A DNA stretch of 64,000 bases. Source: Phialocephala subalpina. Taxonomy: Eukaryota > Ascomycota > Leotiomycetes > Helotiales > Mollisiaceae. The position numbers and the translations under genes are program-made. The DNA is taken from positions 179,119 to 243,118 of the forward strand of contig FJOG01000061.1 in assembly GCA_900073065.1 (NCBI GenBank), read 5' to 3'. Positions 1 to 64,000 of the stretch are shown here, piece after piece (positions within the stretch are counted from its first letter, which is position 1; the number at the start of each line of letters is the position of its first letter). The notes below the pieces were generated by a model. The model saw only the letters and a program-made list of their open reading frames with translations, ran no database searches and was not told the DNA's origin.

Positions 1-675
1 AATATTAAATAATAATAAACTTTTATATTATATATATTAAATGAATAATTATTTAATAAAAAAATATAATATTAATTAATTTATTACGAAAAATAATAAT
101 TAGAATAATAAAATAATAAATTTATTTAATTTAAATTCATTTTAAGATTATAATATTAATAATATTATAAAAAAACTTTTTATTAAATTTTTATTAAATT
201 ATTTTTATTATAATAAATTTTTTTATAATATAAAAGAATTTCTTTTCAAATAATTTTAATATATTAAATTATATATTTTATATATTTATAAAATATTATT
301 AAATTATATAATTTTTTAATAAAATATTTATAAATAAAATAAAATTTTGAAATTTTTTTATAAGTTTTCTTATAAATAATTTAATTCTCTTTTTTATTTT
401 ATTTTTTTTCTATTTTATTAATATTATTATTTATATAAAACTAATAATAATTATAATAAAAAGGTATTATTATTTTATTAATTATATTAATTATATTTCT
501 TTCGCAATAAATAAATTATTACTCGTTTATTACCAAGTATTATAATTAAATTTTAAAGAAATATTAAAACGAATATTAAACGAAATAATATTATAATAAT
601 AATACAAAAAGATATATGATTATTACTTAAAGAATATCAATTATATACATGCGAAACCCATTAAAGCTTATATAC
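1..675. repeat. AT-rich block, probably RIP-degraded repeat
   Basis: Almost pure A+T with dominant TpA steps and no open frame of note. The sharp change to balanced composition near 650 fits the edge of a RIP-mutated repeat. No terminal repeats could be recognised because the block runs off the window. Confidence 0.7.
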
Positions 676-1167
676 TCATTGTCTTATAATGAGTTGGTAG
701 AATAAATTATACGCATTGCCAAGTAATTCAAGGTTTTTTCTATTAATAACAAAACTTCTAAGACGGCGATATCTTCCAGTTTCTCCAATACTTGGCCGAA
801 GAATCAGCCCACTCAGAATATAACCCTCCTGGAGTTCTCGCGAGTATACCTCGATCAAAAATAAGTTAAGATATGGAGGTGTAATATTTTGCTGTTGCCT
901 GGACCGGCTGGCCTCTGAAAACTCTTCCGATACCCAATACGTCGAGACCATATCTCGCTGGTAATACTCGCCATGAAGACCTAATTCCACTGCCCCGGAG
1001 GAGCTTGATATCCGAGAAGTCAATTTGCACATGGGTCCTCGAAGACGAATGTAACCGCCTGCAAGCTCGCCAAATGGGTCTGTAGTTTTCAAATACATAG
1101 AGACATCCATCAATTCGGCCACAATAGGTGCAAATAATACAATGGAACATTGTGTTCTCGGTGGCAT
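676..1167 (-). pseudogene. C-terminal remnant of a HET-domain protein
   Basis: The 163-residue frame resembles the C-terminal part of large fungal heterokaryon-incompatibility (HET) proteins: TDPFGE followed by G-x-IRLRGP near residues 29-47, then EGYILSGLILRP and GRYRRLRSF near residues 113-140. Those proteins are usually 600-800 residues and carry the HET domain upstream of this part. On the minus strand upstream (1168-1523) I find no SHCWG or IWIDSLCI block, so only the tail survives. It sits directly against the AT-rich block, which suggests the rest was lost by rearrangement. It could be a last exon with a very long intron, but that is unlikely in such a genome. Confidence 0.6.
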
Positions 1168-1523
1168 GTGGTGAAAAGATTACGGTTGGAGTTCATTTGG
1201 TGCCACAGATTTGAGAGGACGCGAGTATAGGAGAAGAAATCAATTATAAGAAAGTATAGACTAAGTAAGTGAGGTAACAAGCTAACCCCCATAGCAGGTC
1301 TCCGGCCCCTTCAAGATTCTTCTTTCTCGGATGTGACAAATATTACTATAACTAAAGCTTTACGAAATAAACTCCCGCTTCGCGAATACCTCCCTCGGCT
1401 AACTCTCCCTATATCATCACAAACAGACCCGCCCCTAATATCTTTAGTGACAGTGTACTACTATCACTTCCGTATTATCAGGCCGTGTACTGTGGCAATA
1501 GTAAGAGGGATTATCGTAACACT
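1168..1523. other. intergenic, nothing recognised
   Basis: Normal-composition spacer between the HET remnant and the 3' end of the membrane protein gene. Short frames only; none has domain signals. Confidence 0.5.
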
Positions 1524-3274
1524 TTACTCCTCCAGTTTGTTTTTCCTGGAAACATTCTGATCCAGCGCAGCGAGTATTATGCAAGCCATGGAAAAGATGG
1601 CGGCATATTGCCCAAAACCCCGAACGTGAGTCTCCGCACCGGGGTCTTCTATCCATGGAGAATTCGCCACCCAACGGTGAAGGTTCAAGATCAAGTTGGT
1701 CCTATAACTGAAAACGCCCAACGCAAAAGACCATACCAACATCAGAAAGCACCAAAACGTCAACTCAACCCGGCTCCCGGCGTCAGGGTCGGGAGAACTG
1801 TAATCTCCCTGGAACAAGCTCGTTGCACTAAGGCCGAAACGGCCTAGCACAATAATTGCCCAGATGATGCAGATCACGACCCAAGATACAAACTCTTGTG
1901 ATAACTCAGGGTGCGTGGTGCAGCTACCGATCACGGCCGTGTTGTTGATCTGGTCATCCACAACGACACTTCTGAACGATGGGTCCATGAAACACAACGC
2001 ATTTAAGAAGATCTGACTGTTGTTCCGGGAATCGGAGGGCGTGGTTTCGGAGGCAAAGCCGGAGTTCACCTGGAGGATCAGAGGCAAACCGAGGGAGAAA
2101 ATCAGAGACCCGATCAAGGCCACCAAGCGAAACAGCCCCGAGTAAAAGGTCCGGAAATAGTTGCGAACTATAGCAAAGGCCAGGACAGCGCCGGTGGTAG
2201 CGGTAAGCCACAGGTTGAGCCCGAGCTGGAAGTGGTACTGTGATGTTGTACATCTGGCGGAGATCAAGAAACTAAAGCTGAAAGCTAGCGAGAGAAGGAT
2301 CTGTCCGTCGGAAATGCAGAATATGATTGCTTCTAGTATGTCATAATATGCATGTGCGCGCTTGAGTATCTTCGCCGGTGGCACGTCTGACGTGTAAGGC
2401 GTTAATGATGGCTCGTGGGATGAGGTGTTGTCAGGGGCTGCAGGTGTCGTGGGGACATTGTAAGTTGGAGTGGGCGTAGAATGAATGGGATATTGATACG
2501 GCAGATGGTAGAGTAGCGGGACATGGTTCGCATTGGGAGGAGATCCAAATGGATTTAGTGGTTTATGCTGAGGCAAGGCTGTAGGGGCAAGATCGGGAAG
2601 AGGGTGAGAGTGATGAGGAGTGGTGGGACTAGTCTGATGCCGGAACCGATCTTTCCTACGGATGAAATTTAGCTTCTTAGTACCTTGATCATTGAGCACA
2701 TCAAGTATTTCGTGGGGCACTTACATCCACATTTCAAACTGGCTGGCCTTATACTCGGGCCTAGGTGCAGGTCGGGGAATAGGAATCTTTTTTCTAGGCA
2801 CAAGAAAAGGTCAGTCTATCAGCTAAATTTGTAATTGCAAAGCAGTGGCCACAATGGAATGGTCTAGTGACCACTTACAGGAATTCGGGTGGTTCGTCCG
2901 GGTTCTTAGCAGTACCGCCTACTACTACCAGACGTGACAGGATAATCAACAAGCTGCAGAGAAGGAGAACAGTGCTCGGAAGAACGAAGGAGACTATGGT
3001 CTTTAGTTTTCGGCTCATGATTAGCATTATGAAAGTTTCATGTCTTTAAAATACGACGTACCCCTATCCCAGCCACGTCTGGGTCTGGTTGGAAAGCTCC
3101 TAATGCAACGTTGCCAAAGAAGGCCACAGTAGAGTTACTATCATCTTTGAAAGTTGTCAAGCAGTTGAGGGAGGAATTGGCTAGCGGGCTGGCACACTCT
3201 GCGACCAGATGGCTCGCTAATGTAGAAGTGGCATTGCCCATTCTTGCCAGTGTCAGATTCTGCAGTTCTTGGTG
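1524..3274 (-). CDS. fungal seven-helix membrane protein, N-terminal exon(s) unresolved
   Basis: I reconstruct four exons on minus: 3274-3062, 3000-2879, 2793-2725 and 2655-1524, with consistent phases (0, 2, 2). Introns show GTACGT, GTAAGT and GTAAGT donors; the first has GCTAAT and the last GTACTAA as branch candidates. The product has a Cys-containing extracellular N-terminal part (NATSTLASHLVAECASPLAN), a first helix in exon 2 (IVSFVLPSTVLLLCSLLII), a proline-rich loop, then six hydrophobic segments including SDGQILLSLAFSFSFL and YHFQLGLNLWLTATTG. The S/C-DGQ-LL motif followed by YHFQ is typical of a widespread, uncharacterised fungal membrane family. The true start lies upstream: the first exon here begins at a TTTCTTTAG acceptor, and a signal-peptide-like frame starts near 3339 in another frame. 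Function unknown. Confidence 0.65.
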
Positions 3275-3445
3275 CTAAAGAAAGCAGAAGGGTTGTAAAG
3301 ATTACAAGGCTGGATGGAGAATGCTGACAGGTAGTCATGTTTGTGATTCTAAAGACGAACTCTTTAATATATATCTTACAATTTTTAGTAACGTGGTTGG
3401 AAAGCCTCAGGTGAATCCTATAATAACTGTCTCTAGGAAGGAATA

Positions 3446-3650
3446 GTGGTCGCAGACGCCATCGGGCGCAGACAACGTAGTACTGCCTTGCTCCATACCT
3501 GCTTAAGGGGCATGTTGATGAAACAGATTTGTCCCATTGATCGTGTGGCCGCAGACGCCTGCCAGCGCAGACAGCGGCTGCTCGGTAACTTCTACTCCGT
3601 ATCGAATAGAGGGACATGTTGTTAAAACAGAGTTACCCTATTGATCATAG
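3446..3650. repeat. diverged tandem duplication, unit about 99 bp
   Basis: GTGGTCGCAGACGCC at 3446 and GTGGCCGCAGACGCC at 3545 start two related units. Both continue with GCGCAGACA, and both end in GGGCATGTTGATGAAACAGA / GGACATGTTGTTAAAACAGA and a CCCATTGATCGT / CCTATTGATCAT tail. It lies just upstream of the membrane protein gene, possibly in its promoter or first intron. Confidence 0.75.
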
Positions 3651-4513
3651 CCTTCTGAGCGCCACTGCCTTACTCTAAGCATGTGGCATCGTTTAGCTTC
3701 CTGGTAGGTCGATTTGTGTAAGCCAACAGTCCGGCACATGGAAACTCCGGTTACATCTCCTTTTTGATCAAGTCGACGATTGCTCCTGAGTCTATTTTAA
3801 TCTTGGCAACGAAATAAACGCCAGCCTCGTCAGAAAGGATGAGTTCGTACAGCTCAGCTCTTGGTGACCAACGCGCAATGTGGGGGCCAGGCTCCAGCGC
3901 TTATGACCCAGACCCTGTTAGAAAGCGGAGCTGCCCACCCAAAATTTTGCTGCTAGAATCGGGATTTTGTGTAACAGTAATCTTGGCGCAAAATTCCGGC
4001 GCGCCTGGGGATTTTTGTGCAGAAAAAAAACTATCGCTAATACTATAGGGATGGTAGCCGTTGGCCATCACGAGCTTCTCGCACGATCACGTGGTGTATA
4101 CTTAGCCCAACACGTGACCTCTCTTACTTCGTCTCTCCTCTTACAATGTGGATCTCGCGGAGAGATGCTTTGAGAAGATAATTTCGGAACTAAATAGGGA
4201 GCCTGCATCGCCACTTTCTGCAATGACATCTTAGGAAGTCATATCCTACTTCTAAACTTTACTTCGAACTAATAGCAAGCGAAAGAGATACCGTATTACG
4301 GCTTCGAATTGCTCATAAGCATCCTGAGGCGCATCCAGTCCCGACGCTACAGCAGGGGAGTGCAGCATAGGTGGAAACACTGAGCAGATGGTGAGTAGCG
4401 GGTGAGTAGTGCCTAAGCAAAGTGGCGATGCTAGCTAGCTACGTGCGAAGCAAAGGCCGTCATGTTTCGTCGCAGATTACCCAAGAACTTCTTCAGACCC
4501 GACATTAAAACAC
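3651..4513. other. intergenic, nothing recognised
   Basis: About 860 bases between the membrane protein gene and the HET gene. Only short frames without domain signals. The segment around 4420-4450 contains a small GCTAGCTAGCTA run. Confidence 0.5.
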
Positions 4514-6520
4514 TCAAATAAGAACAAGTTCTGTCTCTGTTGCCTCGTCAAACCAAGCCTTCCCCAGGGTATCTGTTTTCACCTGGTCATGGAAAGCTAT
4601 TAGACCGAGACGTTTATACATGTCTTCAAACATTCTCGACCGTCGTAGCGCTAAAGCTTGTACATCACCGTGGCCAAAAGAACCTAGTAAGAGGCAGTAG
4701 ACAATGGTTCCCGATTTCAGAAAGTCAAAGTCACTTTCATCCGATAATGGTGTGTCTAGAATGATTGATCGCGAGATGTTACCACGAGTCAAGGTATACC
4801 GTACGGTAGCAGACTTGCTGCCTTTACCCTTACTATAAGACAGAATAGCAGGTACTACTAGTCCGTGAAGCTTGATAGTTCCCTGTTTGACTGAGCTGAA
4901 AGGGTCGATTCCGCTGGGAACTGTTTGGGCGCTAATGATTTTGACTTTCTCTATGATCAACTGCTCTTCTGGATATGATATGCTCATGTTGTCCCCTTCG
5001 AGAGATGTCCGCGACCATGACGGCGTTTGTGCATCACGCTGGGAGTCTCTGCTCCCCAACGGCCCCTTTATAGGATCGAGGTGATGTTTTCCGTGAGGAC
5101 GCTTCTTCAGTACCCGCCAGAGCAAAGCTCCCGGCAAATGATTCGACCAAAGACCCGCCAGATACTGCATCGAGGGGTTGCTCCTATGTAATCGTCTCGC
5201 GACCCCAGAAAGCGCAGGTAATCGATCCTTGCGAAAGGTTAAATCTCGTGCAGAGTACTCGGCAACTATTTGTGGCCACATTTTGAGTTCAATGACAGTC
5301 CACCGCCAAAGTTCAATATTTGACTTTGATGAGTCTGCTTTGTTGCGCTGAATTACCTTCGAAAAGCCTCGTTTGCTGTGCTGACGTAGTTTTGCGCCCG
5401 GGGTGTAGACGCCGCACTCACATCGAATTGCACTCCTACATTCCCAAAAGAGTTCATTTGGAAGGTAGTGGAGGACGCGTGTCGCTAAGAGGCGTTCTTG
5501 ATAGGCCCATGCCCGAGTGAGAAGTGGAATGTCGGATTTTAGTCCCTTCGCGGCTTCTGTCGACAGCTCCTTGTGGGAAAATAGCTCACGGACAAATACT
5601 GTGTATTTGTCGCCATTGTTGTCCACGCCGTCAATACCGTGGGGGGCCTGACGGCGAGAGAAGATGCCATGAGTGGGATTGGCTGAGATGCTAGCGGAAA
5701 TTGTGAGGAGGGATTTCTCATAGATCGCTCCCATATTCGCAGCTTCGGTTTCCCAATCAATAGCGTCATCCTGGATGATGCAGAGCGAGTCAATCCAAAT
5801 ATATCGCATTCGAAGTCTTCGGGTGATCGTTATTGCATCTTGAAAAGTTCTGGGTAGTGATCCCCATGCTATCCCCTCCATCCTCTCATCTAGTGTAGCT
5901 TTTGTAGTTTTGAGGGGCTGGGTCTTACCCCAGCAATGACTCAGCGTGAAGTATGTCCCTTCATTACCTCTCGTCTCGACAAGCTTAAGCTTCTGGGTAC
6001 CGTCGGCTGTACCAACATCAAGGAGTCGAGACGGTAGGGTTGTACGATTAGACTGTTTACAATCGGCATGCCCTTCAACGCAATTTTTGATCCAGTCCTC
6101 TATCCGCTGAAAACAAGCCTCAGATGCCGAGTCAATCGCAATTTCTGGTCTCGCCGCAAATACAGGCCATGGAGACGGTTGATTCAGTTTGGTGAAGAGT
6201 TCTAGCCTCAAGGGAGCAACATGTTCTGCCATTTTGGAGCGTCTAGGATTTCGTGTCATACGAAGTCCGGCCCAAACGAGGGCATTGAAAGTATGTCGAT
6301 CGTCGCCGCCCCAGTGTAATTCGACTTCAAAGTCATCCGATGGGGTGGTGAGTGTTTGTATCCCTTCAAGAATGATTCGACAGGGCTGACATCCTCCTTT
6401 GGCCGCATCGCTGAGCAGACCGACCGAGGTGGGTTTTGGATGTCTCCATGATCGAGCAGGATCCAGGCCATTGCATTGAAGACAACGTGCTGAATTCATA
6501 TTGTCGAGTGTTGTAAGCAT
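4514..6520 (-). CDS. HET-domain protein (heterokaryon incompatibility-like)
   Basis: Single-exon gene of 668 residues if it starts at the ATG at 6520 (residues MLTTLDN). An in-frame ATG at 6685 would add 55 residues of low similarity to the family start, so I prefer the inner one, which places CLQCNGLD and GCQPC near the N-terminus as in relatives. The HET domain spans about residues 190-345: YFTLSHCWGK, then LPRTFQDAI, RYIWIDSLCIIQDD, W-x-EAANMGAIYEKSLLTISA and finally TRAWAYQERLL. The family is linked to non-self recognition and programmed cell death in filamentous ascomycetes; what this member recognises cannot be told. The frame is intact over its full length, unlike the HET tail at 676-1167. 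Confidence 0.85.
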   Translation of the reverse strand: MLTTLDNMNSARCLQCNGLDPARSWRHPKPTSVGLLSDAAKGGCQPCRIILEGIQTLTTPSDDFEVELHWGGDDRHTFNALVWAGLRMTRNPRRSKMAEHVAPLRLELFTKLNQPSPWPVFAARPEIAIDSASEACFQRIEDWIKNCVEGHADCKQSNRTTLPSRLLDVGTADGTQKLKLVETRGNEGTYFTLSHCWGKTQPLKTTKATLDERMEGIAWGSLPRTFQDAITITRRLRMRYIWIDSLCIIQDDAIDWETEAANMGAIYEKSLLTISASISANPTHGIFSRRQAPHGIDGVDNNGDKYTVFVRELFSHKELSTEAAKGLKSDIPLLTRAWAYQERLLATRVLHYLPNELFWECRSAIRCECGVYTPGAKLRQHSKRGFSKVIQRNKADSSKSNIELWRWTVIELKMWPQIVAEYSARDLTFRKDRLPALSGVARRLHRSNPSMQYLAGLWSNHLPGALLWRVLKKRPHGKHHLDPIKGPLGSRDSQRDAQTPSWSRTSLEGDNMSISYPEEQLIIEKVKIISAQTVPSGIDPFSSVKQGTIKLHGLVVPAILSYSKGKGSKSATVRYTLTRGNISRSIILDTPLSDESDFDFLKSGTIVYCLLLGSFGHGDVQALALRRSRMFEDMYKRLGLIAFHDQVKTDTLGKAWFDEATETELVLI

Positions 6521-8029
6521 GATTACATTCAATTGTTTAGGTGAGGGAGGAGTATGATGAGGCACAAAGGCCCCTGTGCTCTCCAGTGAGATTGCGGGGT
6601 AAAGCCTGGATGAGTCAGCCAAAACCACTCTTTGAGGGAGCCAATCAATAACAGCACTGCAAGAAGAAGCACGATAAGCAAACATTGTGAGTTAAGCAAG
6701 TTTTGATCTAATACAACCCCGCAACACATCAGCAGTAAACAAATCGAACTATATTCATAATAATTTTCTTAGCGAAACACGAACTCGTATTTTCACGGCA
6801 GTAACCAATACTCCAAGACAGCCTTAAATAGCTATTCTCTGGCGATTAAATATATCGCTTTGTCTGAGAACGTTGCGCATTAACTTTTGCGTTGAATGCT
6901 TAAAATTGGTTTTCTGTGCTCTAGTACGCACATCATCCCACTGATACGATCCTCTTGAAACTTTGTCTTGAGCGCTGCTTCGGAAGACCGAAAGTCATGC
7001 CGAAGCCTTGTCCCCAATTGTCACCCGAGTCAATAAATATACTTCTATTACGAAGAGTTGGGTATAATTTGGGAGCAAAGTACGTATTTCTAGAGATTTG
7101 AGAGTGCTTTTCTAGCTTTCTAGGTCTCGCTGAGGTAGAAGTCTTCATGCTGTGTGAGGATGGCTGGTAAGGCCCATATAGCACGTGACTGGACATAGAC
7201 TTCGTCTCGTCTAATAATGGAGAGATAATACTGAAGAAAGGGACAAGTTGCTAAAAACGTAAGCTATTCTGAGATATTTGTATATCATAGTCAGTAGTTG
7301 ACGATATTTTATCCCCGCATCATCACATGACTAGCCTTTGCTACCCATCGATTTCCATTCCCGGCTGTAAAGCGATTTCTTGCAGACTTTCATCCCATAC
7401 CACTCACCAATTGACTTTCATCTCATCTAGCTAGCCAAGCTTTCTGGAGATGAAATGCGAGTCCAGGTGGAACTCTGGCGTTCGCGTCGGGAGCTGATTT
7501 GCCAAGTGCTCGTTTACGATGCTTCAATTAAAAGCACCACGACATGAAACGATGAGGCTCCTCAGGACGACATAACAGCACTCATACTCTGTGCAGCCAA
7601 TAACAAGATGCAAATCATGCAGATATCTAACATCAGGATCAGTACACATCAGAACCAGTGGCCTTAGTCGTCTCACTGAAGGGCGTGCACGCGAAAACTT
7701 TGCAACAGACTTGCGTCTCTGCGTCTCTAGTCCTAGTACAACAGTAACGCTAGTCAGTTGTTCCTTTAGGTCAGCACTAGGACTCTAGCTTGAGTTTGGT
7801 CAGATAGGCTATCTCACTGACAATGTCCATCAGAAGTTCGCTAAATTCGATGCCGAACGCGACAGCAATAAACTTTATGGCACGCACCGCACTTGCCAAT
7901 CTGCATCACCGGGCTTAAGGTTACTTTCCCGATGCAAGATATAAACATCAACCCCACCTTCCCCATTCACCTCCAAACTTCAATCTTCTTTCCTCGACTT
8001 ACTCCTCAAAAAATTTCTGACTCAACAAA
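6521..8029. other. intergenic, divergent promoter region
   Basis: About 1.5 kb between the minus-strand HET gene and the plus-strand monooxygenase relic. No domain-bearing frames. A TATA-like GATATAAACATC near 7938 lies about 95 bases before the relic's ATG. Several CACGTGA sites occur (for example near 7181). Confidence 0.5.
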
Positions 8030-8960
8030 ATGCCATCTTTCAACATCCTCATCGTCGGCGGTGGTCTTGGTGGTCTCGGTGGCCTCGCAACTGCTGTTTC
8101 CCTCTCAAATCCCGGACATCATGTCGCGATTCTCGAATCAACTTTGAAGCTGCAAGCCATTGGAGGAGGCATCACCATTCCGTCAAATTCAATGCGCTGC
8201 TTGGACTACCTTGGGCTGAAGAAAAGACTTCACGAGGCTGCTAAAGCGAAGGGCCCGGAACGCAGGAGGTTTCAGAGGTATAATGGAGAGTTTGTCTGTG
8301 ATTCTGGGAAGCGAGATAAGTTATATAAGTATGAGTGAGTTAGCACGTCTTCCTGTCCAGCAGTGCGCCTGGAAATTGCTTTTCTGTGTGGTAAACTCGA
8401 AGGGTTGTCAGCTGACACCTTAACAGAAGCATTGTCGTTCATCGTGCACCACTTCAGCAACTGCTCGTCGAAGCAGCCATCGAAGCTGGGGCTCAAATTG
8501 AGGTGAACCCGAGAGTCGTGGGCGTTGATGAGAGCGGCGAGCCCCCAGCCGCCACCACCAAAGATGATGGATCTTGTGAAACCGGACGATTTAGTGGTTT
8601 GGAAGTTGAATTCCCTTCCCGAACTGGACACTTGGATTTTCAAGAATGGAAGGGTGGTTCTGTTGGGTGACTGTGAGTTACGTTGCTAAATTTTTATCTG
8701 ATCTTCTACTGACTCATTTCTAGCGGCTCATGCCATGCTCCCTTTCTCTGGACAGGAGCACGTGATCCTCATCCATATATATATTCATGGCTGACTAGTA
8801 AGGGACACGCCATGGCAATCGAAGACAGCATATGCTTAGCCGAATGCCTTGCTCGAGCAAAGTCTACTTCAGATATCCCCAAAGCTCTGAAGATGTCCGA
8901 AGCTATTGGTAAACCCAGGACAAAGCTTGTTACACAAAGCCTGGCCTTCTGCTGTTTCAC
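8030..8960 (+). pseudogene. decayed FAD-dependent (salicylate hydroxylase-like) monooxygenase
   Basis: The N-terminus is clear: NILIVGGGLGGLGGLATAVS, then GGGITIPSNSMRCLDYLGL, then after an intron (GTGAGT near 8335, acceptor near 8427) HRAPLQQLLVEAAIEAGA. The C-terminal FAD motif is also clear: VVLLGD, an intron starting GTGAGT near 8671, SAHAMLPFSGQ, and GHAMAIEDSICLAECL near 8803-8850. The roughly 100-150 residues between these halves, including the DG motif of class A monooxygenases, are missing, and the join changes frame. The dinucleotide-binding motif is also enlarged by one GLG unit compared with the usual GGGLGGLATA. Between GQ and GHAMAIED lie extra bases (about 8760-8800), either a small intron or an insertion. 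I therefore call it non-functional. Family: group A flavin hydroxylases acting on aromatic substrates. Confidence 0.75.
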
Positions 8961-8999
8961 ACACGTACCTGATTTACCATGTCATTCGCCATTTCCAGC

Positions 9000-10603
9000 C
9001 TCGATCGTGCGTCCCACGGGACCAAATACGCTACAGTCTCCGCATTCGATACAATTACCAGCCAGCTGGCACAGGGCCTTCCAAGCGGGTGGAAGGGGAA
9101 TAAATTGGAAGGCTCCCGTCCAAACGGGGGGACTTCTCATTGCCGGAGCAAGGGCCGCGTTCGGACACCACTTCTACTATCAGCACCTTGATCCAAAAGA
9201 AGTATCTACAGATGAATCGAAGTGCAATTTCAAGAGTCAACAATGGCAGTTGCGATATGGGAACGCCTTTGCATTCTTAGCCAAAACGTGCTTAGCAGCC
9301 TCTATCTCAGTCGCTTACCGCAGCACATCTGGACTACGATGAGAAGAAAGTCCATTGCGGTTTCTGGCCTGGATGCGACTTCGGTGCCACTAAAGATTTC
9401 TCCTCTTTCCTCAATACAGCGTTCTTGTTCAATGTCAAAGTCGGTGTTGCGCTCGCAGCCTTGACGTGGTGAGTGAATCTAGTTAATCAGTCTACTTTAA
9501 CCTGCTAACTGTGATCTGCAGGTTGATGGCTCTCATTGCAATCGTCACTCCTGCAACATTGACCGTCATCCCATCCAGCGCTATAACTCCACAAACAATG
9601 AGTGTCCCCATGGTGGATTATACGAATGTATCTGCTCTTTTCTTTCCCGACAGCAATACTGGCATTGATGTTAATACAGTCGATAACGGGATCTCTCCCT
9701 TATTCTGTCGTCTTATGGCCGCCACGTCTTCCACTCTTGATATCCTTCCTATGGCAGCCATACCTCCTGCGGCAAACTATTCCCTCCAATTTGGGTTAAG
9801 TCAGATGCTGAATACTACTCTTGCGAACTGAAAGACACTATCTTCAATGTCACGTTCAATGCAACGGGCAACATTCAAACTATCAACCACACTTATAACT
9901 TCCAAATCACCGATTGACCGTTGGAGAATGGCTACTATGTCCACAGTCAGCTGATGTCCAATTGGTTGAGTGGGGTAGTGTGGGGAATGTTCCAAAGCAT
10001 GGCGAGCGCCCGGACACGGCTACTTCAAACCTCATTGTACACAGCTTTGAAAACCAACGGAGGGGTCGAGGCCAATGCAAGTGGAATTGAAGAGGCTGCA
10101 ATCCCTGCAGCTGAGAAGACTCTCACAAGCGGACTGACTATGGGGCAACTAATCGAAGAGCTGTCTCGAAATTTGACTTTAAGCTACTTCAGCTCGGATA
10201 GCACATGGCTACCCGGTGGCATCAATACAACCGTCAACGTTGCAAGGACTCCTAACATCTACAATTGCAACTCTACCAACCTCGTATGGGTTGGCGGTTG
10301 GCGGTTGGCGGTTGGGTCACAATCATGAGTTTCGCTATCGGTACGAGAGCGTTGATTGTTAATGGCGTAAGCCACGAGACTTCGTTCTCATCTATCATGT
10401 GCAGCACTCGGAACGAGACCCTGGACCATATTACGACTGGTTCCTCCTTAGCAGCCGTACCACTGAGTGAGGAAGTTGAAGAGACAAAGTTACGGTTCGG
10501 GCTTCTGAACAGAAATGGTGAAACCCAAGGCTTGATCAAAAGGGTTGGATTTGGGGTGACTAACGAGGTCGGGACTCTGAGGAAAGGCGAGAGTTGTTAT
10601 TAG
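9000..10603 (+). pseudogene. broken multi-helix fungal membrane protein gene
   Basis: Pieces of one protein lie in order but in changing frames: APVQTGGLLIAGARAAFGHH and YGNAFAFLAKTCLAA (9109-9310), QHIWTTMRRKSIAVSGLD (9314-9370), FLNTAFLFNVKVGVALAALT (about 9409-9470), an intron with GTGAGT donor and CTGCAG acceptor (9470-9521), LMALIAIVTPATLTV (9523 on), ELKDTIFNVTFNATGN with several N-glycosylation sites, an in-frame TGA near 9916, then NGYYVHSQLMSNWLSGVVWG, and finally IMSFAIGTRALIVNG to the end at 10603. The layout (helices, PATLTV, glycosylated loop, last helix, SHETSFSSI tail) matches a widespread, uncharacterised fungal transmembrane family. At least four frame breaks and one stop make it a pseudogene unless the assembly is poor here. 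It directly follows another pseudogene. Confidence 0.75.
10283..10316 (+). repeat. 7-bp tandem repeat (GGTTGGC) inside the broken gene
   Basis: Three consecutive GGTTGGC units followed by a partial GGTTGGG occur within the membrane-protein pseudogene. Removing two units (14 bases) on paper rejoins the reading frame across this point, so the repeat length itself accounts for this frame break. Confidence 0.85.
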
Positions 10604-11726
10604 AGCAATCTCCCTCGCCAACACTCTATGAAACCTTGCAGTCGACACCTCATTGATCCAGAATACCGTCACGGCCCTCGCGTCGGAAACTAGGCTCCAG
10701 ACTGCTCGGCTCTGCTTTCCGTAGGAATGGAACATGCATCACTTGTCCAAAATTACTTTCTCCTCACACCTCTCGCATTGGGAGCACGTTCAATTGAGCT
10801 TTGCGATCTCTTCCTTCTCACACACCTTTACAAGTTCATAATCACGAGAGTCTATATGTAATAGGTATTCGCCTCGTCCCATCGACGCTCAAGTCATACC
10901 GCTGTCCTCAATGACAAACGAAAATTTGTTGCACATCGGGCATCCTTCTCTAAAAATACAGAGGTGAGATTGTTATACAATGATATCATCTCGGACTGTT
11001 ATAAGAACTCTACTCAGTCTCGTTTGACTTGCGATGTGGAGGCGGATGTGGCATCCAGTTTTGTGGCTTAGTATGAGGTGAGATCACTTCGAAGGATTGC
11101 TGTTTATGTCAAGTCAATAGTACCAATTTAAAAATATCACGAAGAATACGATTGATCCATCGCATATACATGCCAGTTCTTTGTTCAAAACGAATTAGGG
11201 AAATAAGAATGGATGCTGATATGAGGTGACCAAATCGTAGCTTGTCAGAGGCTCGCTTAAGGGCAAAGGAGTTGAATATTTACAGATGCGAATAGACCTT
11301 CGTTGCAAGGAGGATCGCGTGTCATGATTGATTGCTCGAGTGTATCATTTGATCTCATGCCCACTTGAAAGTTGAAAGCAAGATACGGTTGGCTTCCCTC
11401 TCCTGGCCTGGCTTGCATTCGCTAAAACGAGGGCAACCGACTAGGAAAAACTTCGGATGTGGCGTTCCCCACGTTCTCGTACATCCGAAGTATATGCGGC
11501 CACAACATGAGCGTTCTCGCAGGAATATCTCTTGCCCTTCGGCTACACAGGCATGTGAGACGATCAGTTTCCGGGATGCGAGATCTCACTTCCACCGATG
11601 GACGTTGTTACTACTTGTAATACTTCATCTCCTACGCCCATTCCTTCTCTTCATCCAAGGCACACTCTAAAGTTATTCAATTCTTTGGCATCTTCATAAC
11701 AAACGGTATTGAAGTAATCTATCAAA
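10604..11726. other. intergenic, nothing recognised
   Basis: About 1.1 kb upstream of the GH35 gene. No frame shows family signals. A pyrimidine-rich leader runs up to the ATG at 11727 in AATCTATCAAAATGG context. Confidence 0.5.
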
Positions 11727-13487
11727 ATGGTTCTCCAGCAAGACCCCTCACATGATGTGCCTTACACAGTCCCTCGTCCCATCGAGACCGCCGCAGAGAA
11801 AACTATCCCTCACCTCCGCAAAACCAAAACCTCAAGCCAGCTCATTGTCAACGGAAAACCCTTCCTCATGCTCGCCGGCGAGCTTCACAACTCTTCCCTC
11901 TCCGACCCAGCATATATGCGCATCGTATGGCCAAACATGAAAGCCGCAAACATTAACACGCTCCTCGGCTCCATTACATGGGAAATGATCGAGCCTGTCG
12001 AAGGTCACTTCAACTTCTCCTTTCTCGATCAAATCCTGCTCGACGCACGGGAATTCGATATGAAGATCGTCTTGCTTTGGTTTGGCAGTTTCAAGAATGC
12101 TTTGAGCACGTACGCTCCAGGATGGGTAAAGAGAGACGTGAAACGGTTTCCTAGAGTTCACGCGCTGGAAGCTGGCGGGGTGATGAAGACGTTAGAGCTC
12201 GTTAGCCCGTTTTGTGAGGAGGGTTCGAAGGCTGATGGGAAAGCATTTGCGGCCTTGATGAGGCATCTGAAAGAGTTCGATTCGGATCACCAAACGGTCA
12301 TCATGGTGCAGGTTGAGAATGAGACGGGATTGCTGGGAGACTCAAGAGATCGGTCGAGACTTGCGAATCAGAAGTTTAAGCAGCCTGTTCCAACGGAGGT
12401 CATTTCTCATCTGCAAAGTCAGTATGACGAGGAAGTCCATTCTCTGTTTCGAAAGAGGTTCCCGGAGTTCAAGAATCTCACTGCTGGAGAGGCAACTTGG
12501 GAGGACGCATTTGGGAAAGGTGTTGACGCAGATGAAATGTTCATGGCTGATGCTTTCTCGCGGTACGTGGGACAAGTCGCAGCGGCTGGGAAAGCAGAAT
12601 ACCCCATCCCTCTCTACACAAATGTTTGGCTCAACTTCGACGATCCATCTGTCCTCGACCTCCAAGGCCTTCCAATCGTGGTTGGTGGCGGAGCAAAAGC
12701 AGGCATCTACCCCTCAGGCGGAGGTGTACCACATACCATGGATGTGTGGAAGTTGAACGCCCCAGCTCTTGACTTCATTGCACCTGACCTTTACTTCCAC
12801 GATTATGAGGAGGTTTGTAAGCAGTATCGACATCAGAATCAGCCTTTATTCATACCAGAGCAGAGAAGGGATGAGAGGGGTGCGAGAAGAGTGTGGCTGG
12901 CGTATGGCACGTATTTAGGTATCGGTTGTTCGCCATTCGGAATCGACTCCTTGGAAGCAAGCGTCAGTCCTATCACCAAACATTATGGACTTCTCAATTC
13001 GGTCAGCAGTATCGTGTTGGAAGCTCAGGTCAATAGGCCAGAAGACATCATGGGATTCTTCTTCGACGAGGTCTCAGAAACGAAGGTCGAAAAGCCATGG
13101 GTGCGCAGCTTCGGGGAGTTTGAATTGACGATCGATCGTGCCTTTGTGTTCGGGAAACCTGGTCCAGGAGCTGGCATGATAATCCATCAAGGAGATGGCA
13201 AGTTTCTCCTCATTGGTTGGGGGTTCCAGGTTACCTTCAAGAGCACGAACCCAAAGTCCACCTTCACCGGCATTCTATACTCAGAGGAGAAGACTGTTAG
13301 CGCGGAAGGAAAGTTACACACGGCTCGAGTCATGAATGGGGATGAAACGAGGAGTGGAAGCTTCTATATCATGCCAAACGAGGATCCAGATTATGGTGGA
13401 TTTCCTATTGCGGTCACAATTCCGTCGAGGACGATGATTGCTGAGTGTACAGCGTACAGTATTGAAGAAGAGGAGGAGGACTTCTGA
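11727..13487 (+). CDS. GH35-type beta-galactosidase with DUF5597 C-terminal domain
   Basis: Intronless, 586 residues. The N-terminal two thirds form a glycoside hydrolase clan-A type barrel: GKPFLMLAGELHNS (about 43-55), WPNMKAANINTLLGSITWEM (68-87), the acid/base motif QVENETG with Glu199, and the probable nucleophile in PLFIPEQRRD (Glu378). Residues from about 430 on (FGEFELTIDRAFVFGKPGPG, FLLIGWGFQVTF, then RVMNGDE and GGFPI) match the DUF5597 beta domain found in bacterial and fungal GH35/GH42-like beta-galactosidases. No signal peptide is seen, so an intracellular enzyme cleaving imported galactosides is likely. Its neighbours, a Zn2Cys6 regulator and a sugar transporter, support a galactoside-use role. 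The absence of introns and closeness to bacterial-type enzymes would fit an old horizontal transfer, but that is not shown here. Ends with an acidic EEEEEDF tail. Confidence 0.87.
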   Translation: MVLQQDPSHDVPYTVPRPIETAAEKTIPHLRKTKTSSQLIVNGKPFLMLAGELHNSSLSDPAYMRIVWPNMKAANINTLLGSITWEMIEPVEGHFNFSFLDQILLDAREFDMKIVLLWFGSFKNALSTYAPGWVKRDVKRFPRVHALEAGGVMKTLELVSPFCEEGSKADGKAFAALMRHLKEFDSDHQTVIMVQVENETGLLGDSRDRSRLANQKFKQPVPTEVISHLQSQYDEEVHSLFRKRFPEFKNLTAGEATWEDAFGKGVDADEMFMADAFSRYVGQVAAAGKAEYPIPLYTNVWLNFDDPSVLDLQGLPIVVGGGAKAGIYPSGGGVPHTMDVWKLNAPALDFIAPDLYFHDYEEVCKQYRHQNQPLFIPEQRRDERGARRVWLAYGTYLGIGCSPFGIDSLEASVSPITKHYGLLNSVSSIVLEAQVNRPEDIMGFFFDEVSETKVEKPWVRSFGEFELTIDRAFVFGKPGPGAGMIIHQGDGKFLLIGWGFQVTFKSTNPKSTFTGILYSEEKTVSAEGKLHTARVMNGDETRSGSFYIMPNEDPDYGGFPIAVTIPSRTMIAECTAYSIEEEEEDF

Positions 13488-13632
13488 CCTGTCTTTCCAT
13501 ATATATATATTTCAAGAGGAGTAGAGTATAAAAATGTCAGACTTCAGTCGTAATTTGAGTTTGGATTGCGGCGCCACTTGTGATAATCAATATTAGTACT
13601 GGTAAGGCTCATCATGCCTGGATCGTCTATCG
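13488..13632. other. convergent 3' spacer
   Basis: 145 bases between the stop of the GH35 gene and the stop of the minus-strand regulator; it must hold both 3' ends. A short TATATATATA run at about 13500-13510. Confidence 0.7.
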
Positions 13633-15247
13633 CTAGGCATAACCAAACTCTGGCCTAAAATCCAGCGTCTCGAGTCTCTCCAACAATCTCACCAAGTCCA
13701 CTCTTGCTTGCTCACTGACTATTCCTGGATTCTCTCCGGCTCTCACCTCATCCAACAATGCAGAGCCGATGTCCCTGATCTTGGGAACAAGACTGTGCCC
13801 ATTAGCCTCCAAAGTCTCTCTCGGCATGTGGGACAATATCTCTAACGAATCTTCGACAATTCTCTGTCTCTGCTCTATAATATTCTGCGAGGTGGCGTGA
13901 TCGGATTGTCCTTTCGTCAAGCGATCTAATTGCTCAAGTAGGTTCGAGCGTATGTGAAGCTGCGTTATGTAGAGGTTCGCGATCTGAACATCAGTACCGA
14001 AGTTGCTGCGAGGTGGACGAGAGAGACCCCCTCGCCAACGAAGTTCCGCCGGAAGGTCATCAAGGGCACGCTGGACGAGGTTGATGTGCTCTTGAAGACC
14101 AGTAGGAGTGCTGTTGTGGGTTTGTTGACTTGAGTGCCAAAGGAGAAAGAGGTTGGAGAGATGATTTAGGCCGGGAATGTAAGACATCGTGTCACCATGC
14201 CACGGACTATGACCGGGGAAGTGGGGGTCAAGCTCTGTGTCTGTGAGATCTAGCGGCCGCAGGGTCTGGATATTGTCTTGCGGGGTGAGAAGTCCGATGT
14301 ATGGTCTGCCGAACATTTCCATGCTACTTAAATCTCGTCGGCTTGAGCTCGATAATGGAAAGGTGATATGACTCACCAGAGGCCTGCAAATATCATCCAG
14401 TAAAGTCGTCTCACCAATTGCTGCTCCCAAATGGACATGTTTGGCAACTTGTAGTATATCAGGTATTTAACTCCCATGACTGCCTCGCTCAAGTACCGAA
14501 AGCTAGACTGGTTATCTAATCCTCTCCCTGCTCCGCAAGCGACACCTAGATTGTATTTTGCTTGACACCATTCTAATGTGAAGCTCTGGCCAGTTTCCAA
14601 AAGTCGATTCCCGTTGATGAGTTCCACACCTCGATCAAGGGCCACAGCTCCGTAGTGCGAAGAACTCCTCCTCTTCAAACTGGCGACTGTAGCTGCACAG
14701 ATCGAGATCACGAGACCGCAGAACTCTGGATCATGGCTGGCATCCCCGTCTGAAAGACGCCTGAGAAAGTGACCTCGGTGCAAGATGGGTGCAACAGAGT
14801 GGATAAGCTGGAACCAATCATCAATTATCTGCCTGATCAAAGTAGAGGGTCCAAGTTGGTCTAGAACGTTGAGAGAAAGCTCGCTTGGCGATTCTGAGTA
14901 GATAGAAGGGGAGGTAACCGATGGTCCGGTAGGAGATCTGAGCTGATTCTGCGCCTGGACATAGCTTGAAAGTGTATCAGTGAATGTATTCCCGACTACC
15001 GAGTCAAAGGAAGAAGGACGCACCTGTTGGGTGGCCCTCTTCGTCTCCTTGGCGCATTCTGGGTACAGGACAAGCCTAACTCTAGACATGCTCGACAGCT
15101 GGATCCTTCTCGGAAGCACTCAGACAAAAGTCAGTTCTGCTCTGAGCAGAGGGTGTGACTTACCTTGACTTTCCGGGCTCTGCATGCATCACAGGCATTG
15201 GATGTACGCTTCCGAACAGGTTTCGGGACTTGTTCAGCTTGGTCCAT
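13633..15247 (-). CDS. Zn2Cys6 transcription factor with fungal regulatory domain
   Basis: Four exons on minus: 15247-15164, 15118-15024, 14964-14377 and 14326-13633; phases 0, 2, 2; 486 residues. Splicing restores a perfect binuclear zinc cluster: C19-x2-C22-x6-C29-x6-C36-x2-C39-x6-C46, with the first intron cutting exactly before Cys29. Basic linker RRRRGPP follows. The fungal-specific factor domain begins around IRQIIDDWFQLIHSVAPILH and HFLRRL, and shows RRLYWMIFAGLCSMEMFGRP across the third intron. The protein is short for the family (usually 600-800) but complete by phase. It sits between the GH35 gene (convergent) and the sugar transporter (divergent, about 680 bases of shared promoter region), so it is the likely pathway regulator. 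Confidence 0.85.
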
Positions 15248-15882
15248 TGATTTGAGATGAAAGCATAGAATTTTGATGTCGAGACAGGATAAAGCTCGGA
15301 TCTGGTAGAGATTATGAAGGGAAGGATCTCGGATGCGGGGTTTGAAGGAAAGAGGGACCGGGTAGTGCCTTCTACCCCGCGATCTTCCATGCCGATAAGT
15401 GGGGTTACTTTATCATACGACTCTACATGCGCACCAGTGAACAACATTTCTCCGCCAACATTGAGAGGAGAATCTCCTCGCAATTTCCTCGGATTATTGA
15501 TTCCAGGGACAGGAGGCTTTCAGGAATGGCGTTCTAGCCAAATTTCGATGTCGCTGAACTCTCACGTCATCCAATCACGAATAGACCAACATTTTGTGTC
15601 TTCCCACTTCCCCACTTCCCCACTCCCCCACCTCCATACATTATTCGACCCCGGATAAGCACTGCAATGCTACAAAAGTTGCCCCGGATCTACTGGAAAT
15701 ACTTCGGGTGGCTGTCCTGTATCCCAAAGCCACGTTCTCGGTTATTTCCCATCGTCCTGTCAAGTCCAGGACCACAAGCAAACATCCGAGCATCACTTGT
15801 GTCGTCGTCATGTATAAGTATAACTTCAACTTCCATCAGTTGAGCAGTGATCGGCAGCCCATTTCGCCTTTCCCGTCAAACA
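15248..15882. promoter_or_regulatory. divergent intergenic region between regulator and transporter
   Basis: Lies between the ATG of the Zn2Cys6 gene (minus) and the duplicated 5' end of the transporter (plus). A pentameric CTTCCCCACTTCCCCACTCC-like pyrimidine stretch at 15600-15630 and a CATGTATAAGTATAAC TATA-like box near 15810 precede the transporter ATG. No defined operator could be assigned. Confidence 0.5.
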
Positions 15883-16382
15883 TCTCGAATTCGAATGCGC
15901 AGCTTCGATCTTCTCATATCTCACAGCAAAATGTCAACCGAATTAGAGAAAAGACCGAACACAACCGTCGAAAATGAAGCAAACTTCACCCCTCCAACGG
16001 GCTCTGAAGTCCCTTGGTGGAAGCAAAAATATCTTCGACAACTATACCTCATGATGACCTTCCTCTTCCTTGGCTCCACGACTCTTGGATATGACGGCAG
16101 TGTCCTGAATGGCCTCCAAACGATGACTACATTCTCGAATTCGAATGCGCAGCTTCGATCTTCTCATATCTCACAGCAAAATGTCAACCGAATTAGAGAA
16201 AAGACCGAACACAACCGTCGAAAATGAAGCAAACTTCACCCCTCCAACGGGCTCTGAAGTCCCTTGGTGGAAGCAAAAATATCTTCGACAACTATACCTC
16301 ATGATGACCTTCCTCTTCCTTGGCTCCACGACTCTTGGATATGACGGCAGTGTCCTGAATGGCCTCCAAACGATGACTACAT
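15883..16382 (+). repeat. perfect 250-bp tandem duplication
   Basis: 15883-16132 and 16133-16382 are identical as far as I can read. The unit holds the end of the 5' leader, the ATG (15931 and again 16181) and the first about 67 codons of the sugar transporter. Since 250 is not a multiple of three, reading through the first copy breaks the frame in the second. Confidence 0.93.
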
Positions 16383-17619
16383 CCAGCCGACAACCCAGTA
16401 CCCATGTATCTGGCAGGACGATTCTTCATTGGTTTCGGTGCCAATATCAGCAATGGAACTTGCCCGTTGCTCATCACTGAGATCGCCCATCCGAGACATA
16501 GAGGAAAGGTGACGACGATATATAATACGCTTTGGTATCTCGGCGCTATCGTCGCTGCATGGACGACGTACGGAACTCTTACCACCTTATCTGGACATTT
16601 GCAATGGCGCTTGCCAACGGGACTACAATGCCTGATGCCCGGAATTCAACTCCTGGCCATATTTTTCATCCCCGAATCTCCAAGATGGTTGATCAGCAAA
16701 GGACGGGATGACGAGGCGTTGAAGATACTTACTAAGTATCATGCGAACGGAGATCGGGATGATGAGTTCGTGAAGTGGGAATTCGCGGAGATTAGAGAGA
16801 CGCTGCATATGGAGAAGGAAGCTGCGCATAGTAGTGGCTGGTTAGAGCTGTTCCGAACGCCTGGGAACAGAAAGAGGAGTTTTCTTATCATCTTCACGGC
16901 TATCATCTCTCAGTGCTCTGGTAATGGTCTTGTGTCGTACTATTTATCTTCCGTCTTGAAGACCATTGGAATTACCGAGTAAGCATTCTTCGCCTGAAGA
17001 CTTTTTTCGTTGCTGACAAAGTCCAAGTTCTAAGAAACAAGCTCTCATCAACGGTGGCCTGACAATCTGGTGTTGGCTTGTCTCTCTCGCCTGCGCGTTC
17101 CTCGTCGACCGGGTCGGCCGACGAACACTCTTCCTCTTTTCTGGAGTGGGGATGCTGATCTCCTTCACCATCTGGACCGCATGCTCAGCAGTGTACGCGA
17201 AGACAGGAAGCACATCTGCTGGATCTGCAGTCCTCGCCATGATCTTCTTGTTCTATGGCACGGCTGGCGCTGCTTGGCCCGGGTTGACGGTCTCATACAC
17301 TGTCGAGATCTTGCCGTTCCATATACGAGCCAAGGGGTTGACGCTCTGTTTCATGTTCACGGCATTGAGCGGGGTGTTCAATCAGTACGTGAACCCTATC
17401 GGACTTGCTGCTCTGGAGTGGAAGTTTTATTTTGTGTACATTGCCGTTTTGGTGATCGAATGCCTGGTCATATACTTCTTCTACGTCGAAACGAGAGGGC
17501 CTACTTTGGAGGAGATTGCGATTTTGTTTGATGGCCCAGACTCACATGTTGGTGGAAAGATGTCGTCCGGGATGGAGAAGAAGATGGAGAGCTCAGTGGA
17601 ACATGTGCAAGAAGTGTAG
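15931..17619 (+). pseudogene. MFS sugar/H+ symporter (lactose-permease-like), 5' end rearranged
   Basis: Start is duplicated (ATG at 15931 and 16181). After WWKQKYLRQLYLMMTFLFLG and GYDGSVLNGLQTM the sequence jumps at about 16382 to MYLAGRFFIGFGANISNGTC: about 65-70 residues, covering helices 2-3 and the usual D-R-x-G-R-R loop, are absent and the frame changes. From 16404 onwards the gene is sound: GKVTTIYNTLWYLGA, PESPRWLISKGR, an intron 16979-17027 (GTAAGC donor, CAAG acceptor, phase 2), VDRVGRR, and the closing FFYVETRGPTLEEI, ending at 17619. These signatures define the fungal sugar porter family. The lesion makes a working protein unlikely; a local assembly error is the alternative. Position beside GH35 and a Zn2Cys6 gene suggests it imported the galactoside. 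Confidence 0.8.
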
Positions 17620-20289
17620 ATGTCTGAGAGGAGTTTGATATCTTACTCAAAGGAATATGGGTAGCTGCGAAATCCAATACAGTTGATGTTTAGAGTCCGT
17701 TGAAATCTGAGCATTTACTTGGTGGGTTCAACGAGAAGCAAAGTATCAGTCACGTGACTCATAGCAGACTCTCCAAATTGAGGGGTTCTAGCTTTCTCAG
17801 TCGCTGCAAGACCGAGTAAGTGAGAAGAGTGAGTTTAGTAGCGTCTAGCTGTGTAAATAAGAGTATAGAAGCGCAGAAGATTTCGAGCTCAGAACATTTG
17901 TACAAGAGTCTTAACAAACACCACCTATGAAATGTAGTTTGGCAAATGACCGGATGATGGCATCACGAGGCTACCGATTCTCAAACGGTTGAACTGGCAA
18001 TGTGCAGGGATTAACGGGCGCAGTGCAGTCAGGCAGATATCAGATGAAGATGCAGGTACAATACGACGCACATGCAAGTAAGACTGCAGCCCTACCACAG
18101 CCTTGCTTACAGCCTGACAGGCGCTGTCAAAACATCAAAAAAGCAACAATAATGGCTCGTGACTTGCAGAAAGGGTGAGATGAGATGCGGATCGGCCCAT
18201 TCTTATGCTAGATTTTATGCTAAATAAATCTACGATTACCGTTGTTGGTACCGTGATTCATCATCTGTGGGACCGGAGGTGTACTTCGGCCGAACCAACC
18301 GATGGGAATAGGCCGCGTAACCGAGTGGACGACATGCTGCACAACTCAGGAGAAGTTCTTAAAGAAGAAAAAGAGTCGTAAATTTGTGCAATAGAAAAAC
18401 GTGGCCGGTGGAAAAGACGGCATCTTCATGTCAATTCGTAAGCGCTCGTATGATACGAGCGACGATGTGAGATTCGAGGACACTAAGCGCCACTTGACGA
18501 TTTGATATCGTGGCTGAAACGATACTAGCCACATTGTACCTGAGCAAGTTCAGATGACGAGATCTAAGACGCCGTTTTGAGTGCTGGATCCGTTTGCAAA
18601 TGTTTCGCGTTCGGCTTCGAAGACAGCGGCCGGTACCAATGACCGAGAGTTCCGGTGAAGTTCTGAATAGATCCAAGTAAATTGGAGACGACTCGCGGAC
18701 GTCGTCGAGGAGACTGCAAAGGATTCGAAGAATGGGGACGAGTCGACTAACAGAGGATTCGAAGAAGGGGACCGCTTGCAACAAAGAAGTATAGACTCAT
18801 CTCGACGGTTGCTGTGCCTTCAAGAATCGACACTCGCCGCATCCTTACTTGAGATTGTAAGAGGCGGTCAAGAACGAACTTTCCCTCATTTAACAAAGCT
18901 GATTCATAAGAAGATGAAGCACGAATCCTAGGTCCCCCAAAGCAGTACTCGAATTTCTCGATTCGGAAGTGTTGAACGCTTAACTAAGCAAACGGACGAG
19001 GAAGGAAGATTGGCCTCCAAAAATAGAGGTGCATAGCCCCAGATTGCTTGGCACAGCTAATGACACTTGTCTCCTTCAAGGCAGTCAAGCGATACCATCG
19101 GACTGGAAGAACTGTGCCGCCGGATCTATCCTCCTTTCAACAAGGGCACTGCCGCCACCCGAGGCGGTAGTCCCAAGAAGGAAACGCTTTGCAGCTTGCA
19201 TGTGAGTGGGCGATCTCCCCATTTTCCAGGGATGTTTTGGCCTGTCGATCCACCCAACAATACAACTCTGCAAAGGCCAGGGTCTGAATTAGAGTGCATG
19301 ACGTTGAGGGTCCAGGGGGACGAAGACAAACACAGTTTTTCGTGCAACGACACTCCACCACCTTTACCAATATATCCTCGTTTTCAAGATCGTTTGCTTT
19401 CTGGTTCCACACACAGTCGCGTCTCCCTGCAGACCATCGGAGGTGAACAAGCTTCTCCCTGCCCACAACACAGTCAGCCGGCCAGCAAGTATTGCGCCAT
19501 CACGGTATGCTGTGACAGCCTGCAGCTCTCCCCTGTGTCTTCCCGAGCTTTGGATTGCGCATGACTTCAATCCTCAGCCCCACGACCTCAATTACCACCA
19601 AAGAAGCGAATCAGAAGTTGCCCTCCAACCGAAAGGATTCCCCTCCAGTCAAAACCCACGGCGTCGGTGGTGAAACATCCAATATCCAGCCTCGCTGCTG
19701 CCAACGCACACCCAGTCGGCGGGAATTGCACAACAGGAATCCAATCCGGCCAGACCCAGCTCCTTGGTTCTGTGACTCTCCAATACATCACTTCTGCAAC
19801 CACCCACTTCGCATAAGGTCTGCAAGCAAACTTCAGACGAACGACACCGCTGGACAAAGCAATCATACACACCTAAGGTTAGAACATCCGATCATACACA
19901 CGGAACACCTGGTCTGGACCGAGTCATCGTTGAGTCCAACTGTTGCCTGCCTTGCAGTCAAAGTACTTCAGCTCCGAGTCCTGGCATATTTACCTGCCTG
20001 CCACGTCCATCCTGGATACATACCAGCTAGAAGCAGAAAATCGCTCTGCGACATCCCCTGGATCTATTCTCGAATTTTGAATGCATAGGAAAGTCCTTTA
20101 AGGATTACTTCCGGCGCAACAAATTCTTTTGTAGTGTCCGTTATATCCGACTCCACGAAACAAACCGGCCGTCATTGCTCCACTGCCGCGTCACAGGAGA
20201 ACAAACTTTGCCACGAACCACCCTCCACTTCCTTGCGCAGATCAAAACCAAACCCACTGGGGTTGATGGTGTGAAAACTTGTGGTCAAG
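17620..20289. other. long intergenic / leader region
   Basis: About 2.7 kb without recognisable genes. From about 19080 to 20289 the DNA is C/A-rich on the plus strand with overlapping open frames of no family, which looks like a long 5' leader of the downstream gene. Nothing was identified in 17620-19070. Confidence 0.5.
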
Positions 20290-23200
20290 ATGGGTAAGTT
20301 GCATCCTCGCAGATTGTCCAACAACTTGTTTTCTGGATTTGCTCCAGTTCTAGAACATCCAGAACATCCTGCAAAGTCCCAAGAAGAACCTGCTGCGATG
20401 CCAGTGGCAACTAGTATATCGAGTATAGCAGATATGCTGGCTCCAAAGCAGTCTTCCAGACTTCGTCGTCTATCACAGTTACTCCCCAAACTTAAAACAC
20501 CTGAGGCTAAGCTCCACAAAGATCACGAACCTCTCTCTCTCCCACGGGTGAGAGACTCCTCTCCTTACCAACATCACCAACATAACGCATCACGAAACAC
20601 CCTCTCACAACCACCACCGATACGAGCACCTCCGCCAGCGCCTCTGGGGGTAAATGTACACGCTAGCGAGGATGTTATTAGCGGAGGATATACAGACAAA
20701 CTTTGGCAAGATGGCCCTCCATCACGAGCTGCACCGATTCCTCGGCAAGAGGACGCTGAATATAGTCACTCGGAGGATCTCATTGACTGGCAATCCGGGC
20801 ATCATTCACAATCTCCCTCTCCACCTCCTCCGCAAATCTACACACCACCACCTCGAACGGATTCCCGTGGAGCCAGCCCTCTCACACTCGACACCCGTCG
20901 ACCACGCGCCGAGTCATTGCTCACATCACCATCACAACCGAACTCAAACGCATATGGCTCGCGCTCCGTCTCGACCCCGTTGAACTTAAGGCCAAATTCT
21001 ACACCCTATGACTCGGACGGCGAGGGAAGGATGGATAGACTCAATGATATGCGTCGGCGGAGCTCTATGATGCTAGGAAACTTCAACATTCTGGGTGGTT
21101 CGAGGCCTCCCTCGGAAGATCGAGGTTCGAGCGTGCGCCCTTGGGTTCTTGCACTGGATGGTAAAGCTCGTCAGCCATACGCCGGTTTGGAGTATCTGAT
21201 GAATGGCGAAAAGGTATGGATCATCACATTCTATGCGATCATTCAGTTCTCTAACATGGTCACAGATCCCCGAGCTTTGGGACTTGCGAGATGTCGGCGA
21301 CCTCTACGTGTACTTCTATCCGCCCGCGTCTGGCAGAGGCCCACAGGTCAAATGCCCTTCATTGGTGATCGAAACCTCCCAAAATCTCCGAGAACTTGCG
21401 CAAAGCGGTGTTAGTAATCAGGGACGTACACGAACAAGAAGCTTCGACGGCAGAGGCAGCTTGACGATTGAAGACGCAACTCGGAATCTGGCAGTGCGAA
21501 ACCCCGCTTCTCCACCATATACCCCCAATCTTTCAGCGCAAGATCCACAGTCGGCTTCCGACAGCTCTGGGGAATCAATACGATCTTTCAGCAGTGCCTT
21601 TTCTGGACCACGCGAACTACACCTGTACCTTCCTCTTGCCTTCGTAGATGGCCCAGAGCAGACCGTACGCAAAGAGAACGAGTCACCAGCAGGTACAGCG
21701 GAGAGAGAGGCAAGAGAGCAACTCCTAATCGACGCAAGAAACCTATTCGCGTTTCTCAACGGTCAGACGATTGTATACACCAGGAATACATCAACCCCAT
21801 TTCGCGCCTTCCTCGCAATTGCGCGTTTGCTCAAATTGTTTGGCTTCAACGACCGCGGAGGCGCTACATATGGCCAAGATGTGGATATAGCCTTCGATTT
21901 CTATCTCACTGGCGACTACAAATTTTCTGATGTCCGAGAAAGCAGGGAGAAGACATTAGAGGGATTGATCATTGGCGAGGCGATGAGATCCGAGATATTA
22001 TATCGCGAAGCATTCGCTCATGCAGTCGGCAAATGGGACGAGTTGATCAAACACAACTCGCCGTTGTTGTTAGAGTTATCGCCGAAGTCACGGAGGATGC
22101 TTGAGAGAGAGTATATCGACTTGCAAAGATACAAGAAATACGTGGAGGAACGCCTGACCGATTTCGACTTCCCTTCAGTGTTCGCCGGCGTCGCAAATTC
22201 GACATCCAGTGACGAATCCAAGGTTGTGCGTTTCAAGAATTGGAAATCTAGCTTCCTCGCACTGAGAAAAGTTGTTCTGTCTTACTACAAGAAAAAGCTC
22301 GGATCCTGGCCGCCACGAGGTAGCAGCAAGAGGAACTCGTTCGTTGAAGGTGGTTTAAACAGACCCGTATTGAAGGATTTGTACCACGATCTTTGCAGAC
22401 TTTACGATTTCCTAGTCGACCGAGATAATATCACCACACGTGGAATGGAGGCAAACGAGACCGCGTCACAAGCCGAAAAGCCTACCGTCATCAGCGCGCT
22501 ACGAAGAGTTTTGAATGAGTTCGACAAGTCTACTACCTGGGAATCGCCTGCAATGCCCCTGGATGTTCCTCTCTTACCAAACCTGGCCAGCTTCGATCCC
22601 ACCTTCGAATCTAAAGACCCCAAAGAACAACAGAAGGAATATACCAAGCGCAAGCTGGTTAAAAAAGAACCCGAGCTAGCACTGGAAGCTGCACACAACC
22701 TGAGGGACGGGCTCAAGTACTACAGTACTGAATTCATGCATATGTACATGGCGTTTGAAAAGAAAGAGGCCACCGGCAAGACCATCCGAGAGCTCGAAGA
22801 GCAACGAATCGGACATTGGATCTTTCTCTACGTCGTTCTCCAAACACTTCCCCTAGTCATCTCCGATGCTCCTGGCCTCAACTTCGCGAAGAAAGAAGTG
22901 GAGTATTTCCTCTCAGCCACTCCACCAGAAAACATGCCCTGGATCGAGGGTCGAGGATCACAAATGGACCTGTACCAGACCGCAGAAGGCACATACTCTC
23001 GTCTCCCAGCACATCAAGTCGAATTCGGTATCAACTCGATCTACAGTCGTTCCCATTGCTGGACTGCAGCCAACAGCTGGCTTGCTGGTGAGCCCACTCT
23101 CGAGCAGCCAGACATCAGCATGCCAGAAGGCCAGTTCTCACCACTCGCTCCACCACCCGGCTTTTCTGGCCTAGGCGGCGGTGAACTTCGACCTCCCTCT

Positions 23201-23533
23201 CGCGGCCGCTCGCGCTCCTCTTCCGCTGGCGGCGTCCCGAGACCCCACTCTGTCGGCGGGCTTCTGGCTGTCCGGGACCCGAATGCGGCAGGATCCCGCG
23301 TCTCCAGTATATCCCAGCGGAACTCTATCATGTTAGGTCTCGAAAAGCTCCCGAGATTCGACGGCGGAGATGGGTGGGGCGGAGCCAGTCCGGTGCTCAC
23401 CACATCCAGCGGAGATACGGCGGTGAAGACTCCTCCCGAGCGGGATGTCACATTCGACGATATTTTGGCGGGGATGGAGCAACCGGGCGCCAAGAAGGGC
23501 AAGGGCGGGCTGTTGAAGAAGGGGAAGAAATAG
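20290..23533 (+). CDS. large conserved fungal protein (DUF8004-like)
   Basis: Two main exons, 20290-21213 and 21266-23533, joined in phase 0 by a 52-base intron (GTATGG donor, GTCACAG acceptor); 1063 residues. The first third is low-complexity, Pro/Ser/Arg-rich and probably disordered (PPPIRAPPPAP, SPSPPPPQIYTPPPR). The intron splits a conserved block: PWVLALDGKARQPYAGLEYL, then LMNGEKIPELWDLRDVGDLY and YFYPPASGRGP. Later blocks include ELHLYLPLAF, ARNLFAFLNGQTIVYT and LRDGLKYYSTEFMHMYMAFE. I recall this arrangement from fungal DUF8004 proteins; function unknown. The C-terminus is Lys/Gly-rich (KKGKGGLLKKGKK). An ATGG-GTAAGT sequence at the start could instead be a tiny first exon spliced to TTTGCTCCAG near 20350, which also keeps frame and only shortens the N-terminus. 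Confidence 0.7.
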
Positions 23534-25192
23534 GTAGTTTTTAATGACCCACGCTTCTTGGGACATTGTGTTGGAGTTAAAAATGTGTATTTACGGAGCA
23601 TAGCAGTGGCGTTTCCTTTTCTCACGATAATGATGGCATGTCCAGCTGCGGCTGGAACATTTATGACGAATGCATAATTGTATAGAGTACCGGAGCTAGA
23701 ATGTAGTAATATTTTCGAATTTCGCTCTTCTAAATGCTCCTGGAGTCTCGGGACATTGAAACGTGCTCTCTCGATCTTCCAAATGCCAACTCTACTCCTA
23801 TGATCCTATCTCCTCACTTTTGCAGTGTGCTATAACATTCTTTCTATTGGCCTGCTAATGCCCCTCCAATTCAAGCACATTCAAAACATTCTCTTTGACT
23901 TCGATCTGATGCAGCCCAGTTACACGTTCAAGTGAATCAAGTCCGTCTCATAGATCCTGTCTTGATCCTGGTATCATTCTCCCAGTAATGGAAGGACATT
24001 GGAACTTCACTTTCCCGTTTTCCAAAACTTCAATTTCAAGAACTCTCCTCTACTCCTTAGTCATTGTCCCACACGGGATAGAACTCAGAAGCTCACTTGG
24101 ATGATTCTCAAAATGGCTCCTCAAAACTTCTCTACGTCCTTCCACGTCGACTCAAGTTATCCCAGACAATCGAAGACAATCAAAATGCACTCCGTTATGC
24201 CTTGTCTCAATCCCCCATTCCAGACTTCCACGTCCATCTTGTTAGACACTGTCACGACGCTGCTTTCAGAACCTTACTAGCATTCCAGCATCATCTACCT
24301 GTTCTACTCATCAGGAGATCTCGGATATTTTCAAAGTGAAAGATATCCTTCTAATGTCAAATTGTGTATTCGAGCCCGTAATGTGTCGATTAATAATACG
24401 CGAGGGTCAGGTGTAGCGTTCAGGGGAAGCTCGCCAACCAGCCCCTGAGTGAGCCACGAAACTTCTTCGCTATCATGACCAGAGCAACTTTATAACAACC
24501 AAGTATCTATCCTAACCAACTTATGTCCCTCAAATGTTCAATAATAATAAATTACATCCGTTCGAATAATAGGCAGAAGCTTTGATGTACGCGTAATCTC
24601 CCAAACCTACGGCCGTAGGACACTCACGGCAACCTGGATACATGACAAAACAAGCCTGCAGCATACGAAGAAAACATCGATGAGTAGACTGTGCAACTCC
24701 ATGATCGTAACACCAAACAACAGCGACACCAGTTGGGTTCGCATTCGCTTCCCTTCCAGGCAATGGTGCCTATCTCATTGGCTGCTTGTTATGATGTTGC
24801 CGCACCCCACACGCTGACATCGCTAGACCCGCGGACCTTCCAGGGCTTCACCTCAACAGCTCATTTCCCATGGACCAGCGACACTATGATTTTTTCCAGT
24901 CTTGATGCACGTTATCAAACTCAGTCGTCTGTATCGCATGCATCGTGAATCATTCGTCTTGCCATGTTCTGGCGATGGACCCCACTGTCAGCGGCGCGAC
25001 TATACACCGATATAAAAAGCGTCGTCCGCCCCCATTTGGGGTAAGCAAGATGTCGAACGTTGCACATATAAACTCGCTAAGACCTCGCCGACGCTCCTTC
25101 CTTCTCATAAAACAGCATCGTACCTGTCCATCTGATCTCTCGACCAAATACCTCCTGTTCTTCCATCAACATCTCACGACAATAACCCCGCG
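23534..25192. other. intergenic with promoter of the TetX-like gene
   Basis: About 1.65 kb. No frame with family signals. CCGATATAAAAAGCG near 25007-25020 is a good TATA box about 180 bases before the ATG at 25193. Confidence 0.55.
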
Positions 25193-26425
25193 ATGCCTCC
25201 CCTCAAAATCGCAATCATCGGCGCCGGCCCAGCAGGCTGCATGCTGGCCCGTCTACTCCTCCAACCCCTCTCCCCCTCCGAAATAACCCTCACAGTCTTC
25301 GAAAGCGAACCAACACCCGACTACCGCTCTCAAGGCGGAACCCTAGATCTGCATCCTAGCACCGGACTTAAAGCGATGAAGAAATCGGGACTACACGACG
25401 AGTTTATGAAATACGCACGATATGAGAGCGCGACGATGAGAGTGGTTGATAAAAATCTAAAAACGTATTTCAGAGTGCCGGAGAGTAAGGGTGTAGGGAA
25501 TCCGGAGATCGATAGGGCACAGTTGAGGCAGTTGCTCATGGAGAGTTTGCCGAAGGAGATCATTAATTGGGGATTCAAGCTGAAGAGGGTGGAGGAGAAG
25601 GATCATTCTTTGCATTTCGAGAATGGCGAAGTGAGGAATGTGAATGGAGAGGAATTCGACCTCATCGTCGGCGCAGATGGCGCTTGGTCACGAGTTCGGG
25701 CAGTGATCGATGATACGAAACCGCTGTACTCTGGTGTGACGAGGTACTGGACCACCATCCCAAAGGCTGAGACCGAGGCGCCTGAAGTTGTATCTCTCAT
25801 CAATCGCGGGAATCTGTTTAGTTATGGAGATGGGAGTGCGATCATTGGCCAGCAGATGTTTGACGGGAGCGTAGACGTGAGTATCGGGTTCACGCAAGAA
25901 GAGTTGAAAGAGGTGGAGATCACGACGACGGAGGAGATTTTGAAGAGACTTGAGGGGTGGGATGAGAGACTGTTGGGGATTATTAAGAAGGCTGAGAGTA
26001 AAGTCATTGGGAAGAGTCTGTACGTACTTCCGGTGGGGTATACGTGGAAACATCGAGCTGGGATCACGATCATCGGCGATGCAGCACATCTGATAACACC
26101 ATTTGGAGGCGAGGGTGTGAACATCGCGTTCGAAGACTCGGTCAGAGTCTCGGATGCAATCATCAAGGCAGTGAAGGGTGAGGGGAAAGATGATCTAGAC
26201 AAGAATGTGAGAGCGTTTGAGGTGGATATGTGGAAGAGAGCGAAAGGGGCAGCGATAATGTCGACCAAAATGGGGGAGGCGATGTTCATGACGCCTGGAG
26301 CACCGAGGACGAGTATTGAGAGGTGGTTGCTGGCGAAGGTCAAGCACGAGGCTCCTGCCGTCGTGTATCCGCTGGCTGTGGCGATTATCTACACTGGCTT
26401 CTTTGTTTACAAGTTGTTCAATTGA
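25193..26425 (+). CDS. TetX-like FAD-dependent monooxygenase with C-terminal membrane anchor
   Basis: Intronless, 410 residues. Class A flavin monooxygenase signatures in order: KIAIIGAGPAGCMLAR (Rossmann glycines 10-15), QGGTLDLHPSTG (48-58) typical of the TetX/UbiH group, EIDRAQLRQLL (105-115), the DG motif VGADGAWSRVR (159-169) and the second FAD motif GDAAHLITPFGGEGVN (295-310). Such enzymes hydroxylate aromatic or polyketide substrates using NAD(P)H and O2. The last about 20 residues (PLAVAIIYTGFFVYKLF) form a single hydrophobic helix, so the enzyme is probably tail-anchored to a membrane. The next gene, a TauD-like dioxygenase, lies 550 bases downstream on the same strand; a shared pathway is possible but not shown. 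Confidence 0.85.
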   Translation: MPPLKIAIIGAGPAGCMLARLLLQPLSPSEITLTVFESEPTPDYRSQGGTLDLHPSTGLKAMKKSGLHDEFMKYARYESATMRVVDKNLKTYFRVPESKGVGNPEIDRAQLRQLLMESLPKEIINWGFKLKRVEEKDHSLHFENGEVRNVNGEEFDLIVGADGAWSRVRAVIDDTKPLYSGVTRYWTTIPKAETEAPEVVSLINRGNLFSYGDGSAIIGQQMFDGSVDVSIGFTQEELKEVEITTTEEILKRLEGWDERLLGIIKKAESKVIGKSLYVLPVGYTWKHRAGITIIGDAAHLITPFGGEGVNIAFEDSVRVSDAIIKAVKGEGKDDLDKNVRAFEVDMWKRAKGAAIMSTKMGEAMFMTPGAPRTSIERWLLAKVKHEAPAVVYPLAVAIIYTGFFVYKLFN

Positions 26426-26972
26426 TGCATCTGGGAAGGGCAGAATTAGGACTCTTGGAGTTGCGGTTGCTGCATTGAAGAGCGGGGTTCTCTATGAGCG
26501 CTTATTCTTCGCGAGATCACGTCTCAATTAATAACTCACCTATTCTAGCACGATTATTTTTGCTTTTTATGCTTCAGGACCTTGAGGAACTCTAGAGTTG
26601 TGTTCTGCAAGCGAGGGGGGGGCCAAGAAAGGGGGCATCAACTCAAGCGAGAACTTCACTTCCGCTTCATCCAGGCCAAGACAGACACTATCTCACATTG
26701 GCCATTTCAATCGGAACTGGACATCCCAAAGTTGTCATGATTTGTTGACAGGCTGGAACACATCTTTCTATTGGTTTTCAGTTTCAAGCCTCCCCCACCT
26801 TCACCCCAATTGCGTTTTCGATCCCGCATATCACAACATATAACTTACCAATCAGGCAAAACATCCACACGTGGTTTCCTTCGACCTCATCATATATACT
26901 GAGCACCTACAAATCAATACCCCACCATTCCCTTACTCTTCAAGTTCAATTGCATCAAGACAACAGTTCAAG
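26426..26972. promoter_or_regulatory. promoter region of the TauD-like gene
   Basis: Holds the 3' end of the flavoprotein gene and the promoter of the next gene. CATCATATATACTGAG near 26887-26900 is a TATA box about 80 bases before the ATG at 26973. Confidence 0.55.
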
Positions 26973-28294
26973 ATGGCACGTCCACAACCAAAAGACAGCC
27001 TCGAGGCATACAAACACATATCCCCTGACTCCGGCTTCCCAACCATAATCCACCCACACTTCAACCCCAAGATCGCAGCACACATTCCTCCCGACCCTCT
27101 CCGCGAAGAGATCATTCCTCCAAAAGATCGAGCATTCTTCGCCGACCCCGAAAAGAAAGCCTTGTTCTCCGTCGCCAAGCCCGTTGACCTAACCGAGTCC
27201 ATCGGCACCGAACTTCAAGGGGTTCAACTATCCCAACTCAATGGGACTCAATTGGATGAACTTGCTGCATTGGTCAATGAGAGAGGCGTGGTGTTTTTCC
27301 GAGATCAAGACTTGACGACTGAGAAACAGGTTGAGTTGTTTGAGCATTTTGGGATTCTGGATAAGCATCCAGCGCAGAAGGACCAGAGGCATGTTACGAT
27401 TAAGGGGAGTAATGCTGATTGGAGGGATGTGTCGAATTATACACCTTGGCCGAATGCGGAGTTTCATGCTGATACTTCGTTTGAGATCAACCGTTCGTCT
27501 CCTTTCCCTTTCCTGAGATGATGTTTGGAGATAGGCTAATGAAGTTTGAAGCGCCGAGTTATAGTCTGCTTAGAATGGAAGAACATCCTCCCATTGGCGG
27601 AGATACAGCTTGGGTCTCTCAGTATGGACTCTATGATGCCCTGAGCGATCACTTGAAGAAATTCATCGACAGCTTGCACGCTGTGCATACTTCTCGTCTC
27701 CAATGTCATCCTCCCCCTTCCCCCTTTCCCTTCCTTTCCCCCAATTTATACTAACTCATTCCAGACGACACAATAATCGACTCCTGGGGCGGCCAACCCA
27801 ACCGTCCCCCAATCGATACCCACCACCCCGCCGTCCGCACCCACCCCGTAACCGGTCTCAAAGCGCTAAACGTGAATCCCGGCTTTGTAATTGGGTTCGC
27901 GGAGTTGAAGAAGGCGGAGAGCGATGCTCTGTTAGGATTTTTGAAGTTGCATATTCATAGTGCGGATGATCACTATGTTAGGTGGAAATGGGCTGTTGGG
28001 AGTGTTGCGATGTGGGATAATAGGGTTACGATTCATAGGGTTATTCCGGGGAATTATCCTCCGAATTCGAGGACCGGGGTTAGGACTACTGTTTTTGGAG
28101 AGAAGCGTAAGTCTTTCTGATGGTTGTGTGGGTTCGTGCTGACTTTGGTAGCGTATCTTGATCCTAATAGTGAGAGTCGTGAGCAAAGGGAAAGACGGCT
28201 TGCAGAGGAGAAGGTAGTAAAGGCAAACGGAGCTGAGAAGACCAATGGGATTGCCATTCACGAGGCAAAAGGGACCGATCTGGGAGCTAGTTGA
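26973..28294 (+). CDS. TauD-like Fe(II)/2-oxoglutarate-dependent dioxygenase
   Basis: Four exons: 26973-27492, 27552-27695, 27765-28106 and 28152-28294, phases 1,1,1; 382 residues. Introns end in GCTAATGAAGTTTGAAG, CTAACTCATTCCAG and TTTGGTAG; the first two donors (GTTCGT, GTCTCC) are weak, the last is GTAAGT. The iron triad is present: His165-x-Asp167 in EFHADTSFE, and His312 in WDNRVTIHR; Arg324/Arg328 in SRTGVRTTVFG are placed to bind 2-oxoglutarate. GVVFFRDQDLT and GGDTAWVSQYGLYDALS match TauD/TfdA family enzymes, which in fungi release sulfite from sulfonates such as taurine. An extra copy of the 3' end lies at 32031-32293. Confidence 0.87.
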
Positions 28295-29933
28295 GCTGTA
28301 GATGATATGGTCAATGAAGGCTTCAGGAATTTTTAGCGAATATCGATTGTTCGTCTAATAAATGCATTCTCATAATGACCGACCAACTTGACTTCGATCC
28401 AGTCCGGCACTCTACGAATCTTCATGGATGATCCTTGAGGGCTTGCTAGATCATTGTTGTGTGAGACATGGAACTTCGGGGAGTAGATTAATCTGCGAGG
28501 CTACTATAGATGCCCCGAAGTCACCCAAGTGACTGGTAAAAATATTCTGATTATCAACATCCAAATGTAGGAAAATATCTAGCTTTGACATGCTTGAATT
28601 AATTGGCTTCTTCAAGACGTTAGAATAGAGGCGTCTAAATCCAGCCACAGGGGAAAGAGCGACGAAAGAAACGGTCTCTATCTGCCTTCCGGCACCCATC
28701 TTGACACTGGTGTGGTTTACCCTACGAAGAAGATCCTCCGCAAGGGCCTTGCCTGCATCTGAGCTTGAGTTTGGCCAAGGCCGAGTAGGTGTTTGTAAGC
28801 GTGCGGATTGTGGGGTTGACTCCACGAATAGAGAAGAATGATGAAGGGGTCTGGTTGGTGTACGTACCGAAGACCTGAGGATGGCGTTGGATGCATCGTA
28901 TTCATTCGCGAACGTGTGGGTTGTGGGGTTAACTCCACCGATAGAGAAGAAGGATGAAGGGGTCTGGTTGGTGACCTCATGCGTACCGAAGACTTGGTGA
29001 GGGTCATCATATTCATTTCACGAGCCCTACTTTCATTTGCCGCTGCACCTCAAGCACCCCAGCCGGGCGTTGTGAGAGTACCCCTGCAGCCACAGCTCCA
29101 ACACGGCGGGAGGCTCAGAAGAGGACTGGGTCTCGGTCAGAGGTCCAATCAATTGTGCCTTCTCGTTACCGAGACCCATCAGATGCACGCAGTCATCCAA
29201 GTGTGACAAAAGACACGCTCGAAGAGCAAGGCTCTGCTATCCAGCTGCATGCATACTAGGCGATCCAGCACGGCTGTAGGATCATAGCAACCTCGCGCCT
29301 CGACATGCAGCGGAGCAGATGTATAGGCAGGGAAGTGGTCGGTACGACCATCATCTTCCCACTACTGCATTGTTAGCTGGTTGCCTTAATTATCTGATAA
29401 TCCGCCGACTGGATTTTAGGTCTTCCGATTCTTTCAACGTCGGGACCCCCTTTCCAAAAATTGGCCACCCACGTGCAATTGCTCAATTCTACATTTACTT
29501 TTAATTTAAATGCAATTCGTGAGGTGTTTACGTGACAAAATTCCCTCCAATCGTTCTTCATCTTTTCTCCAAGTTTTTTTTGCTGAAGAAGGAAGAAAGC
29601 TGCATGGTATGATAGAAAGCATCAAAGAGGCCGTTCGTGGCAACAATGAACGGCGACTCAGCGGCAAGTTTACGGTGAAGATTTGAAACTCAAACGGGTT
29701 CCGGAAATACCTCGAGTGGTAGCAGGAGCAAGAAACAGTCAAGATCCAAGACAAATATGGAAGTATTCTCCCTTGTTACGTCTCCCCGATCAACAAGAAT
29801 TGAACTGCTCCTTTTATCTCCCGAGAAACCACTCAAACTACGAATTGTAGCCCTCAGCTACCTTCCAATTTGCGCTTCCATATGCCAATCCAACTGTAAT
29901 GATCTTGAGAGGCGTCTGAGGTTGCGCCGAGAG
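28295..29933. other. repeat-rich spacer downstream of SYGQ-1
   Basis: No family-bearing frame. Contains the tandem repeat at 28797-29022 and a stretch (about 29020-29700) homologous to the 3' flanks of SYGQ-2 and SYGQ-4: TGCCGCTGCACCTCAAGC (29039), CGGTCAGAGGTCCAATCAAT (29133 region) and CGTGGCAACAATGAACGGCG (29637 region). Confidence 0.6.
28797..29022. repeat. imperfect tandem repeat, two units of about 113 bp
   Basis: GGGGTTGACTCCACGAATAG (28812) and GGGGTTAACTCCACCGATAG (28925) begin matching units that continue with GATGAAGGGGTCTGGTTGGT and TCATATTCATT-like ends. A single related unit occurs near 37610-37690. Confidence 0.8.
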
Positions 29934-30115
29934 TTACTGTCCATACGCTGAAAGGCATTAGCTGCTATGCTAAGACAGAGCGGATTGAGCTGAAGGCGGG
30001 TCATACAAGTATCTCTGGGGTGAGGGACCTCAGTCTGAGGAGAGCTAGAGACTGTTGTGGGCTTGACTGTTACCCCAGTTGGGACGGGCATAGGTGGAGT
30101 GGAGGTTGAAGGCAT
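29934..30115 (-). CDS. SYGQ-1: micro-gene of the HPxD/SYGQ peptide family
   Basis: Exon 1 30115-30007 (109 bases), intron 30006-29948 (59 bases; GTATGA donor, GCTAAT branch, TTTCAG acceptor), exon 2 29947-29934 (14 bases). Product 40 residues: starts MPSTSTPPMPVPT, has the core VPHPRDT at 30-36 and ends SYGQ. No signal peptide, no membrane helix, no Cys; Pro, Thr and Ser dominate. The same exon structure, intron phase and end tetrapeptide recur in seven other places in this window, which is the reason to believe such a small gene. TATATA at about 30252-30259 lies about 140 bases before the ATG. Function unknown; the alternative is that the unspliced frame (DTCMTRLQ...) is used, but exon-2 conservation argues against it. 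Confidence 0.7.
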
Positions 30116-30351
30116 GTTTGGAAATGAGCTTGCTTCGATCAAGAAGTGAAGTTGTCTTTCGACTTTGAGTTTTTGAAGTAAGCTGGATTTGGTATGACGG
30201 GAAAGAATAGAGAAGAAAGACGAGAAGTAGGGTAAACGCTGGGCCTGGAACATATATAGCAGAAATTTCAACGCAACAGCCGGCGATTCAGAGGACACGA
30301 CGACTCCCGTAAACTAGAGTGCCAACAATCCAGGTAAGCCCTGCAGTCTAA

Positions 30352-30362
30352 CGGTGACAAGA
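30352..30362 (-). promoter_or_regulatory. shared upstream element of SYGQ-1
   Basis: Minus-strand TTGTCACCG, about 93 bases upstream of the TATA box. The same core occurs before SYGQ-2, -5, -6 and -8 at similar distances. Confidence 0.5.
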
Positions 30363-30554
30363 AGGGAGTGCAAACAGAGAGTGGTCAGCTGCATCAACCA
30401 TCATCTAGCTATATAGAGCTATCGTCAACCTGACTGCGAGTCAGGACGTACCCTGTCCGACGGAAGTCGATCGCGTGTTTAAAATCTATCCGACTGGTGT
30501 TGCTGCATGTGTGGAACCTTCCTCACAATACAGGGTGGCCCAGGTGTCTTGAGT

Positions 30555-30746
30555 TCAAGGCGGAAGGTTATAGATCGGTGCACAAGGCAGGGGTTGATTT
30601 GGGACAAGATGTTTTGTTAGTCGGCTCGTGCATGAGGATGCGCATGAAGCTAGAGGCAGAAGGCTGCAGAGCAGTACACAAGGCTGAGGTTGATTTTTGA
30701 CAGGAAATGTGGTTGGACGGCTCGTGCATGAGGTTGAACACGCATT
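30555..30746. repeat. imperfect tandem repeat, two units of 96 bp
   Basis: GGCGGAAGGTTATAGATCGG (30559) pairs with GGCAGAAGGCTGCAGAGCAG (30655), and GGCTCGTGCATGAGG recurs at 30623 and 30719; offset 96 throughout. The multiple of three keeps both in one open frame, but no family is recognised. Confidence 0.8.
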
Positions 30747-30949
30747 CTATCCAGTAGACCCCGTTCAACCACTCATGCGTGCCAAATCAGAGTGTTCAAC
30801 GCGACAGTTCGGCTATGTAAGCAAGTTCCTACCGCTATCGTGTAAGAAGTAGACCACTTGAGCTTGACTTCAAGTCACACTAATTTGTTACATGCGGCTC
30901 TACAATAAGCAAGACCGCGAGAAGCACCAGAAGGTAGGAGATTAAATTA

Positions 30950-32030
30950 ACGAAGGCTTGCTTTTACCGAAGAAGTGATTAAAACATGGTAGTAAGAGCT
31001 ATATACGATCTTTAATTAATACTAGAATAATAACACAGGAATAGAAAACTACTAAGAAATCGCAAATTCCCAAGTGAATTCCCAAGGAGAAACCTAATAG
31101 CTTTTTAATATTATCTTATTCTTTATAATATATACCTTAGTATTATTTGCATTTTATTTCTTTTTATATATCGAATAATAAATCTAATATTGAAATTCAA
31201 TAAAAAGAAACTCGGTTTTATATATAAAATAATATTATACGAGTTTATTATTTGTGGGTATAAGAGTAAGCACGTGCTCACGTGCGACGCTAGGCTGCAT
31301 TAGGACTAGCGGGAGAACGCGCAAAGTTAGAGGATATAATTCTCCAATTTTACGCTTTTACTTCTGATTATTTACAATTCAACGAAATACAATAATATAA
31401 TTTTATTATATATAATAAGTATTTCTAGTAATATTAATATTATTTATAAATTAAAAAATATAAGAAAGAATAAAAAATATATATAAGGATTTATAAAATA
31501 AATCAAAGATAAAACGGAAATCCAAAAAAAATAATAAAAAAATAAAAAAATATTAATAAATAATTATAAGTAATTAAAATAAAATAAAATTTAATAATTA
31601 ATTAATTAGTTTCGATAATAAAAAATAATAAAAAGAAATTAAATTCGAATATAAATTTAATAAAAAAAAATATATTAAATATTAAATTTAAAATCTTTTA
31701 AATTAAATATATAAAATTATTATATTTTTAGAGTTTTATAATAATAATAAAATATAATTTATCAAAATATTAAACTTTAATTCGTATAATATAATTACGA
31801 TTATAATATATTTCAAAAGATAATTAATATTAATAAATTGGTTTACAATAAAACTTATATAATATATAATTAAATTTAATAATAAAAATACAAATAGAAA
31901 ATCAATTATTAAAAGCGGTTAATTATTTCGAGCCGTTTTATAATATAAATCGGAGACGAGAAAAAGGAAGGGAGAAGAAGGAGAGAAGGAGAAGGGAAAG
32001 AAACTAACGAGAGATAGATAATTACGATAT
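30950..32030. repeat. AT-rich block with a small GC island
   Basis: TpA-rich DNA typical of RIP. A balanced island at about 31250-31350 carries the near-palindrome GCACGTGCTCACGTGC. No terminal repeats could be matched. The block ends abruptly at the TauD-gene fragment. Confidence 0.65.
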
Positions 32031-32293
32031 ATAAGGTTATTCTGGGGAATTACCCTCCGAATTCGAGGACATGGGTTAGGACTACTATGTTTAGAAAGAA
32101 GCGTGAGAATACTTCCCCGGTACTTGCGTTTGAATTGAACTGACAGCTTGCAGCATATCTTGACCTTGATAGCGAGAGTCGAGAGCAAAGGGAAAGACGG
32201 GTTGCAGAAGAGAAGTTAAACGCAAACGGCACCAAGAAGATCAATGGTATTGCTATCCACAAAGCGAAGGGTAGCGATCTTGGAGATAGTTGA
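32031..32293 (+). pseudogene. duplicated 3' fragment of the TauD-like gene
   Basis: Matches the end of the dioxygenase gene at 28034-28294: GTTATTCTGGGGAATTACCC, then CGAATTCGAGGACATGGGTT, an intron-like stretch from GTGAGA to GCTTGCAG, and a last exon reading PYLDLDSESREQRERR to GSDLGDS-stop. The catalytic HxD and the rest of the barrel are absent. Non-coding changes outnumber changes in the last exon, which is still open. Weak similarity continues to about 32450 (GAGGGCTTGCT shared with 28437 region). Confidence 0.85.
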
Positions 32294-32507
32294 ATGATAT
32301 ATTATATAATGCAGTCAAATAAGATTTCAAAAGGTTAAGCAAGTAGTGGTTATTCTTGGAAATATATTCTTATGATATCTAATAACTCCGGGCTCAATCC
32401 ATTTCAGGGGCCTGCAAACTTTCCTGGCCCACTTCTGAGGGCTTGCTCGAATCTTCCAACTTAACCCAGTGAAAAGCCAGGCCATCCCCGTTCCAGATAA
32501 GTCAAAA

Positions 32508-33196
32508 CCCCCATTAGTTGACCACCTTTTACACCAAAAATCGCGAATTTTACCCTTTAATAACTCCACTAAAAATTAATATAATTCTTTAAAACTTAAA
32601 ATATGGGTTTTTATTATAAAACTTAAAAAAGTTACTATTTTTATTTTTATTTTTTATTTTTATATATTAAGTAATTAAACTTCGAAATTCGAGATTTTAA
32701 TTTATATATAATTTATATATAAATTTGAAATTTTATAAATTTATAATTTTTTTTAAAAATTAATAAAAAAAGTTCCAAATTTTTTTAATAATTACTTTAT
32801 ATTAATGCAGCTTCAAATATATAATATATAAATATTTCTATTAATAATTAATTTTTTAAATTAAAATTATAAAATTTATTATATAAATTTTTATTAAATA
32901 TTTTTAAATTTCTAATAAAAAACTTGAACTTTTAATAGAAATCTTAATATATTATATATTTGGAATTAAATTATTATAAAGTAACCATTTTTAATTTTTC
33001 AAATCTTTTTTATTAATATTTAAAAAAGTTTTTATAAATTTATAAAATTGGAAATTTTTTTATATTTTATATAAAAAGTTTATATTTTAAATTTTAAAGA
33101 ATTATATTAACTTTTAGTAGAGTTATTAAAAGGTAAAAATCGCGATTTTTGGTATAAAAAGTATCTAATTACAAGGGGTGGCCGACTAAGGGGGGG
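32508..33196. mobile_element. AT-rich element with long terminal inverted repeats
   Basis: The left end (from CCCCCATTAGTTGACCACC) reappears inverted at the right end (GGTGGCCGACTAAGGGGGGG). The match continues for about 90 bases: ACCAAAAATCGCGA, TTTTACC, TTTAATAACTC, ACTAAAA and TTAATATAATTCTTTAAAA are all found in both arms. The 690-base body is nearly pure A+T and has no open frame, so it is a RIP-degraded, non-autonomous DNA transposon (MITE-like) or a collapsed larger one. Superfamily not assigned; a TA target duplication is possible on the right side only. Confidence 0.75.
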
Positions 33197-35710
33197 TATA
33201 GACTTAGCCGATAGTTATTATGAGACTTGTATTGAGAGACTCCGGACAGACCCATTGGACGCCCCTTTACTAATTAGGCTTAGTTTCCCAAATCAAGATC
33301 TAGGAAATAAGTGTATAGAATAAATCATGGGTGCGCATCTAAAACTCCATTTTCGAGTAACCAATCGTCTTGCTAGCTTTATTCACACCACCCATGCGAC
33401 TATCGTGGCTCTTATCGGGGACGTTAAATGAGTGCTCGTGAAATCCAGGTCCGAATTTGATGTATCTGTTAAATGTCAGCGAAGGGTTAGGCTGATAAGG
33501 AGTCTAAGGACCGACGGAAGGGAAGCGCCCGGTAAGGCGAGGAGCTGCGAGGCTGAGCTTCCCTTTAAACGAGAAGATCAAAGATTAACCCTTAGGCGTT
33601 AAGGCATTTCCAAATGTCCCGAGATAGAAGAAACTTTCAGCCTGATGGCATATACCACACTCGACAACAACATGTCTGATTGCATACTAAGCGGAGACTG
33701 GCTGTGTCTGTCTAGGTTAACCCTGAGCCTATTCTGCCTCGCGAATGAGGAAGGGTGTGGCTCACCTTGTTGATACGGCTGATCCAAGCTCACTAGAGAT
33801 GCACCCAATAGGTAAGTCACTGGTACGTATGAGGTCACCAATCAGATTCAAGCCCCATCTCTATTCCCGTCGAAGATGAAGTTGACCCTACAATCCGCAC
33901 GCTCACCAACACATGCGCGACCTTCGGAAACTGATGCGCAGACGCCATTAATTCTCGCATATCATAGCTAGGTAGTTCCTCAAATTTAGCTGTTAATAAA
34001 CAAGATATATGTTCATTGCTCACAGGAAGGACTACTTTGCTTTTGGTGTTCAGCGTCGCCTCGAATTTTAAGCGACCAACCCCGGAATCTGCGCGACACC
34101 CCTCCAAAATTTATAAACTTTACAACCCTTTTATAAAACAATCCGAAATCTAAGTATATAATACTCCTAATTAGTGCGATCAACTTAATCTAAAAACAAA
34201 AACAATCGGATAAGAATTATAAGAGATATTAGAAGTTAAAGCTTAAAAATAGGCTACTTGCACACGAGTTGGTGTTGCACAGCCAAAGCCTGATTTTTGG
34301 CGACGCTGAACACCAAAAGCACAGTAGGGATTTTCACGTCAGCGGAACAGCATATGCAGTGGTAACGCACACTGACTTGCTTCTTGAAGTTCCATGCAAG
34401 CAAAGTACGTTAGCTCGGATGCAGTCGGCAGTGACAAAACCTGCAGTAAGATACGAAACTTTCTTTATCAAGACCCTCGTCTAAGGCCAAAGAGGTCTGA
34501 TAACGGACGTCAATCCGTCTTCGGCTGGGGTTGGGCGGCCACTTTATGCGCGCTTTGATCACATCCTTCAGCGTGCTTACCTCCGTAGAGGAACTTGCTT
34601 CTTCTGACTTTGCGCTATAAGCTTTTCGACTCGGAAACCTCATCAATCCGTTTTAGGGAAATTCGCAAAAGCGGCGCCCAAACCAAACTGCACTTAGTCG
34701 ATTAAGATTTCGAGCGACTTGGATACTTGGACAACAATTACGTTGCAACAAATATCAGGGCAATAATGGAGAAGGGGTCATTATCAGCTGTCGGCAGCGG
34801 TTGCCTCGTCTGACTTGCATAGAATTGACAATTTAAAGCAGCAATGAGGCGTTCAAAGACTGACGTAGGCTAAGGTAGGTAGGTACCTTTTTAAGCAATC
34901 TAATAGTAATAACGATACCACTTCTCTGCAGGTCTACAAGCGTCGAGATGTATGTTTTATGCGATGGTCCGTGTTTTGAAACTAAACAGGGTAGTTAAGG
35001 TTTTCTCTGTCGGAGGACCAACTATTGAGAACTTGGGGAGGGGATTTGGTGTGGAGGGGTAGGGCTGCGGTACGGTATCGGCGTGATGTTGTCGGCGTGA
35101 TCATCATCTGTAAGGGACTCAAGGGTTGCCCGTTGCCATGATGGACTTCGACCCCCAGAGATCCCGCCTCTGCCTCTTCCACGTCTGCACCTTCAGCACA
35201 CAAGCTGGGCGTCGCCAAAATACCCCTGCGGGAACTTTTTCCTATACCGCGACTTAGGCGGCGTGAGGCAGGATCTCGGTCGGAGGTCCAATCAATCCGG
35301 CAATCTCGTTACTGAGCCCCATCGAATGCACACATCAAGTCATCGAGAATGTAGCACAAGACATGCCTGTAGTGTAGGGAAGCATCGCAGAAGCCTTTTG
35401 TGGCAACAATAAATGACGAAGCAGTGGGGAGAACATGGCGGGTTTTGAAACTCAGTTGGCTTCCAAAAGGCACTCACGGGCAGAGTAAAGTGCGGGAAGA
35501 AATCATGGCATTGGTAATTTTTGTAAATGACATTCCAATTTCAAGATTGGTTCAAACCCGGCTAGTGTCTCCCCAATACCACAAATTGCAATTGCTTCCA
35601 GATGCCCAGATACGCCTCATACCAGGAAGGATCCTTTTTATGCCTCCTCCAACTGACGTCTTTGCAGGACACGCCAACCTTGGAGACTTAGAAGGGTAAT
35701 GTCCAAAGAG
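33197..35710. other. gene-poor spacer with an inverted repeat
   Basis: 2.5 kb without family-bearing frames. Contains the inverted repeat 34039/34299 and, from about 35090, the region homologous to the 3' flanks of SYGQ-1 and SYGQ-4 (CGGTCGGAGGTCCAATCAAT near 35277, TTGTGGCAACAATAAATGAC near 35398). Confidence 0.55.
34039..34320. repeat. inverted repeat, 22 bp perfect arms
   Basis: GCTTTTGGTGTTCAGCGTCG at 34039 and its reverse complement ending at 34320 match over 22 bases; outward extension (CTACTTT / CTACTGT) adds about seven more with one or two mismatches. The spacer is about 240 bases. Could be the ends of a small TIR element or a strong hairpin. Confidence 0.8.
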
Positions 35711-35895
35711 TTACTGTCCATAGGCTACCGAACATTAATTGCTATGCAAAGGCCGAGGAGAGGGCAAGGAAAGTGCGTACAAGTATCTCGAGGGTGAGGG
35801 ACCGCAGTCTGAGAAGAACCTGATGCTGTTGTGGAGGTAATTCCCACAGTAGGGCAAGGGCTGATTGGAATGGTGAGGGTGGAAGTTGAAGGCAT
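35711..35895 (-). CDS. SYGQ-2: micro-gene of the HPxD/SYGQ peptide family
   Basis: Exon 1 35895-35781 (115 bases), intron 35780-35725 (56 bases; GTACGC donor, CGGTAG acceptor), exon 2 35724-35711 (14 bases). Product 42 residues, MPSTSTLTIPISP at the start, AVPHPRDT at 31-38, SYGQ end. Closest to SYGQ-1 (shared MPSTST, SSQTAVPHPRDT versus SSPQTEVPHPRDT) and, with its 3' flank, part of the same segmental duplication. TATA (TATAAAG on minus) at about 36036-36042, about 145 bases before the ATG. Confidence 0.7.
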
Positions 35896-36106
35896 GTCGG
35901 AAGACAAACTGGACGTATGTTTTGAAGGTGCAGTGTGGAACTTTATGCGTGGCCTGAAGCGCTTGAGAAATCTTACTCTTCGAGTGAAGGGAGTTGAGAA
36001 AGAAAATCAGGTCAAGGAGCAGCAGGCTCTCGACTCTTTATAGCACAGTGATGCATATCAAAAGCATCAGATCTGCCAATGGGCTCGCTGAACTACGAAG
36101 CACTTC

Positions 36107-36116
36107 ATCGGTGACA
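36107..36116 (-). promoter_or_regulatory. shared upstream element of SYGQ-2
   Basis: Minus-strand TGTCACCGAT, about 65 bases upstream of the TATA box; matches the element before SYGQ-1, -5, -6 and -8. Confidence 0.5.
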
Positions 36117-36623
36117 GGTAAGGACGGAATCAAGAGCAGATGGACACATTAAAGATGTGCTCGACATTACTCCCGATTACTGGCCTAGTGGCTTGCTCAA
36201 TTGGTCAGGGCCTTGTGCAGACTTGATTGGCATGTCAAAAACAAGCCAAGGCTGAAGAGCCAGTCAAAAGAACCCCACAAAATCTTCTTGCTCCACTCTC
36301 CTGCATATTTCGCCTGCTGCATATTTCACCTGCTCAAGAAACCACGACCAGGTTCATAGCGATGTCAGGGTGTCAAACCTCTAGCCTCCCGCCAAAGTGG
36401 CTTCGCTTAAGATCCCTACTACCAGGTGGCATTGCAGCTGCATGCATGCGGACGAAGTCATCCGAAACGCCGCGCACAGTAACTTCGATTGCTAATTGAA
36501 TCGCGAATACTGTATCGAAAGAAACGCAGAATTAATCGAGAACTGTTTGAGCGATCCGACGGTCGACAAGTCTGACACGAGGAAACTCCACACGGAGAGA
36601 CCTCAATTCAGCCTCCGCTTGTG

Positions 36624-36798
36624 CTTGTGACACGTTGCACAAGACTCCCCTCTCTAGCACCCAGCAACGTTCGATAAGATGAAAGCCTCTCTGTTGGTTC
36701 CTGTGTCACGTCGCACAGATCAAGCGAAGAACATGCGGAAAGCTCGAAGCTCGATCCAAAGCTCCTGTTGTGCCGGTCCTTGTGACAAGTTGTACAAG
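36624..36798. repeat. three degenerate repeats spaced 77-78 bp
   Basis: CTTGTGACACGTTGCACAAG (36624), CTGTGTCACGTCGCACAG (36701) and CTTGTGACAAGTTGTACAAG (36779); each is itself a partial palindrome, and the 20 bases before each are also related (CTCC-GTTGTG-like). Confidence 0.65.
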
Positions 36799-37244
36799 AA
36801 CGAGTAGCAAGCCCAGTTCCTGCGAGGCCACAGCCTTGGTCTTGAAAAATACAGGGATTGACCAAACAAAATCCTCAGTGGACGCGGATCTTCGGAAGGC
36901 CTCATCACCGAATAGGAGGAGCAGCATCGTGATATTTTTCATGATCTTCACCTCCAAAATATAATATTAGTTAGATTTAAATACCATTCAAGAACAAATC
37001 CAAAATACAACAGATTAATTCAACGATGCCATAAACATGGTATTAAGGGCCAGCAAAATTTCTGAGAAATAGGCGAACTAATAGGTGATCAGAGTTTAAT
37101 ATTGCATCTATACCTTATAGCTTTACTCCATCCCACAATAATATAGCCCGCACATCCATCTCGTTCTCTATAATATATCTGAGAGCTCGAGCTCGGTAGT
37201 CTTGTGTGTGTGGATGAGAGTATAGGTGTGTGCTCGCTCGATAA

Positions 37245-37423
37245 TTACTATCTATAGACTTAATCGAATCAGCAGGTGCGCAAACGAGGTGCGCAAAGAA
37301 GAGGCAAGGACATACAAGTGTCTACAGGATGAGGTACAGCAGGCTTGACAGGGCCAGAGGTTTGTGTGGCTGCACTGGCACTACAATTGGTTGTGGCGTG
37401 GGTAGAGTGAAATGGCCGGGCAT
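37245..37423 (-). pseudogene. SYGQ-3: degenerate copy of the micro-gene family
   Basis: The 3' half of exon 1 (VKPAVPHPVDT), the donor GTATGT after ACTT (37315), the GATTAAG acceptor and a 14-base exon 2 are all recognisable. Two lesions: the only MP start (ATG at 37423) is one base out of frame with the HPVDT core, and exon 2 reads FY-R-stop because CAG has become TAG (a C-to-T change). It therefore cannot give the family peptide. Confidence 0.7.
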
Positions 37424-38416
37424 GATGAAGCAATGTTGGTCCAAAGAAGCAATAAAATATCTTGGGTTCTGGATTGGAGTGTGTTTGTAGAAGCAGACGG
37501 ATTTGAACTGCAGTTGCAGTTGCAGTAAAAAGGTAGGAAGAAAGAAGATCAAAGTGGCCGCTGGACCTCAGTCATATGAACCGGATCTCACTTAAGGCTG
37601 GCGTGCGGATTGCGGGGTCAACTCCACATTCTCTAAGAATAGAGCGGGTTGGAGGGTAAGTACCGATGAGTACCGTTGCATGCATCTTATTCGTTACCGA
37701 CCTGACCGTCAGTTGCCGCTGCACCTCAAGCGCCCAAGCTAAAGTTTGCAAGCAACCACTCCGCTACAGAGCCGCACCAGCGAAAAATTCGAGAAAGCGA
37801 TCGGCCGCTGTCATATTTTTTGCACCCCCAAACACAGACCCTCATTCCTAGTTTTCGTTTGGGTATTGATTCTCAACCAACCAATTGATACCAGCCCTCG
37901 GGGAACCCCCTGCAGCCACATGAATCCTCCAACACCGCGGCAGACTCATGAAGGAAGGGTCTAGGTCGGAGGTCCAATGAAACCTGCGATCTCGTACGGA
38001 GCTCCGGATGCAAGCATCAATTCATCGAGAGTGTAGCACAGGACACGCGTGTAATGTAGGGGAGCATCGCAGAGATGTTTCGTGGCAACAATAAACGGCG
38101 ATGCGGCGGCAAGAACACGGCGAGCTTTTAAAAGTCAATTGGTGTCCGAAAAGGCTCATAGGCAGCAGTCAAGTACGATCAGAAATGGGGGAAAGTTGCA
38201 AATCTCATTCATGGTTCAGATATCAAGACTAAGTTCCAGAACACCATAATGCCTCCCGCCGTCATGAGATCCAATTGTTCTTGCTATCTACGCAAACACG
38301 TCACATAACCCAAACGAACCCCTCTTACGCCTCCTATCTAACAAACACCTTCATGCATGCAGAAAAATCCGACCCTGGAGATCTCGAGGGGTATTTGAGT
38401 ATGTGAGCTCGAGGAA
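37424..38416. other. spacer homologous to SYGQ-1 and SYGQ-2 3' flanks
   Basis: From about 37600 to 38200 the DNA matches the flanks of SYGQ-1 and SYGQ-2: GCCGCTGCACCTCAAGCGCC (37713 region), GGTCGGAGGTCCAATGAAAC (37963 region), CGTGGCAACAATAAACGGCG (38081 region). SYGQ-3 promoter: minus-strand pyrimidine-rich leader with AGCGGCCAC near 37560. Confidence 0.6.
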
Positions 38417-38574
38417 CTACTGTCCATAGGCTACAAGATGTTAGGTGCCAAAGACAAGCAGAGTAGATGGAATAGAGAGAGGTGCATACAAGTGTCGTGA
38501 GGATGAGGGGCTACAGTCTGGGAAGAACCCGAGACTGTTGTAGATGTAGTCGGCACCACAGTTGGGTTAGGCAT
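38417..38574 (-). CDS. SYGQ-4: micro-gene of the family, start codon shifted
   Basis: Exon 1 38574-38490 (85 bases), intron 38489-38431 (59 bases; GTATGC donor, CCTAAC branch, TTGTAG acceptor), exon 2 38430-38417 (14 bases). Product 32 residues: MPNPTVVPTT start, VAPHPHDT core, SYGQ end. The position equivalent to the start codon of SYGQ-1 (38598-38596) reads ATA, followed by the expected PPNSTPT; the next in-frame Met gives a shorter peptide that again begins MP. The change is C-to-T before A on the plus strand, the favoured RIP target. TATATA at about 38726-38732, about 155 bases before the present ATG. Confidence 0.62.
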
Positions 38575-40432
38575 GGTAGGAGTGGAGTTTGGAGGTATGG
38601 TGAGAGGATGTTTTGATGTTGGTTCGACGCAACTCGGAAGTTTTTAGAAGTGATTTGAAACGATGTTGACTTATTGTGAAGTTGCAGTGAAAAGGAAAAG
38701 GAAAGATGAAGGTGGCCGCTCTGTCATATATACCTACCTCAATCTCCGGTGAAGAAAGCGGTTGGTCTTCATCGATTTGACTGACGAGGTAGTAAGTTGT
38801 ACTGACGAGGCAACCCCGCTGTTACCGTTTCTTCCAAGGTCTGGGACGGCACTTCTAAGGTCTGGGACAGCACTTCCAAGGTCTGGGACGGCACTTGCAT
38901 CTCGTGAACTTGTGTGCTGGGCGCGGCTCCTGATCTGCGATTTCGCAGGCTCGAACTAGTCGTGGACAAGATAACCCCAATGTGGGTCGACTGTCGACCA
39001 ACGATTCCAGTCGGTGACGAGGGACGAGAGGGAGAGGGAGGAGCCATATTCCGAATTTCAAGCACAATCATGCACGCAAGTGAGCGCCAGAAGCTCTGCC
39101 GATGAGGAGCCGCCTCCTGATTGGATCAATGACACGTGCATTTGACTCACATCCCTGCTAGAAACATGCAACGTTAAGCAGGAGTGTATTCCGCCGAAAC
39201 GCTGCAAACTATCCCGCTAATTGGTCGTGTTTTGCCAGTCGAAGAGATCATCAATGGTCAGGTTTTGTGGCTTGCATGCTTGCTCAGATCATTACATGAG
39301 TGAAGCATCCTTCCGACTGGGAATAGGATTCAATGTTCTCAATTGGATTGAGAAAAAGTTTTTTAACAAAATGGGGAAGGGATCAGCAGGACCCTTATCA
39401 ACCATTGAAGCGGCCAATACAAGCATCTGAGGGTTGTCCACGCCCAGCTTGGGTGAAGACGTCTAAACCAAGATGGAAAGGAAATCAAGATGCAGAGGGA
39501 ATCAAAAGTTATTGGGAGCACACAAGACTACTGCTCCGAAGCAGGCGGTGAGGCATTCAACTGAAACAAAGAATCAATGGCCCCGAAGTGCTATTTTTCT
39601 GTATTTCTGGAAGGCGAATGGAAGCATGAAGATCTTTCTTGAAATATCTGGACCTGCAGCTGCACCGTGGATCCTTGGCCCTTCAGGGGCGAGCTTACGT
39701 GCTAGGTGCATCTCGCTTGCCACCATGTCCCCTCGCGGAAACTTCAGCCGCCAGCCAAGATGTGCTAAAATGTGCCAAGCTGTTTCTGGAAAATGCTTAG
39801 AAACATCTTTCCGGTGTCAGATCGCGCGCAATGTCAGCACAGCGAGCCTTCTGATGATCTAGAAAACAAAAGTGGGTCTGAGAACTTGCAGGTTTACCCT
39901 TCGAACGGCTCGGCTGCAATCTGTCATAGGCTGGGCTGAAGCTAAACTTCTCCAGATTACACCGAGTCAACTTCCATCCAATGAGAAGGAGCCTAGCTCT
40001 TCCCACCAACGTCCCTGCGCGAACCTGTGGCGCTTTCACTTCTTCATCAAAAAAGCCACTCATGCAAAGCGAGGAAAGTGCAGGTTGTTGCATTGTACAA
40101 CATACAGGGGTCCTTCGTACCTTTCAACAAGAAGTGAGACCAGTCGACACCAAATTTTATGGGATCGGCGATCATAGATTTCATGAATTCGGAAGCTTTG
40201 ACAATCTGTCAAGTAAGGCCCTTGAATGATTGTACTGGTATTTGCGAAGCAGAAACAGAACACAAACGCGCGAAAAGTGGATAGCAAAACAGATAACGCA
40301 TTCTGTAATTCATTATTTCATAACATGTTGAACAACTAGAACAATGATTCAGCGACCATCTGATCCATTCAGACTAACAATGCATACGCTCTGCATCCAA
40401 CCAGGATCCAAACTCCACCATTCTTTGCGCGA
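38575..40432. other. spacer, mostly featureless
   Basis: SYGQ-4 promoter at the left, the 21-bp tandem repeat at 38836-38898, then about 1.5 kb with no family-bearing frame. Confidence 0.5.
38836..38898. repeat. 21-bp tandem repeat, three units
   Basis: Three units of AAGGTCTGGGACGGCACTTC plus one base with few differences. On minus it would code a seven-residue repeat (EVPSQTL), but no convincing gene surrounds it. Confidence 0.85.
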
Positions 40433-40587
40433 TTACTGCCCATAAACTATTTTCACATCAACAGCTGTGTAGAGACAATGAACATTGAGAGGAGACGCAT
40501 ACAAGGATCGAGGGGGTGCGGAACTACAGGCTTGGTGGAGGTGGGGGTTGCAGGAGGTTGATTTGGAGATGTAGATGATGCAGGCAT
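40433..40587 (-). CDS. SYGQ-5: micro-gene of the HPxD/SYGQ peptide family
   Basis: Exon 1 40587-40503 (85 bases), intron 40502-40447 (56 bases; GTATGC donor, GAAAATAG acceptor), exon 2 40446-40433 (14 bases). Product 32 residues: MPASSTSPNQPP start, VVPHPLDP core, FYGQ end. Belongs to the subgroup with DP instead of DT at the junction. TATAAAG on minus at about 40773-40779, about 190 bases before the ATG. Confidence 0.68.
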
Positions 40588-42256
40588 CTTTGATGTGGAT
40601 GTCGGATGTAGAGATACGTTGGAAGAGATGCTCGACTCGACCTTTGACTTGAGGTCTAATATGAAAGGTGAATTGGGGTCCGGGTTCGAATGCCTGAAGA
40701 ATTTTAATTGCCAACAAGTGGAGATAGAGAAAGAGGAAGGAAACGAGAGTTAAGCAGCGACTGACTGCTCAGCTTTATACATGAAGGAAGTATGCCAAGA
40801 GCAATTGAACGCCTCTACAGTGTCACTAGCACGAGGCATTCCATCGGTGACAAGAGAAGAAACCCAAAGGAGCATTGGTGCCATGTATTGGCTCGATGTT
40901 CTTTCCCTAGGTATACTGGAAACGATATCCATGCACGGCCAGTCCCACACCAAGCCACGTTGGACGTCTTCTACTGCACTGGACTAGGGGGCTGCATTCA
41001 AGTTGCGCGAGGCAGCCAAACAAGGCAGCCGTTTTGGAGTCACGTTTTGGCGCGTCCAATACGCGTAAAGTGCTTGCAGCACCCCCAGTCAAATCGCGTC
41101 TCCCCGAGCTGCCTTGGGCTTTGTGTGGTTACACAGCATAAATGCGTGTTCAAAGCTGCCGAACACACGAAATTCCACTGAATGGCCCCACCACAGAATC
41201 GCCAGTCGCTTACTCGCCCTCGGTAGCCCTGGCAACATTCTCCCCTTCCCTACAGCACTTTTTGCTTTGTGGCTGCGGCCGGTGCGGCTGCGTGGTTTGG
41301 GGGCTTGGGCTGTTGAAGGAAATTGAATTGGTGGTAGCCAAGAGCGCCGACTGGGGTTTGCACCCGATGTGGGGGCGGGCGCATTGGAGCCGCTTTGCAA
41401 GGGAGAGGGTTCAGATCTAACTGACGAGGCAGGTAGCACTCAAGCCTCGTGCAACTTGCTGAGGCTCATGTTATTGGACACCTAAATTGCAGACAGGAAC
41501 TTCGTCACAGAATATCGCTCGCTACCTCTTTCTTTCGGCTTCTTGCTGGCAGAGTGGCCAATAAGTCAGCCAACTGATCAACTGACTGATGACTGATTAC
41601 AATAAGCCAATAATTTGGCCATTTTCATTAGCCCAGTCAGTCAATTCGAATTATTCAACTGACCAGTAACTAATCAGTTGAGACCTTTGATTTTCGTGAT
41701 TTTAAAGTGCTTTTAGGTAGGATTTTTGGTGTTTTAGAGGGGTGTTTTAGGCATTTTAAAGGGGATTTCGGGTCGGAAAAACTTAAGACCGATACCTACC
41801 GCTCATGCCAGGGGAACCGGGCACATCGCATACTCACTAGCAACGGCAGTTTGAAAAGCAGATACAACAACGCAACCAGCGATAACCGAAGAACAATACA
41901 ATGGCACTTGCCACACCATGTGAGAGGCGAGGAGCACGAGAATGCGCGAGAAAGGGCAGAGCTAATACAGGCACTACTTTCCTGCAGCGGTTGAAACAGC
42001 GTAGAAAGCAAGCTGGTAGAGACGTTCAAGTAATATCAACGCAAAGTTTTATGTGTCGAAAAAGTCGCTATGAAACCCCCAAACCAAAATCCCAGACTGT
42101 CTTTCGAATTTGGCCTTGACCATACGCCGCAATATGGAGAAACAATGTCCTGAACTTCTTTTCCTTCCGTCCGTGCTAACCACACCAGATGTTCGTGTTT
42201 GAGTCGAAGGGGTATGGCAATCTTAAATTACTCCTCTAAGTCCATGCTCGAAGGGG
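40588..42256. other. spacer with SYGQ-5 promoter
   Basis: No other gene seen. 41560-41690 is unusually rich in ACTGA/TGACT words (for example GATCAACTGACTGATGACTG). A proline/serine-rich minus frame near 41090-41440 has no family. Confidence 0.5.
40843..40853 (-). promoter_or_regulatory. shared upstream element of SYGQ-5
   Basis: Minus-strand TTGTCACCGAT, about 64 bases upstream of the TATA box. Confidence 0.5.
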
Positions 42257-42435
42257 TTACTGCCCGTAGACTGGAAACAATTAGGATGTGGGGAGAAGAA
42301 GAACGGCCTCGCAAGCGGTAGGTACATACAAGGATCGGCAGGATGAACTGAAGATGAGGCAGAGGTTGGGGGAGGTGAAGGGTGGACGGTACAGACAGAT
42401 GGCTTGGGGGCAATTGGAGTGAAGCTTGAAGGCAT
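42257..42435 (-). CDS. SYGQ-6: micro-gene of the HPxD/SYGQ peptide family
   Basis: Exon 1 42435-42330 (106 bases), intron 42329-42271 (59 bases; GTATGT donor, CCTAAT branch, TTTCCAG acceptor), exon 2 42270-42257 (14 bases). Product 39 residues: MPSSFTPIAPKPS start, SSSVHPADP core, FYGQ end. Closest to SYGQ-7, which lies about 19 kb away on the other strand (SFTPI, PKPS/PRPS, PTSAS, SVHPADP shared). A TATA-like GAATATAG at about 42584-42594 lies about 155 bases before the ATG. Confidence 0.7.
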
Positions 42436-42692
42436 GTTGAGGTGGGGTTGGATCTGACAATGTAATAGCTGATTGGTTTCTATGGTGAGGGAGTGATGGA
42501 AGGAAGCCGAGCCCGAGTATAGATTGAAGGGTGGATAACAATCGAGAGAAAGACGTGCAGAAAGTTTCCGCAGGACACTTTTGCTTCTATATTCTTCAAC
42601 ATTCTGCCAAGGCACCTTGGCTCGTGGAACAGCGGGTGCATTCTGTAGACATTTCCTAAGCCAGCTGGCACCGCTGCTGCAAGATAGAATCT

Positions 42693-42703
42693 ATCGGTGA
42701 CAA
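42693..42703 (-). promoter_or_regulatory. shared upstream element of SYGQ-6
   Basis: Minus-strand TTGTCACCGAT, about 99 bases upstream of the TATA-like box. Confidence 0.5.
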
Positions 42704-43301
42704 AAGAAGCATATTGAATGTAACATTGGCTGGAAAGTAAGCCATGTTCAACTCTCGAAATCATCCATCGTCATACGCGATAGGAGGTACCCTGTCTCGC
42801 ATTAGCCAACAGGAATGCTCCCTTCCACGTCACGTGAGACAGAACGTTTGGCCAGTCGTACTACTCATCCCCCTCCTGCGGCTTTTGATATCTGCAGCAG
42901 AAACACATCCTGGCATTATCAATATCGGGGCAGTGGTATACAAGCAGGGCGCTTGCAGTGTCGGTATTTTCTTGACCGGAATCTGACACGGAGACCGGAG
43001 GGCTATTCCGGTTGGATGAGATCGTTGAGTAGGCTGTGTGGCTGTGCTAACGTTCGCCTGGTAATTGGCTTTTTGAACTTTTGAAGAGCCTCCCAAGTGT
43101 TACGGCTTGCAAGTAGACAAGCTCCCCGCCTCCCCGCCCATGCAGGGGGATATCTGTGGCTGGTAAGAGTTGCCTGATCAGATTTGAGCTTGTGATGTTT
43201 CAGGCTTAGACACGTAGGATGAAATCTAAGACGTCATTTTCAGAGCCTCGTCCGGACATCGAGACATGATTTGTTGAGATGCCCGGCTTCAACCCGGGTA
43301 G

Positions 43302-43465
43302 AGGTGTGCCACGATGCTTGCAAATGGAGATGCATAACCGAGGATCACAGCCAATTCCTTCCGCATCAATAGCTTGTGCAGCTCATGAGGCGTGTGCCAT
43401 GACCCTTGCAAATGGTAGTGCATCACCGAACCAACTCGTTCTGCGCCTACGTCTTGCAATACGCT
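43302..43465. repeat. diverged tandem repeat, unit 88 bp
   Basis: GTGTGCCACGATGCTTGCAA (43304) and GTGTGCCATGACCCTTGCAA (43392) start two units that continue with ATGG-x-GATGCAT/ATGGTAGTGCAT and an ACCGA motif. Confidence 0.75.
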
Positions 43466-43942
43466 GATAACTCTTTTTCCTGCGCGAGCAGTCACACGTG
43501 CTAGGTGTATCGCCGAAATCAGCAACAAACTTTCGTTGAACCTAATACCAATGAATGAGTTCGACGAGAATTCATCACCGAATCACCGACTCTTCCGCCT
43601 GGCCAATAGGCGTTTCTGACTGGTATCAAACAAGCATGGCAATAACTCCAACTAACTCCATAGCTAAAATTGCAAATTTGCTGCAGAACATGAAGGCACT
43701 TGCCGCGCAAAACAGAACAAGGCAGGAAGACATTGGTAAAATTGAAACGTCGAGAAAGCCGCAACAGTAGGCCATGTGCCACAATATCCATTGATGCAAC
43801 CGATATATACCCTACCCTACCATTATAGTCTCCCGTGACTACATGCTCGCAAACGCCGCCGGGTATAACTCCCACTATTATCCCAATCTTTCTCATGTGC
43901 AAATCTATACAACATATTGTACATCGAACCCTCTCACTGAGC

Positions 43943-45889
43943 TCAATCACTAAGCTCCTTCTTGCTCGCCGCCAAAGCAGCAATATCAGCCCTGCTTGGC
44001 TCAACGCTCGTCCTCCCCAGAGCGTCCATCCCAGCATTTGAACTCTCCCCTTTCTTCTTGTTCTTGATTTTGAAAGCATCGGGATTAGGCAGAATGTCTC
44101 CGTCTATCGTGACATACGTCCCTTCAACCGTATTCCAATCCTCCTCCATCTCACTCTCTTCATCATCACCATCATCCTCATCTTCCTCTCTTTGAGCAAT
44201 AAGATGATGCTGATGTGCCTCCTTCTGTGCTTCTGCTCTCATCTTCGTGATCTTGATATAGTTGTAAGCAGCAATAGCACCGATAGTGACGAAGAGGCCG
44301 GAGATGTTGATTGGTGTGAGGTTGTCGCCGAAGACGATTCCAGCAGCTGAGATTGTGACGACTTCTTTGAAGATTCCGGCGATGGAGAGGGTCACGACGG
44401 AGGTTCGCTTCAGCAGAGCGAATTCGGAGGCTGTCATGCAGAAGGCGATTGTTCCGGGGAAGAGGAGGAGTGCTGGGCCGAGGAACGGACCTTTTTGGGT
44501 GATGAGGATGTCGATTCCTTCGAATAGAGCTGGGAATCCTTCGACAGGAATGGCGATGAGGAAGAGGGAGACGAACATGATTGGAGCGAGGTAGAAGATT
44601 GAAGAAAAGGGATTTGCGGTAGCTGGGTTGCGGAGGAGAAGAATTTGAGTGAGTGCCCAACGGAAGCCAGAGAAGAACGCTGCGGATATGACGAGGATGA
44701 AGCCGAGGGCGCTGAATGCTACTTCACCAGCTACCATCATTATGACACCGGCTGTCATGGTTGCTATGATGCCAACAAGGCGCCAGGAGGGCGATTCGAG
44801 TTGGAACACAAAAGCGAACAGGAGGACGAAAGCAAGTGAGGAAGACTTGCACATTGCTGGCTATGTCAGCAGAGGGACTTAGAACTTGGAGAGGTGGACA
44901 AACTGTAAAACGTCAAAGTAATAAACTTCAAGCTCATATTTCCAAGGCCAATATCCAATCCAGTGGCTAATCCGCAGGGTCCAATCCTTGTGAAATAAAA
45001 TGTCTTTGTCATTAATGGCTTCTTCGACTCCTCCATATGCTGCAATTGGTCTGCATCTGCTACATGTGTATTGTGTGGGTTCGAAAGGGAATCGTATCGT
45101 GGTCGCAACTGTGGGAAGATAAGGAGGACGAGAGATGCTAGAGAGAATTGTACTAGCATGTGAAAGCAGGTCGTAAATAATGGGAAGTGGAAGTTGAGGT
45201 GTTCCGGGTCGAACATCCATTTGTTGTACTAGAAATCGAATTAGCAGAGGTCAGCAGAAGTTGGGAGGGAAGCATACAATGGATATCGACAGCGAGAATA
45301 TATACCAAAGTCCTATCAGCATTCCGTTGAGCAGCAGATTTTTCACCACGAATTTGTCTGCCTCTTTCTTCTCTTCTTCTGTAATCTTGACATCTGCCGC
45401 CACTCTGTTGTCCATCAATGTATTCCGCCTCCGCCGTCGTTTCCTCTTGCCTTTGTCTTTTCCGGTCAACCCCGTTTCCTCATCGTCTTGTAACCCATCT
45501 TCGGATAATTGGTCCAGCTCCATATCTTCACTTGTGCTTTCATCCGATGCTCTCTCCAACTTGGGATCCTCCTGCAGGCTATCTCTCCTCTTCGTCGGGC
45601 TACTCCTCCTCTTTCCTTTCGCAGATCCATTCAGCGGGTTCATCAAACTGCTCCTCCTCCTCCTATGCCCAGAGCGCTCCGGCTCCATTCTAATTTCTGG
45701 GGGATGTATTCCTGCCAAAGCCGCCGCAGCATCAGGGGCCCATAAATCGTCACTCGATCGCACGGAGAGGTCGGAGGTCGAGGGTAAGCGTGTCAGCGTA
45801 GGTTGTGGGAAGGCAGAGGGCGAGATGGAGCGTGATCGTGAAGGTACGTGTTTGGAGGAGGAAGACAGCTCTGCATCATCGACAACCAT
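43943..45889 (-). CDS. SLC35C2-like nucleotide-sugar/triose-phosphate-type transporter
   Basis: Three exons on minus: 45889-45278, 45228-44904, 44856-43943; phases 0 and 1; 616 residues. Splicing joins ISI to YNKWMFDPEHLNFHFPLF and TLTFYT to MCKSSSLAF. The drug/metabolite transporter fold of the TPT family is clear: GLWYIFSLSISI-YNKWMF, TRIGPCGLATGLDIGLGNMS, the SFY-TMCKSS motif, RLVGIIATMTAGVIMMV and FFSGFRWALTQILL. The YTMCKSSS signature marks the SLC35C2/Ymd8 branch of Golgi-located transporters. A long Ser/Arg/Glu-rich N-terminal tail (about 190 residues) and an acidic C-terminal tail (EEDEDDGDDEESEMEEDW) face the cytosol by analogy. Substrate unknown. Confidence 0.87.
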
Positions 45890-47984
45890 GATTGTATTGG
45901 AGGCCAGCGGTCAATACACTAGTGGGAGATGGGGATCCGCTTTGTGGGTGCCGTCTGAGCACCAGGGGGAAAGGTGTCGATCGAAACGCGAGGCGGTCAG
46001 CCGCGGAGCGGGAATTCTTGGCGGCGGTGTCGAGATCGTTTCATGGGAGAACCTAGATTGATGTCGCGCACATCGAGAGTCGAAATGACATTGTTGATGT
46101 GCTGTTGGTGTTGTTTAGAGAGAGTAAATGTTCGAAGTCTTGATGATGGTCGTCGTTCTGCTGATTGCGGAGCCGGAACCTGACTTCGGTAACATTGGCG
46201 CATGATTTGGGCCGGAGCCCCTGTGGTTGCACCCTGTAAGTTGCGTCGGCAGTGATGTGGCATCCTTGGTACAATCTTGTTCACTGCCGCTCGTTGGCAG
46301 GAACATCCATCTTCGTCTCAAAAATCAGGCTGGATTGTTTATTTTTTGTGATGAAGATTGACTGGGCAACGGCTCTCTTGACTACTACAATTGTTGTCTT
46401 TCGTTATCGTAATGTTTTAAATCGCCCTTGGATGTTGAAGGAGTCTTGAAGTCCCTGATATCGCCAATATCCAAACCTCATGATTGATTTTGAGGTTTGT
46501 AAGCATGATGATAAGCTGACTTCGCAATTGCCTGTAGTGGGATGGTCGAGTCTTTGATATTTCATGATTGGTCTAGTTGATTTGTATGACTTTGTGCTGT
46601 TGTTTGTTGCCCACGTTCTACGTCTCTGTACGGTCGCCCATCGAATCTTTTCGAATGCATTTTTCACTTCACTGTGAAGGAGGCTGGAGGTGCCATCTGG
46701 AATTTCTCAGAGTTAGATCACATGTAATGTTTACCCGACTCAAAGTTCTGTATAGGGGCCGTCGCTCCACATCTATCAAGCTCTTTCTTGAATACATTCG
46801 TGATTTTCACTAGCTTAATTAAGGTTATTGAGTTCAACTACTCCGTATGGAAGCGGACATCTGTAGTAGAGCCGGAGGAGTCATTCTCAAGTATTTGTCT
46901 GGTGAGAGAACGAGTAGGAGCGGTCGTAGTGAGATTTGAAGCTCAGAGAACAACGGACCACAAGCTTTAGGGATGCGCAGCTATAACTGAAGAGGTTGAG
47001 AAGAGAGGAGAAGTATGCCATCACGTGATACTTATTCAGGATACTTCACTTGCATCTCCCTTGTTGCCCTCATCGGTAGAGTCCCCGGAACTGTCAAATA
47101 CTTCCACGAGAAGATTCCATGCTATTGAAAGGAACAACGCTTTCATGGGAGGACACATACACAGATGAGTTATCAAGTAATGCTTCACTGTCTCCCCTAC
47201 AAGTAACGCTGGCCACATTGGCCTACGGATAAGGAAAAAGAAAAGAAAAAGAGCTTGTCGAGTCGCATGACTTCGTTTGCAAAATACCACTTGGCTTGGC
47301 TATGTACAGTCAATGATGCTTCGTTCCCCTGCAAAAACTTGAGGGTTGTTGCTTGCAACGACTTTCCCGAACAATAACCTCAAGTTTTTAATACTGCTTT
47401 ATAGTAATAGCGGAATCGTCCACAGTCCACTTACCTTCGCTTTATGCCTGCGACAAACAGGGTTACAAATTCTGATACCCCATAGAGCCCGCGGGGTTGC
47501 AGCCAAAGAAGGTTCAGAAGAGGGGTCGCACTGCAGCAACTTCATGCAGCCATGCCACACTTTGGGCACCCTGAAATAGAAGCATTTTTTCCTATCATTC
47601 ATCCCACGAGGCCTTTCACTTGAGCAATGAAGATGAATAATCACTCCCTATTTTTTTCAGATCATTTGATGATAAAGTTTGTATGGCAATGATGCGGGTT
47701 GAAGGCGGTGAAGAGCAGCAGAACACAAGCGGCCGCTCCTTCCGGTATCAGAATCACGATCGTGACGTGTGAAGCTCCCTCTCAATGGTTCGCGAAGCTC
47801 CCTTGGAAACGCCTCGCGCTGACAAAGAGCTGCCCTTAATGCAACCCACCAACTATCTCCTCTAGCTTCGGAGCCTCGTCAGCTCAGTCTTCCATTTATA
47901 TTTGCAATTGACGCGACCAAACTGTACTTGAATCCTCTTTCGTCCTATCTCGAAGCTCCAGAATATCGAAGCTACCCTCGCACA
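45890..47984. other. divergent intergenic region
   Basis: About 2.1 kb between the starts of the transporter (minus) and the GH15 gene (plus); no family-bearing frames or repeats noticed. Confidence 0.5.
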
Positions 47985-50221
47985 ATGGGAGCTCCAGCAG
48001 CCGTACAAACAGCTCGGCGGAGCCAGACTGGATACCTGCCAATCGAGAACTATGGGTTAATTGGCAATATGCGCACTTGTGCTCTTGTGGGAATTGATGG
48101 AAGTATTGATTTTATGTGCTGGTAAGGTCTTGTTTACTTCATTCACGTAGCTCGAAGCTCCCGAGCGGTGAAGCTTTAGGTTACACCATGCTTAGTTGAG
48201 GCTATACACTCCTTAGTAGCTCTGCCAAAACTACTATCGTATCTGTAGACCCCTGACAACTTCCCAGGCCCGATTTCGACTCTCCCTCCATCTTCTGCAG
48301 ACTCCTCGACAAAGACAAGGGAGGCTACTTCAGTATCACTCCTCCCGAGAACAAGACCTACACAACCAAACAACAATATCTACCCTCCTCCAATATTCTG
48401 CAGACTCGATACATCCATGAAGAAGGCGTGGTTGATTTGGTGGACTTCTTTCCACGGCCAAAGGATAGTCGTGTTGTTACCAAAGCTCCCAAGCAAATGC
48501 CATTCAGAGAAGCTGTCACTGTCCAAGACGAACTGAAGAAATGGCTGGTGAGAAGAGTTGAGTGTATCCGTGGTGAGGTTGATCTAGGTAAGGAATACTT
48601 CTACAGTCCATGGCAGGCATTGGCTCCGTTGCTAACATATTTCAAAGAGGTCGAGATCTTCCCAGCATTCGATTACGCCCGAACCAAACACACAACCGAA
48701 ATCCTTCTCCCAGAACATCCACCGGGATGCCTTGACAGCAAGACTGTGATTTTCACTAGTGGAGACACCGTCAACCTACAACTCGATGTTACAATAGATC
48801 ATGGAGAAGAACATGCTGCTTCTTGCCCAGCAGTCACATTCCGAAAGGAGAAGAAACCAGGGATGGGTGGAGAAGGCGTCGTAGCACACATACATCTTCT
48901 CGAAGGACAGGCTATATCGTTTGTTCTACGAGACGATATCCCAAACCATGTCACAAGAGATGTTACCACCGAGATTCTCGACAGCCAGCAACATGACACT
49001 CAAACATTCTGGTTCAATTGGATTTCGAAGAGCAAATACAAGGGCCGATGGCGAGAGATTGTCAACAGAAGCTTGCTGATCCTGAAGCTCCTGACGTACG
49101 AACCAACTGGCGCCATCATCGCTGCCCCCACATTTTCGATTCCAGAGGACATTGGAGGTGTCAGAAATTGGGATTATCGATTCTGCTGGGTCCGCGACTC
49201 TAGCTTCACCATCTATATCCTGCTTCGAATGGGGTTCGTTGAGGAAGCAGATGCTTACATGAATTTCATCAGCGAAAGATTCAGAAAATCGAGATCTCCG
49301 GAAGGAGCGCTGCCAATTATGTTCACCATTCGTGGGGAGACGGATATTCCTGAGATTGAGTTGGACCATCTCTCCGGATACCGTGACAGCAAACCGGTCC
49401 GAATTGGCAATGGTGCCGCCTTCCACTTGCAGTTCGACATCTACGGAGAGCTCATGGATGGGATATACCTGTACAACAAGTATGGCAAGCCTGTCACTTG
49501 GGAGCAATGGGTCGCAATCAGAGAGATCTTGGACTATGTCATGACGATCTGGAAGGAGCCTGACATGTCTATCTGGGAGGTCCGCAGCAGAAAGCAGAAC
49601 TACACTTATTCCAAGATCATGCTCTGGGTTGCTTTCGATCGTGGGCTTCGCTTGGCCGAGAAGAGATGCCTGCCATGCCCCAATCGCGCCAAGTGGATGG
49701 CTATCCGCGACACAATCTACGAAGATATCATGGAGAAGGGATACAGTCCCGAGATTCGTTGCTTCGTCCAGAGCTATGAAAGCGGTAACTACCTCGACTC
49801 CTCCATCCTCATCGCACCCCTGGTATTCTTCATCTCGCCAAACGACCCTCGCTTCGTCCGAACAATGGATCGTATCCTCTTACCACCTGAGAAGGGTGGT
49901 CTCACATCGACCGGATTAGTCTACCGATACGATACCGAGCGCTCTGAGGATGGTGTCGGTGGTCGTGAAGGTGCATTCAGCATGTGTACCTTCTGGCTCG
50001 TTGAAGCGATGACCCGTGCCGGCATTTATGATAAGAAGTACCTCACTCGAGCAGTCAATATTTTCGAGAACATGCTGAGCTTCTCGAATCATTTGGGTAT
50101 GTTCTCGGAGGAGATCTCGAGATCGGGTGAGCAGTTGGGAAATACGCCGCAGGCTTTCAGTCATCTGGCTTTGATCAGTGCTGCGTTCAATCTTGATCGC
50201 GCGACGGAGTTCAAGCGCTGA
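47985..50221 (+). CDS. GH15 family glucosidase/trehalase-like enzyme, intracellular
   Basis: Two exons, 47985-48121 and 48268-50221, phase 2, intron of 146 bases (GTAAGG donor, TTCCCAG acceptor) splitting a Trp codon: [15 protein letters not shown]. Product 696 residues. It has the bacterial-type GH15 layout: an N-terminal beta domain starting [20 protein letters not shown], then an (alpha/alpha)6 barrel with [18 protein letters not shown] (about 342-359), [30 protein letters not shown] and the C-terminal [15 protein letters not shown] carrying the probable catalytic base. No signal peptide and no starch-binding domain, so unlike secreted glucoamylases; trehalose or short alpha-glucosides are likely substrates. 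The ATG at 47985 follows CACA; in-frame codons upstream lack another ATG. Confidence 0.88.
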
Positions 50222-50709
50222 GACACACCTTGGCTGGGAACAACAGGACCAGATTCGTAGATGATTTGATGAGTGATGGAAGAAATTGTTTTTTCGCAGG
50301 GGAAAAGCTAGGTATGAGCTATGATGTTCGAGGCATGAGTGATGAGAGATGAAAATGGAGTTGGTTGGATCTGTCTAACAGTGCTATTTTGAGCGCAGGT
50401 GGTGCTGGAGTTCTTTTGGAGAAGAGTAGTTGTAGCATGGATGGAGCTTCAATGCTTGAAACACGCCGCTTCATTCTCGTGACCATGATGTCGAGTCGAG
50501 TTGTGGCAGTCTCTCCATGCATTTATTTCCTCCGCGGTTGGCAAGCGCCATGAATCCTTCTAGGTATTTTTATTCATTCTCGCATATGCTTCTGTCTTTC
50601 CCGCGAATATATCGCGCGAACGAATTCTCATGATGCCGTTCTGCAATCAGAGGTATTAAAAAGTTATATACTCCAGGTCCTTATGAACACAAACAACTTT
50701 TCAAAGTCT
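50222..50709. other. 3' flank of the GH15 gene
   Basis: Normal-composition DNA up to the target duplication of the retrotransposon; no gene seen. Confidence 0.6.
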
Positions 50710-50714
50710 CTTTC
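50710..50714. other. target-site duplication, left (CTTTC)
   Basis: CTTTC directly before the left LTR; the same five bases follow the right LTR at 56789-56793. Five bases is usual for Ty1/copia integrases. Confidence 0.8.
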
Positions 50715-50886
50715 TGTCAGTTGCTGGTCACGTGTAGTGGGTCAAACTCTCATTCCATATGGAGTATAGTTCAGGGGTAATCTCGCAGACTCTTATATCC
50801 TCACTCTCCTCCCTAGCTAGCTCTCCAGACTTAAGAATACGATCTTTTACCCATAATATAATGCCTAGACCTCGTAGCATCTGATA
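50715..50886 (+). repeat. left LTR, 172 bp
   Basis: Begins TGTCAGTTGCTGGTCACG and ends CGTAGCATCTGATA. Differs from the right LTR at about ten sites, nearly all C/T or G/A. Confidence 0.9.
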
Positions 50887-53800
50887 GTTATAAGCCTGGA
50901 ATTCCCTAAGGCCTAACCACCGAAATAACCACATATTTGGCCTACTCGGTAAAAACACTAAAATCGGTCTTCTTCGACTACCTCCACCCGAAACAATCAA
51001 CGATTGCCTGATTAGTAGCGTCTGCGACTACAAAAAGTTGTTTATCGTATACTTATACTTTATTAGAAGATCTGCGAGCTTATTATCGCGACTATAAAGC
51101 AAAATAATAGAAGTAAAGCCTATTCCGGTGATTTTAACCAAAGAAGCAACTTACATTAAATGAAAAGAAGTTACTAAGATAAGAGCGAATAAAAAAGATC
51201 TATAGAGGTATATTAACTTAAATACACCTCAAGACAAGCTTTCAAAGCTAATTTAATTACTAATGCTAATACTAGCAAATATTAAGATAAATATTATAAT
51301 TACGTTATTAGTTATACTCACGAGAGATAATCAAGCAATATTAAGAGGCGTAAGAATAATCTTTTTGATTAGAAAAGTTAAGTTCTTGGACTTAGACGCA
51401 AATAAAAAAAAGAGTTAAGATTACTTAGAGAAACTTAGTCTTATGAGCTTAAGGCCTATTACTAGCAAAGCAAAGCCTATAAAGGTTTAAAAGTAATAAT
51501 TCAAGTTTTTATTAATTAGAAATACTTACTTTATACGTTTAATTGCGAAATACTCTAATATATAATATATAACTTAAAGTTAGAGATTACTTTATTAAAT
51601 CGAGCGCAAAAAGATAAAATCTTGGAAAAATAAAAAAAGTTTAAGATTATAATAAAATTATCGATAAATATCGAGTTATAACTAAGAGACTAATATTTTA
51701 TATACGACGAAAATATTATACTAAAAATCCCCGATATAATCGATAATTTAAGATTATATTATGATTTCCTTTAAGTAATTTACTTAATTATACTTACTTT
51801 TGCGGATATAATAGAAAAAGAGCTATTAATAGAAATAATACTATAAACGTTTAAAGAACTTTTGCGTTTCTATTAATAATAATATAAAAATACTTTAAAC
51901 CGACCAAAAGTTCGAGAGGTATAATATGCCTACCCGATTACCAATAATAAAAAGCAATAATAATAATAGCTTACTTTTAATAAACGAACGGGGAGAGACT
52001 ACGAGAATATACCTTGTATATATATTATAATCCATTAGTTCAAAGATTACTTATATATCATAAAAAACAAACGAAAACCAAATTAAAAACTAAACTCGAA
52101 TATTCAAAAATAAATAAACAAAAAAATAAAAAATAACTAAAAAGTCTAAAGAAAAATCGATTAGCTACGCAAAAAAGCCAACAAATAGTAAAACGCAAAA
52201 ACTATTTTACCTTAACCTTTTGCGAAAAGCTTAGGGTATAAGCCCCCGATACTAGTCTCGAAATCTAAAGATATAATGTTTCCGGTGTTACCAAGTTACT
52301 ACATTATAAATATCAACGATAGTGAATTTGACGCTAGTAAACTAGTCGATAATAGCTAGCTTATTAATAATAATAACTCGGTTTATAACGTAAATATTAC
52401 TTTATCATCTAAAGTACTTAACGCGCTTATAAATAGTATTATTTTGGATTCTAATATTACGTGCCATATAAAAAACAATAAAAACAAATTCGAGAATTAT
52501 ATTCTTGCCGCAATAAAAGAAATGCTCAAAATAGGCAATAGCGTAACTACGGTTTATAATTGAGAAAATATTATTATTTTAGTTTAATATTCGAGTTACC
52601 TAAAAAAAAAAAGATTACTATTATAAACGTTACTTTTTGTTTTAATTTCCCGCTTATTATTATTAATCTTTATTTATTTAAGGCTAAAAGTATTATATAA
52701 GATATAAAAAACGAGTTACTTAAATGCGCTAATAGTATAATATACTAGATATTATTTCGAGAAAATTAATAAGTATTAAAATATAATTTATTATTTTTAA
52801 GATTAAATTATATTATTAATTAAGTAGATAATCACGTTTATATTACGCAGAATTCGCGTTAATTTCTTCGCGTAATAAAAGCTATAGCTAGAAAGTAATA
52901 TAATCGAATAGGGCACTTGTATATAGAGATATTTTCTTATTTACTATAATAAGCAATCGGTTATAAGATCACGACCCATGAACTTGGTTATATTTGCAAA
53001 GTTTATAAACTCGCTAAAACTTACGAAATCGTTTCTCGTAAACTAATAAAATGAAATTATTACCTTTATAATCGGATTATTAATAATTAGATTTATATAA
53101 AGAAAGGCAATAAAAACAAGTCTAAGATCTTTTATCTTTATTATAATATTTACTAAATAAATTATATCTTTTTGTTCTTAGATCTCAAATAAGTAATTAT
53201 TATTACTTACGTTAAATATTTTATAAGATAAATCAAACGAAAATAGAGTTTTCAAGTAATAATTATTAAAATCGATAGATAAACTTTACTTGATAAAGGC
53301 TAATATAAGTTAATTAACGAAAAAGGTATTATTATCAAGCTTATTTCTTTTAATATATACGATTAAAACGGTCTTACGGAGCGTATTAAAGAAGTGATTA
53401 TAAGCAAAATATATATTATATATATTAGTGCTAACTTCTTTTCGAATATATTTCCAAAGTCTTATTATGCGGTAGGTTACTTGCTAAATAAGTTACCAAA
53501 TAAGCGTTTAGAATAGATATTACTTTTAGCGTTTCTTTAGAAGTAAATAAAAATAAAGAGTTATTTGCCGCAAATTATATATCTTAAAGTCTTTAGTTAT
53601 AAAGTTTACTTTTTTATCAAAAACTATTTAAAGCTTAATAAACTTAATTTAAGAGTATATATAGGCTATTTAGTTAAATATAAATCTATGAACATTTTTT
53701 GCATATAAATATTATTATTGAGACGCGCTATTTCGATTAAAAACGTAACTTTTGATAAGAATACTTTTTATAACTTTATACTTAATAAAAAGCTTATTAA

Positions 53801-54188
53801 ATTAGAGGTTATATAAATCCAAGAGATTATCGAAATTATTGAAATAAATAATTTTTCAAACGCGAGCTACGAATTATATAAGTACGAATATTAGTTAAAC
53901 GCTTATACTAAGAATACTGGAATTGCTTATAAGGCTAATATCAAGAAGCCTAAAGATATAATTATTATTTAACCGTCTTAATTATTTACGCTAAAGTTAT
54001 TACTAAAGTTATTACTAGAGCTAAAGTTATTACCGGAGTAAAATAACCAAGCTTTAGACTCTTTAGATAATCTTCTAACTACTAATAACCTTACTAGAGA
54101 TTATCAAGTGAAGTATGCGAAAAGCTTATTAATTATCTTAGTAAATATAGAAAATAATATATTAGACGTAGGAAATATACTTATATTA

Positions 54189-54343
54189 GTACTATGGAGG
54201 GGTAAACCTCTTGGAGTCAATTCTAGTGTCTGCGAACCACATAGAAAGCTGCCTAAAAAACTAAGAATACAAGATGCCAGATCTCTTAATATATCCTTAC
54301 CAAACCACGTGATACACCGCCCTGCCATTCTGCCCTGCCACAG
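54189..54343. mobile_element. 155-bp insertion nested in the copia element
   Basis: A balanced-composition stretch (from GTACTATGGAGGGGTAAACC to CCTGCCATTCTGCCCTGCCACAG) inside AT-rich DNA, flanked on both sides by the 11-base direct repeat TACTTATATTA (54178-54188 and 54344-54354). It looks like a short element that entered after the copia copy had been mutated. No terminal inverted repeats or poly-A seen; identity unknown. Confidence 0.7.
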
Positions 54344-56616
54344 TACTTATATTAATGCCATCAAGTAACTAATATACTAATAGCTAAATTATACTTCGAT
54401 CGGGTTAAGCTTTTTCCCGTCGATTAATTAGATCTTTAGATTCCCTTGCTTTAATAAGCCCTAGTTACTCTTAACCTAGTAAAACGCGATAAATAAATAT
54501 TCGAGCTAATATTTAGAATCCAAAGATTTCTATCGAAAATATTAAGACTAGAAAACATATTAAACTTATAATTACTTATAATTATAGCAAATATAAAGAA
54601 AAACAAGAAAGATATATTATACTAGTTAATAACTTTTATAAAGACTTTGTGTTTCACGTTATTATAATAAAGATATTATGTGCCCTTTATACTAAATTAT
54701 ATTAAAATAAGCTATTACTAAAACCTCGAAATTATTAGGAAATATTATACTATTTATACCGTGTAAAATTCGAAGTAATAATAAAAAAAGAATAAAGCAC
54801 GCTTTAAAAGAAAGGAACGTTTAAAGAAATACTAATTAAGACTACAAATAAAGTAAATATTAAACCGATTTTACTAATATAAGTATTAAACTATAAGTTT
54901 AATAACGATAGCTATCTTTTGAAACATAAGGCATATTTTGTAACGCATGAAAACTTTTAGTAAAATGATTGAAACGAAGTTTATATTATTACCTTGGCTT
55001 CTTGAGTCTTTCGAATACTAATTACAATTATAATATATTTCGACTTGGAAATAAAGCAATTTGATATTATTAATACGTTTATTAACTCTCGAATAAATAA
55101 AGAGATTTACGTTAAGCTATTAGATAGAAAAAAGAAGCCTAAATATATATTATATTACTAGATAGCGCTTTATAGCTTTAATATATTATTGCTATTATAG
55201 TTTAATAACTTTAGCGCGTTTATAAAATCGTTTAGTCTCGAATTAGTATCAAAATGTTTATGCTTATTTACAAATAGCAAAGTAATAATATTTTTTTACG
55301 TCGATAATATCTATATACTTTACTATTAAAAAGAATATATTTGGTATAAGAAAGTAAGATTTTTTTTGCTAGAGAAATACGAAATACGCGAAATAAATAA
55401 ATTAAAGTAGTTTCTAAGTATATACGTGGTTAGAAACAAGATATAATAGAAAATATAGTTTTGCTAAGACTTTTATATAAAGAATATATATTGGAAGTTT
55501 AAAGTAAATATAAGAGGCTTATTTCCCAAAGTTCCAGTCGATTTTATCGTTAAATTACGACTATATAATAGAAAAGCAATTACTCACTAGACCGTAACTT
55601 ATTAATAGTAGATTAGCTCAACGATTTACTCGATAACGATTTCTCGCCTCGATATAGCGTGAATCACCAAAGAACTAGTTACGTTTAACTAAAACTCGAG
55701 CCCTAATTACCGCGAGGCTACGGAACGGCTCTTGTAATATCTCTACGGCATACGTTACTTAGCGCTACAATTTGGAGGAATAGAAACCGAGTTTATCGAT
55801 AAAGAGCCTGTTTTTCGCACTGTTAGTAACGCGTCTTTTGCGGACGACGTGGCAACGCACCGTAGCACCCAGGGCTTCCTCTTCCAGGTTTTCGGAAGCA
55901 TAGTAGACTAGAAAAGCAGTAAACAAGACTTAGTTTCCACGTCGACTACAGAGGCAGAGCTGAAAGCTGTCTCAGCGTGCGCGTTATGGCTCATGTGATG
56001 GCAGCGGCTATTCGATACAATTAAACTCGACTTACCTAACGATAACACTATTCTCTGTGACAACCTCCAAACTATCCGTCTCATAGTGAGGGAGTCTCCG
56101 AAGCTAGTCACGAAATTGCGGTACGTTAATATCTACTAGCACTAGCTACGCGAACAAGTTAGGGCTAAAAATATCAATATTATCTAAACTAAAATAGCAA
56201 ATATACCAGCAAATAGCCTCACTAAGCCACTATCACGTTAAAAGCACGAATCTTTTGTCAAATAACTCAAACTCGTTGATATCGAACACTTAATTACTCT
56301 CAAAGGCAAAGCCTAAACCGGTATTACTTAAGTTAATCGATTTAAATTATTACTTTTTTTTGTTAGTTTAATTAGAGTTACTAATTATATACTCACTCGA
56401 ACCAATTATCTTCTTTATCACATTAAACATCGATCTTACGCTTATTTTATATGTTTTGATAATACTAATATCGATATTTTAGGAAAACACTTTAATAAAA
56501 GTGAGTCACTAGCTGTTAGGTGCTATCACAGTAATTACGCGTTCACTTTTGTGAATAGCTTTACTTTTCTCTTGTCTACTGTAGCAGGACTCGTTGCCTC
56601 TCGACCTGGGGGGGTA

Positions 56617-56788
56617 TATCAGTTGCTAGTCACGTGTAGTGGGTTAAACTCTTATTCTATATGGAGTATAGTTCAGGGGTAATCTCGTAGACTCTTATAT
56701 CCTCACTCTCCTCCCTAGCTAGCTCTCCAGACTTAAAAATACGATCTTTTACCCATAATATGATGCCTAGACCTCGTAGCATCTGATA
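56617..56788 (+). repeat. right LTR, 172 bp
   Basis: Begins TATCAGTTGCTAGTCACG (TG to TA at its first step) and ends CGTAGCATCTGATA, followed by CTTTC. Confidence 0.9.
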
Positions 56789-57051
56789 CTTTCGAACTCC
56801 TCATCCCTCATTTCCTTCCCAATTCCAATTCCAACCCCGGCCTCGTCCAACCTATCCAAACCAATTCTCAAATCCAACTCCCGATTTTGTCACAGGAACC
56901 AAAACCTCCTTACTTCTCCGATACCTCACTCGTTTCGAGCACTCGAGCTTACCACTCTCATCACGACTGCGCCGTCTTCGGTTTCCTCCCGTACACAACA
57001 TAACTGCAGTCAAGTCAGCTCAGTTTCTGCTGTTTCCTCCGCTAGTGGTAC

Positions 57052-58172
57052 TCACAACGGATAATAAGCATGAAACCTCTGATTCCGAATATCCTTCCTC
57101 ACACCCGTCAAAAAGACCGTCGTCTCCTCAGCACTCCACCCCATCCCCCTCTCAAATAACCTCAAACTCATCCCCTCCAACCCATTTAAAAACATCTCCA
57201 ACTCAAACGCGCCTATCAACCTCAATCTCGGATCTTTCGGCCACGGATTACTCGGAATCTTATATTTCCTCTCCACAACAGCCTCAAACCCCGCCTCCTC
57301 AAACCATCCTTTATACCTCTCAGCATCCTCCAACGGCGCACCCATATGTTTCGCCGCCGCCAATACATATTCATTAAACTTCCTAAACGAACAATCCATC
57401 GGCAAACTCTCGTCGTCGCATCCTACAGCTCCGTATATACATTGGAACTCGATATATCCGCCGGGTTTTAGGGCAGTGTATGCTTGGGATATTAAGCCGG
57501 GGAAATCCCGGATCGATAATAGGAGGTCGCGGGCGAATATGAAGTCGAAGGATGACTGCCGCCAGGTCCAGGGTTGTTCGATATCGTCGATTTCGAAGCG
57601 GCAGTTGGGGGCGACCCTGGATTTTCTGTTAGAGAAGAGTTGGTTTGGAAGGGAGACAATGGGTACCATTTTGGCTGGATGGGTGCGATGTCTACTCCTA
57701 TTACTTCTGCGGAGGGGTACTCGTCTGCGATGTCAATGGCCCAGATACCGGTTCCGCATCCTAAATCCATGATCTTTTGAGGATGTTTGGAGATGGGGGC
57801 AAGGAAGCGTTTCTTTTCGAGGAGCATGTAGTATTTTGCGTGGGACATGTCGATTCGGTCCATTTCTTGTTCGTCCATTGGCATGCCGTACTCCTCTTTT
57901 CCATACGCAGCATACGTTCTTCCATTCTCGGTCACCCCTCGAATAATACTCGTCGAAAGAGAAGTCAATGAACTTCCTGCGATACTCGTACCCTGGCCCT
58001 GATCGCCGTTAGATGTCTCACTCCTCTACATCTCCAGAGACAGCCATACCTCATCCTCAAACCCCTCATCATGAGCCTCGATGGCCCCGACACTATCCGC
58101 ATCATGGGCATCGACTACCTCAAATTCATCGCTCGCATCCGCCTGTGTGCTCGCCTCCACTTGCTCAGTCAT
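57052..58172 (-). CDS. LaeA-like class I methyltransferase
   Basis: Three exons on minus: 58172-58050, 57998-57667, 57616-57052; phases 0 and 2; 339 residues. Introns: 58049-57999 (51 bases, GTATGG donor, TCTAAC branch) and 57666-57617 (50 bases, GTACCC donor, TCTAAC branch), the second restoring IQPKW-VAPNCRFEIDD. The acidic N-terminus (VVDAHDADSVGAIEAHDE) and ENGRTYAAYGKEEYGMPMDE are typical of the LaeA-like group. SAM motif I MDLGCGTGIWAID at 118-130, EVIGVDIAPIQP follows, later FDFIFARDL, LKPGGYIEFQ and a GWFEEAGFE. Relatives range from global regulators of secondary metabolism to dedicated pathway enzymes; which applies here is open. Divergently transcribed from the O-methyltransferase. 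Confidence 0.85.
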
Positions 58173-58875
58173 CGCGATATCTCTCTTTGACGCAGGAACC
58201 CGTCAACCTTGTCGTTGTCCACCTACGAGTCCACCTCAAAAGTATACAAATATTCCACAGCAAAGGAAGTCAGCCACCATAAAACACATTCTGAGGTCGA
58301 AACCCTCGGCTTCACCAGTTCCATTTTAGGCATAGTCAATTGATCATCCACGATCGGCTGCACTATCTCGCACTTACGTATTGGCTGTCCAATATGAGAA
58401 TGGTTTGGAGAATTGATGCACCACTACTGCAGTCCAAGACGTTGATAGTGCTGGATGTTGTAGTGATGATTGGGTGCTCAGACTTAGATATGACGAAGGC
58501 GTGCCCTAAAACTTCGCGGATGCTCACCCGAGGGCACAGTAGACTGCAGCACGCCAGTAGTCCAGAGACCTACCCGTTTGGGCATTATCCGAAGAACAGC
58601 ACCGAGATAGAGGGGTAACGAATCCCCACTTGAGCCTGGAACCACAGAGTAGCAAGGTTCGCGATACCGTACCGAAGATGCCATGTGGTTTGTTGGTACT
58701 ACTTCGTCTATCTCGTGCTACTCCAACATACATAAATAAAAACCTTGCTCCGTCAGCGTCCCATCGGTCTGGAGACGAACGCTTATCGAAACACACGCAA
58801 CACCTTCCGGATCCGAACGAGAGCTTATCTTGGTATTGATTAACCTAGACGTCGTACGAGGACGATCCAATCACA
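58173..58875. promoter_or_regulatory. shared divergent promoter of the methyltransferase pair
   Basis: 703 bases between two ATGs pointing apart. No defined operator recognised. Confidence 0.55.
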
Positions 58876-60320
58876 ATGGCAGCTCCTCCTCCTCCTCCGT
58901 CAGGACCGAATCAGGAATTAATCAAAGCAGCGAAGGAATTCGCTGCGGCTGCTGAGAGGTTTGATGGGAGTCAAAATGAGCAGATGAGGTTGTTGAAGGA
59001 GGCGGATACGTTGCGGTATTTGTTGGAGAGTCCGTTTGATAGGATGATGAAGCAGTGGGAAGGGGTGAGTTTTACCTGAGATGCTGGGCTGGAGAATTTG
59101 GAGAGTGGATGATTGATGATGGGTAGACTACTGTTATTTCCGCGCTGCATCTTTTGGTTGAAACGGGGGCGTTGGAGAAGATGCCGAAAGAGGGGAGTGT
59201 GACGCCAAAGGAGATCGCTGCTCTGATTAATATTGAGGAGAGTGCTATTGGTACATTTGCGTTTCTGGATTGTGGGCAGGATGGCTGATTGTGTACAGCG
59301 AGAGCCTTGAGACTTTGCGTTATGGAAGGGATTGCCGTCGAGACAGCGCCGAGTACATTTGCTCACAATACGAAATCCCTAGCATATGCCAGCCCAGGCT
59401 CAAGAGAGTTCTTCCGCATCTGGTACTCCCCTTCCATCTTTCCCTTTCATCACTCACTGACAAAACTCCAGTATGGAACAACTAAAAGCTTTCCTCAAGC
59501 TTCCGGATTATTTCAAGTCTCACACCCGAGAAGATCTCTTCAACCTCAAAAAATCTCCTTTTGCTTGGGCGTTTGACTTAGAAGGACTTACTTATTATGA
59601 AGCTATAAGTCACAATCCTGACAGGTTCAATATGTTCAATATGACAATGACCCAATTGGAGAACCAGGTCCCGATCCTGGGAATGTTTCCATGGCCGACT
59701 CTGAAGGCCGAAGTGGAAGCAGAACCTGAGAGGGCGTTTATTGTGGATATTGCAGGAAACAGAGGCCACTGCTTAGTGGCGATTGGCAAGGAGACTGAGA
59801 ATGGGTTTGGAGGAAAGGGGAAACTCATTTTGCAGGATAGGCCGGATGTCATTGCGAGTTTGACGCCGGAAGATATTCCCAATATCGAGACCATGGTTAT
59901 TGATTTCTTCGAGCCGCAGCCTGTCAAGAGTAAGTCATTCATCCCTGAGACTCGAGTTACATTGCATGCCCTGAGAGATGAGATGCTCACACAACACCAG
60001 ATGCACACGTCTACTTCCTCCGCCGCATCCTCCACGACTTCTACGAACCCGTCTGCATCACCATCCTCCGCAACATCGCATCAGCCATGGGACCCACATC
60101 CCGCCTCATCATCGCAGACATGATTCTCCCAGATAAGACCGAACTAGGAGGCGATATGACTATCTACTGGATGGATTTCTCGATGATGATGTTGAATGGG
60201 AAGGAGAAGACGAAAGGGGAGTTTGAGGAGATTCTTGGGGAGGCGGGGCTGGAGTTGGTGAAGATTTGGCCGTTTGGGTTTGGGGCACAGGCGAATATTG
60301 AGTGTAGGTTGAAGAGGTGA
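58876..60320 (+). CDS. O-methyltransferase (fungal plant-COMT-like type)
   Basis: Five exons: 58876-59064, 59127-59250, 59299-59422, 59472-59929, 60001-60320; phases 0,1,2,1; 404 residues. All introns are GT-AG, 48-71 bases. The N-terminal half is the helical dimerisation domain (ALHLLVETGALEKMP, SVTPKEIAALINIEE). The SAM site near residues 237-245 reads VDIAGNRGH where the family usually has VDVGGGxGH, i.e. two of three glycines are changed. The catalytic region YFLRRILHDFYEPVCITIL, with His in RILHDF, and SRLIIADMILPD match fungal O-methyltransferases of polyketide and other secondary pathways. The C-terminus MEDFS-type region reads IYWMDFSMMMLNGKEKTKGE. Likely partner of the divergent LaeA-like gene. 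Confidence 0.87.
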
Positions 60321-61450
60321 GGTTTAGATTACGGAGTAGGAGTTTGGGAGCGCGGGAGTGAGGAGCGGTTTGATGAACGAATTATAGACCAATACACAAC
60401 GAACGTCGATAGGTGGGAAGGTCGTTACCACTTCTCCGGTCACGAACAAGGCGTGGAACAGCAAGAAAAAGGATCATTTTGAGGACAAGTGCTGCTTCTG
60501 GTTGAAAGTCACGTGCTGCGTTTTTCGACTTCACTCTCAACAGCTCCTCCACTAGCTCTTTCTACAACATGAGAGTTGCCTTTATCCGGACTCCAAACGA
60601 GTATGCTCTGCTTCTCGGATGGTCCGTTCAATCCGCTGCTCAGACTGTCCCTCGAAGAAGTGCGAACGGCGAGTGCCTTTGCCTTTTCCTCGTTTTATTC
60701 AAGTCATTTTGACATTTGAAATTTGCTTTTGCTTCATACTTGCGTGTTTGCCTCCTTTTTCATTTGGCGCGAATTTTTGAACGGCGGCCAATCAAAGTCT
60801 TAGTCTCATATCAACCCGCAGTGGTGGAGACTTGCGGAGACGACTCGAGCTTGTGCCATGGGAACCAGTCAGATGAAGTTGTCGAGACTCGAGTCAGAAG
60901 TTAGGGGTGCAGATGTGGCGTTGCCAACAGCCAGTGAAAAACTGAGTAATCGAATCTCGACAGGGGAAGTTTCCTCGTTCACGCTAGCGATCCGATCCTC
61001 GCGCATTTCGACCTCATCCGCCCGTCTCCTAACCTCACCTCACCTCACCTCGCATCGCCTCGCATCTCCTCACCTCGCCTCGCCTCGCCTCACTTCGCGT
61101 CACCTCGCCTCTCCTCACCTCACCTCTCCTCACCGCACCTTTCCTCATCGCACCTCTCCTTGTCTCCTCGTCCTCGCTCACGTCCTCCTGCTCCTCGCTC
61201 ACGACGATGGATCCACGGCCGCACAAGATGGCACCTCATTAGCCAATTGGCAATTACTGGTCAAAAGCTTTGGAGCCTTTTCATTGCCTTTTGCGACATA
61301 TAAAGTCGATGTCACCTTGAGCATGTATTGTTTCGGTCCTTCAAATTCTGCTGGGCTACAGGACTACTTCCCAGCTTCCAGATTACGCTATAATTTCTTG
61401 AAGTTCCCAGAGCCAAAAACACTTTGCTGAACCAATATTCGTCCGCCAAT
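60321..61450. other. spacer with a microsatellite and the SYGQ-7 promoter
   Basis: No gene seen apart from the promoter: ATATAAAG at about 61298-61305 lies about 150 bases before the SYGQ-7 ATG. Confidence 0.55.
61026..61170. repeat. CTCAC/CTCGC pentamer microsatellite
   Basis: About 145 bases built mainly of CTCAC, CTCGC and CTCTC-type five-base units (for example CTCACCTCACCTCACCTCGC). Strand-asymmetric: pyrimidines on plus. Confidence 0.9.
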
Positions 61451-61640
61451 ATGCCGACGCTTTCAACAAGCTTCACTCCAATTCTCCCAAGGCCGTCAAC
61501 GCTGCCTGTCCAGCCCCCAATCCAGCCAACCTCTGCCTCAACTTCTGTTCATCCTGCAGATCCCTGTATGTATCTGCCACGGTTCCAAGTTTGTTCTTCA
61601 GTTGCGCGGGACCTAACTATTCATAGCTTATGGCCAGTAA
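61451..61640 (+). CDS. SYGQ-7: micro-gene of the HPxD/SYGQ peptide family
   Basis: Exon 1 61451-61565 (115 bases), intron 61566-61626 (61 bases; GTATGT donor, CCTAAC branch, TTCATAG acceptor), exon 2 61627-61640 (14 bases). Product 42 residues: MPTLSTSFTPILPRPS start, STSVHPADP core, SYGQ end. Clear sister of SYGQ-6. First plus-strand copy, separated from the others by the transporter, GH15, copia and methyltransferase genes. Confidence 0.7.
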
Positions 61641-63095
61641 CCCTTGCTTCCACCAACAAGCTTCCGCCATCCATAATGGCATAGCAGATACTCAGCTTGT
61701 GTTTTAATAGGACATTGGTCCCGTTGGTACCGGCTAGTAGATGGGAGCGGAGTATATTGCCGGTGCCTTCGCTTTCATACAAGGACAGTGCCATTTTTGA
61801 AAGGTGGTCATGGGTTCTTCTTGCGGTCATCAGGTTTTCGGTGCATTCTCCTCGTGGATTGTTGTCTCCATCTTGGTCCTGGCCCTGCCGCTTGCTTTAC
61901 ATTCGGGCTATGCTTTCCAGCGCAGATAGACTTGCAATCAAGTTTCTTCTTCTCGCCCACACCATTTTGTTCTTTCCGCATTACCCTGTCCAAGAATGCA
62001 GGCTTCACAATCTGGGGAAGGGAAAATGTCGTGGCCCGGACTCAGAAAATCCCCAGACAGAGAAAGCTTAAGGCAAGTGCCGTCTGACTTCCGTGGTAGG
62101 AAAACGTCACGGCGAGAACCAAGGATCCCAAGATAGGAAGTTTGAAGTTCTAACCAATCACGTTATCTCGCTTATACAACTCGTTACATTCCTATCTCTG
62201 AGAGCTGTCAGGCTCTGATCTGGCCTGATATATCCACGAGTCCGCCCAGTGAAATGCCATGATTAGTGCTATGTTTCCTGCACTAGGATTTTCTAAAGCC
62301 TGTGGTATTACCAAGTGAGAGCATCCCAACCCTGTTCCGAACGGGAACCGCCTCAAGTGACGCGGAAGGGCGACTGTGATGCAGGATCAGAGGTTTGCCG
62401 TCTTAGTCCATCCTCACTAAAAAGTGACGTTGCAGGGTATATAAGGCCCGTGGTAGTGCACTAGCCCTAACTTGGATCGCCAAGATTCTGCCTCATGACG
62501 GTGAGCAGTGCTCGCAGCCTCGCTCGCTCATGTAATATCTATCTCAAAATGCAAGTAAGCCACAGATTTCAGCCATTTGGCTCGCTCATTGGGGATGCAG
62601 TGCACGCCATGGTTGGTGCCATTGGTGAGATGCTCGGCAGGGTGCGCCTCCAAACGCACCCCTGCTCGGCATCGTGTTTCCATCGGAGAATTTGTATGCA
62701 TGGAGCATACCTCATTGGACGCACAGGATACAAGTATACTTATACTTTACGTGCATCCAATGAGGAAGGGGATAGAATTGTTACAGGAGAAAGAGTGCGT
62801 CTTGACCAGTATTTTAGAGCACAACGATTCGGTATCGTTGGGCGATGGCTTGCAATTTCAGCCAATCTTCGACGTACTCTCTTCATTTGTCACCGATGAA
62901 CGAGTGCACACAAGTGTGGTGCCAACGTTCAAGCAACACCAGCCGCCTGCCTCGCACCAAGATCTAGTATATATGGCAGAGTGGCCACCCTGATCGTTTT
63001 GTCTTCTGCTGTTACTCCAACTGCTACCAAATTCTTCTTCACGAACCACTTCAAAGTTATTTCGTTACCCAGTTGAACTAAAACATCACATCAGC
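61641..63095. other. spacer with the SYGQ-8 promoter
   Basis: No family-bearing frame. A TATATAAGG near 62438-62447 and a TATATATGG near 62966-62974 are TATA-like; the second serves SYGQ-8, the first has no recognised gene behind it. Confidence 0.5.
62887..62897 (+). promoter_or_regulatory. shared upstream element of SYGQ-8
   Basis: TTGTCACCGAT, about 70 bases upstream of the TATA box (TATATATGG). Confidence 0.5.
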
Positions 63096-63275
63096 ATGCC
63101 TTCGAACTCCGCTTTAAATATGCCGGGCCAAACCCCGGTGCCAGTAAAGCCCGCTTTAGTTTCTGTCACTCCTCAACCTGGGGTCCCTCATCCTGGAGAC
63201 ACTTGTACGTTTTTGCCTCTTCTTTGCTTACTACTTTTATATACTTGCTGATTCAACCAAGTCTATAGACAGTGA
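63096..63275 (+). CDS. SYGQ-8: micro-gene of the HPxD/SYGQ peptide family
   Basis: Exon 1 63096-63204 (109 bases), intron 63205-63261 (57 bases; GTACGT donor, GCTGAT branch, AACCAAG acceptor), exon 2 63262-63275 (14 bases). Product 40 residues: MPSNSALNMPGQTP start, GVPHPGDT core, FYRQ end. It has the same FYR exon-2 form as the degenerate SYGQ-3, and both share a GGCCAC box just after the TATA region and the GCTGATTC branch area. TATA about 125 bases before the ATG. Confidence 0.7.
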
Positions 63276-64000
63276 CGTCGGAGCGCGCGCATAGCCACAT
63301 TCTCATCCACACACACAACACCCAAGATGTAGCAAGAGACAGACTTGGTATTCTTTGGGACAGCATGGTTGGATGGAAGCACGAGCAGAAGTATAAGGTC
63401 ACTCGGAGCATGGAGCTTCTGGCCAGGAGCTAGCATGAGCATGGATTGGATAGGGATCTGTGTTTCCTTTTTTTGTCTATGGCTATTCGTCTGTTGCTGG
63501 TCTTACTCGGATCTTTGCGCATTATTATTCTTGGATGTCTTGTTAGTTATCTAGTTGATAATGTCTCTGCTGTGTCGCGCTTCCTGCACGTCGTGCAAAT
63601 GTTGTATGCAGCGACTGAGTAATCAATGCCACTTTATTTCATCCTTCATGGCGTTAACATCACTCCCTAGCGTGCTACTCGGGCTGCTGTTAGCACTAGG
63701 TTAGTAATGTGTTGCCTTTCAGAGAATTCTAAAGGGGTTGAGCTATGAAGCGTATATCATGAACTCATATTGACATGCAGGGAAGGTGGGATTGACAAAC
63801 AGGGACAGCTCCCAGATATGTCTCTTACAGTACTGAACAGTTGCATGCTTGTTCATAAGCCAACACTAGCGGCTTGAGTTCAATACTAGTGGTGTGATTA
63901 AGATTGCCGCAAAAACAAATAATGAGAATGAATGGTAGATTGGAAAGATCCTGAGAAGACAAGGACAATTTCCCGGTATTTTGGGCGTCTGACTGGCATC
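63276..64000. other. 3' flank of SYGQ-8, nothing recognised
   Basis: Window end; only short frames without family signals. Confidence 0.5.

Follow-up and report, generated by a model that had tools for sequence, protein, structure and literature searches.

The window analysed here, a stretch of 64,000 nucleotides from Phialocephala subalpina, carries a cluster of very small two-exon loci which we take, with a probability of roughly 0.5, to be real protein-coding micro-genes of a lineage-restricted P. subalpina family: judged from sequence, they would encode non-secreted, probably disordered peptides that would work through their C-terminal tail, probably as a linear motif. The analysis shows directly the gene anatomy (Table 1), the clustering, two members outside the window, a synonymous bias and one dead copy.

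Table 1. Positions in the window of the exons of the seven intact genes and of the pseudogene copy.
Feature	Position	Strand	Sequence	Remark
Gene 1 exon 1	30007..30115	minus	MPSTSTPPMPVPTGVTVKPTTVSSSPQTEVPHPRDT	
Gene 1 exon 2, SYGQ-stop	29934..29947	minus		intron 29948-30006, 59 nt
Gene 2 exon 1	35781..35895	minus	MPSTSTLTIPISPCPTVGITSTTASGSSQTAVPHPRDT	
Gene 2 exon 2, SYGQ-stop	35711..35724	minus		intron 35725-35780, 56 nt
Gene 3 exon 1	38490..38574	minus	MPNPTVVPTTSTTVSGSSQTVAPHPHDT	
Gene 3 exon 2, SYGQ-stop	38417..38430	minus		intron 38431-38489, 59 nt
Gene 4 exon 1	40503..40587	minus	MPASSTSPNQPPATPTSTKPVVPHPLDP	alternative donor possible, 6 nt downstream
Gene 4 exon 2, FYGQ-stop	40433..40446	minus		intron 40447-40502, 56 nt
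Gene 5 exon 1	42330..42435	minus	MPSSFTPIAPKPSVCTVHPSPPPTSASSSVHPADP	
Gene 5 exon 2, FYGQ-stop	42257..42270	minus		intron 42271-42329, 59 nt
Gene 6 exon 1	61451..61565	plus	MPTLSTSFTPILPRPSTLPVQPPIQPTSASTSVHPADP	
Gene 6 exon 2, SYGQ-stop	61627..61640	plus		intron 61566-61626, 61 nt
Gene 7 exon 1	63096..63204	plus	MPSNSALNMPGQTPVPVKPALVSVTPQPGVPHPGDT	
Gene 7 exon 2, FYRQ-stop	63262..63275	plus		intron 63205-63261, 57 nt
Eighth copy, pseudogene	37245..37423	minus		splice sites kept, ATG frame broken

The original prediction had described eight two-exon micro-genes on both strands, with an exon 1 of 85-115 bases, a phase-1 GT-AG intron of 56-61 bases and a 14-base exon 2. Seven of these loci are intact and show exactly this architecture: exon 1 measures 85, 85, 106, 109, 109, 115 and 115 nt, the GT-AG introns, all in phase 1, measure 56, 56, 57, 59, 59, 59 and 61 nt, and exon 2 is 14 nt long in all seven (the gene scan of the window admitted only phase-1 models with a GT donor and an open frame). 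The intron falls within the fifth codon from the end, the stop being counted, and the resulting peptides of 32, 32, 39, 40, 40, 42 and 42 aa all begin with MP and end in HPxD[T/P][S/F]Y[G/R]Q, with cysteine making up 0.7% of their residues. A frame-independent search of the window returned eight loci, open from ATG to stop in seven. The eighth, detected by a pattern search without a frame condition, keeps its HPVDT/GTATG donor, a 57-nt intron (37259-37315) and the exon-2 site; its exon 1, measured from ATG to donor, is 108 nt long and so leaves a remainder of 0 on division by 3 where the intact genes leave 1. Between the upstream stop and HPVDT no ATG occurs in frame, and exon 2 translates as FYR-stop. 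With its splice sites kept but its ATG frame broken, this copy is a pseudogene.

In the 68.1 Mb genome, a strict pattern for the end of exon 1 and the donor, CAYCCNNNNGAYMCNTGTRNG, gave nine exact matches, against two for the reversed control: eight lie inside the 33-kb cluster of the window and the ninth on contig C45. The structural scan gave no match in the shuffled window (20 shuffles, two-base blocks), and the cluster thus exceeds chance. The family comprises ten loci found so far, eight in the window (seven intact) and two on contig C45, and thus extends beyond the window. The two outside members, 2.4 kb apart, encode 67 aa (the ninth strict match) and 23 aa (recovered by a looser pattern); their bodies differ, and they have in common the tail D-P|F-Y-G and the phase-1 intron site. 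In the 23-aa member the intron splits the seventh codon from the end (stop counted), and the 67-aa member has no Met-Pro at its N-terminus. Site checks covered eight one-mismatch sites (one being the 67-aa gene) and two exon-2 sites outside the cluster, all 16 non-window sites of the looser pattern (two being the C45 genes), 20 non-window sites of the exon-2 pattern besides the 67-aa gene, and 27 of 56 sites outside the window's contig (C41) and C45, namely those with C or T as first exon base; among the sites checked, none besides the two C45 genes combined a D/E + P/T/S exon-1 end with a Y-G or Y-R exon 2. Six further candidates from looser scans were set aside: one in L036 (MIEKALLPSDT|SYCGSAE), the L050, L057 and L059 ORFs (FYGL, FYGE or FYGV; non-canonical donors, no D-P/D-T end), and those of L079 and L092, where the SYGQ... 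tail is long and the D-P/D-T end is missing. The exon-2 patterns are leaky, one recovering five of the seven intact window genes and another only two, so that a member differing in donor, residues or phase would escape. One exon 1 used as a protein query recovered four of the eight window copies, and gene 1 used as a DNA query matched itself alone.

Signals around the introns and starts were also compared. The donors read GTAYG in all seven intact window genes, though the scan required just GT, and a branch-like YTNAY motif, which played no part in selecting the loci, lies near the acceptor at nine of ten loci (pseudogene counted; background 21%). The one locus lacking it is the 67-aa C45 gene, which we count against the family. 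A TATAWAD motif at -200..-90 precedes six of the seven intact window genes, compared with 4.3% of ATGs in the background, which suggests that the window genes carry their own promoters and is counted in favour of the family; the C45 genes, with no TATA motif within the tested span, count against it.

The DNA differences between copies look like those of protein-coding genes, and the substitution pattern of a translated frame is present in the window family. In three pairs sharing no gene, 9/20, 10/22 and 8/27 of the differing codons were synonymous, where shuffling gave mean shares of 0.21, 0.21 and 0.13 (p 0.007, 0.0015 and 0.014) and the other two frames held only 0-2 synonymous codons; the bias in the predicted frame was found in all four paralog pairs tested. 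The codon-based comparison proposed with the original prediction gave dN<dS in all 19 estimable pairs (21 in all). Amino acid identity between window copies is 74% in the tail and 38% in the body, the three codon positions of the tail are 0.83, 0.85 and 0.56 identical, and in an alignment of the window peptides the common part barely exceeds MP plus the 9-aa tail. Selection had been predicted on both peptide ends: this holds for the C-terminus, whilst at the N-terminus little is kept beyond Met-Pro. In gapped global comparisons of seven pairs, exon 1 (67-82%) barely separates from the intron (61-77%) and from the flanks, and constraint on the body is therefore weak; exon 2 (71-93%) alone tends to stand out.

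These gapped comparisons leave some room for drift, i.e. tandem duplicates, expressed or not, that are now under little constraint and whose common ends are ancestral remnants; among the eight copies in the window one has already decayed to a pseudogene, the bodies vary freely, and the 3' flanks of three genes are about as similar as the genes. The 3' flanks of genes 1, 2 and 3 (the genes at 30115, 35895 and 38574) match one another, and between the latter two the 3' flank is 77.6% identical over 241 bp and the gene 69.6%, which counts against the family. A segment repeated downstream of the three genes (29.04-29.22, 35.19-35.50 and 37.91-38.19 kb) can be aligned only with gaps that disrupt every reading frame; we interpret it as a footprint of duplication. 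In older pairs, however, similarity runs across the gene and, at E≤1e-4, reaches no more than 46 nt into the 3' flank, the flanks otherwise being unmatched. The possibility raised at the outset that the loci are part of a longer non-coding repeat thus applies in part to these three genes and not to the older pairs. With the synonymous bias and the uniformly lower dN also opposing it, drift appears unlikely to us. Constraint at the RNA level, where splice signals or a regulatory intron would matter and the letters beside the splice sites would be exonic splicing signals, could account for conserved residues on both sides of the intron; we consider it very improbable, given that third codon positions of the tail vary while the first two are held, that introns are no more alike than exon 1, and that Rfam gave no match at gathering score over 27.5-64 kb.

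The surroundings include inverted repeats at 32524-33162 and an AT-rich stretch at 52-56 kb (26% GC). Their proximity would fit pieces of a transposable or repeat element taken for genes, an already disfavoured view to which we give hardly any credence: the patterns used find just 8 + 2 copies in the genome, the similarity of older pairs stops near start and stop, and a self-comparison showed no terminal repeats around the genes. A role as upstream ORFs was not favoured either, as no ORF of at least 150 aa follows the genes within the 28.4-43.5 kb array and the neighbours of the C45 genes look like unrelated genes. The loci might instead be RiPP-like precursors, with the tail as follower for a maturation enzyme, the body holding a core, and the processed peptide being exported independently of any signal peptide, in the manner of the mushroom MSDIN family. 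By published description, the anatomy of small clustered genes with a short coding intron near the end parallels MSDIN, and the ends are conserved around a variable middle. However, neither a conserved 10-aa leader nor a defined core is present, the 23-aa member has little space for a core, and the Pfam tally of 54 ORFs (at least 95 aa, 28 to 63 kb) holds no RiPP maturase family. The prolyl oligopeptidase N-domain (PF02897) has no genome match at E≤0.001, although introns might split a match and the control, in which 5 of 14 genomes matched, named five bacteria and included no fungal positive; UstYa (PF11807) has 56 genome matches, with none on the window's contig. We regard this precursor reading as a quite unlikely one.

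Searches for relatives were negative among named species. Among 5.8 billion proteins, no homolog at E≤10 was recovered with a profile built from the seven window peptides (eight candidates with common words), and the 67-aa C45 peptide matched one metagenome ORF (P0001), 98% identical over 94%, which extends into the intron. The database does include named fungal proteins, those of P. subalpina too: a neighbouring TauD, used as control query, found PAC_18812 of this species (100% over 99% of the query). The lack of a homolog in any named species counts against the family, but is weak evidence because genes so short are seldom annotated. Nine peptides had no Pfam match at E≤10, and neither four peptides against NCBIfam nor the seven-peptide profile against PDB gave a match; among the papers listed in literature searches, none describes such a family, going by title and opening of the abstract, in agreement with the original prediction. 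The lack of a signal peptide stated there is likewise supported by a simple Kyte-Doolittle hydropathy scan, in which the highest 9-residue mean is at most 1.24 in all nine peptides, with no signal-peptide-like stretch.

For the protein-coding family, we infer that each transcript is spliced in vivo at its one short coding intron and translated into a small intracellular peptide that is not secreted, is probably disordered and is mostly rich in proline, Ser and Thr. The fast-evolving body would be mainly spacer, and function would reside in the shared tail P-x-D-[P/T]-[F/S]-Y-[G/R]-(Q/V), most probably a short linear motif located at the end of the chain or close to it, to which a partner inside the cell may bind. 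The arrays would have enlarged through tandem and inverted duplication, with copies born and lost. As a tentative and bolder extension, which we consider rather unlikely, these may be a new class of ascomycete micropeptide, in which a D-P-F-Y-G-Q type tail, split by a fixed phase-1 intron, is a transferable C-terminal module on different bodies (23, 32-42 and 67 aa), which would either dock the end of the chain onto a conserved receptor or mark the peptide for recognition by a maturation pathway without prolyl oligopeptidase or neighbouring UstYa. Since the protein end sits in a 14-nt exon, such genes are invisible to six-frame ORF finders and likely missed by standard gene callers, while a search with an intron-spanning signature recovers such families and can be repeated in every fungal genome. 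The family supplies a concrete tail motif for testing: a functional module would give this widespread root endophyte a new type of peptide signal or docking motif acting inside the cell, and a precursor family would be an ascomycete counterpart to MSDIN gene anatomy.

Among known systems, fungal small ORFs of at most 80 aa, compiled from 31 genomes by existing annotations and sORFfinder/getorf (Mat-Sharani & Firdaus-Raih 2019, PMC7394265), are similarly short, often unannotated, in many cases below 40 residues and mostly without known function; the main text of that study makes no mention of Phialocephala, Helotiales or proline, and the study is not known to describe a two-exon tandem family. 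By published description, the MSDIN genes of Amanita and other Agaricales are alike in being tiny, clustered and multicopy, with a late short intron, conserved ends and a variable middle: precursors of 33-37 aa, often from clustered genes, have a coding intron of 52-58 bp in the fourth codon from the end (PMC5159998). Here, clustering is matched (eight of nine strict-pattern matches within 33 kb), none of the seven window peptides falls inside that length range, though they are close, and the intron has 56-61 bp in the fifth codon; the described 10-aa leader, 17-aa follower and core of 6-10 aa between two prolines are absent. The hosts are Basidiomycota, a different phylum from P. subalpina, whose genome gave no match for the POPB enzyme domain, introns permitting. 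Dikaritin precursors, ribosomal ascomycete peptides of the UstYa type, carry signal peptides and repeated cores; UstYa matches are plentiful in this genome, but no UstYa gene adjoins the loci, and the window peptides have neither a signal-peptide-like stretch nor repeated cores. The best-studied lineage-specific fungal families are secreted, cysteine-rich effectors; the present peptides show no signal-peptide-like stretch, and the seven from the window are poor in cysteine. The P. subalpina genome report gives 4,233 species-specific proteins and names the RNA-seq accession PRJEB12610 (PMC5148876). With the orphan multigene families of filamentous fungi, the family described here shares its restriction to one species, its tandem duplicates and its birth and death of copies.

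Seven intact predicted two-exon genes, named here by their ATG positions (exon 1 of 85–115 nt, intron of 56–61 nt, exon 2 of 14 nt), emerged when the window was scanned for acceptors that lead into a 14-nt xY[G/R]Q-stop exon and have an open phase-1 exon 1 upstream; 40587 has an alternative, less canonical junction via a second GT. The original prediction of eight such genes thus holds for seven, but not for 37423: here HPVDT/donor and the exon-2 site persist, separated by an intron of 57 nt, but the HPVDT frame differs from that of the ATG and runs upstream into a stop without any ATG of its own, and the locus is a pseudogene. A DNA profile built from the eight copies found no additional copies in the window.

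Micro-gene loci of the window (start to end in gene direction)
Feature	Position	Strand	Basis
Micro-gene	30115-29934	minus	scan and sequence
Micro-gene	35895-35711	minus	scan and sequence
Micro-gene	38574-38417	minus	scan and sequence
Micro-gene	40587-40433	minus	scan and sequence
Micro-gene	42435-42257	minus	scan and sequence
Micro-gene	61451-61640	plus	scan and sequence
Micro-gene	63096-63275	plus	scan and sequence
Pseudogene copy	37423-37245	minus	pattern without frame condition

The window (C41:179119-243118) belongs to a 68.1-Mb eukaryotic genome of 119 contigs; the published P. subalpina assembly comprises 69.69 Mb in 205 scaffolds (PMC5148876). A TauD dioxygenase gene at 26.9–28.1 kb adjoins the micro-genes; over 99% of its manually spliced product, identity to PAC_18812 of Phialocephala subalpina is 100%, which assigns the genome to this species or a near-identical strain. 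Further genes encode a HET-domain protein, a glycosidase, a sugar transporter, an FAD monooxygenase, a TPT-type transporter and a GH15 enzyme, with methyltransferase-domain ORFs at 57–58 kb. No ORF of ≥150 aa lies within 28.4–43.5 kb. Of 66 stop-to-stop ORFs that have ≥95 aa and reach past 28 kb, 54 entered a Pfam tally (the 12 omitted mostly overlap a longer ORF), which returned only methyltransferase (including O-methyltransferase), GH15, TauD, trehalase-N and transporter families, given without assignment to ORFs and with exons below the 95-aa cut-off able to escape. Within the micro-gene region, the TauD gene 3' end and following sequence are duplicated 4 kb off (28026-28294/32022-32293, 77%), and an imperfect palindrome of ~640 bp (32524-33162, 72–76%) resembles a fold-back or MITE-type element; the extreme end of the contig, where the assembly stops, carries a stretch similar to it (L026), read as LLKGKNRDFWCK. 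Directly upstream of the sugar-transporter ORF is an exact 250-bp tandem duplication (15883-16132 = 16133-16382, 100%), either a recent event or an assembly artefact. The stretch 52001-56000 (26% G+C vs 41–51% in the rest of the window) resembles a degraded, RIP-affected repeat and is flanked by a 173-bp repeat (50717-50889/56619-56791, 95%).

Genome-wide, the strict pattern CAYCCNNNNGAYMCNTGTRNG had nine exact matches against two in the control, eight of them being the window cluster. The ninth, on a second contig (C45), is the exon-1 end of a gene encoding MDRNPPKIIPRRPDDPQPARFCNTSIQDLEGPKTTVKLEIRPSAQDVIHAPRGSKAQEHPPDP/FYGV (slash: intron, here of 77 nt and leading into a 14-nt exon 2), accepted because of its exon 2, as the donor pattern alone is within chance. 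The relaxed pattern CCNNNNGAYMCNTGTRNG gave 24 matches vs 34 in the control and its non-family sites are therefore chance-like. One of its matches, however, belongs to another gene 2.4 kb away from the first C45 gene on the same strand, which reads MPSNDPNPQPKPNPPDP/FYGQSN and has a 51-nt intron with a CTAAC branch-like motif. The 14 other sites all lack a Y-G exon 2, the closest being D-T/SYCGSAE (fetched stretch L036). In total, ten loci, nine intact, were found at two genomic places. Of 56 exon-2-like sites outside the two contigs, 27 were read and none counted as a member. Between the window and 60 kb around the C45 pair there was a single match (E≤0.01), at ~5.7 kb of the window, remote from both gene groups. 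Near this pair lie ORFs with repeated segments judged by eye to be ubiquitin/SUMO-like (L035:6146-8302) and, ~27 kb off, a tandem array of ~99-bp units (C45:1098249-1099511, in L073). The protein search for relatives could have missed unannotated ones in other fungi.

Coding constraint is indicated by the synonymous share of differing codons in three pairs without any gene in common (2000 column shuffles each): 9/20 for 30115/35895 (shuffle mean 0.21, p 0.007), 10/22 for 42435/61451 (0.21, p 0.0015) and 8/27 for 40587/63096 (0.13, p 0.014), with only 0–2 synonymous codons of 19–29 in the other two frames; chance figures for such short, related copies are indicative. An overlapping fourth pair, 35895/38574, gave 7/15 (p 0.0165), dN was below dS (NG86) in all 19 estimable pairs of 21, and identity at tail codon positions 1/2/3 was 0.83/0.85/0.56. 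The metagenome ORF P0001, matching the 67-aa C45 peptide, differs from the C45 gene by one change over 63 exon-1 residues and three over a 25-residue read-through into the intron. YTNAY is found near the acceptor in 9/10 introns (the pseudogene's counted) vs 21% of background sites, the binomial value being overstated as the copies are related; TATAWAD at -200 to -90 precedes 6/7 intact window genes vs 4.3% of ATGs, and is absent from both C45 genes and the pseudogene. Against coding constraint, when seven pairs were compared globally with gaps, exon 1 (67–82%) stood only slightly apart from intron (61–77%) and flanks, with exon 2 at 71–93%. Moreover, the 3' flanks of 30115, 35895 and 38574 match one another, and 35895 and 38574 are more alike in the flank (77.6% over 241 bp) than in the gene (69.6%); the body is therefore weakly constrained, and these three copies reveal little about selection on it.

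In the tree, 42435 groups with 61451 as its sister (support 100/99), the four remaining inner branches being weak; the match between 37423 and 63096 is 76% over 150 bp. The partners of both pairs sit in oppositely oriented arrays, 19–26 kb apart, and match (E≤1e-4) over gene part plus ≤46 nt of 3' flank. Each array, in its own direction, has a copy with a D-P exon-1 end first and a D-T copy second, which suggests inverted duplication of a two-gene unit.

Common to both clusters are the intron position and the tail, the C-terminal end P-x-D-[P/T]-[F/S]-Y-[G/R]-(Q/V), at 74% identity among window copies vs 38% for the body. The seven window peptides comprise 22% Pro, 15% Ser and 15% Thr; net charge is -1 to +1 in all nine intact peptides and none has a hydrophobic start. 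The most economical reading of these sequences is a non-secreted, probably disordered peptide, in which the tail would be a putative binding motif and the body a spacer. The four D-P-F members resemble endocytic DPF motifs, a lead only.

In gene anatomy the family resembles MSDIN precursors, the mushroom cyclic-peptide family (PMC5159998). However, the MSDIN leader and follower are absent, peptide lengths fall just beyond the MSDIN range and the intron lies one codon earlier; no match to PF02897 was found in the genome (E≤0.001; introns could split a match), nor any UstYa on the micro-gene contig. For these reasons the family is not assigned to MSDIN, and a precursor role for the peptides is possible. 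Across the genome UstYa (PF11807) has 56 exon-level matches, several each on contigs C43, C112, C46, C34 and C8, which represents a large potential for dikaritin-type peptides.
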